From Thermoproteota archaeon (GTDB taxonomy: Archaea > Thermoproteota > Thermoprotei_A > Sulfolobales > NBVN01): a stretch of DNA of 64,000 bases. A model generated the notes under the pieces. The model was not told where the DNA came from. It ran no database searches and saw nothing but the letters and a program-made list of their open reading frames with translations. Made by a program: the position numbers and the translations under genes. Below, one piece after another: positions 1-64,000 of this stretch (positions within the stretch are counted from its first letter, which is position 1; every line of letters begins with the position of its first letter). The stretch covers positions 245,066 to 309,065 of the forward strand of contig JAUQPH010000002.1 of assembly GCA_030550455.1 (NCBI GenBank), given 5' to 3'.

Positions 1-478
1 ACCCTTCAAGAGGCCTATAGTAGCTTCATCGCGCTCGATGACTATTAAACCGTATACATCGCTTTCTTCTACCATACTCTCCAGGAATTCCGTGTGGAAG
101 TACTTGTCCGTTCGATAGAAAAACACGTTAATAGGTTCAGGGGGTGAGAACACTAGTACTAATGTCTCACCTGTATCATCATGTTCTCCAGCAAACACCA
201 CGAGACCGTTTCTCGGAATTTTCGGTATTTTTAAGAGCCTATCTATAGCTGACTCGAGAGCAAACTGAACTTTAGACCTAGTCCTTTTTAACTTTATGTT
301 CTCAGTAATCGAAAGCTCTTGTCTTAGCATGTTCACGACTTCGCCTATTGGTCTACCTGGAGGTACATAAAGAGACAGAAGAGTTGTTGCGTGAGCACTC
401 CACTTCTTCAACTCCTTGATGAGGGGCTTGAGCTCTTCCTTGCTAATCTCAAGGTTTTCAGAGCTAAATGCTCGACAC
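1..478 (-). CDS. prf1: Peptide chain release factor aRF1 (eRF1 family), 5' part, cut by the window edge
   Basis: The minus-strand reading gives the N-terminal domain of archaeal aRF1, which recognises all three stop codons in the ribosomal A site. After a short leader it reads [20 protein letters not shown], then a segment rich in the family's conserved residues ([22 protein letters not shown], and [14 protein letters not shown]). The gene runs off the left edge, so the GGQ domain is not visible. The start is unusual. The conserved frame has no ATG, GTG or TTG where relatives begin; the first is a TTG at 411, after KEL. A GTG at 478-476 lies 26-27 nt from a TATA-like box but reads GTG TCG AGC ATT TAG, while the protein continues in the +1 frame. 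A +1 shift at ATT-TAG, an ATT start at 447, or a one-base sequence error could each explain this. Identity is sure; the start is not. Confidence 0.85.
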
Positions 479-500
479 CCAACAACTAGTTAAGAAGGCT

Positions 501-508
501 CTTTTAAG
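501..508 (-). promoter_or_regulatory. TATA-like box for aRF1
   Basis: On the minus strand this reads CTTAAAAG. Its centre is 26-27 nt upstream of the GTG at 478, which is the usual archaeal TATA-to-start spacing, so the transcript may begin on that GTG and be leaderless. It lies in the short gap after the stop codon (518-520) of the upstream gene. Confidence 0.4.
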
Positions 509-517
509 TCCATGGCT

Positions 518-865
518 CTACTGGCTAGCAGGCCTGATGGTAACGATACTGTTATCAGCTATTCCCTGAGATTTTAAATCGGCAGAGCCCCACACTTCTC
601 CTCGTGGAACCTCCTCACTAACAACTACCTTCAGCTTCACCCTCCTTCCATGAACTGAGATCTCAGCGTAATCACCTATAGAAAGCTCTTTAGCAAGCTC
701 TGGGTTTACATATAGACTACCTGTCTTCACTACAGGGTTGTACTTAAGCTTTACTCTTATCTCTTGCGGAGTGCTCTTTTGCTTTTTAAGGGCCTCTGCG
801 GGAGGTATTATCGAGAGGAGGACTTTTATATCCCTCTTCTTTCCTAGCTCACCTTCTGATGACAC
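518..865 (-). CDS. Conserved hypothetical protein with a C-terminal beta-barrel-like domain
   Basis: This 115-residue protein starts at a GTG (865) and precedes aRF1 on the same strand. The first 35 residues are basic and probably unstructured. Residues from about 45 to the end (KTGSLYVNPELAKELSIGDY ... GEVWGSADLKSQGI) have the alternating pattern and GD turn of a double-psi or AbrB-like beta barrel. That fold suggestion rests on pattern only. I do not recognise a named family. The co-orientation with aRF1 suggests a translation-related or simply neighbouring role, which cannot be settled here. Confidence 0.6.
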   Translation of the reverse strand: MSSEGELGKKRDIKVLLSIIPPAEALKKQKSTPQEIRVKLKYNPVVKTGSLYVNPELAKELSIGDYAEISVHGRRVKLKVVVSEEVPRGEVWGSADLKSQGIADNSIVTIRPASQ

Positions 866-1049
866 TTAGGTAGCTCACCGAGTATCTTTTATAACTTTAG
901 TTTAATAAGTAATCCGCAACACTTCAGTGGGTTATTTAGGTCGATGGTTCGATAATAGCTTTCATCACAGTTCATCTATAAGGGCTGTTTCCTTCTTGAT
1001 TTTCCTAGGATTTGTTTTATAAGCCTTGTTTTTGCTTATTTTTATTAGG

Positions 1050-1221
1050 GTTAGCGAGTCTGAGAAGATATTGAGACTAAAGGATGTTTGTAGAAGGCTT
1101 GGTATTAGTTACACTACTCTTCACTCTTCATAGGTGGATCAAAGCGGGTTACATTAAGGCTGTTAGGGCTGTTGGTAGTAAGTATGGGGAAACTCCTTAC
1201 AGCAGGGTCCCAGTACCTTAA
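1050..1221 (+). pseudogene. Decayed IS607-type serine recombinase (TnpA) N-terminal fragment
   Basis: The plus strand reads ILRLKDVCRRLGISYTTLH, then a frame change, then RWIKAGYIKAVRAVGSKYGE and a stop. This is the MerR-like helix-turn-helix that opens IS607 family TnpA recombinases (typical pattern: LRLKEVCKLLGIHYTTLHRW). The catalytic resolvase domain is absent, and an in-frame TAG plus a frameshift interrupt what remains. It is the only recognisable content of the gap between 866 and 1285. Confidence 0.7.
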
Positions 1222-1285
1222 GGAGTGACCTAGTAAACAGAGGGGATCATTATCGGACAAGAGTTATTGTTGCTACAGTAGTCAG

Positions 1286-1360
1286 TGCCGCGGCCGGGAT
1301 TTGAACCCGGGTCACGGGCTCGAAAGGCCCGCATACTTGGCCGGGCTATACTACCGCGGC
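1286..1360 (-). tRNA. tRNA-Glu (anticodon UUC)
   Basis: The minus strand folds as a cloverleaf of 75 nt. The acceptor is GCCGCGG paired with CCGCGGC plus a discriminator A. The anticodon stem CGGGC/GCCCG encloses the loop CTTTCGA, so the anticodon is TTC. The T arm is CCGGG-TTCAAAT-CCCGG. No intron and no encoded CCA are seen. It is transcribed away from moeA. Confidence 0.95.
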
Positions 1361-1384
1361 ACCAGATAAAGTTTGATGATGCTG

Positions 1385-1394
1385 GCTTATAAAG
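1385..1394 (-). promoter_or_regulatory. TATA box of tRNA-Glu
   Basis: The minus strand reads CTTTATAAGC. Its centre lies about 29 nt upstream of the mature tRNA 5' end, giving a leader of two or three bases. It occupies the 5' end of the longest possible moeA reading frame, which argues that moeA really starts further downstream. Confidence 0.65.
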
Positions 1395-1465
1395 GTTGGT
1401 CTCCAAAACAACGCGTAAAAAGAAGGGTTACTAGCGTTATTGGGTGTAGAGAAGTGAGTAAGACG

Positions 1466-2719
1466 ATGAAGTTTGCGAGTGTTAGTGAAGTCCTTGAAAA
1501 ACTCGTTAACGAGGTCTCAATAGACATAGAGGGAGAAGTCGTCGACATTCAGGACGCTGTTGGAAGATACGTCTATAGAGACTACATCTCAAGAGTCGAC
1601 CTGCCCCCGTTCGATAGGTCCGCTGTAGACGGTGTTGCTGCGAGATTCACCGATGTTGCTGGAGCCTCAGAGACTTCGCCCGTGTTACTTAAGCTTGTCG
1701 GTAGAGTAGACGTAGACAGTAGCGACGTTACGTCGCTTAGTCAATTCGAAGCAGTACTAGTATCTACCGGTGCTCCAATACCTAGTGGAGCCGATGTTGT
1801 GATTCCCATCGAATACTGCCTTATAAGGGATAACCTAGTCTATTTGTATAGAACGTATCCGAGATACTCGAACATATCGTTTCGTGGAGAGGACCTTAGA
1901 GTAGGAGACACGATTGTTCGCAAAGGCACCAAGCTAAAGCCGTGGCATGTGGCAGCTTTAGCCGCATCAGGCTACGATAGTGTCGAGGTTTTTAGAAAGC
2001 CGAGGATCGCTGTACTGAACACTGGTGATGAAATACTGAAAGGATTAGTTCCTAACACGACTTATTACTTGATTACAGCATATATAAAAGAGATAGGTGG
2101 GGAAGTATCTTATACTAAAGTGGTTCCCGACGACATCGAGGAGATTTCGGAAGCCTTAAGAAGAGCTCTACAGGTTTCTGATATAGCAATCATAACCGGA
2201 GGGAGCTCGGTCGGGTCACGAGATCTAGCTCCAGACGCTGTTCTAAAGCTTGAGTCATCTAAAGAAATCTTTCGTGGAGTTAGAATCAGGCCCGGGAGAA
2301 CAGCTAGTGCTTATCTCGTAAACGGTAAGCCGGTGCTCCTAATATCTGGTCTCCCAGTAGCGGCATATATAAGCTTAGAGCTATTTCTAACCCCCATACT
2401 TAATAAAGCCTTCGGTAGTGTCTCAGAGGTTAAACCGACAATTAGTGGGAAGTTGGTGCGGAGATTATCTAACGAGGTGGGGTTTAAGTCCTTCTATAGA
2501 GTTATTGCATGCCGAGACCGCGGTGAAGTCGTAATAATACCGCTCAGACTGACAGGTTCAGGTATACTCTCAACACTGATAAAGGCCAACGCTATCCTTG
2601 AAGTACCTGAGGACCTCGAGGGATACGACGAAGGCAGTGAAGTTGAGGTTACCTTAATTGGTCCACTAGAGGAGTGTTCTAACACCTCAAATTCAGAGAC
2701 TAGGAAATCTAAGGAATAA
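1466..2719 (+). CDS. moeA: Molybdopterin molybdenumtransferase MoeA
   Basis: MoeA inserts molybdenum or tungsten into adenylylated molybdopterin. The protein has the MoeA N-terminal signature DLPPFDRSAVDG, the domain with VLVSTGAPIPSGADVVIP, the MPT-binding core PRIAVLNTGDE and ITGGSSVGSRDL, and a C-terminal beta domain. The frame is open from 1373, but that start would lie over the tRNA promoter. The ATG at 1466 follows a GTGAG and gives the usual N-terminus (MKFASVSEVLEKL); a GTG at 1454 is the alternative. It could supply cofactor for the molybdenum hydroxylase at 51846-55545 or for tungsten enzymes elsewhere. Confidence 0.93.
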   Translation: MKFASVSEVLEKLVNEVSIDIEGEVVDIQDAVGRYVYRDYISRVDLPPFDRSAVDGVAARFTDVAGASETSPVLLKLVGRVDVDSSDVTSLSQFEAVLVSTGAPIPSGADVVIPIEYCLIRDNLVYLYRTYPRYSNISFRGEDLRVGDTIVRKGTKLKPWHVAALAASGYDSVEVFRKPRIAVLNTGDEILKGLVPNTTYYLITAYIKEIGGEVSYTKVVPDDIEEISEALRRALQVSDIAIITGGSSVGSRDLAPDAVLKLESSKEIFRGVRIRPGRTASAYLVNGKPVLLISGLPVAAYISLELFLTPILNKAFGSVSEVKPTISGKLVRRLSNEVGFKSFYRVIACRDRGEVVIIPLRLTGSGILSTLIKANAILEVPEDLEGYDEGSEVEVTLIGPLEECSNTSNSETRKSKE

Positions 2720-2802
2720 GCATCTCGATATATTACTCTTAGTACTCTAATTCCTGTTCCTGAACATATTACCTATCAGAACCAACAGTAAATGGGGAAA
2801 TT

Positions 2803-3273
2803 ATGAGGCGTGACGACTTAGTTGAAGTACTACTGAGAGAGGAGCTTAAGATAGTCAACAAACACCTTCCCCATTACAGGAAGTCTCTAAAGGAGTTACT
2901 AAAAGAGGAATTTCCTAGTGTGATTTGTAGAGATGGAACGCAACACTTTTTCAGGAGAAGTGAACTAGAGAGGGTTTCGACACTTATTGATAAAGAAAAC
3001 TGGGACCACGTCTTTCTCCCGGTCGTTATAACCATAATTCCAGAATCGAGAGGTATCGTTGGCGTGATAGAGGATAAATACGCTATAGAACTAGTAAGTA
3101 GAATTCTAGGTATTGAGCACCGAAGTGAGAAACTATTTATTTATGAACCTCAACTATTTGAGCTAAGGAGAAATTATTCCACCATATTTCAACTCGCCTT
3201 ATCCTACACACCTGACCTCAGTTTCGACCTTGAGAAACCATCAAACACCTACACCAACACAAAACCCTTATAA
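2803..3273 (+). CDS. UPF0216 (DUF61) family protein
   Basis: This 156-residue protein matches the archaeal UPF0216 family by its LRREL/INKHLP-like opening (EELKIVNKHLPHYRKSL), the central DGTQHFFRRSELERV and the VFLPVVI segment. Its function is unknown. The start is an ATG after a GGGGA tract. The last 25 residues (asparagine, threonine and proline rich) come from low-complexity DNA that looks unlike the body of the gene, so the C-terminus may be a recent extension. Confidence 0.75.
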   Translation: MRRDDLVEVLLREELKIVNKHLPHYRKSLKELLKEEFPSVICRDGTQHFFRRSELERVSTLIDKENWDHVFLPVVITIIPESRGIVGVIEDKYAIELVSRILGIEHRSEKLFIYEPQLFELRRNYSTIFQLALSYTPDLSFDLEKPSNTYTNTKPL

Positions 3274-3385
3274 ACCTAACGTATCAAAACAATTATCAAC
3301 CCTCTAAGTCCTAAGTGTTGGTATATCTTTGCTAACGGCTCTGCGAAATCGCTCGATCTGGCGTCATCAGCGTACGGAAAAGTGA

Positions 3386-3397
3386 AATCTATATTTA
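3386..3397 (+). promoter_or_regulatory. TATA box for the ATP synthase operon
   Basis: The sequence AAATCTATATTTA sits about 26 nt before position 3418. That places the likely transcription start between the GTG at 3414 and the TTG at 3429, and is why the TTG is preferred as the start of the first gene. Confidence 0.45.
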
Positions 3398-3428
3398 CCT
3401 ACCTCATTTCTAAGTGATTGGTGTCAGC

Positions 3429-3734
3429 TTGAGCGACATCGTAGCGAGTATCGAAGCCGAAGCTGAGAAATTACTTGAAAGTGCTAAGAAGAGAGCTCAT
3501 GCTATAGTTACTGAGGCTAAAGCCGAAGCCGAGAGGATTCTTGCCGACGAAAGCTATAAGAAAGAGCTCGAGGAATTGAGAGTGTCGTTAGAGAGATCGC
3601 TAGAAAAGGAAATCCGCGAGATAACAATGCGTGCCGAAGAAGAGGTAAGAAGATTAATGACGATACCTGAAGAATCTTTAGACAGACTAGCTAAGAAGAT
3701 AGCCTCAATAGTAGCAGGGATTCGGATTGAGTAG
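3429..3734 (+). CDS. ahaH: A-type ATP synthase subunit H (peripheral stalk)
   Basis: This is a 101-residue protein made almost entirely of charged heptad-like helix (IEAEAEKLLESAKKRAHAI, AKAEAERIL, then an EKEIREITMRAEEEVRR segment). It matches subunit H, which forms the peripheral stalk coiled coil with subunit E. It opens the ATP synthase operon. The TTG at 3429 has GGTG seven bases upstream and lies just after the predicted transcription start; a GTG at 3414 is in frame but probably upstream of it. The end overlaps the next gene by 8 nt. Confidence 0.8.
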   Translation: MSDIVASIEAEAEKLLESAKKRAHAIVTEAKAEAERILADESYKKELEELRVSLERSLEKEIREITMRAEEEVRRLMTIPEESLDRLAKKIASIVAGIRIE

Positions 3735-5664
3735 CATTAGGCAGGCTATCCTCAGCGACCCCGATGTAGCTGTAAAACTTACGATGATAGTACCAAGAGA
3801 CTATGTTGGTGAAGTTACTGAGCTGATGGTGAAGAGAGGAGTACTTGAACCCGTAGCTCTGGAACCAGGTAGTCCAGAGTTTAAAGAAATTGAAAGCTAC
3901 TTTACTCTCTTAGATAAAGCAAAGGAAGTGTACCAGTATCTCGAGTCAAATCTCGCAGAAAAAACTGTAGTGCGCATAGAGGTACCTCAGGATAGTCTCA
4001 GAGCAGTTTTAGAGTCACTAACCAATAACTTAGAAGAAGTATGTAAGAGAGTTAAGAACATCAACGAGCTAATTTCTCTACGTAACACAGAGCTAGAGGA
4101 ACTTGAGGCGGTAAAGAAAATAGCAGAAGTACTACTTAGCAAGTACCCCGATGGAAAGGTTTCATTGTTAAATTACTCTGGAAAGCTCATAGTCATTAAA
4201 TCAGTAGTAGCTACAGAAGGATCTTATGAAGTACTTAGGGAGAAGTCTGTCGCCATACTTGGGGAGGTTCAACATGGGAAGAAAATAGTAGCTTCTTTAG
4301 CGTTTGCCCCAGGAGTACTTGAGGACATAGTTAGGACCTCTGGATTAGATGTGAGGGTGCTGGACGTTAGAGAGCCTTCGGAAGAACGCTTAGATACCTT
4401 CGTCGCTAGACTAGAGGAGAAGATAGCTGAAATACGTAAGACTCTGGAGGAACTTGATAGCAAAAAGAGAGAAGTACTTAAATTTGTGACTAAGGATATA
4501 GCACTACTGAAGTCTCTAGTTGAAAGCGAGTATGAAAGGCTTAAAATTCTCCGGAGTGCTATTAGCTCTAAATACGTTGCTGTGGTATCAGGCTGGGTGC
4601 TTCGATCCAAGGTAAACGACCTTCTTAAGTCCTTAAGTTCCTACCCTATTTACGCTAGCATAGTTCCCGACGAGAATCCCCCAGTGGAGTTCAAGAATCT
4701 TGAGCCATTCAAGCCATTCGAGTTACTGACCGAGCTCTACGGTATGCCATCGCCGCATGAATGGGATCCCACCCCGCTGCTAACTTATTCGTTTCTACTC
4801 TTCTTTTCCTTAATGATGTCTGACGCAGGTTATGGATTAGGAGTTATTCTAGCCACGAGGTATATACTGCCTAAGTTTGTTTCAGACCCAGAATCTCCAG
4901 GGTTCGTGAGATTAAAGAAAATCCTCTATATTGGGGGAGTTCTCAGCGTGGTTGCTGGAATAGCATCTAAGAGCTTCCTCGGTTCTCTAGTTGGTAGATT
5001 CATACCAATAGAAAAACCACTTATTAATACTTTCAACATAATGGAGCTAATAGGGCTTAGCCTAATCATAGGTTTCGCATTTACCTTTGTATCCCATCTA
5101 ATAGCTTTAGCTAAGAACATAAAGCTCCGTAAGAACTATGACTCAATATACGAAGTAGGCATACTGGTCTTAATGATCGGGGGACTATTCGTTGTGACAC
5201 GTGTATTTAATCTAGGTTGGACATACGTCGCTGATGAACTCTATACAGTAGCACAATCTCTGACTATTGTAGGCATAGCTATGGTTATCTTTGCCAAGAT
5301 CAAAACAACTGGTAGCGTTGGAAGTTTTCTGTGGCTTTTCGATGTCGTGGGGATAGTGGGTGACGTGTTCTCCTACGTTAGGATAGCCGGTATAGCTGGT
5401 GGCACGGCTTTCCTAGCAGAAGCGTTTAATAGTATACTTTCTGGAGTAGTTGGCAGTATAATAGAGTTCAACTACGTTATAGGCGTAGTTGCTGGAGTAT
5501 TCTTAGTGTTGATTATACATACTTTGAATTTAGCGCTCTCAGCTGTGAGTCCGTTTGTCCATTCGTTAAGACTTTGCTTATTTGAGATATCGTCTAAGTT
5601 TTTTGAAGCCCAAGGAAGGAGAATCAAGCCAGTAAAGGTAGTTGTCGGGAAAGTAACCATATAG
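3727..5664 (+). CDS. atpI: A-type ATP synthase subunit I (a subunit)
   Basis: Subunit I is the membrane stator that carries the ion half-channels. At 645 residues it has the expected length. The N-terminal 330 residues are soluble with a long coiled coil (roughly 95-125 and 210-260). From about residue 345 come some seven or eight membrane helices, with the conserved MMSDAGYG after the first, the FSYVRIAG region containing the essential arginine, and the FVHSLRLCLFEISSKF ending that lines the proton path. It starts with a TTG overlapping the end of subunit H. Confidence 0.95.
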   Translation: MSSIRQAILSDPDVAVKLTMIVPRDYVGEVTELMVKRGVLEPVALEPGSPEFKEIESYFTLLDKAKEVYQYLESNLAEKTVVRIEVPQDSLRAVLESLTNNLEEVCKRVKNINELISLRNTELEELEAVKKIAEVLLSKYPDGKVSLLNYSGKLIVIKSVVATEGSYEVLREKSVAILGEVQHGKKIVASLAFAPGVLEDIVRTSGLDVRVLDVREPSEERLDTFVARLEEKIAEIRKTLEELDSKKREVLKFVTKDIALLKSLVESEYERLKILRSAISSKYVAVVSGWVLRSKVNDLLKSLSSYPIYASIVPDENPPVEFKNLEPFKPFELLTELYGMPSPHEWDPTPLLTYSFLLFFSLMMSDAGYGLGVILATRYILPKFVSDPESPGFVRLKKILYIGGVLSVVAGIASKSFLGSLVGRFIPIEKPLINTFNIMELIGLSLIIGFAFTFVSHLIALAKNIKLRKNYDSIYEVGILVLMIGGLFVVTRVFNLGWTYVADELYTVAQSLTIVGIAMVIFAKIKTTGSVGSFLWLFDVVGIVGDVFSYVRIAGIAGGTAFLAEAFNSILSGVVGSIIEFNYVIGVVAGVFLVLIIHTLNLALSAVSPFVHSLRLCLFEISSKFFEAQGRRIKPVKVVVGKVTI

Positions 5665-6292
5665 TCGCACAGAAACCTTAATACACTGTGACGTAAAGTA
5701 CCTAACATAGACCTCGACTAAGAGTCGTCCCGCAGTCAATAACATAAGAAGAGTAGGCGGTATTCGCTAATAGTTCTGTTAAAATAAAAATAGCTAAAAG
5801 ACAACGGGTATCGGGCTGAAGCATTTAACCATCTCTCGATGGAGGCTGAAAGGCTGGATAAGAAAACGTGAAAACCAATGAGCAACCACCCATCTCTTAA
5901 CGGCTCTCTCTCCCTCAGCCCTACTTACGGGAGAGAGTTTCCTCAGGTTACCGTAGTTCACACCGCTCCCTACGGTGAGGCAGGTATCTTTCAAGTCCCC
6001 CTCGTCAAGCTCATCGAGCTCATTCCTACTCAAGATCGTCTTCTATATAGGGGTTTATGGGCTTCCAGAACGGAATAAGCGCAAACTAACCGTGTAACCA
6101 TCGTGAAGAAAACTGTCCCTCGTTGAAAGCAATAGCGCATCTATATAGGGACTTCATGGTTTATAAACGAAGATAGCCGATTGGTAAGAGAACGACTCTT
6201 TAAGTAAATAAAAAACATTAAGTCGATTTATACCTATCACCGTGGGGTAATGCTTATATAGTGATTCTATAGTTGATTTAGGAGATTTAAAC
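5665..6292. other. Non-coding gap inside the ATP synthase operon, with two strong hairpins
   Basis: Subunits I and K are normally adjacent, but 628 bp separate them here. The middle part (about 5895-6080) holds CTCTCTCCC and GGGAGAGAG separated by 14 nt, then ACCGTAG and CTACGGT separated by 13 nt. It is open on both strands for 66 and 79 codons, but neither product looks like a known protein. The minus strand has a TATA-like CTATATAG near 6042-6049. It may be a structured RNA gene or the remnant of an inserted element. A clean start for subunit K follows at 6293. Confidence 0.4.
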
Positions 6293-6772
6293 ATGGAGGC
6301 AGGTGTAATAGCGTATCTAGCTCCTGCTTTAGCTGAAGCTTTAGCTGTCATAGGGACAACTCTTGGTATCAGGAGAGCCGCTTCTGTAGGTCTCTCCATA
6401 ATATCCGAGGAGCCTGCCATGCGAGCACCTGTGCTACTCTTAACGTTCTTTCCAGCATCTCAAACTCTCATATATGGTTTTGTGTTCGTTTACTTTATGT
6501 ACTCGCAGTATTTGCCGACAGCTTTAGCTAAATATGGAGGTATCATACCGATAACAACGGCACTAGCGTTTTTAGGAATATCACTTTTTGTAGGGTTCGC
6601 ACAGCTGTTTTCCGCGTGGATGCAGGGGATAGTGTGCGCAGATGCCATATCTCTCCTAGTGAAGACTAGAGGAGGCATCTTCTCGATGGGACTTATCTTA
6701 GCTGCCTACGAAGAGCTCTTCGGGATGTTGGGGTTAGTATACGGTTTTCTCATGGTTTCATTGGTGGTTTAA
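6293..6772 (+). CDS. atpK: A-type ATP synthase subunit K (c-ring proteolipid, duplicated hairpin)
   Basis: Subunit K forms the rotating membrane ring that carries ions. The 159 residues contain four membrane helices in two hairpins with basic loops (GIRRA and VKTRGG). The second hairpin keeps the ion-binding glutamate (AAYEELFG, residues 140-141). The equivalent stretch in the first hairpin reads FFPASQTLIYG, with glutamine and no carboxylate. One site per two hairpins is known from other archaeal and enterococcal K subunits. Its stop overlaps the start of subunit E (TAATG). Confidence 0.92.
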   Translation: MEAGVIAYLAPALAEALAVIGTTLGIRRAASVGLSIISEEPAMRAPVLLLTFFPASQTLIYGFVFVYFMYSQYLPTALAKYGGIIPITTALAFLGISLFVGFAQLFSAWMQGIVCADAISLLVKTRGGIFSMGLILAAYEELFGMLGLVYGFLMVSLVV

Positions 6773-7371
6773 TGAGTTCTATAGAGTTGCTGAGAGAGGC
6801 GGTTTTAAAGAAAGCGCGTGAAGATGCTGAAAGGATAGTAGTAGCCGCTCAAGAAGAAGCTAAAAAGATTATAGAGGAGGCTAGAGGTAGGAAGAGAGCA
6901 ATTGTCGAACTCGAGAAAAAGAAGGTAATTTCAGAACTCAACTACGAAGCTAAAATAGCTGAAGCTAAAATGAAAGCTAGGCTGATCGTGAATAAAGCTA
7001 GGTACGACCTTATTAATAAAGTTATCTCTAAAGCAGTACGATTCCTGGAAGAACTGAAGCCTGAGCACAGGCTTTTATCCTTGAAGAATCTCTTAATAGA
7101 ATCTATCAGCGCGGCTGAAAATAGTTTAGGAAAACTAAGCAAGCTAACGGTGTACGTATCTGAAAGAGACTTCGAACTCGCTAAGGAAGTTGTAAAGGAG
7201 ATAGCTACGTCCAGTAAGTTGGAGCTAGAACTACGAACAGCAGGAATCTCTGGCGGTGTTATAGTTGAAGATCATGAAGGTAGGATAAGGATAGATAATA
7301 GCTATGACTCTAGGATTACAGTATTTCTCTCCAGATTGAGTAAAGACATTATAAAAGAGGTGGGTCTTTGA
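6772..7371 (+). CDS. atpE: A-type ATP synthase subunit E (peripheral stalk)
   Basis: The 199-residue protein has a long N-terminal charged helix (about 1-80, rich in AEE and KKI patterns) and a C-terminal globular domain ending GGVIVEDHEGRIRIDNSYD. That ending is the family signature of subunit E, which ties the stalk to the A3B3 head. It begins on an ATG overlapping the stop of subunit K and overlaps the TTG start of subunit C by 4 nt. Confidence 0.95.
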   Translation: MSSIELLREAVLKKAREDAERIVVAAQEEAKKIIEEARGRKRAIVELEKKKVISELNYEAKIAEAKMKARLIVNKARYDLINKVISKAVRFLEELKPEHRLLSLKNLLIESISAAENSLGKLSKLTVYVSERDFELAKEVVKEIATSSKLELELRTAGISGGVIVEDHEGRIRIDNSYDSRITVFLSRLSKDIIKEVGL

Positions 7372-8219
7372 GACCATCAAGGGAAGTCTCTATAGGTTTG
7401 ATTCAGACCCTAATGAGTAGACCTCCCAGAATACATGATATGCTTGAAGTAGCTTTAAGAGATCTAGACATTAGCGTGGAAACGGCGTCCCAACAGCCTG
7501 GCTTTAGGCTAATGCTTGTAAATCTACGTGATGTAAAGTCTTATGAGGAACTCGATAGGCAGGTACGCGCCATTCTTAAAAATGAGATCGGTGAGGTTGT
7601 AAAGTATCTACCACATGCTTACCTTGACTACGTTAAGACGTTTTTTGAACTAGGAGAGCTAGAACTCAGGTGTTTAGGTTCTTCAAAGACAGGAGGAGCA
7701 CATAGTGCTACGCCTTTGTCAGCAGATAAAGATGCGGGGGTAAAGTTAGCTACAACCGCTTATCTAGAGCACGCCGCATGTAGGGAGGGAGTTGAAGGTC
7801 TGTTAATCGAGTATTTAAGTAGGGTACGAAGCTCACTTAGCGAGATCAGCGAAGACTGCAGTTGGGCTTACGAGGTAATCAAGTCGTTAGCAGTATTGCA
7901 CAACTTTAGGTACCTAAGGAACGCCGAGCTAATCGGTTTAGGTTCCTCCAAACTCGATCAGTTCCTAAGACTCCTTAATTTAAACCCTCTCACTGAGATA
8001 CTCCTTAAGAGAGCGGTCGACTCGTTGGGGCGAATTGATAGAGCAGGGCTAATAAAGTACACTATTTATGAAGCTGTCGAGGCTCTAAACATAGCTAACG
8101 GGCTTTTATCGCACAGAGATGGTCTAATCAATTTACTAACTCTTTACTTAGTAATTAAGTACTACGAGTCCAAAATACTGCGATATGTTTTTCTACCTAA
8201 AACGCTTAAGAGGTGGTAA
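7368..8219 (+). CDS. atpC: A-type ATP synthase subunit C (central rotor, probable)
   Basis: Subunit C is a funnel of helices linking the central stalk to the c-ring. This 283-residue protein is divergent and short for the family (usually about 340), but it sits in the conserved position between E and F, is all-alpha in pattern, and ends in IKYYESKILRYVFL, as C subunits do. It starts with a TTG that overlaps the stop of subunit E. Assignment rests mainly on operon position, with sequence only weakly supporting it. Confidence 0.7.
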   Translation: MRPSREVSIGLIQTLMSRPPRIHDMLEVALRDLDISVETASQQPGFRLMLVNLRDVKSYEELDRQVRAILKNEIGEVVKYLPHAYLDYVKTFFELGELELRCLGSSKTGGAHSATPLSADKDAGVKLATTAYLEHAACREGVEGLLIEYLSRVRSSLSEISEDCSWAYEVIKSLAVLHNFRYLRNAELIGLGSSKLDQFLRLLNLNPLTEILLKRAVDSLGRIDRAGLIKYTIYEAVEALNIANGLLSHRDGLINLLTLYLVIKYYESKILRYVFLPKTLKRW

Positions 8220-8221
8220 GC

Positions 8222-8560
8222 ATGTCTGGAACTAAAAAGCTCAAGCTGGTTGCGGTAGTAAAGAAAGAGCTAGTGCCCTTGGCTAAGATCTTGGGGACCA
8301 CTAACGTAGTAGGAGTAGACGATAGCATAAGCGCGTCTATGGCTGTAGCAGAGTTTATGAGGTCTGGAGACGTAGCCGTAATAGCTGTGCAGAAATCCCT
8401 TCTAAGAGCCATGAGGTTGCCTGCGGAAGTTCACACCAAGCTATACCCTATACTACTAGAGATTCCTGACGAGCCTGGAGATCTAACAGCAGACCCTCAG
8501 GAGTACTACCGAGACCTCATACGCAAGTTTATCGGATATGAGGTTCACTTAGGTGAGTAG
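8222..8560 (+). CDS. atpF: A-type ATP synthase subunit F
   Basis: Subunit F belongs to the central stalk and helps control rotation. The protein shows the Rossmann-like pattern of the family: a first strand, then GVDDSISASMAVAEFMRSGDVAVIAVQ and ILLEIPDEPG. An in-frame GTG lies at 8213, but the ATG at 8222 has GAGGTGG six bases upstream and is the better start. It overlaps the start of subunit A by 8 nt. Confidence 0.9.
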   Translation: MSGTKKLKLVAVVKKELVPLAKILGTTNVVGVDDSISASMAVAEFMRSGDVAVIAVQKSLLRAMRLPAEVHTKLYPILLEIPDEPGDLTADPQEYYRDLIRKFIGYEVHLGE

Positions 8561-10331
8561 TGTGGATAGAGCTGGAAGGATATACAGGATCTCGGGACCT
8601 CTCATTGTAGCTGAAGGTTTGACGGGTGTCATGATGTATGAGGTCGTTAAAGTAGGTGAGGAAGGTTTAATAGGTGAAGTAATCGCTATTAGGGGCGACA
8701 GAGCCTATATTCAGGTTTACGAAGAAACTTCGGGTTTAACTGTCGGAGAGAAAGTTTTAGCTACCGGTAGGCCTCTGTCGGCAGAGCTAGGTCCTGGCCT
8801 AATAGGATCGATATACGATGGTCTTCAGAGACCGGAGAGAGACATAGGTATAAAAACCGGGAGCATATTCATAAAGCGCGGCGTTAGTGTCCCTTCTTTA
8901 AACCGAGAAGTCAAGTGGAACTATGAGAGAATTAGGGATGTAAAGCTCGGAGACAAAGTGTTCCCAGGGGATGTTATCGGGCTTGTTAAGGAGACACCGC
9001 TGGTAGTACACAAGATAATGATTCCTCCTGGGGTAAGTGGGTACATTAAGTGGATTGCCGAAGATGGTGATTATACCGTTGAACACTCTGTAGCTATAGT
9101 GGCCTCAGGTGATAGAGAATACGAAGTAAAGATGTATCAGCTGTGGCCCATTAGAAAGCCGAGACCCTATGCTGAAAAGCTTAGCCCCGTGGAACCGTTA
9201 ATTACAGGCATAAGGGTAATAGATTACTTGTTCCCTATAGCAAAAGGAGGTAAGGCAGCCATACCTGGAGGCTTCGGTACTGGAAAGACTGTAGCTCTTC
9301 AAGAAATAACTAAGTGGAGTCATTCCGATATAGCTATCTACGTAGGCTGTGGTGAGAGAGGTAATGAGATGTCAGACGCTCTCACGAGCTTCATGAAACT
9401 CATGGACCCAAGAAGGGGTAGACCCATGATGGAGAGATCGGTGTTCATAGCTAATACGAGTAACATGCCGGTAGCTGCGAGGGAAACTAGCGTGTTTCTA
9501 GGTATAACGATCGGTGAGTACTTTAGGGATATGGGTTATGATGTAGTCATGGTAGCTGACTCTACTAGCCGGTGGGCAGAAGCTATGCGAGAAATAAGTG
9601 GTAGAATGGAGGAAATGCCTGGCGAAGAGGGTTTTCCAGCATACTTATCGAGTAGGCTCGCGGAGTTCTACGAAAGAGCCGGTAGGGTCAGGACCTTGGG
9701 TAGACCGGAGAGATACGGTAGCCTAACAGTATTTGGTGCTGTATCACCTCCAGGTGGAGACTTTAGTGAGCCAGTTGTTAGGTCAACTGTTAGGTATGTT
9801 CAATGTTTTTATGCGCTAGACTATGGTCTAGCTACTCGTCGCCACTTCCCAGCAATAAACTGGCTCCTTAGCTACAGTCTGTACATAGACTTCGTTAAAG
9901 ATTACTGGAATAAGCTGAGTAATTGGAGTGAGTATAGAGATGTTGCGTTGAAGATTCTACAGCGTGAAGCGGAGCTAAGCGATATAGTAAGATTAGTTGG
10001 TCCGGAAGCTCTCCCAGAAGAAGATAAGCTAGTGTTAGAAATCTCTAGAATGATACGCGAGGACTTTCTACAGCAAAGTGCTTTAAATCCTGTTGACGCT
10101 TATTCTCCACCTGAAAAAGATGCGATGATCATGGAGGCTATCATGGAATTCTACCGACTCTCCAGAAGAGCCTTAACCAAGGGTGTCACAGTTGCTAGAA
10201 TACGGGAACTTAAGAGCAGGTCTGAAATAGCTCAGATGAAGTACCATACATTTGAGCAACTAAAGGCTGGAGTGTACAACAAAGTTATTGAGAGCATTAG
10301 GTCAGATTTCAAGGAGCTAATAGGTGATTAA
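8553..10331 (+). CDS. atpA: A-type ATP synthase catalytic subunit A
   Basis: This is the catalytic nucleotide-binding subunit of the A3B3 head, 592 residues, full length. It has the N-terminal barrel, the non-homologous bulge (about 115-195), the P-loop GGFGTGKT at residues 239-246, the GERGNEM and DSTSRWAEA segments and the helical C-terminal domain. No intein is present, although this subunit carries one in several archaea. The start is a GTG inside the end of subunit F; a second GTG nine bases on is also possible. Confidence 0.97.
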
Positions 10332-10333
10332 GG

Positions 10334-11746
10334 TTGTTACACGAGACTCTGTACGTTAAGTCCACTAAGCAGATCTTTGGTGTCAGAGGCTCACTACTCT
10401 TCGTGAGAGCGATAGGGGGAATAAAGTATGGTGAATTAGTGGAAGTAGTAGTGGATGGCTCCTCAATACTAGGTCAGGTTATAGACGTCAGTAGAGACGT
10501 AGCAGTAGTTCAGGTCTTTGGTAGCACTACCGGGATAACTCCTGGGGTAAGCGTAGTAAAGTTCTATGGAGAAACAATAAAGATCCCGGTATCCTTAGAT
10601 ATGCTTGGCAGGATCTTCGATGGACTATCTAGACCCATTGATGGTGGTCCCCAAGTAATTCCCGAAGACTATCTAGACATTCATGGAAGTGCTCTTAACC
10701 CAGCTCTAAGAGTTCCACCTTCAGAACCTATCGAAACAGGCATCTCAGTAATAGACGGTCTTCTAACTTTAGTGAGAGGTCAAAAGCTGCCCATATTTAG
10801 TGGTTCTGGACTTCCACACAATAGAATAGCGATGCAAGTCGTTAGACAAGCAGCTGTCAGAGGTTCTGAGGAAAAATTCGTTGTGGTCTTCGGTGCTATA
10901 GGAGTTACTTATGAGGAAGCAGCGTATTTCCTGCGCGAGCTTAGGTCTATGGGTGCTCTAGATAGAACCGTCGCCTTCATAGCTCCCGCTTCAGCTTCCA
11001 CCGTAGAGAAGCTAGCACTACCAAGAACGGCCCTCACTACAGCTGAGTTCTTGGCTTGGAACTACGATATGCACGTCCTGACTATTCTAACGGATATGAC
11101 GAACTACGCTGAGTCCCTTAAGGAGATATCGGCCGCCAGAGAGGAAGTGCCGGGAAGAAGGGGATACCCTGGTTACATGTATACTGATTTAGCGACTATA
11201 TACGAAAGAGCTGGTAGAGTAGCAACTAAGAAGGGAAGTATGACTATAATGCCCATACTCACCATGCCTGACGACGACATAACTCACCCAATTCCAGACC
11301 TAACTGGATACATAACCGAGGGTCAGATAGTTTTATCTAGAGATATGTGGCGTAAAGGTATTTACCCACCTGTCGACGTCTTTCTCTCGCTATCAAGACT
11401 TATGAAGGAAGGTATAGGTAAAGACAAAACCCGAGAAGACCACAGGGAGCTATTCTCACAGCTCATATCGGCGTACGCTGAAGCGCAATACCTTAGAGAG
11501 CTATCGGCCATAGTTGGAACAGAGTCTCTTTCTCTCAGGGATAAGAGGTACTTAGAGTTTGCCGACCTATTTGAAAGAAAGTTCATAAATCAAGGAGAGT
11601 ACGAGAGGAGAACTTTTGAACAGACCTTAGACCTAGGGTGGGAAATGCTTTCCCTGTTACCCGAAGAAGAGTTAAAGCAGATAAGTCCCCAGACACTAAA
11701 GAAGTATCACCCTAAGTATAGGCTAGAGCTAGTAGGTAGGAGGTAG
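10334..11746 (+). CDS. atpB: A-type ATP synthase regulatory subunit B
   Basis: Subunit B is the non-catalytic partner of A in the head. It is 470 residues long with the family landmarks [20 protein letters not shown], the degenerate P-loop site ([10 protein letters not shown]), and [33 protein letters not shown]. It begins on a TTG three bases after subunit A ends and finishes immediately before subunit D. Confidence 0.97.
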
Positions 11747-12382
11747 ATGAGCTCTGGAGATATAATAAAGATCTCTAGACCTACTAAAATCGAGCTAATA
11801 AGGCTGAGAAGAAGGCTTATACTAGCCAGGAGATTACATAGAATACTGCGCGATAGGTTAACTCTCCTCGTTCAAGAGTTCTATATAGCTTTGCGTAAAG
11901 TACTTGAGCTAAGAAGGAAGTTCAATGAGATACTCTTGGAGGTATACCAAAGTTACTACAATACGTTGAGGATTCACGGCTACGAATACTTAGACTCTAT
12001 CTCTAGCTCCGTAGCAGTAGACCTCAGGGTTGTTGCTGGAACTAGAAATGCTGTAGGTGTGTCGGTACCTATGCTAGAACTGAGAGATGTGCCTCAGAGC
12101 TCTCCTTTAATCCCCATAGAGTCCTACAGGATCCAGCTTAGGAGAAGGGAACTGCTTGAATTAACTGTTCTGCTAGCAGAGTACGAAAAATCTCTCGTGC
12201 TCTTAGGCAGCGAGATAGCTAGAACAAGGAGGAAAGTAATGATGCTGGAAAAAGTCCTCATACCTAGGATTATGAAAACAATAGCGTACCTCAAGATGAA
12301 GTTTGATGAGATGGAGAGAGAAGAGAAAGTCAGATTGATGAGAACTAAGGCTATGCTCGAGAAAGCTCGCGTTTCTCAATAG
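11747..12382 (+). CDS. atpD: A-type ATP synthase subunit D (central axle)
   Basis: The 211-residue protein has the long N- and C-terminal antiparallel helices of subunit D (RPTKIELIRLRRRLILARRL at the start; a K/R/E-rich helix near the end), which turn inside the head. It starts on an ATG directly after the stop of subunit B and closes the operon. Its last 32 nt overlap the 3' end of the convergent tpiA gene. Confidence 0.95.
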   Translation: MSSGDIIKISRPTKIELIRLRRRLILARRLHRILRDRLTLLVQEFYIALRKVLELRRKFNEILLEVYQSYYNTLRIHGYEYLDSISSSVAVDLRVVAGTRNAVGVSVPMLELRDVPQSSPLIPIESYRIQLRRRELLELTVLLAEYEKSLVLLGSEIARTRRKVMMLEKVLIPRIMKTIAYLKMKFDEMEREEKVRLMRTKAMLEKARVSQ

Positions 12383-13076
12383 CTTTCAGCATAGCACTAA
12401 CCATACTCCTCAAAGTTCCTTCGGGATCGTGGGACTTCATTACTGCGGACGAAACTAAAACCCCACTAGTTCCTAAGCGAATAGCGGCTTCAGAGTCTTC
12501 GGCCGAAGATATTCCAGCACCAGTGAGTATCACGATGTCCTTATTATACTGCCTCACGATCACGACGGAGTTAGCTATCACTTCGGGTTTTACTCTGGAT
12601 ACCGCTAGCCCAGTGCCTATCAGCTCGGGAGGCTCTACGGCAACCATGTTTGGTCTTAATATCGAGACAGCAGCAGCTTCCTCAGGTTTTGTGGCACAAA
12701 CTAAAGTCTTTAGCTCTAAGCGCTTAGCTCTCTCTATGAGGAAGTTTATTTCGTCTAGCCTAAGTCTCCTCTCACTATGGTTAGCTATGAATCCAGCGGC
12801 CCCAGCTTCCTTAATTGCTTCCGGTGGTACAGCACCAGTATTAGCTCCCAGATCTACAGGGTCAGCGTGTTGCGCAAAAACCGGGATCTCGAGAGACTCT
12901 GAGAGCGTCCTCAGCTCAGTAAATGGTGGAGCAACGATTATTGTTGCTAAACCCCCGAATTCTAAGTGGACTTTCTCAGCAGCTTTACCTATAGCTAGTG
13001 CTCTTCTTCCTATGGAGGAATCGTATACCTTAAAGTTTACTACGAGTATTGGTTCTTTCAGGAGCACTAAAGACAT
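12351..13076 (-). CDS. tpiA: Triosephosphate isomerase
   Basis: The enzyme interconverts dihydroxyacetone phosphate and glyceraldehyde 3-phosphate. At 241 residues it is the short archaeal tetrameric type. The active-site residues are all present: Asn and Lys in VVNFKVY, His in ANHSERR, Glu in VAVEPPELIG, and the phosphate-binding GAGISS. It follows the FBP aldolase/phosphatase gene by 21 bp, so the two probably form one gluconeogenic transcript. Confidence 0.96.
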   Translation of the reverse strand: MSLVLLKEPILVVNFKVYDSSIGRRALAIGKAAEKVHLEFGGLATIIVAPPFTELRTLSESLEIPVFAQHADPVDLGANTGAVPPEAIKEAGAAGFIANHSERRLRLDEINFLIERAKRLELKTLVCATKPEEAAAVSILRPNMVAVEPPELIGTGLAVSRVKPEVIANSVVIVRQYNKDIVILTGAGISSAEDSEAAIRLGTSGVLVSSAVMKSHDPEGTLRSMVSAMLKAIEKRELSRA

Positions 13077-13097
13077 ACCGACACTCTTCTTGCTAAG

Positions 13098-14273
13098 CTA
13101 ATCTCCTTCCTTAGTCTCCCTGCTGAGTAGGTCTGTTTTCAGCTTAGGTTCAGCTGCTTTAGTTGCTCCTTCGATTTTGATAAACCTATCCTTTAGCTTT
13201 TCTAAGACCTCGGGTAAGGTTGTATACTCCATTTCTTCCGGTCCAAGTCTATGCGGCATGAATGGTCCATGTCTTCTCACATAGTCAGCTATTCTCTGAG
13301 CTAACCTCCTGGTTTCATCGAAAGCCGGGTCATCAAAGAGATCCACCGGGCCTATTAGCTTGGAGTTTCTGACTTGGAATCCTAGGCCTACTAGCCTTGG
13401 TGGCCCGTCGAACCTAGTGCACCTAGAGTATCTCTGTGGTACGGGCATGAGGGGACCGTGGTGAGATCCTCTCATCCACCCAGCTACTAAGTGAGGAAAT
13501 GCGAAAGCTTCTAGTATCTCACCGATCGCCGGAAAACCCGCTTGAGCTCTAACTACCGCGACTGGGTCGTCTTTACCGACATACCTCCCGGCTATTAGGC
13601 TTAGTCTTTCTACACTAACTACAGCAGCGATTTCGTCATCTAGCCTTCTATAAATCCTCCTCACAATATATCTTCCAGGAGTTCCAATTAGTGCCAAGAT
13701 ATCGTACATTTCCTCTGGAGAGTTCATTAAGACAGACTTACCTTCGAATACATCGTATACCTCAAACCTGAACCCGGCGTGAAGCTTTGGATCAATCACT
13801 AGGCCAGCAGTATTGAACGGGTCAGCGAATATTTTGAACATTGGTAAGTTAAAGGCTCCCGGCTCTGTTTTGTCAGCCATAAACACAGCGATGGGTTCAG
13901 ACGGCCTCTCGTAGAACTCCATTTCGGCAACACCGGGTCCTAACCCACGTACATTCCCTGAAAAAGCGTCGCTAAGTAAGTCCTGACCAGCTGCGTAAAG
14001 ACCTAGCTCTCTCGCTACCTTAGCTGCTTCTTTGAATGCTGTCCACGCTACCTCGTGAACTTCGGGTGAGTCAACACCCTTTCTATGAGTCATTATGAGC
14101 TCGAGGTCGTCACCCGCGTTGGTCACATAGAAGTCGAATATGACTCCCTTAGCTTTAGCTTCGGCAAGAACTCTAGTAGCGGTAGCAATAGTATCCGGGT
14201 GAACAACTACGTGTCCAGCAACTGAGCCTATATCAGCTTTAATTACGGAAACCGTGGTTCTCACTTTCTCCAA
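13098..14273 (-). CDS. fbp: Fructose 1,6-bisphosphate aldolase/phosphatase (bifunctional, archaeal type V FBPase)
   Basis: This enzyme condenses triose phosphates and hydrolyses the product to fructose 6-phosphate, making gluconeogenesis one-way. Its 391 residues follow the family closely: VIKADIGSVAGHVV at the N-terminus (metal-binding Asp), THRKG, GQDLLSDAFSGNVRGLGPG, MADKTEPGAFNLP, and GWMRGSHHGPLMPVP. The start is a TTG (14273) or, six codons in, a GTG. Pairing with tpiA supplies the substrate equilibrium for the aldolase step. A divergent promoter region separates it from the gene at 14406. Confidence 0.97.
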   Translation of the reverse strand: MEKVRTTVSVIKADIGSVAGHVVVHPDTIATATRVLAEAKAKGVIFDFYVTNAGDDLELIMTHRKGVDSPEVHEVAWTAFKEAAKVARELGLYAAGQDLLSDAFSGNVRGLGPGVAEMEFYERPSEPIAVFMADKTEPGAFNLPMFKIFADPFNTAGLVIDPKLHAGFRFEVYDVFEGKSVLMNSPEEMYDILALIGTPGRYIVRRIYRRLDDEIAAVVSVERLSLIAGRYVGKDDPVAVVRAQAGFPAIGEILEAFAFPHLVAGWMRGSHHGPLMPVPQRYSRCTRFDGPPRLVGLGFQVRNSKLIGPVDLFDDPAFDETRRLAQRIADYVRRHGPFMPHRLGPEEMEYTTLPEVLEKLKDRFIKIEGATKAAEPKLKTDLLSRETKEGD

Positions 14274-14405
14274 ATTCTCACCGAGATTAGTAGAGATTGA
14301 AACATATAAGGTGTTTCTGTTGATAAAACCTTTAAGTCGAGCGCAACAGTTACATGATGATCGAGAATTATTATTGTCTAGCTTACAGTATTTGTTGGTG
14401 GCTCT

Positions 14406-14561
14406 ATGTCTATTCCTAGGTTTGAGCTAAGAAAAGCCGAAGATTATAAGACTCTTCACGCTAGTGGTGCTATAGTCACCTTAAATCCGAACGAGGCAAC
14501 CATAATATTCTTTGTCGAGAAGCCGGTTCCTAAGGTCAACCCAGACGGGGTTCAGCTCTGA
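14406..14561 (+). pseudogene. 5' fragment of a DUF3467-like gene, apparently cut by the TnpB element
   Basis: From an ATG after GGTGG the frame reads ELRKAEDYKTLHASGAIVTL, then NPNEATIIFFVEKPVPKVNPDG, and then runs into the right end of the TnpB element, where it stops. The opening and the FFVEKPVPKVNPDG end resemble the first half of small archaeal DUF3467-type proteins. The matching second half lies at 16042-16218. Joining codon 14544-14546 to 16042 gives one continuous frame of about 105 residues. The alternative is that both pieces are separate small genes. Confidence 0.6.
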
Positions 14562-14690
14562 TATAGGTTTATATTGGTTGATTTCATTGCCTCATCTCTT
14601 TCCCCCGCATTTCGCTCGGGTTTTCATCGGGCTTGGGGGCGTTCAGGGGCACCCCTAGACCCCCACATCTTGAGTACCTGTAGAACAGGT
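14547..14690 (-). ncRNA. Predicted TnpB guide (omega/re) RNA scaffold at the element's right end
   Basis: In TnpB systems the RNA scaffold overlaps the 3' end of tnpB and runs to the right end; the flanking host DNA supplies the guide. Here the last 140 bp are almost identical to the right halves of the elements at 37319, 55584 and 57279, which carry no tnpB. That is conservation without a shared full gene, as expected for a functional RNA. The guide for this copy would begin GTCTGGGTTGACCTTA on the minus strand. Confidence 0.55.
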
Positions 14691-15831
14691 TTATGCATGC
14701 GATCACATCTCTATCTCCTGTGAATCCACATCTAGTGCACTTTAACACTCTACTACCGCTATCTTCTAACTTGCTTCCACATTTCGGACAAGTTGATGAT
14801 GTTTTGCTTGGATCAACGTATCTAACTGCTAGTCCTCTCTCTAATGCTTCGTATCCTATGGTGAACAGCATCTTTCTGTAGAACCACAGGGATAGCTTCT
14901 TGTTGAAATTACTACTTCTATTCACGTTATTCCTGAGATTGCCTAGGTCTTCGAGAACTATGGCTGAGCTGTGTTCATTAGCTATCTTCGCTACTCTATC
15001 ACCTATCTTGTGAGCGGAGTCCCAAGCTATACTCCTAATCCTCTCACCATGTCTTTTAATCGCTCTTCTAACACCTCTGATGAACCTCCATGACCTAGAG
15101 TACCTTCTCTGTATTCTCTCGATCCATATCCTATGCGTCAACATCCTCCTGAGAGGTGTTTTGTACCGCTTTAGCTTCAGCAACTCCCCACTTAGTGCGA
15201 AAACAGCTAGTGTAGCGTTGTCGAAGTTAACGTCGATAGTCATGATTGTTCTAGTTCTCCTCGGTTCAACCGCTCTCCTGAAGTATACTGATACATAGAC
15301 CTCGTCTTCAACTACCTTCACAGCTATCTCGTAGTTACTCCACTCTTTGTATTTCTCTATTCTCTCAGTAGATGTCAGCAGTCTTAGCTTAACCTCCCTA
15401 CCATTGTGTATCTTTAGGATAAGCATTCTGCTCTCTAGGTCCAGCCTGTAGTCGTACCTATCTATCCTAGCTGTCAACCTCCTTAGAACTGGCTTCCTAC
15501 CACCATTCCTCTTACAAGCTCTAACAACTGCTTTAGCGTACACGTAGATCTGCTTAACGTGGTGTGCTCTAAAACTGTGTTTTCTCAATTCGTTGTAGAA
15601 CATCATGTGTAGAGTCTTGATTGATGGTACCTCATTCAAGCTCCACAGGTTGTTCACAACGAATTGTACAGCATCACGGTAGAGCTTCAGAAACTCAACC
15701 AGAGCATCATAATCATCGCTACCCTCGGGGAGAGCCCTCACCTTAAGAGCTTCGACGAGCTCTCCACCCCTCACTGAGTAGCTCACCACACCCAAGATTC
15801 TAGAGTTTAGTTTATAATCTTTTCTCTCCAT
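14584..15831 (-). CDS. tnpB: TnpB-type RNA-guided nuclease (OrfB), intact
   Basis: This 415-residue protein has the complete RuvC-like core: Asp200 in TIDVNFDNATL, Glu294 in VLEDLGNLR, and the third acidic site in GDRDVIACINL (Asp373 or Asp375). A zinc ribbon, CPKCG...CTRCG, lies at 348-368. The N-terminal helical and barrel region precedes it. No disruption is visible, so it may be active. The C-terminal tail (from about 388) is encoded by DNA shared with the small elements and likely serves as RNA scaffold. It is the only intact tnpB in the window. Confidence 0.93.
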   Translation of the reverse strand: MERKDYKLNSRILGVVSYSVRGGELVEALKVRALPEGSDDYDALVEFLKLYRDAVQFVVNNLWSLNEVPSIKTLHMMFYNELRKHSFRAHHVKQIYVYAKAVVRACKRNGGRKPVLRRLTARIDRYDYRLDLESRMLILKIHNGREVKLRLLTSTERIEKYKEWSNYEIAVKVVEDEVYVSVYFRRAVEPRRTRTIMTIDVNFDNATLAVFALSGELLKLKRYKTPLRRMLTHRIWIERIQRRYSRSWRFIRGVRRAIKRHGERIRSIAWDSAHKIGDRVAKIANEHSSAIVLEDLGNLRNNVNRSSNFNKKLSLWFYRKMLFTIGYEALERGLAVRYVDPSKTSSTCPKCGSKLEDSGSRVLKCTRCGFTGDRDVIACINLFYRYSRCGGLGVPLNAPKPDENPSEMRGKEMRQ

Positions 15832-15849
15832 AGCTGTATAGGTGGATAT

Positions 15850-15993
15850 ATGGCTAGAGTTGAGATAGTTAGATGTAGCATCATAAAGTACAGAAAGAAG
15901 GACATAGTCCTCTACCCACTAGGAAGAGACAAAGAGAAGATCAAGCACCTCCACGGAAAAGAAGTATACGTACTAATCATAGCAGAAGAATAA
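15850..15993 (+). CDS. Small basic protein carried divergently on the TnpB element
   Basis: This 47-residue reading frame lies inside the element, back to back with tnpB and 18 bp away. It starts at an ATG with GGTGG four bases upstream and a TATA-like TTTATAATC near 15810. The protein is rich in lysine and arginine and short beta strands (CSIIKYRKKDIVLYPLG, then KHLHGKEVYVLIIAEE). I do not recognise its family. The well-formed start signals and its place within the element suggest a real accessory gene, possibly a regulator. Confidence 0.55.
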   Translation: MARVEIVRCSIIKYRKKDIVLYPLGRDKEKIKHLHGKEVYVLIIAEE

Positions 15994-16041
15994 CATCACC
16001 TAATACAAACCTATATAAAACCCGAAACAGTTGTGTGAGGC

Positions 16042-16218
16042 TCTATGGTCATCGAGACCGTCGAGCGAGAACTACTAGTCGAAATAAAACTATCTCCAGT
16101 TGGGGTAAAGTCTCTCGCACTTGCTTTACTCAACAATTTGCAGAGCTTCGAAAAGAGGTTTGGTGAAATAAAGATTCCTACCGCACCCGAGAAAAAAGAG
16201 CGTGATCTTAGTATATAG
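16042..16218 (+). pseudogene. 3' fragment of the DUF3467-like gene
   Basis: The frame (ATG at 16045) reads VERELLVEIKLSPVGVKSLA and then LLNNLQSFEKRFGEIKIP. This is the typical second half of DUF3467 proteins, whose hallmark is a 'P..AK.L...L..NI..YE..FG.I' pattern. It begins immediately outside the left end of the TnpB element and continues the frame of the fragment at 14406. It could still be translated by itself as a 57-residue protein. Confidence 0.6.
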
Positions 16219-16312
16219 TAGCGCTAAGTTAAGATACAGTAGAATACTTTAGTGAGAGACTTATTGAAAGAGTTTAAATATATCAATGACTGCATATTGG
16301 AAGATAGACAAA

Positions 16313-16361
16313 GTGATGAGTGTGGCGGTCTCGGATAGGTGAAGACTTAGGAGCCCCCTGA
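16313..16361 (+). ncRNA. Box C/D guide RNA (strong candidate)
   Basis: The order is box C GTGATGA (16313-16319), 12 nt, box D' CGGA (16332-16335), 3 nt, box C' GTGAAGA (16339-16345), 12 nt (CTTAGGAGCCCC) and box D CTGA (16358-16361). Two 12-nt spacers are the hallmark of archaeal methylation guides. A TATA-like TTTAAATATA at 16273-16282 places the start near 16305-16308. The target is not identified. Confidence 0.65.
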
Positions 16362-16738
16362 TCAAAGCTTATCTCTCTAGCTATACGGAGGAGACCACGA
16401 TTTGTTTAGTAGAGAGCTAAACTACAAATTGCTAACTGTCTCAAACGGTTATTTCGAGTTTCATGTTTGTGTTACTTAATATAACTAGCACAAGTTTGTT
16501 TTAACGTGCTCAAGTACTCTGTGAGCAACATGTTTTGATGAGCCAAGCCGTTCAGTAGATACTCTTCGCTACGTCTCCAGTAGCGGTAGGCTAATCGTTA
16601 CGTAATCTAAATCCACAGAGGTATAACCCCTAAGTGCTTATAAAGGTTTTGATGCCCTCAGTTTCCAAGATCTACGGCAGACCGTGGGGAGGGGGCTCAG
16701 GGAAACCGTGGTGACTCACCCTAGGAAAACCTACGAAA

Positions 16739-16925
16739 GCCTAGGACGAGAAACGAAAGTGCTACGTAAATGATATTTCGACTCACCCTGAGGATGAACC
16801 GAGACTTGAGGTATTGAGTTACTCATGAATACCCCTTAACACGGCTAGAGCCCGAGTGGGTATAGGAGGATAGAGCTGGGGTGACGAAATCAACCCACAT
16901 AAGGCGACACGAGGACTTGATCCCC
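16739..16925 (+). mobile_element. Possible decayed copy of the TnpB-associated small element
   Basis: The right half (about 16850-16925) aligns by eye with the right end of the other elements: CCCGAGTGGGTATAGGAGG, then GTGACGAAATCAACCCACAT and a final CCCC. The left boundary is proposed at AAAGCCT (16736-16742) but the following bases have lost the ACTGTTT motif. Only the right-end similarity is convincing. Confidence 0.35.
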
Positions 16926-17130
16926 CTCGTCGAATAATTATAGTAAAGCTAGGTGATAAACCAAGAGGGTTAGGTTGAAACTTATTGTTGGCTTTAAGAC
17001 GAAGTCATAGTTAACGATGAGAATTTAATAAGAGGGGAGCGAAAGGAGGTAAAACGATGAGTGGTATTAGAGCTAAAGGCATAAAGCCGTTTAAGTGAGA
17101 AAGTATCTTAAAGGTAAAAGATCGTGAGAT

Positions 17131-20100
17131 CTAGAAAGTTTCTTCTGTCGTCACCAGCCTCTCAGCTAGCTTAGTTCTTAACTTCAAGGCTATTATAACT
17201 ACCGCAATAGCTACAACAGCAAGTGCGATGATGTGCGCAAATCTGCCAACTAAGGTTATTAGAGTTGGCCTTAATCGTGGAGTTAGAGTACTGTCTCTAT
17301 CTAGGTAAACCATTTCTGTGTACTCTAGGTAACCTCCTTTCATAGCTCTTATAGATGTAGCACCAGCAGGTATGTTAATCCTAGCTTCACCGTTCTCATC
17401 TGTATACATCGACGATATCTCAACTCCAGTGTTTGAGTCAAGAGCTTGTATATATACGTTACTTAATCTCTCCTCTAAGTCGTTTACCACTATTACTACA
17501 AGAGTATACAACTTCCTGTTTAGTCTAATAGTATGGCTAACGTCAGAGAACACGTTAATGATTGTCGGTGATGGTGCTACATAAATCTTTTCAGCTATGT
17601 CGACAGGTGTTATTGTAAGCAAGTACTTACCGTAGGGTACAGATAGGTTGAAACCTCGTAATGCTGTAGTTCCGTCAACTACTAAAGTTATTGTTGTGTT
17701 TAAACTAACCCTGAACCTTCCCTCTAAGTACCCGCGGGCACTAACGTCTGTAAACTTTAAGGTCACAGTATAGTTTTGTCTAACAATATCGAGCACCAAC
17801 CTACTGTTCGACAGTAGACTAAGAGTTCTCTCGAGAGGGATATAGCTGTTTGGATGTTCTTCGATAGGTTCAACACTAATAACGTAGTTTGCTGCTCTCA
17901 GAGGGAGTGAAATGCTTGGTGCGGTAGTTATTGAGTAGAGACTGCCGTTGATTATGACTTTTAGTGGTACTACAGGCTTTTCAGAGAACTTATCTCTAAA
18001 TAAGATTTCGAGAACATAGATTTTTCTAAATACTAATACTGGTATCTTTGTATCAGAGTCTAGAGTAAGCTCGGCTACACCAGCTGAATAGATGTTAGCA
18101 TACTCTTCTACTGGAACAACATCAATTGTGTAGTAGGCATACGGAAGACTGATGGTTTTTGGTAGCAAACCTCTATAAGCTTCGGTTCCATTGATGTATA
18201 CGGATGCTTTAAGAGGGACCTCCAGTCTGGTGAGCTCGTCGAGAGCTGATACGGTGAGATCATACGTCACTCTATTAACAATAACATCTAAGATCGTACT
18301 TCTATTGACTACCACTATAAAGGAATGCTTGCTGTATATACTACTCGCCTCTTTTGGTGGAGTAACAGTGACGTTGATTGCTCCAGCAGGTACAGTTACT
18401 GAGAGAACCGACTGTTGGTCCGAATAGCTCACTGAACCATTAATGTAAACAATTAGGCGGGATTCTATTGCTCGCCTAGTTAATCCGTCAATAAACAGCA
18501 TCGTTAGGTTGTATCGCGCTCTCTTAAGGACTAGGGTTACCGCCGTGTCTGCCTCTACCTTAATCTGGGTTCTGTAAGTCAGATAGTATTGGTCAAGAGA
18601 TTCTACGATAACTTCGTGATAACCGTAGAGTAATCTTAAGTTCAACCCATCTGGTACTCTATAGCTATAGACCTTGCCGTCTATAATTACGTTTAGTCTT
18701 CCGAGCAGGGAACCTCCGAACTCGTCTCTCAGCGAGAGGCTGACAGAAAAGTCTCTATACTTTAAATTCGCTAGGATTAAGATATTTTGACACTTTTCTT
18801 CGCAGTATTGGACGTCAACTACAGTAGTGTAATTGTGTATGTAGTCCTTTGGTGGGATTACAGTTATATAGTATCTCGTGCCGGGTATAATGTTTGTGAA
18901 CTCTACGTCATCTCGTGTAAACACTTTAGTTATGCTCTTCTTTCTGCCCCCAATTTCGTACTCTAGAATTACTCTAGAACCATTAACCCATTCTTGAGGA
19001 GCAGGTGGTAGTACTCTAACGAATAGCGATGGTGCTATGTAATCATTCAAGTTTACCGGCGTAGGAGAAGCTATGGCTGGACCCAAGTTCATAACTACAT
19101 AAAGCTTAGATGGTGTTACCAATGCCAACAATCCAGCTCCAGGTAACGACGAGGCCGAAACCAACCCCTCAACTGTAAATTCAGCTTGAAAACCGACTCT
19201 CAGTATTGGTAGCTGATATGGCGTAAGGGTTACAACCTGCACACCTCTAGTGGAGAAAGTAAAGTAAGATGAGTAAGACACCGGCAACATCCTCACTAAG
19301 GAACCTAGGGTGACTATTGCTTGAGCGAAATAGTAGCCGTTCCTTAAGCTATCGAACTTGTAATGCTTAACCCTTCCGTCAGAGAACCCTATGACTATAT
19401 CGTCCCTAGAGTACGCTACTATGTCCACGATAGATACTGGCGTCATTCCTAGGTATTCTGTGCCAACAGAGGTGGAGGGTTTTAAACTAAATGTGTAATC
19501 AAGGTTGTAGAGCTCTATGAAAGTTTTATTCATTATAGCGATTATGTAACCTCCTCCGTAATCAATGAAGTGAGGTAGAGTTACGGTAGGATAAAACTCT
19601 TTATCGAGAGATCTTATAACTCTATAACTTACCGGGGCGTTAGTGACGTCCAGAAAATCTATGTAGTATTTAGCGAAAAACGGAATCCCGTATACTTCCT
19701 CTGCTACTTCTGTAGAGACTTTCTCAGGTATAGTTACTACAACTTTGAATCTCTTCGCTATAGCTGATGTGTTGATATTCTCTCTTACAAGAAACCTCCT
19801 AGCTACCCCTACTACTGTTATATTGGCTAAGTAGCCCCTAGGTATCGGGACGAGAGCCCTGCCACTGCCGTCAGCATTCCAACCATAAACTCTTCTCGCT
19901 TTAGTGACAGGGTCTTGAAGTGACACCTCGATTAGCGCTCCTCCAGCTGGTTCGATTAGAGTTGCGTTAACGACGTGACTTACGTTTAGTTCCGCAATTA
20001 CTGTATCTATGTACGGCGCCCAAAAGAGGGCTATACTATCAGCTCTATAGTAGTAGCCATCGGGAGTATAAAACTTGGCGGGAACGGCGACTTGAGGGTA

Positions 20101-20760
20101 AACACGCTTATAGTAAGTAGTAGCAGTAGTAACGACTTGTGGAGAAATAACGAAAGCCCCCAAGAGGTCTTCATCGAAGACGTATACGTAGCAGTTAGTG
20201 CATAAACCTGTTGGAAATCCTTCACTAACTGTTGCTATTATCTTATATCTACCGGCAGCTCTGGCTACAAAGAGGTTAAGGACTCTATAGTCAGCACCCT
20301 GTATTAGGTGTAACAGCTGGTAAAGTCTCCCTCTATCGATTTTGAAAAGGTATATCTCACCTCTATCGCTACCTACAGCGAATCTAGTCGGTGGGTATCC
20401 GTCTACAGCTGTAGTCGTTACTTTACCAGCTAAGGGGTAAGACTGCACTATTTTTGGTCCTTCTATGGGGTCTTCTAAGCTAACAACGACTACAGCTGAG
20501 TGCTCTCTGTAACTTACTACTAGGACTAAGTGAGTAGTGTTTAAAGCTAAAACGTCAACTATTGTGAAGTTGAAATCATACTTTAAAACTATCGGGTGCG
20601 GAATGTCCGCATACTTGGTAGCGGATAATACTTCAGGCGTAACTACTGGTGCTATTGTTCCAACTATAGCTAGAACCAGTAGTACTACCGAGTACTTAAA
20701 CCACAGCACGCGCAACACCTTCGTAAATTTATCTAACGGATATTTATTGGTAAATAACAA
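17131..20760 (-). CDS. Large membrane-anchored surface protein with beta-propeller and tandem PEGA-like repeats
   Basis: This 1209-residue protein has an N-terminal membrane segment or signal (about 20-45) and a C-terminal membrane helix (HIIALAVVAIAVVIIALKL) followed by a basic tail, so most of it faces outside. Residues 50-600 are beta-rich with propeller-like blades. From about 610 to 1130 there are about six tandem units near 95 residues, each with a 'Y.I.V.P...Y...Y' turn and a following 'Y.L.V...D....' strand, as in PEGA or carboxypeptidase-regulatory-like domains. Many N-glycosylation sequons occur. It is divergent from, and 20 bp away from, a pilus-type ATPase gene, which suggests a surface component of that machine. 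Confidence 0.75.
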   Translation of the reverse strand: MLFTNKYPLDKFTKVLRVLWFKYSVVLLVLAIVGTIAPVVTPEVLSATKYADIPHPIVLKYDFNFTIVDVLALNTTHLVLVVSYREHSAVVVVSLEDPIEGPKIVQSYPLAGKVTTTAVDGYPPTRFAVGSDRGEIYLFKIDRGRLYQLLHLIQGADYRVLNLFVARAAGRYKIIATVSEGFPTGLCTNCYVYVFDEDLLGAFVISPQVVTTATTYYKRVYPQVAVPAKFYTPDGYYYRADSIALFWAPYIDTVIAELNVSHVVNATLIEPAGGALIEVSLQDPVTKARRVYGWNADGSGRALVPIPRGYLANITVVGVARRFLVRENINTSAIAKRFKVVVTIPEKVSTEVAEEVYGIPFFAKYYIDFLDVTNAPVSYRVIRSLDKEFYPTVTLPHFIDYGGGYIIAIMNKTFIELYNLDYTFSLKPSTSVGTEYLGMTPVSIVDIVAYSRDDIVIGFSDGRVKHYKFDSLRNGYYFAQAIVTLGSLVRMLPVSYSSYFTFSTRGVQVVTLTPYQLPILRVGFQAEFTVEGLVSASSLPGAGLLALVTPSKLYVVMNLGPAIASPTPVNLNDYIAPSLFVRVLPPAPQEWVNGSRVILEYEIGGRKKSITKVFTRDDVEFTNIIPGTRYYITVIPPKDYIHNYTTVVDVQYCEEKCQNILILANLKYRDFSVSLSLRDEFGGSLLGRLNVIIDGKVYSYRVPDGLNLRLLYGYHEVIVESLDQYYLTYRTQIKVEADTAVTLVLKRARYNLTMLFIDGLTRRAIESRLIVYINGSVSYSDQQSVLSVTVPAGAINVTVTPPKEASSIYSKHSFIVVVNRSTILDVIVNRVTYDLTVSALDELTRLEVPLKASVYINGTEAYRGLLPKTISLPYAYYTIDVVPVEEYANIYSAGVAELTLDSDTKIPVLVFRKIYVLEILFRDKFSEKPVVPLKVIINGSLYSITTAPSISLPLRAANYVISVEPIEEHPNSYIPLERTLSLLSNSRLVLDIVRQNYTVTLKFTDVSARGYLEGRFRVSLNTTITLVVDGTTALRGFNLSVPYGKYLLTITPVDIAEKIYVAPSPTIINVFSDVSHTIRLNRKLYTLVVIVVNDLEERLSNVYIQALDSNTGVEISSMYTDENGEARINIPAGATSIRAMKGGYLEYTEMVYLDRDSTLTPRLRPTLITLVGRFAHIIALAVVAIAVVIIALKLRTKLAERLVTTEETF

Positions 20761-20780
20761 GTCTGTGGGGGCACTATTAA

Positions 20781-22397
20781 GTGAAGTTAAAACTTCCTAA
20801 GCTTTTGATAAAGAAGAGTTCAGAAGGTAAAGACAAGGATGTGATAGACTCTGTAGTAGATGTAGAGCCGGTTAAGCCGATCGTAAGCCCGGAGAGACTT
20901 AGGCTGTCGGTAGTCCGCGGAGACGCTAAGCTTCTCGAGACCTACGCACTTTATGAACCCTGGGCCTATGCTTACATAACGGAGGATTTAGCTACCGGCA
21001 CTGTAAACTACGTAGTCTACGAGATAGGCCTGACTCCTCAGGAAGAGTCCGTTTATAAGAACATTGTGGACTACATAATGTGGGAGCTAGAGCCACCCAA
21101 GATTCCCATAGAGGACGTAAGAGAGTATATCTCCAGGTTCGCTAGGAGAGCTATAAGACTATTTCAGCTCCGACTCGGGAGAACGCCTGGTTTATCTTGG
21201 AGTAAGATAGGATACTACATAGAGAGAAACATTATTGGGTACGGACCTATAGACCCCCTAATGCGGGACCCCAACATCGAGGATATATCTTGTAACGGTC
21301 CAGGAATCCCAGTCTATGTCTGGCACAGAAGGTACGAGTACCTACCGACTTCGGTAGTCTTCAGAACTTCGCAAGAACTAGATGAGTTCGTAGTAAAACT
21401 AGCTCACCTAGCTGGTAAACATATCTCGGTTGCTTACCCAGTATTAGATGCTATAATACCTGGAGGACATAGAGTAGCAGCAACTTTCCAAAAGGAAATT
21501 AGCACTAAAGGCTCAACTTTTACTATAAGGAAGTTTAAGGAAGACCCAATAACGATAGTGGACCTTGTAAACTACGGTACTATATCACCTGAGATAGCAG
21601 CATACTTTTGGCTCGCAATGGACTTTAAGATGACGACCCTCATTCTCGGAGTAACAGGGGCTGGTAAAACCTCAACTCTAAACGCTCTAGCTAACCTCCT
21701 CAGACCTACCTACAAGATTGTCACAATCGAGGACACTCCGGAGCTTAGGTTACCTCAGGAGAACTGGGTTCAGCTAACAGGTAGACCCTCCTACTTGGTC
21801 TCTGGAGTTTCCGAAATAAAGCTCTACGATCTAGTCAAGATATCTCTTAGGTATAGACCTGACGTAGTCATCGTCGGTGAGGTTAGAGGAGAAGAAGCTT
21901 ACGTACTCTTTCAAGCAATCGCTACCGGGCATAGTGGAATAACTACTTTACACGCAGAAGATATAGATGCTGCTGTGAAGAGGCTTACTTCCCCACCTAT
22001 GAATATACCTAATACTTACATACCTTTAGTCAACATGGCATTAGTAATAAAGCGAGTAACTAAGCTTGATGAAACTGGGAGGCCTAGACCTGTAAGAAGA
22101 GTTACAAATATATGGGAAATAGAAGACTACGGTAAGTATAAGGAACTGGCTTCCTGGGACCCAGTAAGAGACAGGTTTAAAGTAAACCTTAAGGAGTCAT
22201 TGATAGTTGAGAGAGTGGCGAGAATGAAGGGTCTCGACATCGGAGAGGTGATAGAAGACATAATAAAGAGGAAGTCTATAATTGACTACTTAGTGGCTAC
22301 TGGAAGGAGATCGTATAAGGAAATAGCGACATACGTTTACAACTACTACCATAAACCTAGTGAGGTGCTTAAAGAAATTGGCTTCAAAGAAGGGTAA
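20781..22397 (+). CDS. Type IV pilus/archaellum-type secretion ATPase (FlaI/GspE/VirB11 superfamily)
   Basis: The ATPase powers assembly of type IV pilus-like filaments in archaea. Its 538 residues contain an N-terminal domain (CNGPGIPVYVWHRRYE), the P-loop GVTGAGKTST (about 290-299), an Asp box, the Walker B segment DVVIVGEVRGEEA and the His box GHSGITTLHAE. It starts at a GTG at 20781. It overlaps the downstream TadC-like gene by 20 nt, indicating translational coupling. Confidence 0.93.
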   Translation: MKLKLPKLLIKKSSEGKDKDVIDSVVDVEPVKPIVSPERLRLSVVRGDAKLLETYALYEPWAYAYITEDLATGTVNYVVYEIGLTPQEESVYKNIVDYIMWELEPPKIPIEDVREYISRFARRAIRLFQLRLGRTPGLSWSKIGYYIERNIIGYGPIDPLMRDPNIEDISCNGPGIPVYVWHRRYEYLPTSVVFRTSQELDEFVVKLAHLAGKHISVAYPVLDAIIPGGHRVAATFQKEISTKGSTFTIRKFKEDPITIVDLVNYGTISPEIAAYFWLAMDFKMTTLILGVTGAGKTSTLNALANLLRPTYKIVTIEDTPELRLPQENWVQLTGRPSYLVSGVSEIKLYDLVKISLRYRPDVVIVGEVRGEEAYVLFQAIATGHSGITTLHAEDIDAAVKRLTSPPMNIPNTYIPLVNMALVIKRVTKLDETGRPRPVRRVTNIWEIEDYGKYKELASWDPVRDRFKVNLKESLIVERVARMKGLDIGEVIEDIIKRKSIIDYLVATGRRSYKEIATYVYNYYHKPSEVLKEIGFKEG

Positions 22398-24150
22398 GCC
22401 TGCCTATAGCCTCTCTGAGGCTTATACAGCACTAGCTCTCGTACTCTTCGAGAGAATAGCGAGGAAAATGTCTGAAATATTTCAGCTGGATACAGTATTT
22501 AGACGTGCCGCCATAACGTCACACCCCGTAGCTTACTCAGCGAGAATTGTTTTAAACACCACAATATCTACTATTGCTATAAGCGTCCCGCTACTCATTA
22601 TGGCTATAACTATGAACCTACCATTAGTCGTTAGGGCGATTTCTGCTCTCGTGGCTGTAATAGTCCCTATAATCGTACTTGCGTTCGGCTTTGCCTATCC
22701 GTACCTTAAGGTCTCTTCTAGGAATAGCTCCGTCTCGAACGAGCTTCCCTTCTTTCTTGTTTATGCCGCAACCCTATTTAGGGGTGGAGTAAGTCTTGAA
22801 AAGGTTATGGAGAGAGTGGCTAGCCTTAAGCTATTCGTGGGTATGAGGGCAGAAGCTCAAAGGGTTTTAGCTAGATATAAGTTCTTCGGTGAGGATCCTG
22901 TAACAGCGATAGAGAGAGTGGCTATAGATCATCCGAACAGCAGGTTTAGAGACGTCATCTTGGGGTACACGACAACATTGAAGACTGGGGGAGACGTTCT
23001 TCACTACCTACAGATAAGAACGGAAGAAATACTTAATAACAGAATGAACGACATCAGAGCCCTAGTTAGTAGACTGGCTTCCTACTTAGAGGCGTATATA
23101 GTGTTCGGTGTAGTTGTATCCCTAACGGTCTTTGTCTTGTTTGCCTCTATGGGAGCGGTAGGACTCGCGGCGGGTGGAGGAGTTGTAGCTCTCCCAGTAG
23201 GGTTATCCGCAGATACGACACTTCCCACTCTCTACAACTTTGTGGTTGTTCCAGCGATAGGAATGCTTGTTCTATTGGCTATATATAGTACGATACCGCG
23301 AACACCCATAGGCGTAAAGGAACCCATGTTGCTCCTGCTAATCACTTTACCGATCGGGGCTATAATTGGACTTGCTACGGCACTCACACTATCTCCCAAG
23401 CTAATCGGTGGTATCTCGAGTGGTAGGGATCTGGCGTCACTGCTTGTTGGACTTGCTGTATTTACTATAGTAGCTTTTACACCACCAGCTGTGGATTACT
23501 TCAGGATATCTAGGAGGCAAAGAGGCCTTGTGAGGAGCACAGCATCGTTTCTGAGGGACCTAAGTGAGACACGTAAAACCGGTTTAAGTCCTGAGAGATG
23601 CATTATAAATCTCTCATCGAGACCCTATGGGACACTATCTCCTGTAATAAGGAAGGCTGCGGCAGCTCTCTACTCCGGTATGTCTGTGGATATAGCTATT
23701 AGGAAAGCCTTAGCGGGCGTCCGAGATTGGTTTACTCTAGTAGTCTTCAGGTTCTTAGTAGACTCGATATCAGTAGGTGGAGGCTCACCAGAAATAGTAG
23801 ACTCTCTTGCTAGGTTTACAACAGTTCTAGCGGAGTCCGAATTGGAGCTTAGGAGAAGGCTGAGAGCTTACGTACTATTACCTTATTTTGGGTCAATTCT
23901 ACTAGCTTCAGCACCAGTTATAATACTGTGGATGCTTACTTCTTTTGTAGGAACTGTTCAACCCGCAAGCTTGATTCCCATGATAACGTCACTAACTATA
24001 GGGTCATACATAAACTCCATGATTATGGGCTTAATAGCAGGTGTTACGTCAGAGCAGGCGGTATGCGCAGGCTTTAAACACATAATAGCTATGACGTTAG
24101 TCTCCATCTCTACAACTCTAATTACCTTATACTACCTAGGGTTGGTGTAG
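22378..24150 (+). CDS. Type IV pilus membrane platform protein (FlaJ/TadC family)
   Basis: This protein anchors the assembly ATPase in the membrane. It has two T2SSF-like cytoplasmic domains (about 100-210 and 380-480), each with the 'FRGGVSLEKVMERVA' type of helix, separated and followed by clusters of membrane helices (about eight in all). A TTG at 22378 with GAGGTG upstream is the preferred start; an in-frame ATG at 22360 would give six more residues. It ends 2 bp before the prepilin-like gene. Confidence 0.9.
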   Translation: MASKKGKPAYSLSEAYTALALVLFERIARKMSEIFQLDTVFRRAAITSHPVAYSARIVLNTTISTIAISVPLLIMAITMNLPLVVRAISALVAVIVPIIVLAFGFAYPYLKVSSRNSSVSNELPFFLVYAATLFRGGVSLEKVMERVASLKLFVGMRAEAQRVLARYKFFGEDPVTAIERVAIDHPNSRFRDVILGYTTTLKTGGDVLHYLQIRTEEILNNRMNDIRALVSRLASYLEAYIVFGVVVSLTVFVLFASMGAVGLAAGGGVVALPVGLSADTTLPTLYNFVVVPAIGMLVLLAIYSTIPRTPIGVKEPMLLLLITLPIGAIIGLATALTLSPKLIGGISSGRDLASLLVGLAVFTIVAFTPPAVDYFRISRRQRGLVRSTASFLRDLSETRKTGLSPERCIINLSSRPYGTLSPVIRKAAAALYSGMSVDIAIRKALAGVRDWFTLVVFRFLVDSISVGGGSPEIVDSLARFTTVLAESELELRRRLRAYVLLPYFGSILLASAPVIILWMLTSFVGTVQPASLIPMITSLTIGSYINSMIMGLIAGVTSEQAVCAGFKHIIAMTLVSISTTLITLYYLGLV

Positions 24151-24151
24151 T

Positions 24152-24655
24152 ATGGTCGAAAAGCTCTCTCCAAGGAAGTTTAAACGTGGGGTTTATCCGC
24201 TAATCGTAAGGGTCTTGCTGATAGCTGTAGCCCTAGTCTTAATTTTAGCGATCGTAAGCTACATATATAGCTTAGTAACATCAACTAGAGAGTACTTCGA
24301 GCTCAAACCGCTACTCTATATAACCTATACTGGATTGAACCCAGTTCCGACTCTGTCAATTTATGCTCATAATGATGGAGTCAGGTCTGAGACCCTACTC
24401 AAGGTCGAGATTATGACCGGTGGTGGCAGCTATTTGTGTGAAAAAGAGGTGCTGATAGAAGCTGGTTTTCGAGGTTATATAGTAGTGGTCGAACCTTCTG
24501 TAGACCTAACGGTAGGTCCAGGCGATAAGTTAGTTAAGTGTAAGTGGCAAATTCAAGGAACTCCTGAGCTAGTAGGAGGAGACTTCTACATCGTGAAGCT
24601 CTACACAGCTCGTCACGGCATTATGACCCTCAACGTATTATGCAGAGAAACGTGA
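24152..24655 (+). CDS. Type IV prepilin-like protein
   Basis: The 167 residues open with a short basic leader ending KFKRG, followed directly by a 25-residue hydrophobic helix (VYPLIVRVLLIAVALVLILA). This matches the class III signal that archaeal prepilin peptidase cleaves after a glycine, and the helix resembles archaeal type IV pilins. The rest is a beta-rich extracellular domain with three cysteines. It follows the ATPase and platform genes and is the most likely filament subunit or minor pilin of the system. No peptidase gene is present. Confidence 0.7.
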   Translation: MVEKLSPRKFKRGVYPLIVRVLLIAVALVLILAIVSYIYSLVTSTREYFELKPLLYITYTGLNPVPTLSIYAHNDGVRSETLLKVEIMTGGGSYLCEKEVLIEAGFRGYIVVVEPSVDLTVGPGDKLVKCKWQIQGTPELVGGDFYIVKLYTARHGIMTLNVLCRET

Positions 24656-24829
24656 CGTTGCTGCAAAATAGCTCTGTAGTAAGATACTGTTTGGTCATAC
24701 TTGATCAATAGCGTGCGAACAGTAATATCGTGACTTAATATGTAATATGTAACTTGTGCCAAAAGGGATCTTCGTTGAAGAGGTTAGAGGTATTTAAGTT
24801 TGAGAGAACAAGATTACTCCGGTGTATTG

Positions 24830-25849
24830 ATGAGCTCTAGGGGTGTACTGACAGAGCTTTTATGGGCCGAAAAGTACAGACCTAAGTCTCTACAGGAAAT
24901 GGTGAATCAAGAGGACATCGTTAAAAGACTTCAAGTATTTGTTAAAGAGAAAAACATGCCCCACTTGCTCTTCGCAGGTCCTCCTGGGACTGGTAAGACC
25001 ACGGCAGCACATGCTCTAGCACACGACCTCTACGGTGAGGACTACAGACTGTACATGCTAGAGCTAAATGCTTCAGACGAGAGAGGTATAGACGTTATAA
25101 GAACTAAGGTGAAAGAGTTTTCCAGAAGCAAGCTACCGGTGGGCGTACCTTTTAAGATAGTGCTACTCGATGAAGCAGACAATATGACAGCAGACGCACA
25201 GCAAGCACTTAGGAGGCTTATGGAAATGTACGTAGATGTAACTAGGTTTATACTTATTGCTAACTACCCGAGTAAGATTATAGAGCCCATTCAGTCTAGG
25301 TGTGCGGTCTTTAGGTTTACGTCGCTTAAGAGAGAGGATGTAGTGGCTAGGTTGAAGTGGATATGTTCGCACGAAAAGGTGGTTTGTGACGATAAAGGGC
25401 TAGATGCGATATACGAGGTCTCTGGGGGTGACATGAGAAGGGCTATAAACATTCTGCAGGCATCGGCAGCACTCGGTGAAGTAAACTTATCTAACGTGTA
25501 CAAAGTCGTTGGTCTAGCTACACCTGCTGAAGTCAGAGCGCTACTGAAGACCGCACTATTTGAAGGAGATTTCCTAAAGTCTAGGGATACTCTTAGAAAG
25601 CTCATGGTTACATATGGATTGTCTGGTGTAGACATAGTTAAGCAGTTACACAGAGAGATATTCAGCTCGGAAGTTCCTATACCGGAGGAAATAAGAGTAG
25701 AGATAGCTGACTACTTAGGTGAAGTGCAGTACAGATTAGTCGAAGGAGCAGATGATGAAATACAGCTTAGCGCTCTTTTAGCTAAGCTTGTCCTACTAGG
25801 TAAGACTCTGAGACAGCAGCCTCCGCCTGCTAGGCCCTCAAAGCGGTGA
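24830..25849 (+). CDS. rfcS: Replication factor C small subunit
   Basis: RFC-S forms the AAA+ ring that loads the PCNA clamp. It has WAEKYRPKSL, the P-loop GPPGTGKTT, Walker B VLLDEADNMT, the RFC box SRCAVFRF preceded by SKIIEPIQ, and sensor 2 GGDMRRAINIL. No intein interrupts it. An in-frame TTG lies at 24800, but TATTTAAG upstream and GGTG just before make the ATG at 24830 the better start. It is followed after 4 bp by the large subunit. Confidence 0.96.
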   Translation: MSSRGVLTELLWAEKYRPKSLQEMVNQEDIVKRLQVFVKEKNMPHLLFAGPPGTGKTTAAHALAHDLYGEDYRLYMLELNASDERGIDVIRTKVKEFSRSKLPVGVPFKIVLLDEADNMTADAQQALRRLMEMYVDVTRFILIANYPSKIIEPIQSRCAVFRFTSLKREDVVARLKWICSHEKVVCDDKGLDAIYEVSGGDMRRAINILQASAALGEVNLSNVYKVVGLATPAEVRALLKTALFEGDFLKSRDTLRKLMVTYGLSGVDIVKQLHREIFSSEVPIPEEIRVEIADYLGEVQYRLVEGADDEIQLSALLAKLVLLGKTLRQQPPPARPSKR

Positions 25850-25853
25850 ATCG

Positions 25854-27272
25854 ATGTCTCTCGCTAAAAAACTTCCTTGGGTATTTAAGTACAGACCAAG
25901 GAGAATAGATGAATTAGTTAACCAAGAAGAAGCTAAAAGACTATTTATTGAGTGGTTAAACTCCTGGTTTCAAGGGAAGCCAGGGAAAAAAGCGGTTCTC
26001 TTGTATGGACCCCCAGGGTCAGGCAAGAATTCACTCGTTGAAGCTGCAGCTAAAGAGAGAGGGTTAGAGCTTATCGAAATGAACGCTAGTGACTACAGGA
26101 GATCTACTGATATAGAGAGAATAGCTATAGTGTCCTCTAGGGGTGGGAGTCTAAAGAGTGATCGCGGAAGGATCATAGTACTAGATGAAGTGGATGGTGT
26201 ATCTGCCACAGCAGATCTAGGTGCGCTCGAGTCGATACTGAACTTAATTGAAAACACTTCACATCCTGTTGTATTAATAGCAAATGATCCATGGGACCCT
26301 AAGCTTAGAGAACTACGTGACGCCTGCATGATGATAGAGTTTAAGAGATTAACTAAAACGGATGTAAAAAAAGTTCTCCGCAGCATTTGCTCAAGTGAAA
26401 GACTGGAGTGCGAAGAGGAAGCACTAAGCTATATCGCAGAAAAAGCTGAAGGAGATCTTAGGTCTGCTATAAACGACTTGGAAGCTGTTGGAGAAGGATT
26501 CGGTAAAGTCACTCTTGCTACAGTTAAAGCCCTTCTTAGAGCTAGAGACAGAGATCTCAACATATTTGACGTCGTCAGAAAGATAATGATATCGAAGTAC
26601 GCTTGGCAAGCTAGAGAGGCCTCTACTCAAACAGACCTAGCTCCGGACGAGCTGATTAAATGGGTTCACGAGAACCTGCCTAGACAAGCTCTGGATCCCG
26701 ACGACCTCTGGAGAGCTTACGAAGCTTTATCTAGAGCTGACGTATACCTTTCTAGGATAATAAGAACCGGAAACTGGGACCTCTTATCTTACGCTGTCGA
26801 TATGATGACAGCTGGAGTTGCTCTCTCAATAAAGAATGAAGATTATAAGTATAAATGGGTTAAGTACTCGTTTCCTGAAACTATACGACTTATGGTCAAG
26901 ACTAGGGAGGCGAGACAAGTAAGAGAGGATTTAGCTAGACTGATAGCGTCTCACTTAAAGTGCTCTACCTCGACAGTCAAATCTGATGTGATACCTTATC
27001 TGAAAGTGATCTTCGACAATAATCCTGAATATGCAGCAAAACTAGCTTTGGGGCTAAACCTGAGCGAATCCATGATCAGGTACCTCTCAGAAAGCAAGGG
27101 AGACACAATAGTAAGACAGGTTGAAAGGTTCAGACAAGAGATCAGGAAAACAGGAACTGAAGGTAAACCGACCAGTACTATCCCCGAAAGCAGACCTAGC
27201 TCTAAGCGCACCGAGAAGAAAGAGGTAAAGTCCTCGAGAGGTCTTGAGGACTTCTTTAAGAAGCAACTTTAA
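25854..27272 (+). CDS. rfcL: Replication factor C large subunit
   Basis: RFC-L is the fifth subunit of the archaeal clamp loader. It has WVFKYRPRRIDELVNQ, a P-loop at 52-60, Walker B IIVLDEVDGV, the sensor 2 region EGDLRSAINDLEAV, and a C-terminal collar. A lysine-rich tail ends in GLEDFFKKQL, a PCNA-interacting (PIP-like) motif. One oddity is the P-loop, which reads GPPGSGKNS, with asparagine (residue 59) in place of the usual threonine. The stop overlaps the convergent gene at 27269 by 4 nt. Confidence 0.95.
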   Translation: MSLAKKLPWVFKYRPRRIDELVNQEEAKRLFIEWLNSWFQGKPGKKAVLLYGPPGSGKNSLVEAAAKERGLELIEMNASDYRRSTDIERIAIVSSRGGSLKSDRGRIIVLDEVDGVSATADLGALESILNLIENTSHPVVLIANDPWDPKLRELRDACMMIEFKRLTKTDVKKVLRSICSSERLECEEEALSYIAEKAEGDLRSAINDLEAVGEGFGKVTLATVKALLRARDRDLNIFDVVRKIMISKYAWQAREASTQTDLAPDELIKWVHENLPRQALDPDDLWRAYEALSRADVYLSRIIRTGNWDLLSYAVDMMTAGVALSIKNEDYKYKWVKYSFPETIRLMVKTREARQVREDLARLIASHLKCSTSTVKSDVIPYLKVIFDNNPEYAAKLALGLNLSESMIRYLSESKGDTIVRQVERFRQEIRKTGTEGKPTSTIPESRPSSKRTEKKEVKSSRGLEDFFKKQL

Positions 27273-27544
27273 GAAGTAAATAGGTCTCTTATCGCTCTAG
27301 CTACGGGATTGGAGTAGTTAAGTCTATAGGCTCTAACTCTTCCGAGGATTACTTCGTTAACTACTCCTCGCTCGACTAAGTAGTCTAGGTTCTCCTTAAC
27401 TATTTTATGGTTAAGTTTAGTCTCTCTTACTATAGCAGATATATTGAGAGACTCTCTTTCTACTAATAGCTTTAGTATCTTGATCCTCACTTTGCTAGAC
27501 ATGACTTCAACTACCAGGTCTCTTAAGTTACTCACCGACTTCAC
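27269..27544 (-). CDS. Winged helix-turn-helix DNA-binding protein
   Basis: The 91-residue protein fits an ArsR/MarR-like winged helix: SSKVRIKILKLLVERESLNI leads into the recognition helix region (VRETKLNHKIVKENLDYLVERG) and a short wing (VVNEVILGRVRAYRL). It overlaps the end of cdc6 by 17 nt and is read in the same direction, so the two are probably co-translated. A role as repressor of the replication gene, or as a partner at an origin, is possible but not shown. Confidence 0.8.
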   Translation of the reverse strand: MKSVSNLRDLVVEVMSSKVRIKILKLLVERESLNISAIVRETKLNHKIVKENLDYLVERGVVNEVILGRVRAYRLNYSNPVARAIRDLFTS

Positions 27545-28781
27545 GCCTCATAGCTATGGCCTTCTCGAGTACGTTCAGAAGGCTATCTAGTGGAGCAGCA
27601 CCAAAGCTGACGTAACTACTCCTTCCTCTCCTCCCCTTCAAGGTCTTCTTAGTCATTACGATACCACGGCTTGCTAGCTCCGACACGTAGTAATATATTT
27701 GGGTATGTTTTCTGGGTTCAAGTCCTAAGCTACTGCAGAGCCTTTTGTACACGTCTTCGACGTAACCAATACTTACGTAATTACTTCCGGTTTCTTTAAG
27801 TCCTAGGGCTATAGATTTGAGCAGTAGTAGCTGGTGAATGTTTAAATAGTTCAATGAGTCCAGAACGTGTATTAGGCTTAGGTCCTCACTAGCTGAAACT
27901 GCCCGAACGTGTTCAACAAGGACTCTCGAGGCTCTACCTTCCTCGATCTCTTTCTCAGCTAGCTTTCCAGCTGCGTAGAGTATTGCTAGGGCCTTTCTGG
28001 CATTGCCATCACCGCCAGCGTCGTAGCCTACGAGGTTTGATATGTACTCGAATACTTCACTATCAACTACACCGGGATAGAAGGCCTCCTCAGCTCTGTA
28101 TTTAAGTATATCATAGAGCTCTTTTGATTTATATGGATTGAAAACTATAGTGTTCCTCATCATGTAGCTACCCGATATCTCGTCTAGGGTCCTAATAATG
28201 TCGTTTAGTCGCATTCTGCTTATGTATATAAAGTTCAATCTCATTACTTCTGAGTGAAATATGTCGTAGAATCTTACCAGGGAATATTTATCCTCAGTCT
28301 TAAAATTGAGTAGAACGGAATCGAATTCGTCGAGAGTGACTACAGCATATAGGTCCTCCATATCCATTTCTTTTAGTAGTGCCTGAGCAAACTCCGGGAA
28401 ACCCAGCCCCCTATCTGGCACACTTAGACCGAGCTGGTTTTTTATCTCTCTGAGTACTGAAAGTGCTGACTTAGAGCTAGCGCAATTTACGTGTGCATAT
28501 CTAAGTTTTACGCCTTTCTCGCTAGCTAGCCTAGTGATGACTTTACCAAAAGATATAGCTGTCGCTGTTTTACCTGTTCCCAGAGACCCGTAAAGAACTA
28601 CCCTAGCGGAAGAAGAACCGGGCGAAATAATGACGTGTTTAAACATCTTAGTGAGTTGCTTAAACTGCTCCTCTCTGTGCGGTAGAACGTCTGGTACGTA
28701 CTCCGGATAAAGCTTCGTTTCATCGAGAAAAACTCCAGGCTTTCTTATAATGCTTTCAGCTATCTCTCTAAGATTAAACAT
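27528..28781 (-). CDS. cdc6: Orc1/Cdc6 replication initiator family protein
   Basis: This AAA+ ATPase binds origins or acts as initiator paralogue. It shows HREEQFKQL, the P-loop GSLGTGKTA, Walker B VVTLDEFDSV, sensor 2 GDGNARKALAIL and a C-terminal winged helix (VEDVYKRLCSSLGL to GRRGRSSYVSF). The frame is open upstream, but the ATG at 28781 (MFNLREIAESIIRKP) matches the family start. No clear origin recognition box is visible in the short gap on its 5' side, so this may be a paralogue not linked to its origin. Confidence 0.93.
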   Translation of the reverse strand: MFNLREIAESIIRKPGVFLDETKLYPEYVPDVLPHREEQFKQLTKMFKHVIISPGSSSARVVLYGSLGTGKTATAISFGKVITRLASEKGVKLRYAHVNCASSKSALSVLREIKNQLGLSVPDRGLGFPEFAQALLKEMDMEDLYAVVTLDEFDSVLLNFKTEDKYSLVRFYDIFHSEVMRLNFIYISRMRLNDIIRTLDEISGSYMMRNTIVFNPYKSKELYDILKYRAEEAFYPGVVDSEVFEYISNLVGYDAGGDGNARKALAILYAAGKLAEKEIEEGRASRVLVEHVRAVSASEDLSLIHVLDSLNYLNIHQLLLLKSIALGLKETGSNYVSIGYVEDVYKRLCSSLGLEPRKHTQIYYYVSELASRGIVMTKKTLKGRRGRSSYVSFGAAPLDSLLNVLEKAIAMRREVGE

Positions 28782-28847
28782 ACTTTCATTTACCGCTCGA
28801 ATACTTACACCCAGATTAAATAAAAACACATAAACTGTTCGCTTGAA

Positions 28848-29579
28848 TTATTTAAGTACGGTACTGCCAGATTCTTCGTATAGTTTCTTTCTTGCTTCAT
28901 ACTCTTCTCTTTTCATAATCGGCCTAGCCGGTACTCCCGCAACAACTGTATCTGGGTCGACATCCTTTGTAACAACAGCTCCAGCAGCAACAACAGCTCT
29001 CTTTCCGATCCTAACTCCAGCAACGATAGTCGAATTCGCACCTATCACAGCATCATCCTCTATGACCGTTTCAACAATTCTCTTACTTGGAGGATACTTA
29101 TCGTTAGTTATAACGGCTCTAGGCCCGATGAAGACCCTATTGCCTATTCTAGTCCCTATCGGTATGTAGACACCGGACTGTATATTGCTGTCGTCCCCGA
29201 TAATCGAGTGCCCATCGACTACGGTACCCGTCCCGATTTTTGTTTTTGTACCTACTACGGTACCCTCTCTAATAAGTACATTATGACCAAGCTCGACTTC
29301 ATCGCTTAGCTCCACGTTTTCATATATCACGCAGTGAGATCTAACTGTGACTCCTGTCCCAAGCCTACTGCCTGAACTGAGCCTATCTAGCTCCTCGAGA
29401 GTTGCTTGGTTTGTTTTGGAGAGCTCAACTAGTTTTCTCCTTGTAGGAAAACCAAGAAAAACGTAGCTAAATAAGATAGACCTCGAACCTACGTGAGAAG
29501 GTCCGAGGATAGTGAGCGGAGGCATGAGGTGTGTACCAAAACCTATTACAGCCCTCTTCGATACAAAGTGAGCGGTCAT
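28848..29579 (-). CDS. Hexapeptide-repeat acyl/acetyltransferase
   Basis: From the ATG at 29579 the protein has 243 residues dominated by left-handed beta-helix hexapeptide repeats (VIYENVELSDEVELGHNVLI onwards), an inserted lid (NDKYPP) and the typical end IGKRAVVAAGAVVTKDVDPDTVVAGVPARP. Such enzymes acetylate sugars in nucleotide-sugar and surface glycan synthesis. A much longer frame is open upstream but lies over the divergent membrane gene at 29626 and is rejected. Confidence 0.88.
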   Translation of the reverse strand: MTAHFVSKRAVIGFGTHLMPPLTILGPSHVGSRSILFSYVFLGFPTRRKLVELSKTNQATLEELDRLSSGSRLGTGVTVRSHCVIYENVELSDEVELGHNVLIREGTVVGTKTKIGTGTVVDGHSIIGDDSNIQSGVYIPIGTRIGNRVFIGPRAVITNDKYPPSKRIVETVIEDDAVIGANSTIVAGVRIGKRAVVAAGAVVTKDVDPDTVVAGVPARPIMKREEYEARKKLYEESGSTVLK

Positions 29580-29625
29580 GCTCAAAGTCGAACCCACGGT
29601 AGTAAGGATACGTAACACTATATAA

Positions 29626-29913
29626 GTGTTCGAAAAAGTGGGTACAGTATTGAACTTAGTTGAATTCATCAGACAGGTAACGGTTGTAGTTATGAGTGTA
29701 GCATGGTTCGTATTCTTAGTATCATGGGCTGTAGGTTGGGCACTAAGAGGCTCTCCAATACCCTTTAGAAACCTGAAGAGAGCTGGACAAAGCTTAATAG
29801 AGGACTCTGTTTTAGCAGCCTTCTGGCTTGCGCTTGGAACAACTATTTTTGCCTTAATCTCATACATAGCTTCCTCTATCTCTCTCCCTATGCCCCCGCC
29901 GCCAGCACCGTAA
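29626..29913 (+). CDS. Small two-helix membrane protein, CedA1-like (putative DNA-import pilin or subunit)
   Basis: The 95 residues contain two long hydrophobic helices (about 12-38 and 60-85) joined by a basic loop, GWALRGSPIPFRNLKRAGQS, and a proline-rich tail. The loop motif is repeated in the next gene (GAVLYGSPLPLKSIKKWG), so the two share ancestry. Size, topology and partner resemble CedA1 of the crenarchaeal Ced DNA-import system, where it acts with CedA. This is an inference from architecture. It starts at GTG or ATG near 29626 and is divergent from the acyltransferase. Confidence 0.5.
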   Translation: MFEKVGTVLNLVEFIRQVTVVVMSVAWFVFLVSWAVGWALRGSPIPFRNLKRAGQSLIEDSVLAAFWLALGTTIFALISYIASSISLPMPPPPAP

Positions 29914-29917
29914 TGGA

Positions 29918-31264
29918 GTGTTCTCGATGGAACTGCTTTCGTTAGCATACATGCTATCTTTACTTACTTACAGCTTAGGTGCGGTACTCTACGGCTCTCC
30001 ACTACCACTTAAATCCATAAAGAAGTGGGGAGTACTTATGATGTATGATGGCTTAGCGTCTGCGGTACTAGTATCTGCTTATAGTCTATTGTTGAAACTA
30101 GGAGATTACTTTCTTGCTGTTCTAGGTGCGAGCTGGCCCAACTTCATAACCTGGCTGACGGGTAGAACGACTACTCTCGTTGCATCGTATTTAGCCATTC
30201 AGTCTATAGCAGCAGCACTCAAGGTTTCTGGAGCAGATATCTTGGTCGAGTTACTGAAGCACATCAGCAGTCTAATAGCTACTTCTCTTACTGCTATAAA
30301 GACTATATACTTGATATCTACAGTTGTCTATAGCCTTAGAGATAAAATACTCACAATAGGAATTCTCCTATATACGATCCCCTTGAGAATGGGGAAGAGT
30401 GCGGGAGCCGCTATAGTAGCTCTCTCAATAGTTTATTATATAGGAATGCCGCTCATGCCAGTATTTGCGTTAGCACTAGAGTCACCTCAACCTCCTATAG
30501 CTAGCGATAGATATGGTGCGATCACAGGAAGCATCGTAGATGTTCTTGGAAACCCGGTACCCCACGCTGTAGTGAAGTTCTACAAAAGTTCGAGGGATCC
30601 TGCTATAGTAGTTTTAGGAGACTCTGAGGGCAAGTTTTATGTAGGTCCCCCACAGGACTTACTATCGCTAGGAGACGAATTCGAGGTTGAGGTAGCATTC
30701 ATGGGGTATGCTTTCGGAGTTGACCCTGCTTTAGTTAGAGTCCCATGGTCCGGTTCTTTAAGGGTTAGCAACATGTTGTACGCTGGTAAAGGTCTCTCTA
30801 TAGTGTTTATTGGAATACTGGAGATATCGTCAGTAAACCTCTCGTCGGGATTAGTGGTACTGGACCTAAAAGTACTGGGTTCTGAAGCCACTTTAGTGTT
30901 TTTGAAGCTTAAGCCTGTTGAGGTAGAAAAGATCTTAATAGGAGTAGAACCTATCAGCTGTAGTTGGAGTGCATTCAGCTGGGAGGGTCTCGAGGTCGAA
31001 GAGTGCTTTATTACACTTAGTGAGGGAAAATACATGGTTAAAGTAAGCTATTTTGGTAGCTATGTTCCTAGACCGAAAGTTGAGGAAAAACACTACGTAG
31101 ATATAGGAGATATTGTTGGATATCTCAACGTTATTCAAACCACCGCAGTCTCGTACCTATATTCGTACTTACTGCTTCCCTCCGCCTACTTAATTATCCT
31201 TTCCGCTTCGTCTTACGCTTTATCCAAGTTTTTGGGAGGTGGCCTTCGATTAAGAGTAGTCTAA
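29918..31264 (+). CDS. Polytopic membrane protein, CedA-like, with an extracellular carboxypeptidase-regulatory-like domain
   Basis: The 448-residue protein has about six or seven membrane helices in residues 5-190, including the GSPLPLKSIKKWG loop shared with the preceding gene. A roughly 200-residue beta-rich domain follows, opening GAITGSIVDVLGNPVPHAVV (carboxypeptidase-regulatory-like), and a final membrane helix (about 410-440). The N-terminal half fits CedA, the membrane component of the crenarchaeal DNA importer. The extracellular domain could contact DNA or the surface layer. No CedB-type HerA/VirB4 ATPase is nearby. Confidence 0.5.
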   Translation: MFSMELLSLAYMLSLLTYSLGAVLYGSPLPLKSIKKWGVLMMYDGLASAVLVSAYSLLLKLGDYFLAVLGASWPNFITWLTGRTTTLVASYLAIQSIAAALKVSGADILVELLKHISSLIATSLTAIKTIYLISTVVYSLRDKILTIGILLYTIPLRMGKSAGAAIVALSIVYYIGMPLMPVFALALESPQPPIASDRYGAITGSIVDVLGNPVPHAVVKFYKSSRDPAIVVLGDSEGKFYVGPPQDLLSLGDEFEVEVAFMGYAFGVDPALVRVPWSGSLRVSNMLYAGKGLSIVFIGILEISSVNLSSGLVVLDLKVLGSEATLVFLKLKPVEVEKILIGVEPISCSWSAFSWEGLEVEECFITLSEGKYMVKVSYFGSYVPRPKVEEKHYVDIGDIVGYLNVIQTTAVSYLYSYLLLPSAYLIILSASSYALSKFLGGGLRLRVV

Positions 31265-31419
31265 GAACTTACTATAAGTCCTTAGTGTTAAGCATTCTTA
31301 TCCTGGTAGGCTTCATACTAAACTTATCTTCGGATAGTGTATTGAGACTTTTGCAGATAATTTCGCTGGTTATGGCATTAACTATCCTCTGGATTTTTTC
31401 ATTTAGAGATTTTGTTTAA
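31249..31419 (+). CDS. Very small two-helix membrane protein, CedA2-like, with an apparent ATT start
   Basis: The frame reads SLRTYYKSLVLSILILVGFI, then a short NLSSDS turn and a second helix ending IFSFRDFV. No ATG, GTG or TTG lies at the proper position. Instead an ATT (31249) is preceded by GGGAGGTGG with a 6-nt spacing, the strongest ribosome site in this neighbourhood. The next conventional start is a GTG at 31285, which would cut the protein to 44 residues and leave that site unused. The gene overlaps the CedA-like gene by 16 nt and the convergent GTPase by 21 nt. Two small two-helix proteins beside a CedA-like protein is the Ced arrangement. Confidence 0.55.
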   Translation: MKSSLRTYYKSLVLSILILVGFILNLSSDSVLRLLQIISLVMALTILWIFSFRDFV

Positions 31420-32424
31420 GAGCTCTATCATTGCATTCATTAACTCGCTTAACCCCTCTCTTTTTAAAGCACTTATTGTTACTATCTTAGTGTTTGGCAA
31501 TACGTCAGCTATGGCTCTAGAAACTCTTTCAACTCTATCCATACTTACTTTATCTACCTTGTTAATCGCTACTAGGATATCGGTATTAACCCAGTCTTTG
31601 AGAGACCTTAGGAGACCTAGCTGGCTCTCTAAACCGTAATAGAAGTCTTCAGATGGGTCCACTATGAACAAGACTAAGTCAGCGACTTCTGTTATAGCTA
31701 TTAAGGCTTTTCTTTCAATTTCGTTCATATCGTTAGGAGGTCTATCCAGGATCCCCGGGAGGTCTAAGATCTGAAGTCTCCGAAAGCCCACGTTTACGTG
31801 GCCCATAATTATCTCCTTTGTAGTAAAGGGAAACGGTGAGGACTTAGGCTTAGCTGTTGATAGTACTGAGACAAGCGTTGACTTCCCGACCTGAGGCAAT
31901 CCAGCAACTGCGACTACGGGAACTGATGGGTCTATACATGGAGTTCTTTTAAGCTCAAATATTGCGTTATTAGTCATCTCGATGAGCTTTGACAGTCTTC
32001 TGACAATAGACAAAACTCTTCCAATATATTCTCTATATAGCTCTCGAGCTTCGGCAGAATCGAAGCTTACGGCAATCTTCGATCTGTACTCTCGCGATAG
32101 CTTGTTAATGATCCTAATTTTTCCAATGAGCTTGTTAGTAACTTCTTTAGCAGACACTCCCTCTGGTAGTGTGTTCGCAGCAATTTTTTCGTAAAAACTA
32201 ACTTCGAGAACATCCCTTAAGGCAGAGAGAGGGTTCAAGACGTTTTTTACCAAGTACTCACGTATTTTGTCTATTTTAGTGTAGTACTTGACTAAAGCTT
32301 TCTTGCTAACTGACCTTGGAAGAGCCAGGGGCTCTTCACTCACCCTAAGTACGTGTTCTCGCACTTCCTTATACGTAGGCAACTTCTTTAGGGTCTCGTC
32401 TGGGCACCTCGGTCTTTTTTCCAA
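31399..32424 (-). CDS. Nog1/Obg-type GTPase
   Basis: This translation-factor-class GTPase probably acts in large ribosomal subunit assembly. The first 160 residues form the helical Nog1 N-terminal domain. Then come G1 GLPQVGKST, G2 around PFTTKEIIMGH, G3 DLPG, G4 NKVD and G5 SALKREG. At 341 residues it is the short archaeal Nog1 without the eukaryotic tail. Its 5' end overlaps the DUF504 gene by 37 nt and its 3' end overlaps the small membrane gene at 31249. Confidence 0.92.
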   Translation of the reverse strand: MEKRPRCPDETLKKLPTYKEVREHVLRVSEEPLALPRSVSKKALVKYYTKIDKIREYLVKNVLNPLSALRDVLEVSFYEKIAANTLPEGVSAKEVTNKLIGKIRIINKLSREYRSKIAVSFDSAEARELYREYIGRVLSIVRRLSKLIEMTNNAIFELKRTPCIDPSVPVVAVAGLPQVGKSTLVSVLSTAKPKSSPFPFTTKEIIMGHVNVGFRRLQILDLPGILDRPPNDMNEIERKALIAITEVADLVLFIVDPSEDFYYGLESQLGLLRSLKDWVNTDILVAINKVDKVSMDRVERVSRAIADVLPNTKIVTISALKREGLSELMNAMIELLNKISK

Positions 32425-32663
32425 AGAAGTTCACCACCAGCTCTTATCTCTACTATGCGATGTAGGGGTATTTGAGTATCGAGATCTGCTAAAACAACGC
32501 GGTCCTTCATCAAAATAGCACTATCTGAGAGTCTAAAGGTTTTCACTCCTCTAACAACCGACCTATCAGTTACTACCAGCTCGATCTCAGACAGACTAAG
32601 CTTTCTGGACTTCGACATCCAGAACAGCTTTTTCAGTACTTCATATGACTCTAGTCTACCCAC
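32388..32663 (-). CDS. UPF0248 (DUF504) family protein
   Basis: The 91 residues match the small archaeal DUF504 family: a helical start (VLKKLFWMSKSRKLSLSEIE), a strand with DR..VRGVKTF, and the conserved IPLHRIVEIRAGGELLW ending. The family has been suggested to bind RNA, but its role is not established. It is co-directional with and overlaps the Nog1 gene, consistent with a ribosome or RNA function. Confidence 0.8.
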   Translation of the reverse strand: MGRLESYEVLKKLFWMSKSRKLSLSEIELVVTDRSVVRGVKTFRLSDSAILMKDRVVLADLDTQIPLHRIVEIRAGGELLWKKDRGAQTRP

Positions 32664-32822
32664 TACTCACTCCAGCATATTACCACAAAGAGTCTTAATA
32701 GCACTTAACCTCACTTAAAGAGCACAATTTGGTGCCAGTAGATTACTAAGCTTTATGAAACGCTGATGGGAACGAAAAATAGAGTTTACCTCCCTCAGAC
32801 TCTCTTTAACTAAGACATCGAT

Positions 32823-33125
32823 CTAACTCGAGGAGGTCCTTTGAGTCTCGGTTTGTAGAGTAGCGCTCTTAGTTTCACTTTCAAGCTTCTTAAGTTCTTC
32901 CTCGATTTCTTTCTCTATTTCCTCTATAGGCTTCGGGGGAGGGGTAGTAGCTAGCGTGTAACCTATCCAGCCTAAAATACCGAACACTCCAGCTATAGCT
33001 ATAAAGCCAGTGAGCTTTAGAACTAGTAAGTAATAATCGGTTAGAAAGACTAACCAACCATAGATGACTACTATAGCGACTGAGGCAGCTAACAGCAGAC
33101 CCCCGATAACCCTATCTCGAGTCAC
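32823..33125 (-). CDS. Small crenarchaeal two-helix membrane protein
   Basis: The 100 residues contain two membrane helices (about 7-28 and 33-58), then a conserved-looking TTPPPKPIEEIEKEIEEEL and an acidic, serine/threonine-rich tail that is probably cytoplasmic. I associate the TPPPKPIEEIE motif with conserved crenarchaeal proteins of unknown function. It stands alone between the DUF504 gene and the divergent peptidase. Confidence 0.65.
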   Translation of the reverse strand: MTRDRVIGGLLLAASVAIVVIYGWLVFLTDYYLLVLKLTGFIAIAGVFGILGWIGYTLATTPPPKPIEEIEKEIEEELKKLESETKSATLQTETQRTSSS

Positions 33126-33260
33126 TAATACCCCCAGCTATACAAGAAACTATAGATATAAAACTGTGCCTTGCTCTGTCCTGAGAGCATCCACGGAGAA
33201 CTCTGTGTATAGTTAACCTAATTTAATTTCGTAGTTGAAATAAGTCTTGGTGCGATATCC

Positions 33261-35036
33261 GTGGTACTTAGGAGCTTAGTGGAAGTTTCTAAGGTAATTG
33301 AGACTTTAGTCCATATTCCAAGGTACGCAGTGGAGGGTGTTGCTGGTAGCTACTTAGTGTATGGTTCTACCGAGGGAGGTGTGTATAGCGCTTATGCCAT
33401 TAACTTGGAAACAGGTGTGAAAAAGCTTGTAGCGTCGGAAGTGCATATGCTTATAGAAGTTCATGAATCTTCCAGTAAGGTAGTATTTTTAAGAGATGTT
33501 AGTAAGGGATTCGAGCTATCAAAGGTTTATGCTTACGATATCGAGACAGGTGAAGACATCACCGTGTCTGAGGGCATTGAGCCACAAAGAATAGCTGGAC
33601 TAGCTTTTGACGGTGTTCGAGTTGCTTGGTCTGGTGCGACGAAAACTGGTGCTGGAATATACCTAGCTGATATAGCTAAAGGAACTGTCGAAAAAATTGC
33701 TGAAACTAAGGGTAGAGAATTCGTTACTGATGTTAATGAGAGATACATAGTTGGCTTCGGTCACCTCGTGGGCAACCCGTTTTCGACAGAATTACTAATA
33801 GTGGACACCTTAACTAGCGCTCAAGAGGTATTCACACCTAAGGAGGGCTCGAGTAACTTCCACCCCAAGCTTTGTGGAACTAAGTTGCTGTTCGCTAGCA
33901 ACTTCGAAGACGGAGACAAGATGAGGCTCTACTCACTAGACCTCAGTACCAGAGAAGTTGAAAGAGTAAAGTTCAAGTACTCCGACCTAGAGAATTACGA
34001 ACCGACAGAGTTCGTCGACTTCGGGTGGATGGCCGATGGTAGAGTTTGGGCTATAGGTAAGAAGAAGGGTAACTCGAAGCTGTTTATAGACGGAAGAAGT
34101 TTAGGACCGGATACCGGCTTCGTATCGTCAGCAGCATCATACCGTAATAAATTCTACATAACTCACTCGAGTCTTAGAACTCCACCGAAGATTTTAGCAG
34201 TAGATATCGATAGCGGTGCCACAGATATCCTCATAGATAACCCACTACCTCATGAGATAGCTGAAAGACTGGGTGAGATTAAGTTTGTTGAAGTAGAGTC
34301 GTTCGATGGCCTGAAGATACCGACATATGTACTCGAATCGAGAGTTTCACCAAAGCCGGGACCTACCGTAGTGTACCCACACGGGGGTCCTTGGTCTGAA
34401 GTAGCTAACTCCTGGACACCGATAGTCGCTGCTCTAGCTGCTCTAGGCTACCACGTAGTTGCTCCAAACTTTAGGGGCTCGACTGGGTACGGTGAGAAGT
34501 TTAGGTTAATGGACATAGGTGATCCAGGCGGTGCTGACATGGAGGATGTCGCAGCAGCTAGAGGATGGGCTGTAAAACACGGTCTTGCTAGAGATAGTGA
34601 TGTTTCAATCGTTGGCTATAGCTATGGGGGATACACTACGCTTATGCAGTTAACTACAAGACCCAGGCTCTGGAAATGTGGTGTTGCTGGTGCCCCAGTA
34701 GCTGACTGGGAGATGATGTATGAGCTGGCCGACAGGTACTTTAAGACCTTTCAGGAAGTGTTATTCGCAGGCAAAAAGACGTTATTCAAAGAGAGATCTC
34801 CAATAACTTATGTAGAGAACTTGGAATCACCTTTATGCATAGTACAACCTCAAAACGACTCTAGAACACCAATACAGCCCGTACTAGACTTCATTAACAA
34901 GCTTGTCGCTCGCGGTAAAACGTTCGAGCTCCACGTCCTACCGGATATAGGTCACACAGTCTCACTAAGTAATGAAGCTCTAGCTAAGTTTCTAATGTAT
35001 GCAGCTGTGTTCCTCGCCAGATGCTACTCTAGCTAA
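33261..35036 (+). CDS. S9 family peptidase (acylaminoacyl-peptidase / prolyl oligopeptidase type)
   Basis: This serine peptidase acts on short peptides, releasing acylated or other N-terminal residues. Residues 1-330 form a beta-propeller that restricts access. Residues 345-591 form the alpha/beta-hydrolase domain with the oxyanion region HGGPWSE, nucleophile Ser454 in GYSYGGY, Asp533 in PQNDSRTP and His565 in DIGHTV. No signal peptide is present, so it is cytoplasmic. It starts with GTG and appears monocistronic. Confidence 0.95.
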   Translation: MVLRSLVEVSKVIETLVHIPRYAVEGVAGSYLVYGSTEGGVYSAYAINLETGVKKLVASEVHMLIEVHESSSKVVFLRDVSKGFELSKVYAYDIETGEDITVSEGIEPQRIAGLAFDGVRVAWSGATKTGAGIYLADIAKGTVEKIAETKGREFVTDVNERYIVGFGHLVGNPFSTELLIVDTLTSAQEVFTPKEGSSNFHPKLCGTKLLFASNFEDGDKMRLYSLDLSTREVERVKFKYSDLENYEPTEFVDFGWMADGRVWAIGKKKGNSKLFIDGRSLGPDTGFVSSAASYRNKFYITHSSLRTPPKILAVDIDSGATDILIDNPLPHEIAERLGEIKFVEVESFDGLKIPTYVLESRVSPKPGPTVVYPHGGPWSEVANSWTPIVAALAALGYHVVAPNFRGSTGYGEKFRLMDIGDPGGADMEDVAAARGWAVKHGLARDSDVSIVGYSYGGYTTLMQLTTRPRLWKCGVAGAPVADWEMMYELADRYFKTFQEVLFAGKKTLFKERSPITYVENLESPLCIVQPQNDSRTPIQPVLDFINKLVARGKTFELHVLPDIGHTVSLSNEALAKFLMYAAVFLARCYSS

Positions 35037-35150
35037 CTTGTATACGAGGAAACCTCTTGAACTCTCACCAGCTCTATGATCCTTAATAACACATTGTAAT
35101 GTGATACATTATGATAATCTCCCTTATTTAGACTCTATAACTAGATTAGT

Positions 35151-35273
35151 CTAAACGCTACGCTTCCTTATTGCGAGCCTGCCGTTTTCATACCTGAGGA
35201 GTAGAGGTACTTCTAAAAAGCTGGGGACGTGGTCCTTGTGGGCGACTAAATTCAACACTCGATATACGTTCAA
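35151..35273 (-). CDS. Possible small protein in the gap before the hydrolase
   Basis: A TTG-initiated frame of 40 codons encodes NVYRVLNLVAHKDHVPSFLE followed by VPLLLRYENGRLAIRKRSV. The composition looks protein-like, but no good ribosome site is seen and I do not recognise it. It may be the tail of a lost gene. The rest of 35037-35338 holds an imperfect inverted repeat (ACATTGTAATGTGATACATT) and nothing else recognisable. Confidence 0.25.
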   Translation of the reverse strand: MNVYRVLNLVAHKDHVPSFLEVPLLLRYENGRLAIRKRSV

Positions 35274-35338
35274 GGAGAGAGAAGAGTCAGAATGATGGGA
35301 TATTTTATTTGTTGGGTTTAGTAAGTGTGGGTTATTAA

Positions 35339-36244
35339 ATGAGCGACTCAGACTCTTATCGAATAGTAAGCGCTGAAATCACCGTATTAGTCGATGATTA
35401 CTCTGGGTTTACGAGACTCCTAGCGGAGCATGGATTTAGTGCGTTAGTTTCCATACTCTATAGCGACGGTACGGTGTTTAGAGTTCTCCTAGATAGCGGT
35501 AGCTCTGGAAGCGTTCTCATCAAGAATGCCTCATCACTAGGGGTAAGTCTTGAGTCTGTTGACGTAATAGCGTTATCCCACAGACACTACGACCACAGTG
35601 GAGGGTTGTCTAAATTAATAGCGACAGTAGGCAGTAAACCTGTAATAGCCCATCCTGACGTACTTAGGCCTTGCTATAGTAAGTCTCGTGGGTTCACAAG
35701 GTTTGATGTAGGTATGCCTCCCGCAGTCAAGAGGTCTCTACAAAGACTTGAGTTAGTGCTAACTAAAAAGCCTACAGAGTTAGCACCCGGTGTTTGGTTT
35801 TTGGGTGAAGTAGACAGGTACTACGACAGCAACTACGCTATAAAAAACTTTAGAACTACTTCAGGTGAAGCCATAGTAGACGAGCTACTTCTAGACGATA
35901 CTGCTATAGCGGTTAGCTTAGGTGAGAAAGCGATTGTGATCGCAGGCTGTTCTCACTCCGGGATAGCTAACATAGTTAGGCAAGCGAAGAGATTAACAGG
36001 TGCCAGAGAGATAGTAGTTCTAGGTGGTTTTCACTTAATGAGTGCCGATTCCGAAACGATATCTAGGGTTGTTGAAGAGCTAGTCCATGAGGGTATAGTC
36101 GACGTATACGCAGGGCACTGCACTGGGTTAAGAGGTGAAGCAAGGCTTCTAGAGAGATTTGGTGATAGAATGACCAAGATACATTCAGGCTACAGGTTGA
36201 GAATTGAACAACCCATGGAAAGCCAACTTCTACGAGGGAGCTAG
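35339..36244 (+). CDS. Metallo-beta-lactamase-fold hydrolase (COG1237-like)
   Basis: The 301-residue protein carries the metal-binding SHRHYDHSGG motif and later conserved segments: IAGCSHSG, GGFHL and YAGHCTG. This pattern, with the H.HYDH variation, fits the archaeal group related to dihydropterin ribofuranosylaminobenzene phosphate synthase, but the substrate of this member is unknown. It ends in a 4-nt overlap with the convergent biotin carrier gene. Confidence 0.85.
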   Translation: MSDSDSYRIVSAEITVLVDDYSGFTRLLAEHGFSALVSILYSDGTVFRVLLDSGSSGSVLIKNASSLGVSLESVDVIALSHRHYDHSGGLSKLIATVGSKPVIAHPDVLRPCYSKSRGFTRFDVGMPPAVKRSLQRLELVLTKKPTELAPGVWFLGEVDRYYDSNYAIKNFRTTSGEAIVDELLLDDTAIAVSLGEKAIVIAGCSHSGIANIVRQAKRLTGAREIVVLGGFHLMSADSETISRVVEELVHEGIVDVYAGHCTGLRGEARLLERFGDRMTKIHSGYRLRIEQPMESQLLRGS

Positions 36245-36774
36245 TCTAAGAGTATCAAGGGGTCTCCAACATTTACGAAGTCTCCAGGTCTTACTCTTAC
36301 CTCTTTCACTTTGCCACTCTTATCACTAAAGATCTCCACCTCCATCTTCATCGACTCTAAGGTAGCGACCAACTTTCCGGGATTTACGAGTTCTCCGGGA
36401 CTAACTAAGACCTTCAAAACCTTACCTGGAATAGGAGAAGCTATTGTCGCACCACCTACCGCTGTTACTGGAGCGGTCGGCGTGGCCGCTGGAGTTATCG
36501 CCGCTGGTGCTGTCTCAGAACTAGTTTCAGGCCTCCTGCTACCTCCATCGGAAGGAGGTTTAGCTTTGTCGGTAGTGGGAGTCTTTGGTTCTACAGAGCT
36601 AACGGTAGCAGCACTAGGTTGAGGTTTTACGATAGTCTGCCCGCCTTCTACGAACACGTCAAGTTCGGTGTTCTCCACCAATACTTTAAACCTACCTTCT
36701 CCAATAGGTCTAACGAGTACATTATAGGTCTTGTCACCAACTCTCACTACGTAGCCATACGGATACTCACTCAT
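36241..36774 (-). CDS. Biotin carboxyl carrier protein of an acyl-CoA carboxylase or decarboxylase
   Basis: The carrier swings biotin between carboxylase and transferase sites. The protein has an N-terminal domain (YGYVVRVGDKTYNVLVRP), a proline/alanine/threonine-rich linker (about 60-105), and a C-terminal biotinyl domain with the biotin lysine in ESMKMEV. The ATG at 36774 gives 177 residues; an upstream ATG at 36909 adds an arginine-rich segment not seen in the family. No other carboxylase subunit is nearby, so partners must be encoded elsewhere. Confidence 0.9.
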   Translation of the reverse strand: MSEYPYGYVVRVGDKTYNVLVRPIGEGRFKVLVENTELDVFVEGGQTIVKPQPSAATVSSVEPKTPTTDKAKPPSDGGSRRPETSSETAPAAITPAATPTAPVTAVGGATIASPIPGKVLKVLVSPGELVNPGKLVATLESMKMEVEIFSDKSGKVKEVRVRPGDFVNVGDPLILLD

Positions 36775-37149
36775 TAGCTTTCGCCGTAAGTAACTATCAA
36801 TCATAGCTTTTAAGTTTTGAGAAAAGTTTGAGACCCGGTTCGAGCCTGGTCGTATCCGCACAGTCCTGTAAACTCCGCAGTTCGCAGGATAGCATCCTCG
36901 TTTCTTCATGCTTTGTTATTTAACTCTCTCAGTTTTGCCACTCATTTGTAGGAATGTAGTGTGTATCCACGATGTAACGACCGTTTTGGTGCATTAAGTT
37001 TATTAGGGTTTTTCTAGGAATGCTCTAAGACTAGGTGTGATCTCCGTGCTACATGGCTCGAGGGTACCCACGACCTCCGCGTGGAGTAACCAGTAGCTGT
37101 AGTGATCCGTGGAGCTGAGGCTTTATCTAAACTCCTGACTTCTCTTTAT

Positions 37150-37318
37150 ACCAGGTTACTCTAGAATGCTACTTGCTACCTCTATGAAGAACCTCTACGA
37201 GCTATCTAGTCCTAGTGATTTACCGGTAGTCTTCGAAGGGATCTACTCAAGAGTGGAATAAGCTCTACCAGTCTTACTTAAAGCAGTTCTAGAATGTAAA
37301 CCTAGCTACTTAAACTAG
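37150..37318 (+). pseudogene. Remnant reading frame interrupted by a stop and abutting a small element
   Basis: From the ATG at 37150 the frame reads SMKNLYELSSPSDLPVVFEG, reaches a TAA, then continues in the same frame as ALPVLLKAVLECKPSYLN up to the right end of the element at 37319. It is not recognised. The in-frame continuation suggests a decayed gene into which the element inserted. Upstream (36910-37149) I see only a hairpin, CCACG...CGTGG near 37069-37085. Confidence 0.3.
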
Positions 37319-37608
37319 GGGGTTCAGCTCTGATGCAGGTTTATATCGGTTGGTTTCATTGCCTCATCTCTTTCCCCCGCATTCCACTCGGGTTTTCATC
37401 GGGCTTGGGGGCGTTTAGGGCGACCCCAAGCACCCCACATCTTAGATGTCTCGGGGAGAGCCACCATCTATACTATCAAACGGCTCTCGATCCCTCATCG
37501 AGATGTATCTACATATATCACTGTATCACTGTATAAGGTGTCTATAAACGTTTCTATAAATACCAACCGATACGAACAAATATGAAAAACGAAACACCTT
37601 CACAAGGC
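37319..37608 (-). mobile_element. TnpB-associated small element (guide-RNA cassette type), copy 1
   Basis: On the minus strand it begins GCCTTGTGAAGGTGTTT (37608), has a TATA box GTTTATAGAC (37540-37549) and a hairpin between GAGAGCC and GGCTCTC. It ends with about 140 bp nearly identical to the right end of the TnpB element, finishing GAGCTGAACCCC. It encodes no protein. Its left end is 48 bp from the thrS start. The flanking guide would read CTAGTTTAAGTAGCTA. Confidence 0.8.
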
Positions 37609-37655
37609 TTAGAGTCTTACTTATTTTTTCGTTTTTGTTTTCTCTACGGGTAAGC

Positions 37656-39506
37656 ATGAGAACCCTACTCATACATGCTAGGAACTTCGAGTATAACGCT
37701 TTAGAAAAAGCTATAGATGCTGCAGAAGTCCTAACTAGTGAGAACTCTTCCGGTAAGTTTTCTAACGCTTTAGTAGTTTTTATTACGGTTGAGAAAGGCG
37801 ACGCTTCCGCTCTTCACACTCTAGTAGGAAATGTAGCTGACGATATAGTTAAGGTCTTTACTAGCGTTAAGGCTGACTCCGTCGTTCTCTATCCTTATGC
37901 GCACCTCTCTAAGAACCTAGCAGACTCTGAGGAATCATTATTGCTACTCTCCGAACTAGAGATAGAGCTAAAGAATCGAGGCATTAAAGTTTATAGAGCT
38001 CCTTTTGGCTGGTATAAAGAGTTTAAACTTGATTGCTTTGGTCACCCGCTGTCGGAACTCTCGCGTGAGTTTAAGGCTGAAGAAGTTAAGAAGGCTAAGT
38101 CTATTGAAAAAAGATACATCGTTTTACTACCTTCTGGTGAAGTAGTAGAACCCGAGAGATATCTAAAAGACGGGGAAGATCAAGAACTTAAGATCCTCAT
38201 ATCAAAGGAGGTCTTCAGGAAGGAGCTCCCCGGAGGGGAACCAGAGGTTTCTGAAGCCTGTAATAGGTTTGGATTCGAGTGGGAACCTATGTCCGATGCC
38301 GGTCACATGAGGTATGGGCCGCATGCTACAGTTATGGTAGAAGCTGTCTCGAGTTACGCTTGGGAAGTAGCGAAATCTCTCGGAATACCCTTGATGAGGG
38401 TTAGAGGTACTAACATGTTCAACACTAAGTTTAAACCGATAAGAGAACACGCCGAGCTTTTTGGCGACAGGCTGTACGAGGTTGAAACCGATAGAGGTAC
38501 TCACGTACTCAGATATGCCGCCTGCCATCAGCAGTTCGCAATGGTTAAAGACTGGATAATCAGCTATAGAGACATGCCATTTGGGGTCTTTGAAGTAGCC
38601 GATAGCTATAGGTACGAACAACCAGGTGAACTGCAGATATGCTTTAGGTTAAGGAAGTTCTCTATGCCGGATCTCCACATATTCACGAGAGATATTCAGG
38701 AAGCCTTGGAGCTTAGCAAGCTAGTTCAAAGAAAAATACACGAAGAGATCTGGAAGCTTGGACGTAAGTATATCGCTCTCTACAACGTAACAGAAGATTT
38801 CTACAAAGAACGCTTTAACGACTTAGTTAAGCTCGTTCAGGGTGATGGTAGACCTGCTCTAGTGGCCATACTACCCTCAGGTGTGTACTATTGGGTCTTG
38901 AACGTCGAGTACATAGTCATAGATACTTTAGGAAAACCTGCTGAAATCGCTACTTTTCAGATAGATGTAGGCAACGCTAAGCGATTCGGTATTAAATACG
39001 TTACTGAAAGCGGAGAAGAGAGTTACCCAATAATAATTCATACAGCCATAATAGGCTCAATTGAGAGATACATCTATGCTGTTATAGATACAGCAGTATC
39101 TAGGAAGAAGCGCGGGCAGGTCCCAACGATCCCGACATGGTTAGCACCTATTCAGGCTAGAATAATCCCTGTATCCCAGAAGTATTTAGACTACGCAAAG
39201 GAAGTATTAAACTACCTTGTAAGTTGTGGAATAAGAGCAGACTTAGACGACAGAGACCTCAGCCTAGCAAAGAAAATAAGAGAAGCAGGAGTAGAGTGGA
39301 TTCCATACTGTATAGTAGTTGGCGAAAGAGAGTATAGCACGAAAACAGTTAATGTAAGAATTAGGGAAGACGGAACACAGAAAGTTATGAAGCTAGAGGA
39401 GCTAGTCGAAGTCATTAAAAAAGACATTGGCTCCTACCCCCAGATACCTCAAGCAACCCCTCTGTATTTAAGCAAGAGACCTACACTAAACTACCTCCCG
39501 AAATAG
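37656..39506 (+). CDS. thrS: Threonyl-tRNA synthetase with archaeal editing domain
   Basis: The enzyme charges tRNA-Thr. The N-terminal domain (MRTLLIHARNFEYNALEKA, later VVLYPYAHLSKNLA) is the archaeal editing domain, related to D-aminoacyl-tRNA deacylase, that removes mischarged serine. The catalytic core has class II motif 2 (FEVADSYRYE), the zinc ligands (Cys in AACHQQF and later His), motif 3 near AIIGSIERYIYA, and the anticodon-binding domain from about 505. The start at ATG 37656 matches the family; the frame is open further upstream. Some crenarchaea split these activities between two proteins; here they are together. Confidence 0.96.
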   Translation: MRTLLIHARNFEYNALEKAIDAAEVLTSENSSGKFSNALVVFITVEKGDASALHTLVGNVADDIVKVFTSVKADSVVLYPYAHLSKNLADSEESLLLLSELEIELKNRGIKVYRAPFGWYKEFKLDCFGHPLSELSREFKAEEVKKAKSIEKRYIVLLPSGEVVEPERYLKDGEDQELKILISKEVFRKELPGGEPEVSEACNRFGFEWEPMSDAGHMRYGPHATVMVEAVSSYAWEVAKSLGIPLMRVRGTNMFNTKFKPIREHAELFGDRLYEVETDRGTHVLRYAACHQQFAMVKDWIISYRDMPFGVFEVADSYRYEQPGELQICFRLRKFSMPDLHIFTRDIQEALELSKLVQRKIHEEIWKLGRKYIALYNVTEDFYKERFNDLVKLVQGDGRPALVAILPSGVYYWVLNVEYIVIDTLGKPAEIATFQIDVGNAKRFGIKYVTESGEESYPIIIHTAIIGSIERYIYAVIDTAVSRKKRGQVPTIPTWLAPIQARIIPVSQKYLDYAKEVLNYLVSCGIRADLDDRDLSLAKKIREAGVEWIPYCIVVGEREYSTKTVNVRIREDGTQKVMKLEELVEVIKKDIGSYPQIPQATPLYLSKRPTLNYLPK

Positions 39507-39740
39507 GCTGCCCGACACTTTCGTCGCTTTATTAAATGAATAGATTACACTTTTGCGTATTTACGCTATCGAACTATCTCTCAGTTAAGCGAGTAAGTAC
39601 CGTAGCTATAAGAGTAAAACAATGCATTGAAATCTGTACGTCAAGCTACAGCGCTTGAAGAAATCGAAAGTTTAACATAATGGTCTTATTTAATCTTTCT
39701 TAAATTTAATTTTCCACTAGCATATAAGTCTTGATGTTCG

Positions 39741-39788
39741 GTGATGAGCGTTGCCGAGACGATTGGTGAGTAAATGAACCTCCTCTGA
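39741..39788 (+). ncRNA. Box C/D guide RNA (moderate candidate)
   Basis: Box C GTGATGA (39741-39747) is followed after 12 nt by a weak D' (CGAT), then a degenerate C' GTGAGTA (39766-39772), 12 nt (AATGAACCTCCT) and box D CTGA (39785-39788). The spacing fits the archaeal rule and an AT-rich TATA-like tract (TAAATTTAATTT, 39700-39712) precedes it. The internal boxes are poor. No other gene is seen in the gap 39507-39927. Confidence 0.45.
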
Positions 39789-39927
39789 GCAGTCTGTAAT
39801 CAAAAGTGGCTTCCGCTTTAAGAAGAGTACGTATACCTTTGAAGCATGTTCCCAGAAGCTCTCGTATTACGAGTTTCGCTTGGGCGTAGTTTATTATTCT
39901 TCGAAGCTATAGATTCTCGGGAGGATT

Positions 39928-40776
39928 GTGCCTAAGAGAAGCAAGAGACCTGCTAACGAGGAGTCGGCTAAGCAGAACCGTGAGAAAACAAAGAAGCAAG
40001 CTGAAGAAAAAAAGGAGGAACCTAGTAGGAAACCCTCAAGTAAGAGAGAGGTAGATCTTGACTCTTGGATTGAGAAAAATATCGATGAAGTAGTGTCTAG
40101 AGCCGGCTTAGACTACCTAGGAATTAATAGAGAATCGTGGATCGAGATACTTAAGGATGTGCTAGTAGAGCTCTATGGGTCGACTAGTAGCTACAAGTCC
40201 GCTGAAGACATAGCGAAAAGGCTAACTAGAAACTCAGATAAACTTTTTCCAGTTATAGCAACTAGACTTGCTCATCTCCTAGAGGATCCGTCAGCAGACC
40301 AGCTAGAGTTTATCGTCGCATACGTCGGAGACTCTGTACTCGAGCTAGCTCCCAGAATCTACCGCTGGATCGCTAAATCGGGTAGAAGAGACTTACTAGA
40401 CTCACTGAAGTACAAGTGGGGGACGGCCTGGTCTAGGACAAGAACCCCGGTGCTTCCAGTCGCTTGTCCTAGGTGCGGTTTTAACTCACTAATGCCGGAC
40501 TTAGTCTGTTTAATTTGCGGTGCGTCAGTACCAGAAAAAGAAGTTAAGGTGTTTACTAACTTTCACGATAGGTTTATGGAGGCTCTTCTCTCTATGGAGT
40601 GCTCGGAGCTTGAAAAAATGCTGAGGTACGATTATGTCTTAATGAACGACCTTGAAGTAAAGCTCCCGTCAGGTAGCCGCCTCCCGATAGATATAGAAGT
40701 GTACTTGAGTAAATCCGAGAAGGAGTTAGTGAGGAATATATTCCAGTCGAGGTGCTTGAATGAGGTTACTAAATGA
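39928..40776 (+). CDS. Hypothetical protein with zinc ribbon
   Basis: This 282-residue protein starts with GTG. The first 45 residues are highly charged (lysine and glutamate). A helical region follows. A zinc ribbon of CPRCG...CLICG type lies near residues 175-195, and a helical tail completes it. I do not recognise a family. The charged N-terminus and zinc ribbon suggest nucleic acid or protein binding. It overlaps the next gene by 17 nt, so the two form an operon. Confidence 0.65.
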   Translation: MPKRSKRPANEESAKQNREKTKKQAEEKKEEPSRKPSSKREVDLDSWIEKNIDEVVSRAGLDYLGINRESWIEILKDVLVELYGSTSSYKSAEDIAKRLTRNSDKLFPVIATRLAHLLEDPSADQLEFIVAYVGDSVLELAPRIYRWIAKSGRRDLLDSLKYKWGTAWSRTRTPVLPVACPRCGFNSLMPDLVCLICGASVPEKEVKVFTNFHDRFMEALLSMECSELEKMLRYDYVLMNDLEVKLPSGSRLPIDIEVYLSKSEKELVRNIFQSRCLNEVTK

Positions 40777-41089
40777 TATAGAAGACTTGAGGAAGCTCGT
40801 TTATAGTAGTAGAATAGCCGTCGTAGCTTATTTAGGTAGTAATGAAAAGCTGAACGATTACGTGATTAGAGTTCTTAGAGCTCTAGAAGATGCTTCAAAA
40901 GAGGCTATAGCGTACGGGTCATACCGAGTAAGTGAGGGTCTTGAGGAAGTGGTAATTGTTGTATATATAGATGGTAGGGAGGTTCTAGAGCAAAGATGTT
41001 ACTTCATGAAGTTAGACCTCGATGTGGTAGCCCTTAAGATGGGTATTCGAGAGGTAACCAACTCTCTTGGGATAGTAACACCGTTCTAA
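40760..41089 (+). CDS. Small hypothetical protein
   Basis: The 109 residues show an alternating helix-strand pattern (RIAVVAYLGSNEKLNDYVIR, then EEVVIVVYIDGREVLEQ), perhaps a small alpha/beta fold, with no diagnostic motif. It is coupled to the zinc-ribbon gene by a 17-nt overlap. It ends 26 bp from the convergent gene at 41116. Confidence 0.6.
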   Translation: MRLLNDIEDLRKLVYSSRIAVVAYLGSNEKLNDYVIRVLRALEDASKEAIAYGSYRVSEGLEEVVIVVYIDGREVLEQRCYFMKLDLDVVALKMGIREVTNSLGIVTPF

Positions 41090-41115
41090 CACAAGGATAG
41101 GCTTGGATATCTCTG

Positions 41116-41775
41116 TTAACTGCTACCCCTAGTAACATATCTATTAAACTCTCTTAGTGCTTTAACTAAGCTCGGAACACTGTCTTCCCGTATTTCTGCT
41201 ACTAGTTCTACTAGGTTATTTTTAGTAAACGCCGATAGTTTATAGATCTTTAACTCCGCCGATTCGAGAAGCCTCTTGACGAGCTCTACGTCACCCGAGT
41301 CCTCGTAGTAGACCACGTAGTTACCTCTAGATGTCTCGATAACTCGCTTAGATATTACCTCTGTTTTCGCACCTAGATCTCTTAATAAAACGGCTCGCAA
41401 CCTATTTTCGCTCAAATCAACTGCGTGAACGTCTCTCACTACGTGACGTCTAAAGTTTTCAATGGCTATTTCTAGTCTGTCAGTTCTCTTTAGGGCTCTT
41501 GCTATAGGGTAGTATAGAATCGAGTGCCTAGGTGCTGTAGTAAAAAGTATGTACACTCTATCACCACTTTCTAGCTCGTACTTAGCTCTATAGCCAACAA
41601 GGTAGCCTAAGAGAACGTAAGTTTTATCTACAGGTTTAAACGCTTTCTCTAGTTCTTCCGTTACTCTCTTAGTTAAAACAAGAGTTTTTTTCCTCATCCT
41701 AAAATACCAAACTACGGAAGCTACTGCGAGAAAGGACAGAAAAGCCACGATTATGAAATCGGGTAGAACTGTCAC
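41116..41775 (-). CDS. Membrane-anchored hypothetical protein in the ArsA/Get3-like operon
   Basis: The 219-residue protein has one N-terminal membrane helix (about 5-25), a basic stop (RMRKK), and a long cytoplasmic part with alternating strands and helices. I do not recognise the family. Its start overlaps the stop of the ArsA-like ATPase by 4 nt, so it is probably the membrane partner or a substrate handler of that ATPase. Confidence 0.6.
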   Translation of the reverse strand: MTVLPDFIIVAFLSFLAVASVVWYFRMRKKTLVLTKRVTEELEKAFKPVDKTYVLLGYLVGYRAKYELESGDRVYILFTTAPRHSILYYPIARALKRTDRLEIAIENFRRHVVRDVHAVDLSENRLRAVLLRDLGAKTEVISKRVIETSRGNYVVYYEDSGDVELVKRLLESAELKIYKLSAFTKNNLVELVAEIREDSVPSLVKALREFNRYVTRGSS

Positions 41776-42719
41776 TGCTTAAACACCTTTATCTTAGTTT
41801 TCAGCGCCTCGATATCGGACATGTTCTCAGTAGGCTTTCTCAAGTGCTCTATTACAGCATAACTGATACCGAAACTCCCAAGCTCTTTGAGAAAGTCTTT
41901 CTGCATTTCCTGCTGACCTAGCTCGAAAGCTATGCTGTCTGGCAGTACTTTATTGAGTACAAGAAGCCTAGGTTTTACCCCTAAATTACTTTTTAGAAAT
42001 TCGTAGGTCTCCTTGAGTTCGTACATTGGTAGAGGTTCTGGTGTAGCTACTAAAACGTAAGACGCGCGAGCATCAGAGCAAAGAACTGAGTCGAGAAGTT
42101 TAAACTCCTCACGCATATCGTAGAGTTTGAGCAACGCTTTATCTCTAACATCCACGCTTTTCCCCAACGTCCTAGCTATTACATAACGTAGGGAGACTAT
42201 CCTCTCTCTAATCTCGATTAACTTACTTAACCATGTGAGATAGAGCTTAGGTAGAGCGAGAGTCCGTAGTGTGACACCCGTAGGTGGAGTATCTATTACG
42301 ACGTAGTTGTACTCGCTTCTTAGTGCCTCACTTATCTTGCTAAGCAGGACTTCTTCTTCTACACCTGGAGTGTACTTTATGGCGTTAACGATATTATCAA
42401 GGTTCAGTACGGCGAGAGACGGTAAAATCTCTTGAAGAAGCTCAGCATATTTAGACGTTAGCCTACGCACCTCCTTTTCTATAGAGACCTGTCTAACGTG
42501 AAGGTGGTTATTAACTTCTTTAAAGTCTTCTCCAGACAGACCTAGGTACCTGGCTAAGTGCTTTGCTGGATCTAAACTAAGTAGTAAAGTTTTTCCTATA
42601 CGACTCAACTCCATCGCTATGAGTATCGACACCGTGGTCTTACCGACACCTCCCTTGCCTATTACTACAACGATATGAGGACAACAGCTTAGTGGCTCAA
42701 GTGCGTCAACTAAACTCAT
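41772..42719 (-). CDS. ArsA/Get3-like ATPase
   Basis: It belongs to the deviant P-loop class: GKGGVGKTT near the N-terminus, then switch I SLDPAKHLARYLG, switch II DTPPTGVTLRTLALP, and the A-loop region. At about 315 residues it is a single-domain enzyme like eukaryotic Get3, which delivers tail-anchored proteins, rather than the two-domain arsenite pump ATPase. No CxxC dimer motif is seen. The ATG at 42719 overlaps the stop of the previous gene (TAATG). Neighbours are a small helical protein and a membrane-anchored protein. Confidence 0.85.
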   Translation of the reverse strand: MSLVDALEPLSCCPHIVVVIGKGGVGKTTVSILIAMELSRIGKTLLLSLDPAKHLARYLGLSGEDFKEVNNHLHVRQVSIEKEVRRLTSKYAELLQEILPSLAVLNLDNIVNAIKYTPGVEEEVLLSKISEALRSEYNYVVIDTPPTGVTLRTLALPKLYLTWLSKLIEIRERIVSLRYVIARTLGKSVDVRDKALLKLYDMREEFKLLDSVLCSDARASYVLVATPEPLPMYELKETYEFLKSNLGVKPRLLVLNKVLPDSIAFELGQQEMQKDFLKELGSFGISYAVIEHLRKPTENMSDIEALKTKIKVFKQ

Positions 42720-43012
42720 TACCACTCTCCCCCAAGGGCTGCTACTAAATCAGCCAAGACGTCTTCGCCTTTTAACGCTCTACCCTCTAATATCTTCAGC
42801 TCTGAAGATAGAGGTTCGAGCAGTTCTAGACTGAGTAGCGGAGTAATAGTCTTTACACCAACTAGAGGTCCTAGTACCAGGAGAAGATAGGCGCTCTCCA
42901 ATTCGATGAACTCCTCTTCGATAGCGCTTACGCTCCTCTCAAGTACAGCCTGCTTAACACCCTTAGCGAACTTTACTAACTCACTAACTGCTTTTCTTAA
43001 GGTGTTTAGCAT
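42719..43012 (-). CDS. Small helical protein preceding the ArsA/Get3-like ATPase
   Basis: The 97 residues are almost all helical (TLRKAVSELVKFAKGVKQAV, then a hydrophobic LLLVLGPLVGV segment that is short for a membrane span). Its stop overlaps the start of the ATPase. A role as cofactor or client of the ATPase is inferred only from this coupling. Confidence 0.6.
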   Translation of the reverse strand: MLNTLRKAVSELVKFAKGVKQAVLERSVSAIEEEFIELESAYLLLVLGPLVGVKTITPLLSLELLEPLSSELKILEGRALKGEDVLADLVAALGGEW

Positions 43013-43091
43013 TATTAAGACATCTCCAAACAGTATTGCTGACTAGAAGCTTAAAAGAGGTTATGGAGTATCGAAACAAAAAGGTTTAAGG

Positions 43092-44918
43092 TTACTTAAT
43101 TCTAGCAGCCTTTAGCCCCCTAGCAAAGAGTACTATCAAGAGGAAGTCGAGTGCTACAGATATAGCAACAATAGTTCCAGTACCGGCTATATACAGACCC
43201 GGTAAGTAGGGGACTACGTAGATAAGCCAAATTATGAGGGCTAAAGTAACGGTAACCCATAAGAACATCGCCGGTATCAGCATTAAGAAGCTTGATGCTC
43301 CCTTCACCTTAAGTACTGCGTACACCCATAACGTAGACGTAAGTAAAGCTAGTGCTGCTAGTAACTGATTAGTTCCGGCAAACGCAGGCCATATTATTGA
43401 GTACGCTCTAATGACACGAGTTGGGTCTATCGGGTCTGGAAGAGATGGATAAGCCATTACAGCTCCAAGAACTACCGGGATGATAGACGCGATCCATCTA
43501 TTCGTTATCAACTTGTGGATCGTGGGCTTACGCGCCTTAAGCCAGTCGAACATCTCTACCCACGCAAACCTAGCTAACCTATTAGACGTATCTAGTGTCG
43601 TTAAAACGAACGACGTAAGTGCCCACGCTGCGAAGGTTCTAAACCCTACAAACAGTTGTGGAAAGACCTCAACACCAAAGAGCCTTGACCAGGCTAGAGC
43701 TTGAGCAAACCCGTAAGCTGTATAGAACCTTGGTGCTGCGCCAAGTCTGAGTATGTTCGGTGTAGCAGTTATGTTTAGACCTGCTTTAAGCAGTAAGTCT
43801 GTCGATAGACCCGCACTCTGCGCTATCGCAGCAAAATCCCAAACTAACGCTGCTGGAAGTATTACCGCAAGCGATGAAACAGCTCCTTCAGTCAACATGC
43901 CACCGTATCCTACTAGCAACGCATCAAGTTCGTTAGAGAGCTGTTTCGACGTTGTTCCAGAGCCGACAACTGAGTGGAACCCCGATAGCGCACCACATGC
44001 TATAGTCAACGGTACTGTAGGCCAGAACCACGCTATATCGGCCCCCGCCGGTGGAGAACCCGATGGTGCCCCTATAACACCTCCCTTAGCTACGAAGTTT
44101 ACTATTGGAGGACCGGTGAACCTGATAACCGGGAGTAGTAGGGGAGCTATAATGGCTAGTAGCACGAAGGACCAGAGCAGGTAAGCGTTTAAGTAGTCTC
44201 TAGGTTGGAGCAAGTACCATACCGGTAGAGCAGCAGCGATTATGGAATAGAGAGCTAAGACTATAACCCAGCCTTCATACGTTAGATATGTAGGTGCGTA
44301 GAATGAGTAAGCTATACCGACTACGACTAGGATGAGGGATATTAAGGTGGCAAGTTTTACGTTAATACCTACTTTATATACTAGAATACCGAAGAGTAGG
44401 GCTATAGGCATGTACAATATTGCTAAGGTAGCTGCTGTAGGAATGTCAGCGTAAATACCTGATGCTACACTAAGAAATGCGGCTAGAACTAGCACTAGAG
44501 CGAACCATACGTATGCTAGAAAGATGTACCTGGCTTTCCTACCCATCACGTTCTCGGATATCGTCATTATGGATACTCCACCATGTCTCACACTTGCCAT
44601 TATTGCTGTGTAGTCGTGTACCGCACCAATGAAGATGTTCCCAAAGAGAACCCATAGTAGTGGGAGGAACCATCCCCAAGCTAGTGCTGTTGCGGGACCA
44701 ATGATAGGTCCGGCCCCGGCAATGGAGGCGAAGTGGTGTCCGTAGAGTACATACTTATTTGCTGGAACGTAGTCTACCCCGTCGAACTTTTCATATGCCG
44801 GTGTTAGCCTACTTGGGTCAGCTTTAACGATTTTTCTTTCTAGAAGCCTCTTACCGTAGAGTATGTAAGCAACTCCGTATATCAGCAAGACGATTAACAG
44901 TATAAGAATAGGGTACAA
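43092..44918 (-). CDS. cstA: CstA-family transporter (peptide/pyruvate, carbon-starvation type)
   Basis: CstA proteins import peptides or pyruvate under carbon limitation. The protein has about 15-16 membrane helices and the CstA signatures GHHFASIAGAGPIIGPA, GNIFIGAVHDYTAIMASVRH, PLTIACGALSGFHSVVGSGT and AGTNQLLAALALL. A TTG at 44918 follows a perfect GAGGTGA (which overlaps the stop of the preceding small gene) with a 5-nt spacing and is chosen as start, although the frame is open to 44957. Confidence 0.94.
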   Translation of the reverse strand: MYPILILLIVLLIYGVAYILYGKRLLERKIVKADPSRLTPAYEKFDGVDYVPANKYVLYGHHFASIAGAGPIIGPATALAWGWFLPLLWVLFGNIFIGAVHDYTAIMASVRHGGVSIMTISENVMGRKARYIFLAYVWFALVLVLAAFLSVASGIYADIPTAATLAILYMPIALLFGILVYKVGINVKLATLISLILVVVGIAYSFYAPTYLTYEGWVIVLALYSIIAAALPVWYLLQPRDYLNAYLLWSFVLLAIIAPLLLPVIRFTGPPIVNFVAKGGVIGAPSGSPPAGADIAWFWPTVPLTIACGALSGFHSVVGSGTTSKQLSNELDALLVGYGGMLTEGAVSSLAVILPAALVWDFAAIAQSAGLSTDLLLKAGLNITATPNILRLGAAPRFYTAYGFAQALAWSRLFGVEVFPQLFVGFRTFAAWALTSFVLTTLDTSNRLARFAWVEMFDWLKARKPTIHKLITNRWIASIIPVVLGAVMAYPSLPDPIDPTRVIRAYSIIWPAFAGTNQLLAALALLTSTLWVYAVLKVKGASSFLMLIPAMFLWVTVTLALIIWLIYVVPYLPGLYIAGTGTIVAISVALDFLLIVLFARGLKAARIK

Positions 44919-44928
44919 GCGGCTCACC

Positions 44929-45171
44929 TCAGAGCTTTTTACCTGTTTTTGCCTCAATAAACTTTCTTATAGCAACTGGTACTTCTCCAAGCCATAACCA
45001 AGGACCTATTAGGATAAGTAGAAAGCCTGATGCTATGAGAACAGCATCGCTCGTTATAGCTCCTTTCTTACCTATGGAGCCAACGGTTAGGTTAACGTAT
45101 AGTAACTCATATAGTATCAATATAACAGCTATCACAGTAATGATTACTCCAAGCACCTCTTTAGTTTTCAA
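44929..45171 (-). CDS. Small two-helix membrane protein co-transcribed with cstA
   Basis: The 80 residues form two membrane helices (about 6-27 and 42-65) and a basic end. Its stop codon lies inside the ribosome site of cstA, so translation is coupled. It may be an accessory subunit of the transporter, comparable in position to small partners of bacterial CstA, but with no recognisable family. Confidence 0.65.
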   Translation of the reverse strand: MKTKEVLGVIITVIAVILILYELLYVNLTVGSIGKKGAITSDAVLIASGFLLILIGPWLWLGEVPVAIRKFIEAKTGKKL

Positions 45172-45328
45172 TTGGAGGCACCAAAAGTTTTAAGCCATTT
45201 TTAGTATTTAAGTATTACTGTTTACATCCCTGATTATGTGCTTATTAATTATTGACCGAGAATCAATAAAGTGAATTGTGGGGGGAATAAACTTATTTAC
45301 GTTAATTAGAATCGGAGATAGGGTTGCT

Positions 45329-46420
45329 ATGAAGGCTGTGTTACTCGCAGGTGGTTACGCTACTAGATTAAGACCATTAACTCTCACTAGACCTAAGCCT
45401 CTTCTACCTATTCTTGGGCGACCTCTGATTCTCTGGCTTATTGATAACCTCAAGAGAGCTGGTGTACGTGAGTTAGTTATATCTGTTAAGTACATGTCTA
45501 ATCAAATAGTAGACTTGTTGGGAGACGGTAGTGAACTGGATGTGTCAATAGAGTACGTAGAAGAGAATCACCCGCTTGGCGATGCCGGACCACTGAGGCT
45601 TATAGACAAAAAGGTAGGGTTAAGCGAGACCTTCCTTGTACTCTATGGAGACGTATTTTCAGATGTTGATGTGCGCGCAGTAATAGACTTTCACAAAAGT
45701 AAGAATGCTTTAATGACCTTAACTGCGGTACGAGTAGATAGCCCGGAGAGGTACGGTATCCTCAGTATTAATGAGGAAGGTGCTGTCATAAACTTTGTCG
45801 AGAAGCCTACCTATAGACCCCAGTCGAATTTAGCTAACGCTGGTGTGTACGTTTTTGAACCCGAGGTCCTCACGTACGTCTATGAGGACAAAAAACAGAA
45901 GATCTCTGTAGACCTAATGCCTAAAGTGCTGAGAACTGGAAGGGTCTACGCATATGTCCACGATGGGATATGGTTTGATATAGGCATTCCTGAAGACTAT
46001 CTGAAAGCTAATATTGTTGCACTAAACGCTCTCTACCCGAGTGGGTTCGTAGCGAACAACTCGGAAGTTCGAGGAGAAGTTGTCGGACCAGTATACATAG
46101 GTAGCGAGGTCGTTGTAGGCAAAGGTAGCATTGTAGGGCCGAACAGCGTTCTACTCGACCAGGTCTCGGTCGGTGATTTTTCTATGGTTAAGGGTTCCGT
46201 CGTAATGAAGGGAAGTAGAATAGGCTCCTCAACATACATAAAGAACTCTGTAGTTGGAGAAAGCTGTTCGATAGGTAACTGGGTTAGGATAGAAAGTGGA
46301 ACGATAATAGGAGACCAAGTAAGCATAACTGATGAAGTGTTTGTAAACAAGCGAAACTACATTCTCCCCTATAAAGAGATAAGTGAAAGCATATGGAATG
46401 AAGGAGGAGTAGTTTTGTAA
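45329..46420 (+). CDS. Sugar-1-phosphate nucleotidyltransferase with left-handed beta-helix tail
   Basis: The N-terminal 235 residues have the nucleotidyltransferase signature LAGGYATRLRPLTLTRPKPL, then GDVFSDVD for metal binding and FVEKP. The C-terminal part has hexapeptide repeats (VVGPVYIGSEVVVGKGSIVG). This is the layout of archaeal mannose-1-phosphate guanylyl- or glucosamine/glucose-1-phosphate uridylyl/thymidylyltransferases; substrate is not decided. The ATG at 45329 with a purine-rich GGAGATAGGG upstream is preferred over an upstream GTG at 45278. Confidence 0.9.
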   Translation: MKAVLLAGGYATRLRPLTLTRPKPLLPILGRPLILWLIDNLKRAGVRELVISVKYMSNQIVDLLGDGSELDVSIEYVEENHPLGDAGPLRLIDKKVGLSETFLVLYGDVFSDVDVRAVIDFHKSKNALMTLTAVRVDSPERYGILSINEEGAVINFVEKPTYRPQSNLANAGVYVFEPEVLTYVYEDKKQKISVDLMPKVLRTGRVYAYVHDGIWFDIGIPEDYLKANIVALNALYPSGFVANNSEVRGEVVGPVYIGSEVVVGKGSIVGPNSVLLDQVSVGDFSMVKGSVVMKGSRIGSSTYIKNSVVGESCSIGNWVRIESGTIIGDQVSITDEVFVNKRNYILPYKEISESIWNEGGVVL

Positions 46421-47145
46421 ATTAAACGATGACTCGTGCTAAACGCTTTGTAGTGCTCTATAGTATAGAGAGCTGTCGCCTAAATCAGTATGACCCAGGT
46501 TTATCTAGAGAATTACTAACTAAATAAATCAGTGAGGCTACGTAGCTCAAACCTTTGTACTCTATTTATTTCTATTAACGGCTTGACGAAACATCAGGTT
46601 TCCGAAATTCTCGACCTCACTTCAAATCTATCCTTAACTGGAGAAGAAGCATTCTAAAGCCAAAACGATATTCTTGTCTCTCATACATCTCCCCAAAGAC
46701 AGATATTTCGTCCGCAGCCCATTCTCTCAAGCTTGGCGGCAGCTACGTATTAACATATTAACTCGCTTGCTAGCTATATACGTGAATGATGAAGCCGCTC
46801 CAAGAGCAGATGTTGTGACGATCTCGCGACGAACTGAAACGATTGCTTAACGATCTCTACCATTTTATTACTCGTAACTCGTATGTCCTGCTAACTGATC
46901 TAACTTTCCTTCCTTGTTACCGTTCAAGATAGTTTGAAAACAGTTTCGAGCACGGTAAGCTATGACCGACGGAGAATGGCTTAGGTAGAGTGTGGTATTA
47001 CCAAGTAAAACAAACCGGCACCGAACAAAGAGATAACTAAACAAACTCTTGAAACGAAGTTTCTTGAATATAGGCTCTCGAATAGTAACCTCGAAACTCT
47101 GAGGCACTCTTAATACACTAAACGATAAGTCATCTGGGAACTAAG
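46421..47145. other. Long intergenic region with a C/D RNA and possible gene remains
   Basis: This 725-bp gap holds the C/D RNA candidate at 46786. On the minus strand between about 46745 and 46620 there is a 42-codon stretch (LREWAADEISVFGEMYERQE and onwards) that looks protein-like but has no start signals and no recognised family. A 79-codon frame at 46868-47107 (minus) does not look like a real gene. I see nothing else. Confidence 0.35.
46786..46837 (+). ncRNA. Box C/D guide RNA (strong candidate)
   Basis: Box C ATGATGA (46786-46792), a D'-like CAGA (46807-46810), box C' GTGACGA (46815-46821), exactly 12 nt (TCTCGCGACGAA) and box D CTGA (46834-46837). A TATA-like AACATATTA near 46752-46760 lies at the right distance. 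The D guide is complementary to CGUCGCGAGA, which resembles the conserved GUCGUGAGACAG stretch of 23S rRNA domain V as I recall it. The fifth base before box D would then point to a U in that stretch. Confidence 0.65.
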
Positions 47146-48723
47146 TTGAGAGTTGCTGTAGTTGATTGTCTTGCTTCTAGCCCTACCGGTAAAAGAGTTT
47201 CTAGTGTTGACGTAATAGGGGTTGGTCCAAGGCTTGTGGTAGGTATCTTAAAGAAGCTCGGTGTAGATGCTCATCTATTTGAGTGCGAGACTGCTTTAAA
47301 GGGTCCTATAAGTAGTCAGCGAGAGTTCGATGTGATAATGGTTTCCGGGATGTCGGCAGATTTGATGACTATGGGGATGGTCTTAAAGAAGTGGAAGCAT
47401 GTAAATTGGTCCATTGCTGGAGGTCCGGCCTGCGTTGATTACGAAGAACTTTTGAGACTGGGGTTTAATGCCGTCGTCTGGGGTGAAGCAGAGATCTCGC
47501 TTCCAAGTTTAGTGAACGCCCTCAGGACTGGTGAGCTGAGTAGTGTTCCAAATCTGATTTTTCGAGAGGAAGGTGGCGTAGTCTCCAATATAGTTGCGGA
47601 CTACGCTCGAGAACCTCTTCTATGGTCGTTTACTCCCGACGTAGGGTCTGTGAAAAACTATAGGTACTTTTGGGCATGTAGAGTTTATGTAGAGGTGGTT
47701 AGAGGCTGTAGCAATTTCTATAGGACTACATTACCGGTCGTATTACATAACAAGATAATTAAGTGCGAACATTGCGATATTTGTAAAACCGGTGACTTAG
47801 AAGATAGGCTGTCGTGTCCCCTGATGATCCCTCCAGGCTGTGGATACTGCTTAGTACCAAGACTTCACGGTCCAGCAAGATCTCGACCTGTAGACCAGAT
47901 AGTAAAGGAGATCGAGGACCTAGTCGAGATTGGTGTCACAAGAGTAGTGCTGAGTGCTCCAGACATACTCGACTACGGTCGAGACTGGCTAGTGAGACCT
48001 AAGCCCCTCACAGACCCTAGGTACCCTCCCGCTAACATAGACGCACTCGAAAAACTCCTGAATGCCGTATCCTCCATTCCAGAAATAGAGAAAAGAAGAA
48101 CGTACTTGATGATCGAAAACGTGAAGCCAAACCTAGTTACGGAGGAAGTAGCAAAAGTGTTGGGTAGGTACTTACGTGGGACCAGTGTTAATATAGGTTT
48201 GGAAACTGGGGACCCAGAGCACCACAAACAGCTGGGAAGGCCATCTACTGTTGAGGAAGTCCTAAGAGCTATCAAACTATTGAGAGACTCAGGCCTCGTA
48301 CCCTACGTGTACGCTATCTATGGGTTACCTGGCGAAAGTTGGAAAACTGTCAGAAGCACTATAAAGGTTTTAAAGAAAGCTACAAAGCTTGGTGCTGAGA
48401 GAGTAATCCTATATAGGTTTAGACCTCTTAAGGGCTCGGCTTTAGGAGGCTATTATGCACCACGCAGTAACCCAAAGATAAGGGCTCTCAAAAACTTCGT
48501 GAACGCTTTAGAAATATCAGCTAAGAAAAAGCTCCTGGGAAAAAGCCTTAAAGTAGCAGTTGTAGATGTCCACGGTAAAGACACCTACATAGGCTACACC
48601 TTACCTCACGGTCCTGTTGCTATAGTCAAAAGCAGTGAAGACTTGCGGGGTAAGGTAGTCGATGTAGTAGTTCATAAGGTTAGAAAAAGAGAAGTAGAGT
48701 GCGTTCCTAAACAGAGTGCTTAG
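47146..48723 (+). CDS. B12-binding-type radical SAM protein with TRAM-like C-terminus
   Basis: Residues 1-130 have the Rossmann pattern of a cobalamin-binding domain (VIMVSGMSADLMTMGMVL, later GGPAC). The radical SAM core carries CPLMIPPGCGYCLVP, a CX7CX2C cluster motif rather than CX3CX2C, and further cysteines upstream (CEHCDIC). GLETGDPEHHKQLGRPSTVEE and YAIYGLPGES are core strands. The last 60 residues resemble a TRAM RNA-binding domain. I recall related archaeal proteins of unknown substrate; RNA modification is a possibility. It starts with TTG. Confidence 0.8.
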   Translation: MRVAVVDCLASSPTGKRVSSVDVIGVGPRLVVGILKKLGVDAHLFECETALKGPISSQREFDVIMVSGMSADLMTMGMVLKKWKHVNWSIAGGPACVDYEELLRLGFNAVVWGEAEISLPSLVNALRTGELSSVPNLIFREEGGVVSNIVADYAREPLLWSFTPDVGSVKNYRYFWACRVYVEVVRGCSNFYRTTLPVVLHNKIIKCEHCDICKTGDLEDRLSCPLMIPPGCGYCLVPRLHGPARSRPVDQIVKEIEDLVEIGVTRVVLSAPDILDYGRDWLVRPKPLTDPRYPPANIDALEKLLNAVSSIPEIEKRRTYLMIENVKPNLVTEEVAKVLGRYLRGTSVNIGLETGDPEHHKQLGRPSTVEEVLRAIKLLRDSGLVPYVYAIYGLPGESWKTVRSTIKVLKKATKLGAERVILYRFRPLKGSALGGYYAPRSNPKIRALKNFVNALEISAKKKLLGKSLKVAVVDVHGKDTYIGYTLPHGPVAIVKSSEDLRGKVVDVVVHKVRKREVECVPKQSA

Positions 48724-48745
48724 CTTATCAACTATAAAAGCAAGA

Positions 48746-49020
48746 GCCTCAAGCAACTCTTTCGAGCTTTGTGTCGGTTCATATTGCTCGATAGATGTAG
48801 TAAAACCGCTTGTAGGTGCCTATGCGTGGACCACTATGTGAAGGTTATCCGATGAGGGAGTAAGAGCCCCGTAGAAGAGGGTCGGGCTCTCCTGAAGATA
48901 TATCAAGATGTGGACCGTCCGAGCTCATTTCGAACGCCCGACGAAAACCCGAGCGGAATGCGGAAGAGAGAATGAGGCGATGAAACCAACTAACATAAAC
49001 TCATATAAGAGCTGAACCCC
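48746..49020 (+). mobile_element. TnpB-associated small element, older diverged copy 2
   Basis: It begins GCCTCAAGCAACTCTTT and ends GAGCTGAACCCC. Inside it keeps the hairpin (AGAGCCC paired with GGGCTCT, 48869-48895) and the right-end body (GCCCGACGAAAACCCGAGCG, then GATGAAACCAACTAACATAA), but with many substitutions. It lies 22 bp after the radical SAM gene and directly joins a tnpB remnant. Confidence 0.7.
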
Positions 49021-49325
49021 GCACCTGTCCACGATGTGGGTGCGTGATGAAGACCCAAGTGGGTGGGTGTTCATGTGCCCGAGGTGCGGTCTCGAAATGG
49101 ATAGGCAGAAGCTAGCACCTCTCGACATCTACATCAAGTACACCAAGATGTGGAGTCCCCCCACAGCTGTGAGCCCAATGAGGGGGAGCTGTGTGTTGGG
49201 GTTACCCCAAGTGAGGGAGACCGACGAGGTGGCCACCGATGAAGGGTGCCCGAGTTCTGCGAAGTCGAAGGTTGACAAAAAACCACATCAACCGACTCGA
49301 AACCCATACCCCGAACGAAATTACA
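49021..49325 (+). pseudogene. C-terminal remnant of a second TnpB family
   Basis: Two zinc-knuckle pieces in different frames (TCPRCG, then MCPRCGLEMDRQKLA) are followed by TDEVATDEGCPSSAK and PHQPTRNPYPER. This is the zinc ribbon and tail of an archaeal TnpB different from the intact one. The same tail, more decayed, occurs on the minus strand at 63493-63776. The RuvC part is missing. The right end is probably the CCCC at 49309-49312. Confidence 0.7.
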
Positions 49326-49348
49326 GGTAAGCTAGTAACTCGCACTGA

Positions 49349-50575
49349 CTAAACCCTTGAAATCACCATCTTCTCTGGGTCTAATAGCTTGGTACTCGCT
49401 AGAATTAGTACTATCGAGAACACTAGAGAGTAAGTTAAATACGCAACTGCTCTTAAAAGCTCTCCAAGCGATGTCCTAATGACCGCAGACGCTAGTGAGG
49501 CGTAAGGTATAGCTAGTAATATAGACATCGGCACTCTGAGTTCGTCTAAGTTAACGAATAAAGAGGCTAGATATGTTACTGAAGCTATCCCTATTACTGA
49601 CGCAGATGATATGCTTGCAGCCCTTATGGATGGAGACCTGAGGACTATGGGGAGGGATATAGAGAGAGATACTAGTATCGAGGTATAGGAGGAACAGAAG
49701 AGCACTACTAGAACCTCTGGAGAGACGTACTTAGCTACATTGGCTGAGTGAACTACAGTTGGTGCTAGGTAAAGTAGTACAGCACCTACTACACTACTAG
49801 CACCCCCGACTAAGCCGACTAAACTAGCGGCAAGAGACTTTCCTAGGATGAAGGATGTTCTGCTAATAGGTGTCGAGAGAAGCTTCTCGAGAGTTTTTCT
49901 CTCTTTTTCTCCAACTAGCGAGTCAGCTATATAGGACGCTGCTGGTGTAGTTACAAACGCTAGACTAACCGCCAGCATTCTACTCAAATAGAGGCGGAGC
50001 TCCTCCCCGGCTTCGGCAGGTCTTCCGGCAGGTGTTAGCGCAACAGTCCTTAGAGCTATAGGGTTAAGAACGGCTTCTGTTTTTACAGTTAGATTAGCTA
50101 GTTTTCCAAGGTTGTAAACCTTAGCTTCCGAAACTATTCTTGAGATATGATTAAGCAACAGCTCTACGTAGGCAACAGCTTGATCGACCCTGGGCGAGCC
50201 AAGTCTCTTGACTAAAATTACGGATGCCTGGTGTTCGTAGCTAGTTAAGTTTGCTACAAAGCCCACCGGAATCTTGAGGATTACTTGGGCTACCTCGGTT
50301 TCTTCACTTGTAGTAAGAAAACCAAAGTGCGTTAGATAATCTCGCAAGAAGAGCGCTATGGATTGTGAGCTTACACTAAAGTTACCTATAGATGCCTCAG
50401 ATAGGTCTTCGTCTATTACAGCTATGACTACTTCCTGAACTGCTGGTAGATAAACGAGTACAACACCCATAAACGGGAGGGTCACGATAGGTGTTAAAAT
50501 GACCATTAGCAAGGTCTTTTTATCCCTAAGCATCTCCTTAACTTCTTTCCAGAGGACTATGCTGAGGTCACGCAT
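49349..50575 (-). CDS. ABC-2 type transporter permease (NatB-like)
   Basis: The 408-residue protein has one N-terminal membrane helix after the KEVKEMLRDKKTLLMVILTP signature of NatB/YhaP permeases, a large extracellular domain (about 45-200), and five or six C-terminal helices around FVTTPAASYIADSLVGEKERKTLEKLLSTPISR. It probably exports a lipid, peptide or drug, or sodium, with the ATPase encoded upstream. The ATG at 50575 has GGTGG upstream and overlaps the ATPase gene. Confidence 0.88.
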   Translation of the reverse strand: MRDLSIVLWKEVKEMLRDKKTLLMVILTPIVTLPFMGVVLVYLPAVQEVVIAVIDEDLSEASIGNFSVSSQSIALFLRDYLTHFGFLTTSEETEVAQVILKIPVGFVANLTSYEHQASVILVKRLGSPRVDQAVAYVELLLNHISRIVSEAKVYNLGKLANLTVKTEAVLNPIALRTVALTPAGRPAEAGEELRLYLSRMLAVSLAFVTTPAASYIADSLVGEKERKTLEKLLSTPISRTSFILGKSLAASLVGLVGGASSVVGAVLLYLAPTVVHSANVAKYVSPEVLVVLFCSSYTSILVSLSISLPIVLRSPSIRAASISSASVIGIASVTYLASLFVNLDELRVPMSILLAIPYASLASAVIRTSLGELLRAVAYLTYSLVFSIVLILASTKLLDPEKMVISRV

Positions 50576-51299
50576 TTTCGCCACCGGCTAATTTAACGAA
50601 TGCTTCTTCAAGATCTCCTGCTCCCGCATCGGCTAATATCTGCTCTATGCTACCAACAGCAACAATTCTTCCGGAATGAATTAAGGCTACTCTATCACAT
50701 AGCTTACTTACTTCAAACATGTTATGAGATGAGAAAATTATGGTAGTGCCAAACTCTTTGGCAAACTGCTTTATTATCTCTCTAACGTATCTTGCCGAAA
50801 CCACATCTAAACCTACTGTCGGTTCGTCGAGTATAGCTAGGCGCGGTTTAACCATTAAGGTTGATGCTACAGCAACTCTTCTAGACATTCCCTTGCTATA
50901 AGTTTCAGCTTTTCTCTTTAAGTCTTGTTCGGAGATGCCGGCAATGGACACACCTAATCTCACGATTTCATCGATGTTTTTCGAGCCGAAGTATGTCATC
51001 GCGAAGAGCTTCATGTTTTCAAATCCAGTAAGTCTTCCGTAGAGATTTGCCTCCTCCGGGAGGTAACTTACGAACCTTCTGATTTTATCCACATCCTTTG
51101 GTACTCTAAATCCAAGGACTTCGACCTCTCCAGCAGAAGGTTTCAACAGTCCTGCCACGATCCTGAGAAGAGTGGTCTTACCGGCACCGTTTGGACCAAC
51201 GATGCCGAAGACTTCTCCTTCAGTTACCTCGAGGTTTATTCCACGTAAGACCTCTCTTTTCCCAAATGACTTACGTAGGTTTAAAACTCTAACTACCAC
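50568..51299 (-). CDS. ABC transporter ATP-binding protein (NatA-like)
   Basis: It has all ABC motifs: Walker A GPNGAGKTT, Q-loop SYLPEEANLYGRLT, signature YSKGMSRRVAVAS, Walker B RLAILDEPTVGLD and the H-loop SSHNMFE. A GTG at 51299 gives the usual N-terminus (VVRVLNLRKSF); the frame is open to 51329 and that start would overlap pcc1. It pairs with the permease that follows. Confidence 0.93.
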   Translation of the reverse strand: MVVRVLNLRKSFGKREVLRGINLEVTEGEVFGIVGPNGAGKTTLLRIVAGLLKPSAGEVEVLGFRVPKDVDKIRRFVSYLPEEANLYGRLTGFENMKLFAMTYFGSKNIDEIVRLGVSIAGISEQDLKRKAETYSKGMSRRVAVASTLMVKPRLAILDEPTVGLDVVSARYVREIIKQFAKEFGTTIIFSSHNMFEVSKLCDRVALIHSGRIVAVGSIEQILADAGAGDLEEAFVKLAGGENA

Positions 51300-51303
51300 C
51301 GAG

Positions 51304-51561
51304 TTACTGAGTCTCAACAAGCTTCTCACCCACTTTAATGGCTTCTAGCGATAGGTAGGTTAACCTAATTAGGGAATTAAGTGTTGCTCTAAGTGCGGAT
51401 TCATCTTCAGCGTCGATGATGATGGTGAGACAGCTTCCGATTAGTTTTAGATAAACCTTAACATTCCTAAGAGTAATCTTGCTCTCAGGAATTAAAGCCC
51501 TCCAAATAGCTGTCGCCACATCCTCGGAACCGAGCTCGAGGTTTATCTCTGCTTTATGCAC
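51304..51561 (-). CDS. pcc1: KEOPS complex subunit Pcc1
   Basis: The 85 residues fit Pcc1, the dimerisation subunit of KEOPS, which makes threonylcarbamoyl-adenosine in tRNA. Supporting features are the N-terminal strand (KAEINLELGSEDVATAIWRAL), the middle strand with SCLTIIIDAEDESALRATLNS and the C-terminal helix LIRLTYLSLEAI. It stands just upstream of the ABC transporter genes, probably without functional link. Confidence 0.85.
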   Translation of the reverse strand: MHKAEINLELGSEDVATAIWRALIPESKITLRNVKVYLKLIGSCLTIIIDAEDESALRATLNSLIRLTYLSLEAIKVGEKLVETQ

Positions 51562-51643
51562 TCACCACACACCGGAGAATACTTAGCGGAGAACTTATCA
51601 AGGCACGCTTTTGGTTTCTTCGAGAAAGGCTTAAACGCAAAAA

Positions 51644-51826
51644 GCCTAAAGCGACTGTTTTGGGTTTTCTGTTACTTTGTGTTGCTTGGTAGTTGCGTGA
51701 AGGTTACTCGATAGGAGATGGAAGCCGCGTAGATGGAGTAAGGATCCTCCCCGCGGGTAGACCGAGATTTGAAGACCTCGGGTAACCGAGCACATATTAA
51801 AGTTAAACCTCCTACTGAGAGCGGGG
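51644..51826 (+). mobile_element. Decayed TnpB-associated small element, copy 3
   Basis: It starts GCCTAAAGCGACTGTTTTGG, matching the left-end motif. It then shares GTGAAGGTTACTCGATAGGAG with the copy at 48746 (GTGAAGGTTATCCGATGAGGG there), and ends in a worn right end (CACATATTAAAGTTAAACCT ... GAGAGCGGGG). It fills most of the gap between pcc1 and the molybdenum hydroxylase genes. Confidence 0.55.
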
Positions 51827-51845
51827 CGTATCGCTCAAGAGCGAG

Positions 51846-52304
51846 CTATTTGGTTTCGCTTAATATTTTTTTAACGGCTTTCAGGACGTTTATATACCCT
51901 GTACACCTACATATATTCCCGATTAAAGCTCTCTTAACATCCTCTATGTTTCTTATCCCTTTGGTGATAGCGGCATATATTGTAGTAAGAAAGCCGGGAG
52001 TACAATAACCGCACTGAATAGCTCCTTCCTCAAGCATGGCGTCTATGATTATCTTGCCTACATGTGTTTGAGCTATGTAGTCTGGTGTGACGACCTCGTA
52101 ACCGTCTACTTTGGCAGCTAATACCAAGCAGGAAGTTACTGGTTTACCGTTCAAGAGTACGGTACATGAGCCGCACTCACCAACGCCACAGCCATACTTT
52201 ACGCTCTTTACCTTCAGCTTGTCCCTTAAAACATTTAAAAGAGTCTCATGAGGCTCTACTTCTACTTCAGTGACTACCCCGTTTAGTTTAAACTTGATCT
52301 TCAT
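51846..52304 (-). CDS. Molybdenum hydroxylase iron-sulfur subunit (CoxS/XdhA-C type)
   Basis: The 152-residue protein has the plant-type [2Fe-2S] motif YGCGVGECGSCTVLLNG and the second cluster motif QCGYCTPGF...GNICRCTGY. It passes electrons from the molybdenum site to FAD. The ATG at 52304 follows GGGTGA; the frame is open to 52361 but that would extend into the FAD subunit. It overlaps that gene by 17 nt. Confidence 0.95.
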   Translation of the reverse strand: MKIKFKLNGVVTEVEVEPHETLLNVLRDKLKVKSVKYGCGVGECGSCTVLLNGKPVTSCLVLAAKVDGYEVVTPDYIAQTHVGKIIIDAMLEEGAIQCGYCTPGFLTTIYAAITKGIRNIEDVKRALIGNICRCTGYINVLKAVKKILSETK

Positions 52305-53205
52305 TTTTGTCACCCACTTGAAGAAATCTCTCATAGGCTTTCCATATAGCGTCTCTAACAAGGATTTTTGCTACACGGGACCTATACCAAGCAGTTGACC
52401 TAACGTCGTCTATCGGAGCTATCTCGCTCACTATGAGCTCAGAGGCTCGGACGGCAGCTCTCTCCAAGCTCATACCGGTAATAGACTTCTCCGTAGTCCT
52501 TGCCCTTACTGGTGTGGGAGCTACAGAACCAAGAGCTATCCTTACTTCAGATACAATACCGTCCTCAGCTCTAAGGAGGACGGCGACACTAACTTTAGCT
52601 AAATCGAAAGAAGTTCTTCCAATTTTGACATAACTCCAGCCAAACTTTTGCTGACTTAGAGGTATTTTTATCGATCGAAGTATTTCTCCACGTTCGAGAA
52701 CAGTCTTTTTTGGCCCAGTAAAGAACTTCTCTATTGAGACCGTTCTAGGACCGTTGAGTGATGCTAACTCAAGTTCAGCATCGTATGTAAGTAGAGGAGG
52801 TACTGAGTCAGCAGCGGGGGATGCGTTGCATATGTTTCCACCTATGGTAGCGAGGTTTCTAATCTGCCAAGACCCGATCGATTCTACTACTTCAGCTAGT
52901 AGAGGCAGAGATTTCTTAACGATCTCGCTCTCCACTAATTCTTGCATAGTTACCGCACTACCAATCTCGATGTAGTTACCGTCTGTTCTAATAAACCTTA
53001 GCTCACTAAGCTCTGATACATCAATCAATGCCTTCGGCACTACTCTTCTATACTTTAAGTCTACTACGAGGTCCGTACCACCAGCCACTATCTTAGCATC
53101 CTCGATGCTGTTGAGAAGCTCGAGGGCTTCACGAAGATCTCTGGGCTTGTAGTATTCAAACTTTTGTGGAATCCTATAAGTGTTCACGGAATTTATTGCG
53201 AGCAT
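52288..53205 (-). CDS. Molybdenum hydroxylase FAD-binding subunit (CoxM type)
   Basis: The 305 residues show the FAD-binding motifs of the family: VAGGTDLVVDLKYR near residue 42, and TIGGNICNASPAADSVPPLL near 115, followed by the CO dehydrogenase flavoprotein C-terminal domain. It directly follows the large subunit gene (ends adjacent) and overlaps the small subunit. Confidence 0.95.
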   Translation of the reverse strand: MLAINSVNTYRIPQKFEYYKPRDLREALELLNSIEDAKIVAGGTDLVVDLKYRRVVPKALIDVSELSELRFIRTDGNYIEIGSAVTMQELVESEIVKKSLPLLAEVVESIGSWQIRNLATIGGNICNASPAADSVPPLLTYDAELELASLNGPRTVSIEKFFTGPKKTVLERGEILRSIKIPLSQQKFGWSYVKIGRTSFDLAKVSVAVLLRAEDGIVSEVRIALGSVAPTPVRARTTEKSITGMSLERAAVRASELIVSEIAPIDDVRSTAWYRSRVAKILVRDAIWKAYERFLQVGDKNEDQV

Positions 53206-55545
53206 CTAGTCACCTCCCTTGAGGGCTTTAAGCACTTTTTCGGGAGTTATCGGAATCTCGTAGAACCTAATGCCGATAGCATTATAGATGGCATTAGCAA
53301 CAGCAGCGATTACCGGGTTCGACGCCGCCTCTCCAAGACCTTTAGCACCGAAAGGTCCGTAGGGCTCGTAGGTAGACGCAAAGACTACTTTAAAGCTCTC
53401 ATCGTCCGGAAGGTCCATAATTGTGGGTAACTTGTAGTCGGATAGACTTAGCCTGTGTGCTGGCACACCATCTTCTAAGTAAACCACTTCGTCTCCTACG
53501 GCCCAGCTCCACCCTATAGCAAAGCCCCCGTGGATTTGACCAGCCGCTAACTCAGGACTAATAACTGTACCGATGTCGGCCCCAGCCACAACTCTAACGG
53601 GTTTAATAATTCCGGTTTCAGTATCTACTTCAACTTCAACGAAATACACTGTAAAGCTGGGTGGAGCTACAGTCGCTCTGTAGCTAACCGAAGCCGATAT
53701 AGAACCCCAATTCCTTTGCCAAGCGACTCTAGCTACTTCACTCAAGGAAATTCTCTTCTCCGGAGCCCCTTCAACAAATATAACGGCGTCATTTAATTCC
53801 TTATCGTACTGGACCCTCAAGGCTTCTGGGCTAACAGCATCTAGTATTCTGGCAGCATATTCCAGAATCTTCTTTTTTACCTCTGAAGCAGCTCTCCTGG
53901 CAGCCTCACCACCGGCAAAAACCCCTCTAGAGGCGTGCGTGCAAACATCGTAAACGGTTGTCGAGCTGCTCGACCATACTATTCTTATCTTACTTGGCGG
54001 AATCTTCAGTTCCTCAGCAATGATCTTGGCGTGGGCATCTAGAGTCCCACCACCATGATCCTGGAGAGCTGTTATATAGTCGATCGTCCCGTCCTCGTTT
54101 ACCTTAATTATAGCGCCTGTGTAATCTATAACGGCACCCGAGAGAGGGCCTCCAGCTCCTGAAGTATGAAAACCTCTTCCAACACCGATACCTCTTCTAT
54201 ACCTACCGGTCTTTTCTTTGGGGTTTCCCCTATTTTTCCAGCCTATGAGCTCTGAGCATTTACTTGTTAGCTCTGGGACACCGTCGCTTCTAATAATAGA
54301 CCTCACTGTAGGACCCTGACCCCAGAAGATCTCGCCCTTCCCTCTATAGTTTATCAACCTGAAATCAAGAGGATCGATTCTCAGTTCTTCAGCTATCTCA
54401 TCTATTACCGTCTCGACCGCCCAAGTGATTTCTGGGGCACCATAGCCACGTATAGCACAAGAAGGTACCTTATTTGTGTAAACTGCCTTACCGTGATACC
54501 TTAATGCCTTCCACTTATACAGTGAGACGAACCAGCCTAAGCTAGCGCCGAGGAGTGGATAAGCTTGTATTTGATGAGCACCTATATCAACGATATTCTC
54601 TAACTCTCCGAATGTGATTATACCCTCGCGAGTGGCACCGGCTCTAACCTTCATATAGAACTCGTAGCTTGTGTGATCATGAACCATGTCTTCTTCTCGA
54701 GTCAGTACTAGCTTTACTGGTTTCCTAGATTTAAGGCACAAACCTACAGCTATTAGAGTTACCAAGTTTGTGTGGATGCTAGACCCGAAACCTCCACCTA
54801 TTGGTATCTTCTTTACCTCTATCTTGTTCATAGGTATTCCATAAACTTGCGAGATCAGTATCTTTGTGTTGTGGATGGTTTGTGTCGTAGTCCACACAAT
54901 TAGAGACCCGTCTGCCTCTAGCTTACAGACAGCCCCTTTAGGTTCCAATTGCGCATGATATCTTCTAGAGGCATGGAACTTTCTCTCCACAATAACGCTA
55001 GATTTCTTCTCCTCTGTTTCTAAATCACCCTCGGAATACTTGAGCTCAGCAGCAACGTTATTTCTAACCTCTATCCACTGTCTTCCTCTCTGTACTCTAT
55101 CGTGAATGGGTCTGGCGCTTGGTGACATAGCCTTAAACGGGTCTAATAAGGGTTCATAAACTTCCTCAAACTCTACTCTTAAAGCCTCAAGAGCTCTCTG
55201 AGCTAGGTCTTCTGAAGCCGCTGCTACAGCAGCTATTGGTTCACCAACGTAGCGGGGTGATTTAGTCAGGATTCTCCAGTCTTTAAATGTATCTTCCTCT
55301 ATGCTAACAAGCCTGGGATTAAACAATACGTTAGGAACATCCTCCGGAGTTAGAACTACAGCCCCCATGGCTTCAGCTAGAGAGCTATCAATTCTTCCAA
55401 CTCTGGCAAAAGCATAAGGACTCTTGAGTATTCTCCCATATAGCATCCCCGGGATCTCTATGTCGAAAGTGAACTCAATAAGCCCAGACGCTTTGGCGAA
55501 GCCGTCATGGCGTGGTAGGCTTTTTCCTATAAACTCAAACACCAC
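53206..55545 (-). CDS. Molybdenum hydroxylase large subunit (CoxL/XdhB type)
   Basis: The 779-residue protein binds the molybdopterin cofactor and substrate. It has SPYAFARVGRIDSS, GGGFGSS, RGYGAPEITWAVE and the catalytic glutamate in GAKGLGEAASNP near the C-terminus. The AYXCSFR loop that marks true CO dehydrogenases is absent, so it hydroxylates another substrate: an aldehyde, purine or other N-heterocycle. Linkage to an amidohydrolase and XdhC favours a heterocycle. Its promoter side is bounded by a small element at 55584. Confidence 0.93.
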   Translation of the reverse strand: MVFEFIGKSLPRHDGFAKASGLIEFTFDIEIPGMLYGRILKSPYAFARVGRIDSSLAEAMGAVVLTPEDVPNVLFNPRLVSIEEDTFKDWRILTKSPRYVGEPIAAVAAASEDLAQRALEALRVEFEEVYEPLLDPFKAMSPSARPIHDRVQRGRQWIEVRNNVAAELKYSEGDLETEEKKSSVIVERKFHASRRYHAQLEPKGAVCKLEADGSLIVWTTTQTIHNTKILISQVYGIPMNKIEVKKIPIGGGFGSSIHTNLVTLIAVGLCLKSRKPVKLVLTREEDMVHDHTSYEFYMKVRAGATREGIITFGELENIVDIGAHQIQAYPLLGASLGWFVSLYKWKALRYHGKAVYTNKVPSCAIRGYGAPEITWAVETVIDEIAEELRIDPLDFRLINYRGKGEIFWGQGPTVRSIIRSDGVPELTSKCSELIGWKNRGNPKEKTGRYRRGIGVGRGFHTSGAGGPLSGAVIDYTGAIIKVNEDGTIDYITALQDHGGGTLDAHAKIIAEELKIPPSKIRIVWSSSSTTVYDVCTHASRGVFAGGEAARRAASEVKKKILEYAARILDAVSPEALRVQYDKELNDAVIFVEGAPEKRISLSEVARVAWQRNWGSISASVSYRATVAPPSFTVYFVEVEVDTETGIIKPVRVVAGADIGTVISPELAAGQIHGGFAIGWSWAVGDEVVYLEDGVPAHRLSLSDYKLPTIMDLPDDESFKVVFASTYEPYGPFGAKGLGEAASNPVIAAVANAIYNAIGIRFYEIPITPEKVLKALKGGD

Positions 55546-55583
55546 CTTCCCCTATAGGTAGTTAGTTATCTTTAAGATAAAAA

Positions 55584-55866
55584 GCCTCGTGAAACTGTTT
55601 AGTTTTTCATATCTGTTCGTATCGGTTGGTATTTATAGAAACGCTTATAAACACCTTATACAGTGATATACGCGGAGGTACTTCGATGAGGGATCGAGAG
55701 CTGTTTGATAGTGTAGATGGTGGCTCTCCCCGAGACACAGCAAGATGTGGGGTGCCCGGGGTCACCCTGAACGCCCCCAAGGGTGATGCAAACCCAAGAC
55801 CAATGCGGGGGAAAGAGATGAGGCGATGAAATCAACCAATATAAACCTGCATCAGAGCTGAACCCC
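55584..55866 (+). mobile_element. TnpB-associated small element (guide-RNA cassette type), copy 4
   Basis: It begins GCCTCGTGAAACTGTTTAG, carries a TATA box GCTTATAAAC (55643-55652), a hairpin (GAGAGC to GGCTCTC), and the right-end body ending GAGCTGAACCCC. It is over 90% alike by eye to the copy at 57279 and lies in the same orientation. A transcript would start near 55674. The flanking guide would read GGAGCTAATATTTAGC. It sits between the molybdenum hydroxylase and amidohydrolase promoters. Confidence 0.8.
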
Positions 55867-55911
55867 GGAGCTAATATTTAGCATGTACAGTAAGTCTCGA
55901 GATGATGTGGC

Positions 55912-57258
55912 ATGGGGGTTTTGCTTAGGGGTGGTGCTATAGTACTTAGGGACACCCTTATTGAGGCGGACGTCCTAATAGAGGATGGTAAGATAAGGAA
56001 AGTCGGGAAATCTATTGACTCAGGTTATTCTAAGACTGTGGATTTACGTGGTAAGCTCATTATGCCTGGAGCCGTTGACCCCCACTTACACGGAAGAGAA
56101 CCTGGGTTGGAGTACAAAGACGATTTTCTTCACACCTCTAAAGCAGCTCTTCTAGGAGGTGTAACTACAGTACTTGAAATGCCTAACACGATTCCCCCAG
56201 TGGATAGCCCCTCTAAACTCCTAGATAAGAAGTCCATCTTGTCTAGCAAGTCTTACGTAGATTTCGGTCTTTACGCAGTGCTTTACGACTATGCTGATGA
56301 TCCGGGTCTCCTGGACTCAAGGATAGTAGAGTTAGTAGAGAGTGGTGCCTTAGCGTTCAAAGCCTTTATGGCTCAAACTACTGGGAACCTCCCCCCACCT
56401 AGCTTCATGACTATTCACAGAGCACTAGAGCTCTCCAAGAAGCTAGGTTACACGGTAGTCTTTCATGCTGAAGACAGAAGTTGCGTCGAGTTCTTTACGT
56501 TCAGGGCAAGGAAGGAGGGAAAAGGAGGTCTTCGGGGATATAGTGAAGCCAGACCCCCACTCTGCGAGGAGTTAAGTATAGGATACATAGTGTCTATAGC
56601 TGAAGCAACCAACGGAAGAGCTTACATAGCTCATCTCAGTACCGCCTCAGCCCTAGGAGTTATAAGCAAGCACAAGAAAGCTTCGGCGGGCATTTACGTT
56701 GAAGTGACACCAACATACTTGTTCTTCGACTACGACAAGCACGAGAGTCTCGGTGCTCTGGTTAAGGTAAATCCACCTATAAGAGACTATAAGAATAGGG
56801 TGAGACTTTGGGCAGCTCTAGCTAGAGGATTAATTGATGTTGTAGCATCAGATCATGCGCCACACGCTGAACACGAAAAGAAAGGTGACTTTTGGGAAGC
56901 AGCAGCTGGGGTAGCATCAGTGCAGCACCTACTTCCCCTCATGCTAACATCAGCTTTAGACGGGTTCATACCTTTAGGTAAGGTTGTTGAGCTATGTTCT
57001 GAGAACCCCGCTAAAATATTCGGTCTCTACCCTACGAAGGGCTCACTACTGCCTGGGGCAGATGCTGACATAGTCGCAGTAGACCCTGCGGCTGAATTCG
57101 TAGTCGAGAAAGAATCTCTAGCATATAAAAACAAGCTTAGTCCCTACACGGGATGGAAGCTTAGGGGACGTATAGATAAGGTATTTCTTAGGGGGGAGCT
57201 CGTAGTAGACGGAGGCAATATCGTAGTAGAAAGACCTACTGGTAAAGCTCTAAGGTAG
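55912..57258 (+). CDS. Cyclic amidohydrolase (dihydroorotase/allantoinase/hydantoinase family)
   Basis: This enzyme hydrolyses a cyclic amide or ureide. The 448 residues contain a full binuclear metal site: DPHLHGREPG, the bridging lysine in AFKAFMAQ, histidines in VVFHAED and IAHLSTA, and the aspartate in VASDHAPH. It fits dihydroorotase class I or allantoinase about equally. No pyrimidine genes are nearby, whereas a molybdenum hydroxylase and XdhC flank it, which favours a purine or ureide route. It starts at ATG or GTG near 55912. Confidence 0.9.
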   Translation: MGVLLRGGAIVLRDTLIEADVLIEDGKIRKVGKSIDSGYSKTVDLRGKLIMPGAVDPHLHGREPGLEYKDDFLHTSKAALLGGVTTVLEMPNTIPPVDSPSKLLDKKSILSSKSYVDFGLYAVLYDYADDPGLLDSRIVELVESGALAFKAFMAQTTGNLPPPSFMTIHRALELSKKLGYTVVFHAEDRSCVEFFTFRARKEGKGGLRGYSEARPPLCEELSIGYIVSIAEATNGRAYIAHLSTASALGVISKHKKASAGIYVEVTPTYLFFDYDKHESLGALVKVNPPIRDYKNRVRLWAALARGLIDVVASDHAPHAEHEKKGDFWEAAAGVASVQHLLPLMLTSALDGFIPLGKVVELCSENPAKIFGLYPTKGSLLPGADADIVAVDPAAEFVVEKESLAYKNKLSPYTGWKLRGRIDKVFLRGELVVDGGNIVVERPTGKALR

Positions 57259-57278
57259 TAACTAACTCGGTGAGTAAA

Positions 57279-57560
57279 GCCTCGTGAAACTGTTTAGTTT
57301 TTCATATCTGTTCGTATCGGTTGATATTGATAGAAACGCTTATAAACACCTTATATAGTGATATACGTGGAGGTACTTCGATGAGGGATCGAGAGCCGCT
57401 TGATAATGTAGATGGTGGCTCTCCCCGAGACATCTAAGATGTGGGGTGCTAGGGGTCGCCCTGAACGCCCCCAAGCCCGATGAAAACCCGAGTGGAATGC
57501 GGGGGAAAGAGATGAGGCAATGAAATCAACCAATATAAACCTATACCAGAGCTGAACCCC
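57279..57560 (+). mobile_element. TnpB-associated small element (guide-RNA cassette type), copy 5
   Basis: It has the same layout as the copy at 55584: GCCTCGTGAAACTGTTTAG, TATA box GCTTATAAAC (57338-57347), hairpin GAGAGCC...GGCTCTC, and a right end whose last 130 bp match the TnpB element most closely of all. The flanking guide would read ATCAAATCGTATCGAG. The remainder of the gap (57561-57717) shows no gene. Confidence 0.8.
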
Positions 57561-57717
57561 ATCAAATCGTATCGAGTCTTTCTGATCTCGAATTCTTGAA
57601 GTAGCTATTTTTCACACATAGATTTACCGAGTAGCTCGACCTCTCATCGATATGTGCATACCATACAGACGTCTAAGCTAACGTCTGGGGAAGCCTGGTT
57701 GCTTTAGTGTTATTTTT

Positions 57718-58608
57718 ATGCGGTTAAGTAAACTTATGGGATTGGTAGACTTGGAGGATGTTATACTTGTCTCAACGATAATGGACTACCTAAAGAAAGG
57801 AATGAAGGTTGCTCTTTGTGAGGTAGTACATAAAGAAGGTTCGGCCCCTAGGGATGTAGGGGCTAAGATGGTCGTTGGTGAAGATGGGTTTAAGGTGGGG
57901 ACTATCGGTGGCGGTTCATTTGAGTCAGAGCTTGTATCGGATGCCCTTAAAGCTATAGCGGAAGGTAAGTCAAAATTGGTGAAGTACTCGTTTACTGGTA
58001 AACCAGTTGAAGGAGCTAAAGATACTGGGTTAATGTGTGGCGGGGTCCTCTGGGTCTTTATAGACGTTTTTATGCCGACTCAGAGAGCTCTAGTTATTGG
58101 CTTAGGGAATGTCGGTAGACCTCTATCCTACATCTTAAAGCTGATGGGCTTCGAAGTTCACGCTTTAGATACCGATAAAGAAGCAGAAAAAATAGCTAGA
58201 GACTTGGGCTTATCGTCCATCTTTGTTGGAGCTATAGAGGAGATAGCTACTAGAATTCGTGAGACAGTAGGAAGAGGAGATCATGTGTTCGTAGTCTACG
58301 GAGACGTACACGCAGACTATGTTTTTGTTAAAGAATCTCTTAAAACAGAAGCAAGCACTATCTGGTTACTAGGGAGCAGGAGGAAGGTGACTGAGTTTGT
58401 TAGGAAACTGATCTTGGAGGGTTTTAGTTCTGAGGACATAGTTAAGAGATTAAGGGCTCCGATAGGTATAGATATAGGAGCCGATACTCCGGAGGAAGTG
58501 GCCATAAGCATAGCGGCTGAGTTGGTGGTCTTAAGGCGCGGTGCTAATGTTAAGAGCCTCAACATAGTGCCTCAGCTAGTAGCAGAACTTCAGCGAAGTA
58601 ACACCTAA
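57718..58608 (+). CDS. xdhC: XdhC/CoxI-family molybdenum cofactor maturation factor
   Basis: XdhC proteins bind molybdenum cofactor and insert the sulfur ligand needed by xanthine dehydrogenase-type enzymes. This 296-residue protein has the N-terminal domain with CEVVHKEGSAPRDVGAKMVV, GTIGGGSFE and the conserved cysteine in GLMCGG, then a Rossmann domain starting VIGLGNVGRPL. It is very likely the maturation factor for the enzyme at 51846-55545. Confidence 0.92.
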   Translation: MRLSKLMGLVDLEDVILVSTIMDYLKKGMKVALCEVVHKEGSAPRDVGAKMVVGEDGFKVGTIGGGSFESELVSDALKAIAEGKSKLVKYSFTGKPVEGAKDTGLMCGGVLWVFIDVFMPTQRALVIGLGNVGRPLSYILKLMGFEVHALDTDKEAEKIARDLGLSSIFVGAIEEIATRIRETVGRGDHVFVVYGDVHADYVFVKESLKTEASTIWLLGSRRKVTEFVRKLILEGFSSEDIVKRLRAPIGIDIGADTPEEVAISIAAELVVLRRGANVKSLNIVPQLVAELQRSNT

Positions 58609-58695
58609 CCTATACTTTAACTCGTTCTGTGTCGCTAGAGTACGCAATCAACTTAATAGGTACTTTACTAACTCTACTGGTGGATAGAGAATATA

Positions 58696-59766
58696 ATGGT
58701 AGGCTTTAAGCGATCAAAAGAGAGGTTTGTGTCCCTATCCTGGTTTTTAATACTCATAGTAGTGATGTTCTTTCCGCTTACTGTTTCCGCTAGATCGAGC
58801 CTCGATAGGCACAGTCCTGACTTTCAGCGCCGCATAACTAGCTACGGTGATGTCTGGACCCAGCAGGAGATTTCAACTCTCGCAGAAGTTTTAAATAGCT
58901 TAAAGCAGTATGGTGTAACATACGTCTCTAACGCCGTCAGCAACTCCAGGGAAGCTTTGAGTATGTTGATCGCTAAACTTCAACTCGTCGACGAAAGACT
59001 TTCTCTAGCTCTAAGGAGCTTACTGGGTTTATCTAGGGACCTCCCCGAGGACTTGGCTTTGAAGATAGGTAACGTATCTATCGACAGTAAGAACGCTAGT
59101 CGATTGATTAGAGTGATAAACCATCTCTATTCCAATGGAGAACTAAGTGGTGTCGACTATTTAGTGCTTATAGGACATATAGCTAACGAGCTCAAAGAGG
59201 ATTACGTTGAAGACCCTGAAACTTTTACTAACGTGCGGAAGGCCGTCGAAGAGATCTCCTCTATTATCACAAAGGCAGTTGTTTCACCCCTCCCAGAGCC
59301 AAGTATATCTAGTAAGTATAGGGGGGCAACGCTTTTGGTTAAACTTACCGAAGTACCTAAACCCATCGTAATAGCCGTTTTATTAGTTGTTTTCACGCCT
59401 CTTGCTACTCACGCCTCTCTTAGCTTGCGTACACGCACACACTATTCTAAGCTTTTACGTAAAGCTCAGCTAACTTCAGACTTAATTGTTTCTAGCCTCG
59501 GCTTTCCCGAGGACACTGTTTCAGCGTATTGGCTAGCGGTTAGCATACTCTCTAAAGTAGCTACTATCAATCCATGGGAGACCCACAGGGAGTTTTTATC
59601 TAGGTTGGAAAAAGAACTCAATAACCGGCAGGTACTATCTATCTTTAAGACTCTTACAGATGAGTATGAAAAAGTTCGATTTGCTGGTGAAGCTAGCTCC
59701 CTGAGCCGAAAACAGCTGGTCGAATTGGTGTTGCGTATAGCAGATGAGATTCGATATAGAGATTGA
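58696..59766 (+). CDS. Membrane protein with extracellular helical region and C-terminal DUF4129-like domain
   Basis: The 356 residues include a signal peptide (about 12-32), a helical extracellular region, a membrane helix (IVIAVLLVVFTPLATHASL, about 228-247) and a cytoplasmic domain. In the last, SAYWLAVSILSKVATINPWE followed by THREFLSRL fits DUF4129, which usually accompanies transglutaminase-like membrane systems with MoxR and DUF58 proteins. None of those partners is in the window. It starts at ATG after a short leader. Confidence 0.7.
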   Translation: MVGFKRSKERFVSLSWFLILIVVMFFPLTVSARSSLDRHSPDFQRRITSYGDVWTQQEISTLAEVLNSLKQYGVTYVSNAVSNSREALSMLIAKLQLVDERLSLALRSLLGLSRDLPEDLALKIGNVSIDSKNASRLIRVINHLYSNGELSGVDYLVLIGHIANELKEDYVEDPETFTNVRKAVEEISSIITKAVVSPLPEPSISSKYRGATLLVKLTEVPKPIVIAVLLVVFTPLATHASLSLRTRTHYSKLLRKAQLTSDLIVSSLGFPEDTVSAYWLAVSILSKVATINPWETHREFLSRLEKELNNRQVLSIFKTLTDEYEKVRFAGEASSLSRKQLVELVLRIADEIRYRD

Positions 59767-59862
59767 AGTCTAAACAATTTAAAAGAAACTGAACGCACTT
59801 AAAGCTTAGGTAAGGTACTTTTATATTTGTATCTCCAACTCTTTAATACTGTAGGTGACATT

Positions 59863-61125
59863 ATGAGTTCCTCCGAAGGCTCAGGAGCAGCGTTTGAGCT
59901 AGCCCTGAAACCTGGTAAGAGGCCACTCATGATGTTAGCTGCTACACTTCTTGGAGTAGTTGCCGGATTAGTTATCGGCGAGCCGATTACTTCAATAAAG
60001 TTCCTTGGAGATATATTTCTCTACCTACTTCGATTCGTAGTCGGTCCATTAGTCTTCGTCTCCATAGCTTGGGCTGTTACAACAGTTAAAGTCTATGCGA
60101 GACTTGGCAAAATATTCGGGGGCTTCTTTATCTACTGGCTAATCATGGGCTTTCTAGCTGCTGCTACAGGCTATACTATGGCTAACATTATTCGTCCGGG
60201 AGTTGGATTAAGGCTAGAGGCCCCACCTGGTTGGACTGCTCCACACCCAGCTTCAGCTGTTGATGTATTGATAGGTCTCATACCTAGGAACGTAGTTCAA
60301 CCCTTCTTAGAGCTTAACATGCTGCAGATAATCGTAATGGCTCTTCTAACTGGCTTTGCTATATCATTAACTGGAACTTTCTCACCTGAGACAAAGGAGT
60401 TTCTAGAAAAGCTCTTGAGTGCCGTTCTAGCCGTGATATATAAAATAGTTGACTTCATTCTTTGGTATGCTCCAATAGGTGTGTTCTCTCTAATGTCCAA
60501 CTTAGTTGCCACAGTCGGTGCTATGGGACTCACAGCGGTTGGAGCCATGATCGTAACCCAGTGGGTTAGCTACGGCATAGTGCTCTTCGTGTATCACCCC
60601 ATAATACTCGCAGGCATCCTCAAACTGAATCCTCTAAAGTATTGGAAGAAGATATATCCAGCCATGCTTACAGCTTTTACTACATGCAGTAGCTCAGCAA
60701 CTCTGCCAGTAACTATGAGAGTAACACGAGAACTCGGTGTTCCCGCAGATGCGGCTAACCTGATTCTGCCTATAGCGGCTACAATAAACATGCAGGCAGT
60801 AGCTGCTGAAATGCCGATATACGCTGTCTGGGTATCCCAGATGTACGGAGTAAGTCTGGGTGGTCCTGCTACCTTTATAGCTCTTTTAATGGGAGTTCTA
60901 GGTTCTGCGGCCTGTGCTGGCATTCCGGGTGGTGGGATAATGATAGCTGCTGTGACTATGACTACTCTTGGCCTACCTCTTGAGCCTGTTGGATGGATCG
61001 CCGGGGTTTACACACTTATAGACATGCCGAACACTATGCTGAACGTAACCGGAGACCCCCTAGGAACCTTAGTCGTCAGCAAACTCGTCTTAAAGGACTT
61101 TGATGAGCGGAAGTATAACGCTTAG
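59863..61125 (+). CDS. DAACS-family sodium/dicarboxylate-amino acid symporter with altered binding site
   Basis: The 420-residue carrier has the GltPh-type layout: HP1 TCSSSATLPVTMRV, TM7, HP2 CAGIPGGGIM, and TM8 DMPNTMLNVTGDP. Two hallmark substrate sites differ. The TM7 NMDGT motif reads NMQAV (309-313), and the TM8 arginine that binds an acidic side chain is Asn390. The TM8 aspartates remain. The substrate is therefore probably not aspartate, glutamate or a C4 dicarboxylate, but something neutral. The ATG at 59863 with GGTGA upstream is preferred over 59827. Confidence 0.9.
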   Translation: MSSSEGSGAAFELALKPGKRPLMMLAATLLGVVAGLVIGEPITSIKFLGDIFLYLLRFVVGPLVFVSIAWAVTTVKVYARLGKIFGGFFIYWLIMGFLAAATGYTMANIIRPGVGLRLEAPPGWTAPHPASAVDVLIGLIPRNVVQPFLELNMLQIIVMALLTGFAISLTGTFSPETKEFLEKLLSAVLAVIYKIVDFILWYAPIGVFSLMSNLVATVGAMGLTAVGAMIVTQWVSYGIVLFVYHPIILAGILKLNPLKYWKKIYPAMLTAFTTCSSSATLPVTMRVTRELGVPADAANLILPIAATINMQAVAAEMPIYAVWVSQMYGVSLGGPATFIALLMGVLGSAACAGIPGGGIMIAAVTMTTLGLPLEPVGWIAGVYTLIDMPNTMLNVTGDPLGTLVVSKLVLKDFDERKYNA

Positions 61126-61184
61126 TCTAATTTGTAAAAACTACAACTATATTTTTACCTACGAAGTTTTATGGGTATAGGTTC

Positions 61185-62384
61185 TTGGGTAAAGATAAGA
61201 GAAGAGTGCTTGTAGCAGGTCACATAGGAGTAGGACACGTTCATAGCTACGGAGGCCTTGTTCAAGACGACTCTCTAGGTTTCGCTTCGGTAATAACATT
61301 AATTCGAAAGTTTTACGATGTCGACTTAAGGGTTAGAAAGCTAGTCGTGGAGTCCCCCAAAAAGGTGTGTGTAGAAACCACTGGAGGAGGTGTCGGTTGT
61401 GCTACTCCGAGTAGTGGGTTCACAGAGTTTGAGATCGATATGTTGCGGCAACTCGAGGGCTCCGATGCTTCAATTCCTCATTTATCGGTGCTCAAGGTAT
61501 TTGGAAGAATGCATGGAGGTGGGTGTTCTGAAGCTTCAGTGGCAGTAGAATATGCTTTAGCTGAAGCAGCTTTAGACACTCTCGCCAGGAATATACCGGG
61601 TTTCGCTATCGTAAAGTCCTCGGATTTTGAAGACGTGTTCGGTGGAATTAGTATAAAACTGGAGGAAGGAGATATGATCGCGTTATTAAGCGTTAATGGC
61701 TTTAGGCGTGGGATAGGTCCCGCAGAGGACTTAGAGGGAAATGTGCCACTAGGTCATAAAAAGATGATAATGGAGACTTTAGGCGCCACTAGAGTTCCGT
61801 CTATAGTCATTGAGAGCAAGGCTTACGTACCTCTTCTATCCGACCGCATAGCAGGCTCAACCGTTCTTCTAAGGTACAACATTGAGTACGACAACATCGT
61901 TGTTGCCAGAGAGATCGCCGAAACTCTCAAGCAACTAGGGATAGACTTTCTAGAAACAAGCACGGCGTTCCCCAGATACGTAAAATCCATGGTGGAAGTA
62001 AAGAAGAGTGTTCTCTCAGAGCTCATATCTACCGCTAGTGCTCTATCTTCAGCTACTGCTACTAGAGATAAAGTGCGAATCACGGAACAATTAGTTAAAC
62101 TGGTATGTAGAGACCTTGGAGGTGTTTTCTTTATGAGTGACGACTTAATTGAAGTAGTAGGTTCCGCAGGTCTGGTTCCAGGAACGGGAGCCGTAGTGTC
62201 CATTGCAGTAGATAGGGGTTATATAGAAAATAAGGGGTTGCCTTACGCCACACCCGAAGAATCTTCATTATTAGCTGAAATAGCTGTGAAGGCTTCAAGA
62301 AGGATCCTCACTAATTACGAAGAAGCGATGAGGTTACTCGAAGAGAGATACATAGAAATAAGTGATTACGTTCTCGGTTGGTAA
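61185..62384 (+). CDS. Unknown conserved-looking protein in the amidohydrolase/transporter cluster
   Basis: The 399-residue protein starts VLVAGHIGVGHVHSYGGLVQ and has a conserved-looking GGGVGCATPSSGFTEFE, a glycine-rich GRMHGGGCSEAS, and RGIGPAEDLEGNVPLGHKK. It is soluble and contains several histidines and acidic residues that could bind metal. I do not recognise the family. The position between a transporter and an asparaginase-like hydrolase suggests an enzyme of the same catabolic route. The start is a TTG at 61185, possibly a later GTG. Confidence 0.6.
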   Translation: MGKDKRRVLVAGHIGVGHVHSYGGLVQDDSLGFASVITLIRKFYDVDLRVRKLVVESPKKVCVETTGGGVGCATPSSGFTEFEIDMLRQLEGSDASIPHLSVLKVFGRMHGGGCSEASVAVEYALAEAALDTLARNIPGFAIVKSSDFEDVFGGISIKLEEGDMIALLSVNGFRRGIGPAEDLEGNVPLGHKKMIMETLGATRVPSIVIESKAYVPLLSDRIAGSTVLLRYNIEYDNIVVAREIAETLKQLGIDFLETSTAFPRYVKSMVEVKKSVLSELISTASALSSATATRDKVRITEQLVKLVCRDLGGVFFMSDDLIEVVGSAGLVPGTGAVVSIAVDRGYIENKGLPYATPEESSLLAEIAVKASRRILTNYEEAMRLLEERYIEISDYVLGW

Positions 62385-62442
62385 TTATTTTTCGTGAGAC
62401 TTAGCTCCACCTAAAACGTTAATTTCGGCGCTCTGTAGTTAG

Positions 62443-63480
62443 GTGGGACTTCAATTGAGCTCAAGGTTTAGCGGCATCAAGGTGTTGGTCTTAGGTGTTG
62501 GAGGAACTATAGCGAGTACTATAACTGAGAAGGGTTTAGCACCTAGCTTTAGTGCTTTAGAAGTTGTAAAAAGAGCCTTAGGAGGGGATCTTCCTCAGCA
62601 TTTAGAAGCTTCTTATATGGACCTAATGAGAATCGATAGCTCTTTAATGATGCCTGAGCATTGGGTAAGAATCGCTAGAGCCATATACAATAGCTACGAA
62701 GATTATGATGCTTTCTTAGTTTTACATGGTACTGACACTATGGCTTACACTGCTTCCGCGCTGGCTTTTGCTCTAAGGGGGCTTCGCAAGCCAGTCGTTC
62801 TAACGGGCTCTATGAGGAGCGTCGAGGAAAAAGACTCAGATGCTCCTAAAAATTTGAAGGGCTCACTGGAATTCATTAAGAAGGCTGTTGAGCTCGGTAT
62901 TTCCGGTGTCTTCTTAGTTTTTAACAATAAAGTCATACTAGGTGTTAGAGCTTCAAAGATTAGCTCACTAGACTTCGACGCATTTACCTCAGTAAATTAC
63001 CCGTATGTAGCTATGGTCTATGATACTGGTGTCGAGGTAAGGCACATTCCTAGAAGGCTGCTGGAGGAGCCGGGGCTCAAGCTAGATGACTCTTTCGATA
63101 GTAGTGTTCTAGTACTCAAAGTATTTCCAGGGATGAGGCCTGAGTTTTTAGACGTAGCTGTATCTCATGGAGTACGGGGGCTGGTTATAGAAGCGTTCGG
63201 TCTCGGAGGTCTATCTAGCGTTCTTATCGAGAAATTGAAGGAGATCTCGGAGAAAGTTCCTGTAATACTTACAAGCCAGCCTGTATTTGGAGGTGTAGAT
63301 ATTAAGGTTTACGAAGTAGGGCGAAGACTCCTAGATACTGAAGTTATTCCAGCTTGCGATATGAGTAAGGAATGTGCTATAATCAAGCTTATGTGGGCTC
63401 TTGGTAAGACTAAGAAGGTAAGTGAAGTCAGGCACGTGTTTTTGAAAAACTACGAAGATGAAGTTCGACCATGCCTCTAG
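62443..63480 (+). CDS. L-asparaginase-like amidohydrolase
   Basis: The 345 residues show the asparaginase fold: the first catalytic threonine in GVGGTIASTITE and the second in VLHGTDTMAYTASALAF, then VLTGSMRSVEEKDSDAPKN and the C-terminal domain. It lacks the GatD N-terminal barrel, so it is not the tRNA amidotransferase subunit. It could hydrolyse asparagine or another carbamoyl/amide intermediate from the neighbouring amidohydrolase. It starts with GTG. Confidence 0.88.
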   Translation: MGLQLSSRFSGIKVLVLGVGGTIASTITEKGLAPSFSALEVVKRALGGDLPQHLEASYMDLMRIDSSLMMPEHWVRIARAIYNSYEDYDAFLVLHGTDTMAYTASALAFALRGLRKPVVLTGSMRSVEEKDSDAPKNLKGSLEFIKKAVELGISGVFLVFNNKVILGVRASKISSLDFDAFTSVNYPYVAMVYDTGVEVRHIPRRLLEEPGLKLDDSFDSSVLVLKVFPGMRPEFLDVAVSHGVRGLVIEAFGLGGLSSVLIEKLKEISEKVPVILTSQPVFGGVDIKVYEVGRRLLDTEVIPACDMSKECAIIKLMWALGKTKKVSEVRHVFLKNYEDEVRPCL

Positions 63481-63492
63481 GATCGTCCTAAC

Positions 63493-63776
63493 GGGGTTCG
63501 GATTTCATGTTGGCTGATGTGGTTTGTTGTCAACCCCTGGCTTCATAGACCTCGGGCACCCTTCATCGGTGCCCACATCGTCGGTCCCCACCCGCTCGGG
63601 GTAGCCCCGACCCACAGCTCTCCCTCATTCAGCTCTGGTTCACGACCGTGGGGAAACTCCCACATGTTGGCGTTAGATGTCCCACCCGCTCGTGTCTTTG
63701 CTACGTACCCGCATTGTGGGCGAGCTCAATCCGCTGTAGAATAACTTATATGAAAACTGAAACAGTTGCGCAAGGC
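63493..63776 (-). mobile_element. Internally deleted remnant of the second TnpB family element
   Basis: On the minus strand it starts GCCTTGCGCAACTGTTTCAG, the same left end as the other elements. After about 60 bp it enters a TnpB zinc-knuckle piece (CPQCG) and the tail TDDVGTDEGCPRSMK and VDNKPHQPT, with frameshifts, ending near CCGAACCCC. The tail matches the remnant at 49021. The nuclease core has been lost. Confidence 0.65.
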
Positions 63777-63809
63777 TTTCTGGGGCTAGATAAAGATATT
63801 AAGTTAAGG

Positions 63810-64000
63810 CTATGTGTTAGATAAGTGTAGTAGGTGTACTGAGCATGATATGCACGGGTCATAGCTTCTAACGATCCTTTTAGCGATGTCGATGGCTCTA
63901 GCATCAGCACTCGCACCAAAGAGCTTACTCATTATTACGTCTTCCATCGAAGCCAGATTTTGAGCTGTTGGAGTTACTATGTTGCTACTTCGCACTCTCA
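63810..64000 (-). CDS. [NiFe] hydrogenase large subunit, C-terminal end (cut by the window edge)
   Basis: The frame reads NIVTPTAQNLASMEDVI and ends SYDPCISCSVHLLHLSNT. DPCxxCxxH is the second nickel-binding motif of [NiFe] hydrogenase large subunits. The residues after the histidine would be the short extension removed by the maturation protease. The style of the motif fits the cytoplasmic group 3 enzymes, but the group cannot be settled from this fragment. Confidence 0.85.
   Translation of the reverse strand, partial: RVRSSNIVTPTAQNLASMEDVIMSKLFGASADARAIDIAKRIVRSYDPCISCSVHLLHLSNT

What the first reader, a model, noticed from the sequence alone, without database searches (positions are those of the whole stretch)
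37319..57560. Stand-alone guide-RNA cassettes built from TnpB element ends
Three well-kept elements (37319-37608, 55584-55866, 57279-57560) contain no gene. They share the left end GCCT..G(A/T)(A/G)..GTTT, a TATA box (GCTTATAAAC or close) 60 bp in, a GAGAGCC/GGCTCTC hairpin, and about 140 bp nearly identical to the right end of the intact TnpB element at 14547-16041. In TnpB systems that right-end RNA plus flanking host sequence is the guide RNA. Each copy has different flanking DNA, so the genome may hold one nuclease and several promoter-driven guides. This could be a plain non-autonomous transposon family, or a dispersed RNA-guided nuclease array.
Basis: partly seen in the sequence, partly recalled or inferred. 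Interest (0 to 1): 0.82.

Follow-up and report, generated by a model that had tools for sequence, protein, structure and literature searches.

The report
Gene-free TnpB guide-RNA mini-elements
This archaeon's genome holds about fifty gene-free copies of a short mobile element that keep only the two ends of a TnpB nuclease element, the start of its tnpB gene with the predicted promoter, and its presumed guide-RNA end, so that the copies would likely aim TnpB at their own insertion sites and so persist.

Summary
A fourth, diverged cassette lies in the window (48746-49020). Box and leader come from the 5' end of tnpB itself, so a cassette is a tnpB element with most of tnpB deleted: predicted promoter fused to the guide end. 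One empty site, gap-free in two same-genus genomes, shows clean insertion without target duplication. The 125-bp core shows pair-preserving changes across 102 distinct sequences, though RNAalifold finds almost nothing. Best reading: a PATE-like derivative whose copies likely each make a guide for TnpB supplied in trans. Against: no IS605-type TnpA, no conserved TAM (only A/T at -1), conservation flat along the element, canonical box in 25 of 48 copies, no transcript data. "One nuclease" is wrong: several tnpB copies exist, under purifying selection. A defence array is not supported.

The parts
57279..57560 (+). cassette copy 1 (reference copy, 282 bp, GCCTCGTG...GAACCCC)
55584..55866 (+). cassette copy 2; empty site seen gap-free in G001 and G004
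37319..37608 (-). cassette copy 3 (8-bp insertion between box and leader)
   Evidence: (L125)
57339..57347 (+). TATA-like box CTTATAAAC of copy 1, preceded by GAAACG; promoter function predicted
55644..55652 (+). TATA-like box of copy 2
37540..37548 (-). TATA-like box of copy 3 (TTTATAGAC)
57367..57435 (+). leader of copy 1 from GTGGAGG to the core, derived from the tnpB 5' end; hairpin arms 57391-57400 and 57414-57423
57436..57560 (+). guide-RNA-like core of copy 1 (157 bits)
55742..55866 (+). core of copy 2 (151.4 bits)
37319..37443 (-). core of copy 3 (153.7 bits)
48905..49020 (+). core of copy 4 (90.6 bits)
57561..57580 (+). presumed guide of copy 1 (host flank; length assumed)
   Evidence: role inferred
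55867..55886 (+). presumed guide of copy 2 (host flank; length assumed)
   Evidence: role inferred
37299..37318 (-). presumed guide of copy 3 (host flank; length assumed)
   Evidence: role inferred
14547..16041 (-). tnpB element with the same kind of left end (GCCTCACACAACTGTTT, by eye) and right end
14584..15831 (-). tnpB, longest frame 415 aa; covers 88 of the 125 bp of its right-end core; true start may lie downstream of the box
15810..15817 (-). TTATAAAC near the start of tnpB, counterpart of the cassette box
15723..15793 (-). 5' part of tnpB that corresponds to the cassette leader
14547..14671 (-). guide-RNA-like core at the tnpB 3' end (151.7 bits)
16801..16924 (+). degenerate right-end copy (45.6 bits)

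Best explanation
The three elements belong to a high-copy, gene-free family that arose, as their homology to both ends of tnpB shows, from a TnpB-only transposable element that lost most of tnpB, leaving the left end, the 5' start of tnpB with its predicted promoter, and the presumed 3' guide-RNA end, so that each copy likely transcribes its own guide RNA for TnpB made elsewhere in the genome. Shown: copy number, exact ends, homology of both halves to tnpB elements, clean insertion without target duplication at one site, covariation in the core, purifying selection between tnpB copies. Predicted: transcription from the box, usually 28 bp upstream of the leader. Inferred: the deletion joined short matching stretches (AGGGTA near the tnpB start, AGGTA near its end); the transcript ends in roughly 15-20 nt of host flank, binds TnpB in trans, and the complex cuts chromosomes that lack the copy there, so that repair from an occupied chromosome restores it. 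The copies would be RNA-only parasites of TnpB, each guarding its own site. How they reach new sites is unknown, since no IS605-type transposase was found in this assembly.
For: All 58 R1 matches of the own genome were sorted by alignment and eye: 49 with leader (48, L077 by eye; L111 and L126 weakest), 7 behind tnpB or its remnant, L112 without leader, L128 a contig-end piece. Ends constant, flanks different. Box and leader match the tnpB 5' end: L001 to L060 69% over 102 nt (E 7e-6), L114 to L060 85% over 34 nt, and shorter matches to L056, L057, L059, L064. Empty site of copy 2 aligns gap-free in G001 and G004. Core: on A2 (55 sequences) 85.5% of cells paired against 81.0 +/- 0.5 in shuffles (0/500), covariation 0.179 against 0.110 (0/500); on A5 (102 distinct sequences, fitted to the model) 89.7% against 80.7%, 65 double-change cells against 17.7 (0/500), 10 of 10 pairs with a double change, best register in every measure. 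Leader hairpin: top of 115 helices that passed the filter; 80.7% paired against 42-48% when slid. YYTATAR box in 25 of 48 copies and in two cassettes from named MAGs. tnpB dN/dS 0.15-0.24 in 10 of 10 pairs of 5 copies. P0001 passes NCBIfam guided_TnpB, 100.7 against cut-off 100.
Against: No transcript data. The leader hairpin is inherited: its arms already stand in tnpB, so it is no cassette invention. RNAalifold finds 7 weak pairs on A2 (-2.03 kcal/mol) and none on the leader alignment. In one search two of five measures do not exceed shuffles (206/500 and 169/500). In one search the +1 slide has more pairs with a double change (10 against 8) and ties on two other measures. G-U against A-C is mixed: 27 to 23 in the hairpin's seven lower pairs and 16 to 19 in one core stem, but 45 to 10 and 19 to 7 in two others. 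Identity is flat along the element. 23 of 48 copies lack a canonical box, and 7 have it 7 bp closer to the leader. Only A/T at -1, no TAM-like pentamer. L018 mixes the two core types and breaks their pair.
Confidence: 0.5

Rival explanations
1. A plain non-autonomous transposon family: a deletion copy of a tnpB element that spreads because its ends are intact; the right end is kept for transposition, and box and leader are leftovers of tnpB.
For: Box and leader are tnpB sequence; flat identity along the element; RNAalifold near zero; mixed G-U counts; in G057 12 of the 20 copies read (of 27) are left end plus tnpB 3' remnant plus core without the box and leader, so deletion copies multiply without them; PATEs formed by repeat-mediated deletion are known (PMC3119063, passages read).
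Against: Covariation in the core beyond shuffles and slides; leader arms keep pairing in copies where the stretch no longer codes and the loop is replaced (L020, L169); box, leader and core recur together in MAGs L167 and L169.
Confidence: 0.38
2. A dispersed RNA-guided array that targets foreign DNA or regulates host genes.
For: Many scaffolds with different presumed guides; several tnpB copies.
Against: Guides are the host DNA beside each insertion; the cassette pattern has 0 exact matches in viral contigs; only self matches of 16-nt guides in 222 kb of own sequence. Guides were not searched against viruses.
Confidence: 0.05
3. The hairpin acts on DNA, for instance as a binding palindrome or as a terminator between genes.
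For: Copies look intergenic: no frame across the joined flanks in 25 of 27 copies with at least 120 nt on both sides; the minus strand folds about as well in many diverged copies.
Against: The palindrome is central, comes from tnpB coding sequence, and the GTGGAGG...CGATGAG part is not palindromic.
Confidence: 0.07

Closest known systems
PATEs (palindrome-associated transposable elements) of IS605-type transposons, Haloquadratum walsbyi (PMC3119063) and Halanaerobium (PMC7290912); passages read
   Same: [quoted passage not shown] the Halanaerobium one keeps the last 58 nt of tnpB and the whole right end
   Different: Those passages describe fused ends; here the start of tnpB with a TATA-like box is kept too, so that a predicted promoter faces the guide end; no IS605-type TnpA found in this assembly
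omegaRNA of TnpB (PMC8612924, search listing only; PMC10278001, passages; archaeal SisTnpB1, PMC10640517, passages)
   Same: Scaffold at the 3' end of tnpB overlapping the gene, host flank as guide
   Different: Known ones are cut from the tnpB message; here the scaffold follows a shortened tnpB start. SisTnpB1 elements have TTTAA or TTTAT at the left end; here only A/T at -1
Stand-alone omegaRNA loci of IscB in Ktedonobacter racemifer and PATEs beside TnpB in Geobacillus (recalled; the papers could not be read here)
   Same: Many guide scaffolds in one genome away from the nuclease gene
   Different: IscB or bacterial TnpB; fusion of the tnpB start to the guide end not recalled
sotRNAs of Halobacterium, Rfam RF02656/RF02657 (PMC12558985, passages read)
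   Same: Non-coding RNA overlapping archaeal tnpB genes
   Different: No Rfam match to the cassettes at gathering thresholds

Membership tests
IS200/IS605 (Y1) transposon | Y1 transposase TnpA present in the genome | tested here: not met
   0 PF01797 matches in G000 (87.8% complete); 5 of the 13 genomes searched have one, not G057, G027, G031, G035
IS200/IS605 (Y1) transposon | insertion 3' of a conserved 4-5 nt target | tested here: not met
   A/T at -1 in 30 of 30 full copies, purine at -2 in 25 of 30, nothing more
IS200/IS605 (Y1) transposon | no target-site duplication | tested here: met
   one insertion, compared with two genomes
TnpB-only (IS1341-type) element, gene-free derivative | same ends as a tnpB element without tnpA | tested here: met
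   right end 87-94% to five tnpB-linked right ends; left end about 50 bp at 75-79% to L056, L060, L061, L064, by eye for the window element; inner part from the tnpB 5' end
PATE | too short to code, ends of an IS605-type element, no duplication | tested here: met
PATE | palindromes close to the termini | tested here: inconclusive
   the clear palindrome is central (113-145 of 282); near-end palindromes were not tested
TnpB guide RNA (omegaRNA) | conserved structured RNA ending at the right end next to host DNA | tested here: met
   in favour; weak
TnpB guide RNA (omegaRNA) | transcribed and bound by TnpB | not testable with these tools
   no expression data
TnpB guide RNA (omegaRNA) | conserved TAM left of the element | tested here: not met
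   a degenerate TAM remains possible
MITE | terminal inverted repeats and target duplication | tested here: not met
   ends GCCTCGTG and GAACCCC are not inverted repeats; no duplication at the one site tested
IS607 | serine recombinase element with the same ends | tested here: not met
   one PF00239 gene at C3:27816 near a tnpB; locus L062 has no match to cassette or tnpB element at E 1e-3
Rfam sotRNA and other known RNA families | match at gathering score | tested here: not met
   only a tRNA in the window

The most novel reading that the evidence does not exclude
An RNA-only selfish element that lives off TnpB: by an internal deletion the tnpB promoter became fused to the guide end, and these mobile guide genes now outnumber tnpB-linked right ends seven to one (49 to 7); each cassette programs the shared nuclease against its own vacant site, and the same design (box, leader, core, guide) occurs in a named Thermoproteota MAG and in a MAG named as an Asgard archaeon.
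Probability: 0.35. Interest if true: 0.75.

Novelty: new variant of a known kind. Interest (0 to 1): 0.5.

Why it matters
If the cassettes make guides, TnpB acts in trans on dozens of non-coding elements, and guide production is separated from nuclease production, as in CRISPR systems but scattered over the chromosome. Two open questions would become testable: why gene-free IS605-type elements outnumber full ones in archaea, and whether TnpB-based retention can be parasitised by RNA-only elements.

Tried and rejected
A leader foreign to tnpB: my first reading. Two weak matches of the cassette's left half inside tnpB loci were already listed, and I passed over them. This makes the promoter reading stronger and the hairpin argument weaker; I left the odds as they were.

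GCCT as part of the insertion target: considered because it is nearly constant; rejected by the empty site, which leaves no room for it. Two joins with +4 nt that looked open (L004, L006) gave no convincing protein.

Clear TAM: only A/T at -1, in 30 of 30 cassettes and 5 of 6 tnpB-type left ends.

More empty sites: G005 and G006 also lack copy 2 but have extra sequence there; for 57279 intergenic lengths differ too much; for 37319 synteny on one side is lost.

IS607 as the mover: one serine recombinase with its own tnpB, no shared ends.

Selection of the right end over the left half: flat. Promoter statistics from 43 upstream regions: too few. Fold z-scores of the leader: mostly negative in the main family, near zero in many diverged copies, minus strand often similar. 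The exact fold is unsettled: one search puts a one-column shift of my C/G stem on top of 179 helices, and the top of 205 is 11-13/22-24 (part of 9-13/22-26), which excludes stem 17-20/26-29.

Small divergent ORF of the tnpB element: no Pfam or NCBIfam match. Papers: searches listed none that I saw to describe promoter-driven stand-alone TnpB guides; subscription papers are not held, so this does not prove absence.
Full report
What was checked. The three elements are present as described. A blastn search of the own genome with the copy at 57279-57560 scored 40 of 88 candidates, and 40 matched; ends are constant (GCCT...GAGCTGAACCCC) and flanks differ. A covariance model of the core (R1, from the 55 sequences of A2) gave 58 matches, all that were scored, so a lower bound. 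I sorted the 58 by alignment and eye: 49 have the leader between box and core (48, L077 by eye; L111 and L126 weakest), 7 follow tnpB or its remnant (C9:58487, C5:259612 in the window, C1:4695, C11:199146, C9:42378, C4:156530, and C5:170413 by eye), L112 has no leader, and L128 is a contig-end piece, probably the same copy as L007. Contigs C3, C7, C9, C10 and C14 end near a cassette, so copies may be lost to assembly.

Anatomy and origin. From left to right: about 50 bp like the left end of tnpB elements (75-79% to L056, L060, L061, L064); a GAAAC and a TATA-like box at position 61; a leader starting GTGGAGG with CGATGAG and a hairpin; a 125-bp core; then host DNA. Box and leader correspond to the 5' end of tnpB: cassette L001 matches L060 over 102 nt at 69% (E 7e-6), L114 matches L060 over 34 nt at 85%, and the multiple alignment pairs TTATAAAC with the box and tnpB's GTGAGGGGTGGAGAGCTC...GAGGGCTCTCCCCGAGG with the leader and its arms. 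The right part then continues as the tnpB 3' end. The junction lies where tnpB has CCGAGGGTA at the start and ACAGGTACTC at the end (read by eye; cassettes such as L114 have CCGAGGTACTT), which fits deletion between short matching stretches; PMC3119063 (passages read) proposes repeat-mediated deletion for some PATEs. In the window tnpB the box lies inside the first codons of the longest frame, and L056 has an indel there, so the true tnpB start is probably further down and the box is then tnpB's own promoter (inference). Of 48 aligned copies 25 have YYTATAR upstream of the leader, 15 have CTTGTA-like or CTTGTGA (one of them, L120, off position), 8 neither. Seven copies have the box 7 bp closer, and copy 3 has an 8-bp insertion.

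Insertion. G001, G004, G005 and G006 keep the genes around copy 2 without a cassette. The joined flanks AGATAAAAA+GGAGCTAATATTT align gap-free with GTATAAAACTAAGTTAATATCT (G001) and GGATAAAACTGAGTTAATATCT (G004); G005 and G006 have extra bases there. So the ends are exact, there is no target duplication, and GCCT is not part of the target. Left flanks have A or T at -1 in 30 of 30 copies and a purine at -2 in 25 of 30. Of 27 copies with at least 120 nt on both sides, 25 have no frame across the joined flanks. A cassette half also sits inside a tnpB remnant (L074).

RNA evidence. On A2 my hand-made structure (one core stem written a column off) pairs 85.5% of cells against 81.0% in shuffles (0/500), covariation 0.179 against 0.110 (0/500); the +1 slide has more pairs with a double change (10 against 8), ties on double-change cells and pair types, and is lower on pairing and covariation. 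Among 179 helices that passed a filter a one-column shift of the C/G stem (37-39/72-74) ranks first. On A5, 104 matches (102 distinct) from 100 of the loci in hand (the cap), the 10 modelled pairs give 89.7% against 80.7%, 65 double-change cells against 17.7, 10 of 10 pairs with a double change, and register 0 is best in every measure; A5 was fitted to the model. Two core types, CC..GG and GG..CC at columns 43-44/61-62, occur in cassettes, tnpB right ends and other genomes. Part of the leader hairpin ranks first of 115 helices; the counted leader structure pairs 80.7% against 78.3% in shuffles (0/500) and 42-48% when slid, but two of five measures do not beat shuffles. RNAalifold is weak on A2 and empty on A4. 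G-U against A-C is mixed. Identity along the element is flat.

Nuclease. The window tnpB frame is 415 aa with PF07282, passes NCBIfam guided_TnpB narrowly and matches solved TnpB and Cas12f chains over its C-terminal half. The catalytic D, E, D I read by eye from the translation (motifs recalled). C11:199286 and, split over two contigs, C1/C5 look intact; C9:58278 is open from residue 13 on; C9:42378 is frameshifted. dN/dS is 0.15-0.24 in 10 of 10 pairs of five copies. The 38 nt after the tnpB stop differ by 2.6-10.5% between five right ends while dS is 0.40-0.64, so that stretch is constrained, for transposition or for RNA.

Mobility. No Y1 transposase here nor in G057, G027, G031, G035. The one serine recombinase has its own tnpB and no shared ends at the threshold used. 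The mover is unknown.

Elsewhere. Beside the own genome, 12 of 59 relatives have the core. G057, one 1.3-Mb contig, has 27; of the 20 that I fetched and read, 12 show left end, short tnpB 3' remnant and core, 7 a longer tnpB remnant without a left end in the 190 nt read, 1 (L149) neither; none shows the box and leader by eye. A pattern scan of named genomes found 3 contigs (the own genome may be left out): L169, a Thermoproteota MAG, and L167, a Candidatus Jordarchaeum MAG, carry box, leader hairpin and core; L168 gave no R1 match. Misbinning of L167 is possible. The viral scan with the same pattern gave 0.

Judgement. That this is a gene-free deletion family of a TnpB-only element with complete guide scaffolds rests on tool results. 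That each copy is transcribed from the kept promoter and guides TnpB in trans to its own empty site is the reading I think most likely (0.5), against a plain non-autonomous family (0.38). It fails two defining features of IS605 proper (TnpA, fixed target), so I file it as a PATE-like derivative of a TnpB-only element that works like an omegaRNA source, not as an IS605 member.

Noticed in passing
window 15850-15993 (+): A 47-aa ORF reads divergently from tnpB toward the left end; similar stretches show in the tnpB loci L056, L059 and L060. No Pfam or NCBIfam match.
   Followed up: partly
core, e.g. window 57516-57560: A nearly invariant ATGA and a later CTGA just before the end resemble C/D-box (kink-turn) motifs; the motif names are recalled, not tested.
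   Followed up: no
L167 1383-1660 (contig JAHLWW010000172.1, Candidatus Jordarchaeum MAG): A cassette with TTTATAAG box and hairpin in a MAG named as an Asgard archaeon (class recalled), on a contig with a broken tnpB-like gene (by eye): transfer between phyla or misbinning.
   Followed up: partly
G057:C1 (L131-L150): 27 gene-free or tnpB-remnant derivatives in a one-contig genome; L139 and L140 lie directly behind tRNA-like sequences (by eye).
   Followed up: partly
window 55540-55590: Copy 2 is inserted where G001 and G004 have TATAAAAC or GATAAAAC upstream of the amidohydrolase gene at 55912, so it may have displaced that gene's promoter.
   Followed up: no
columns 43-44/61-62 of A2: Two core types (CC..GG and GG..CC) coexist in cassettes and tnpB right ends across genomes; L018 mixes them.
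   Followed up: partly
window 63493-63581 (-): Weak R1 match (23.9 bits, E 0.004), possibly a decayed right end.
   Followed up: no
G000 C3:27816-29373: Serine recombinase near a tnpB with a 440-aa frame, an IS607-type pair.
   Followed up: partly
window 15780-15831 (-): The first codons of the longest tnpB frame contain the TATA-like box, and L056 has an indel there, so a longest-frame rule probably sets the tnpB start too far upstream.
   Followed up: partly
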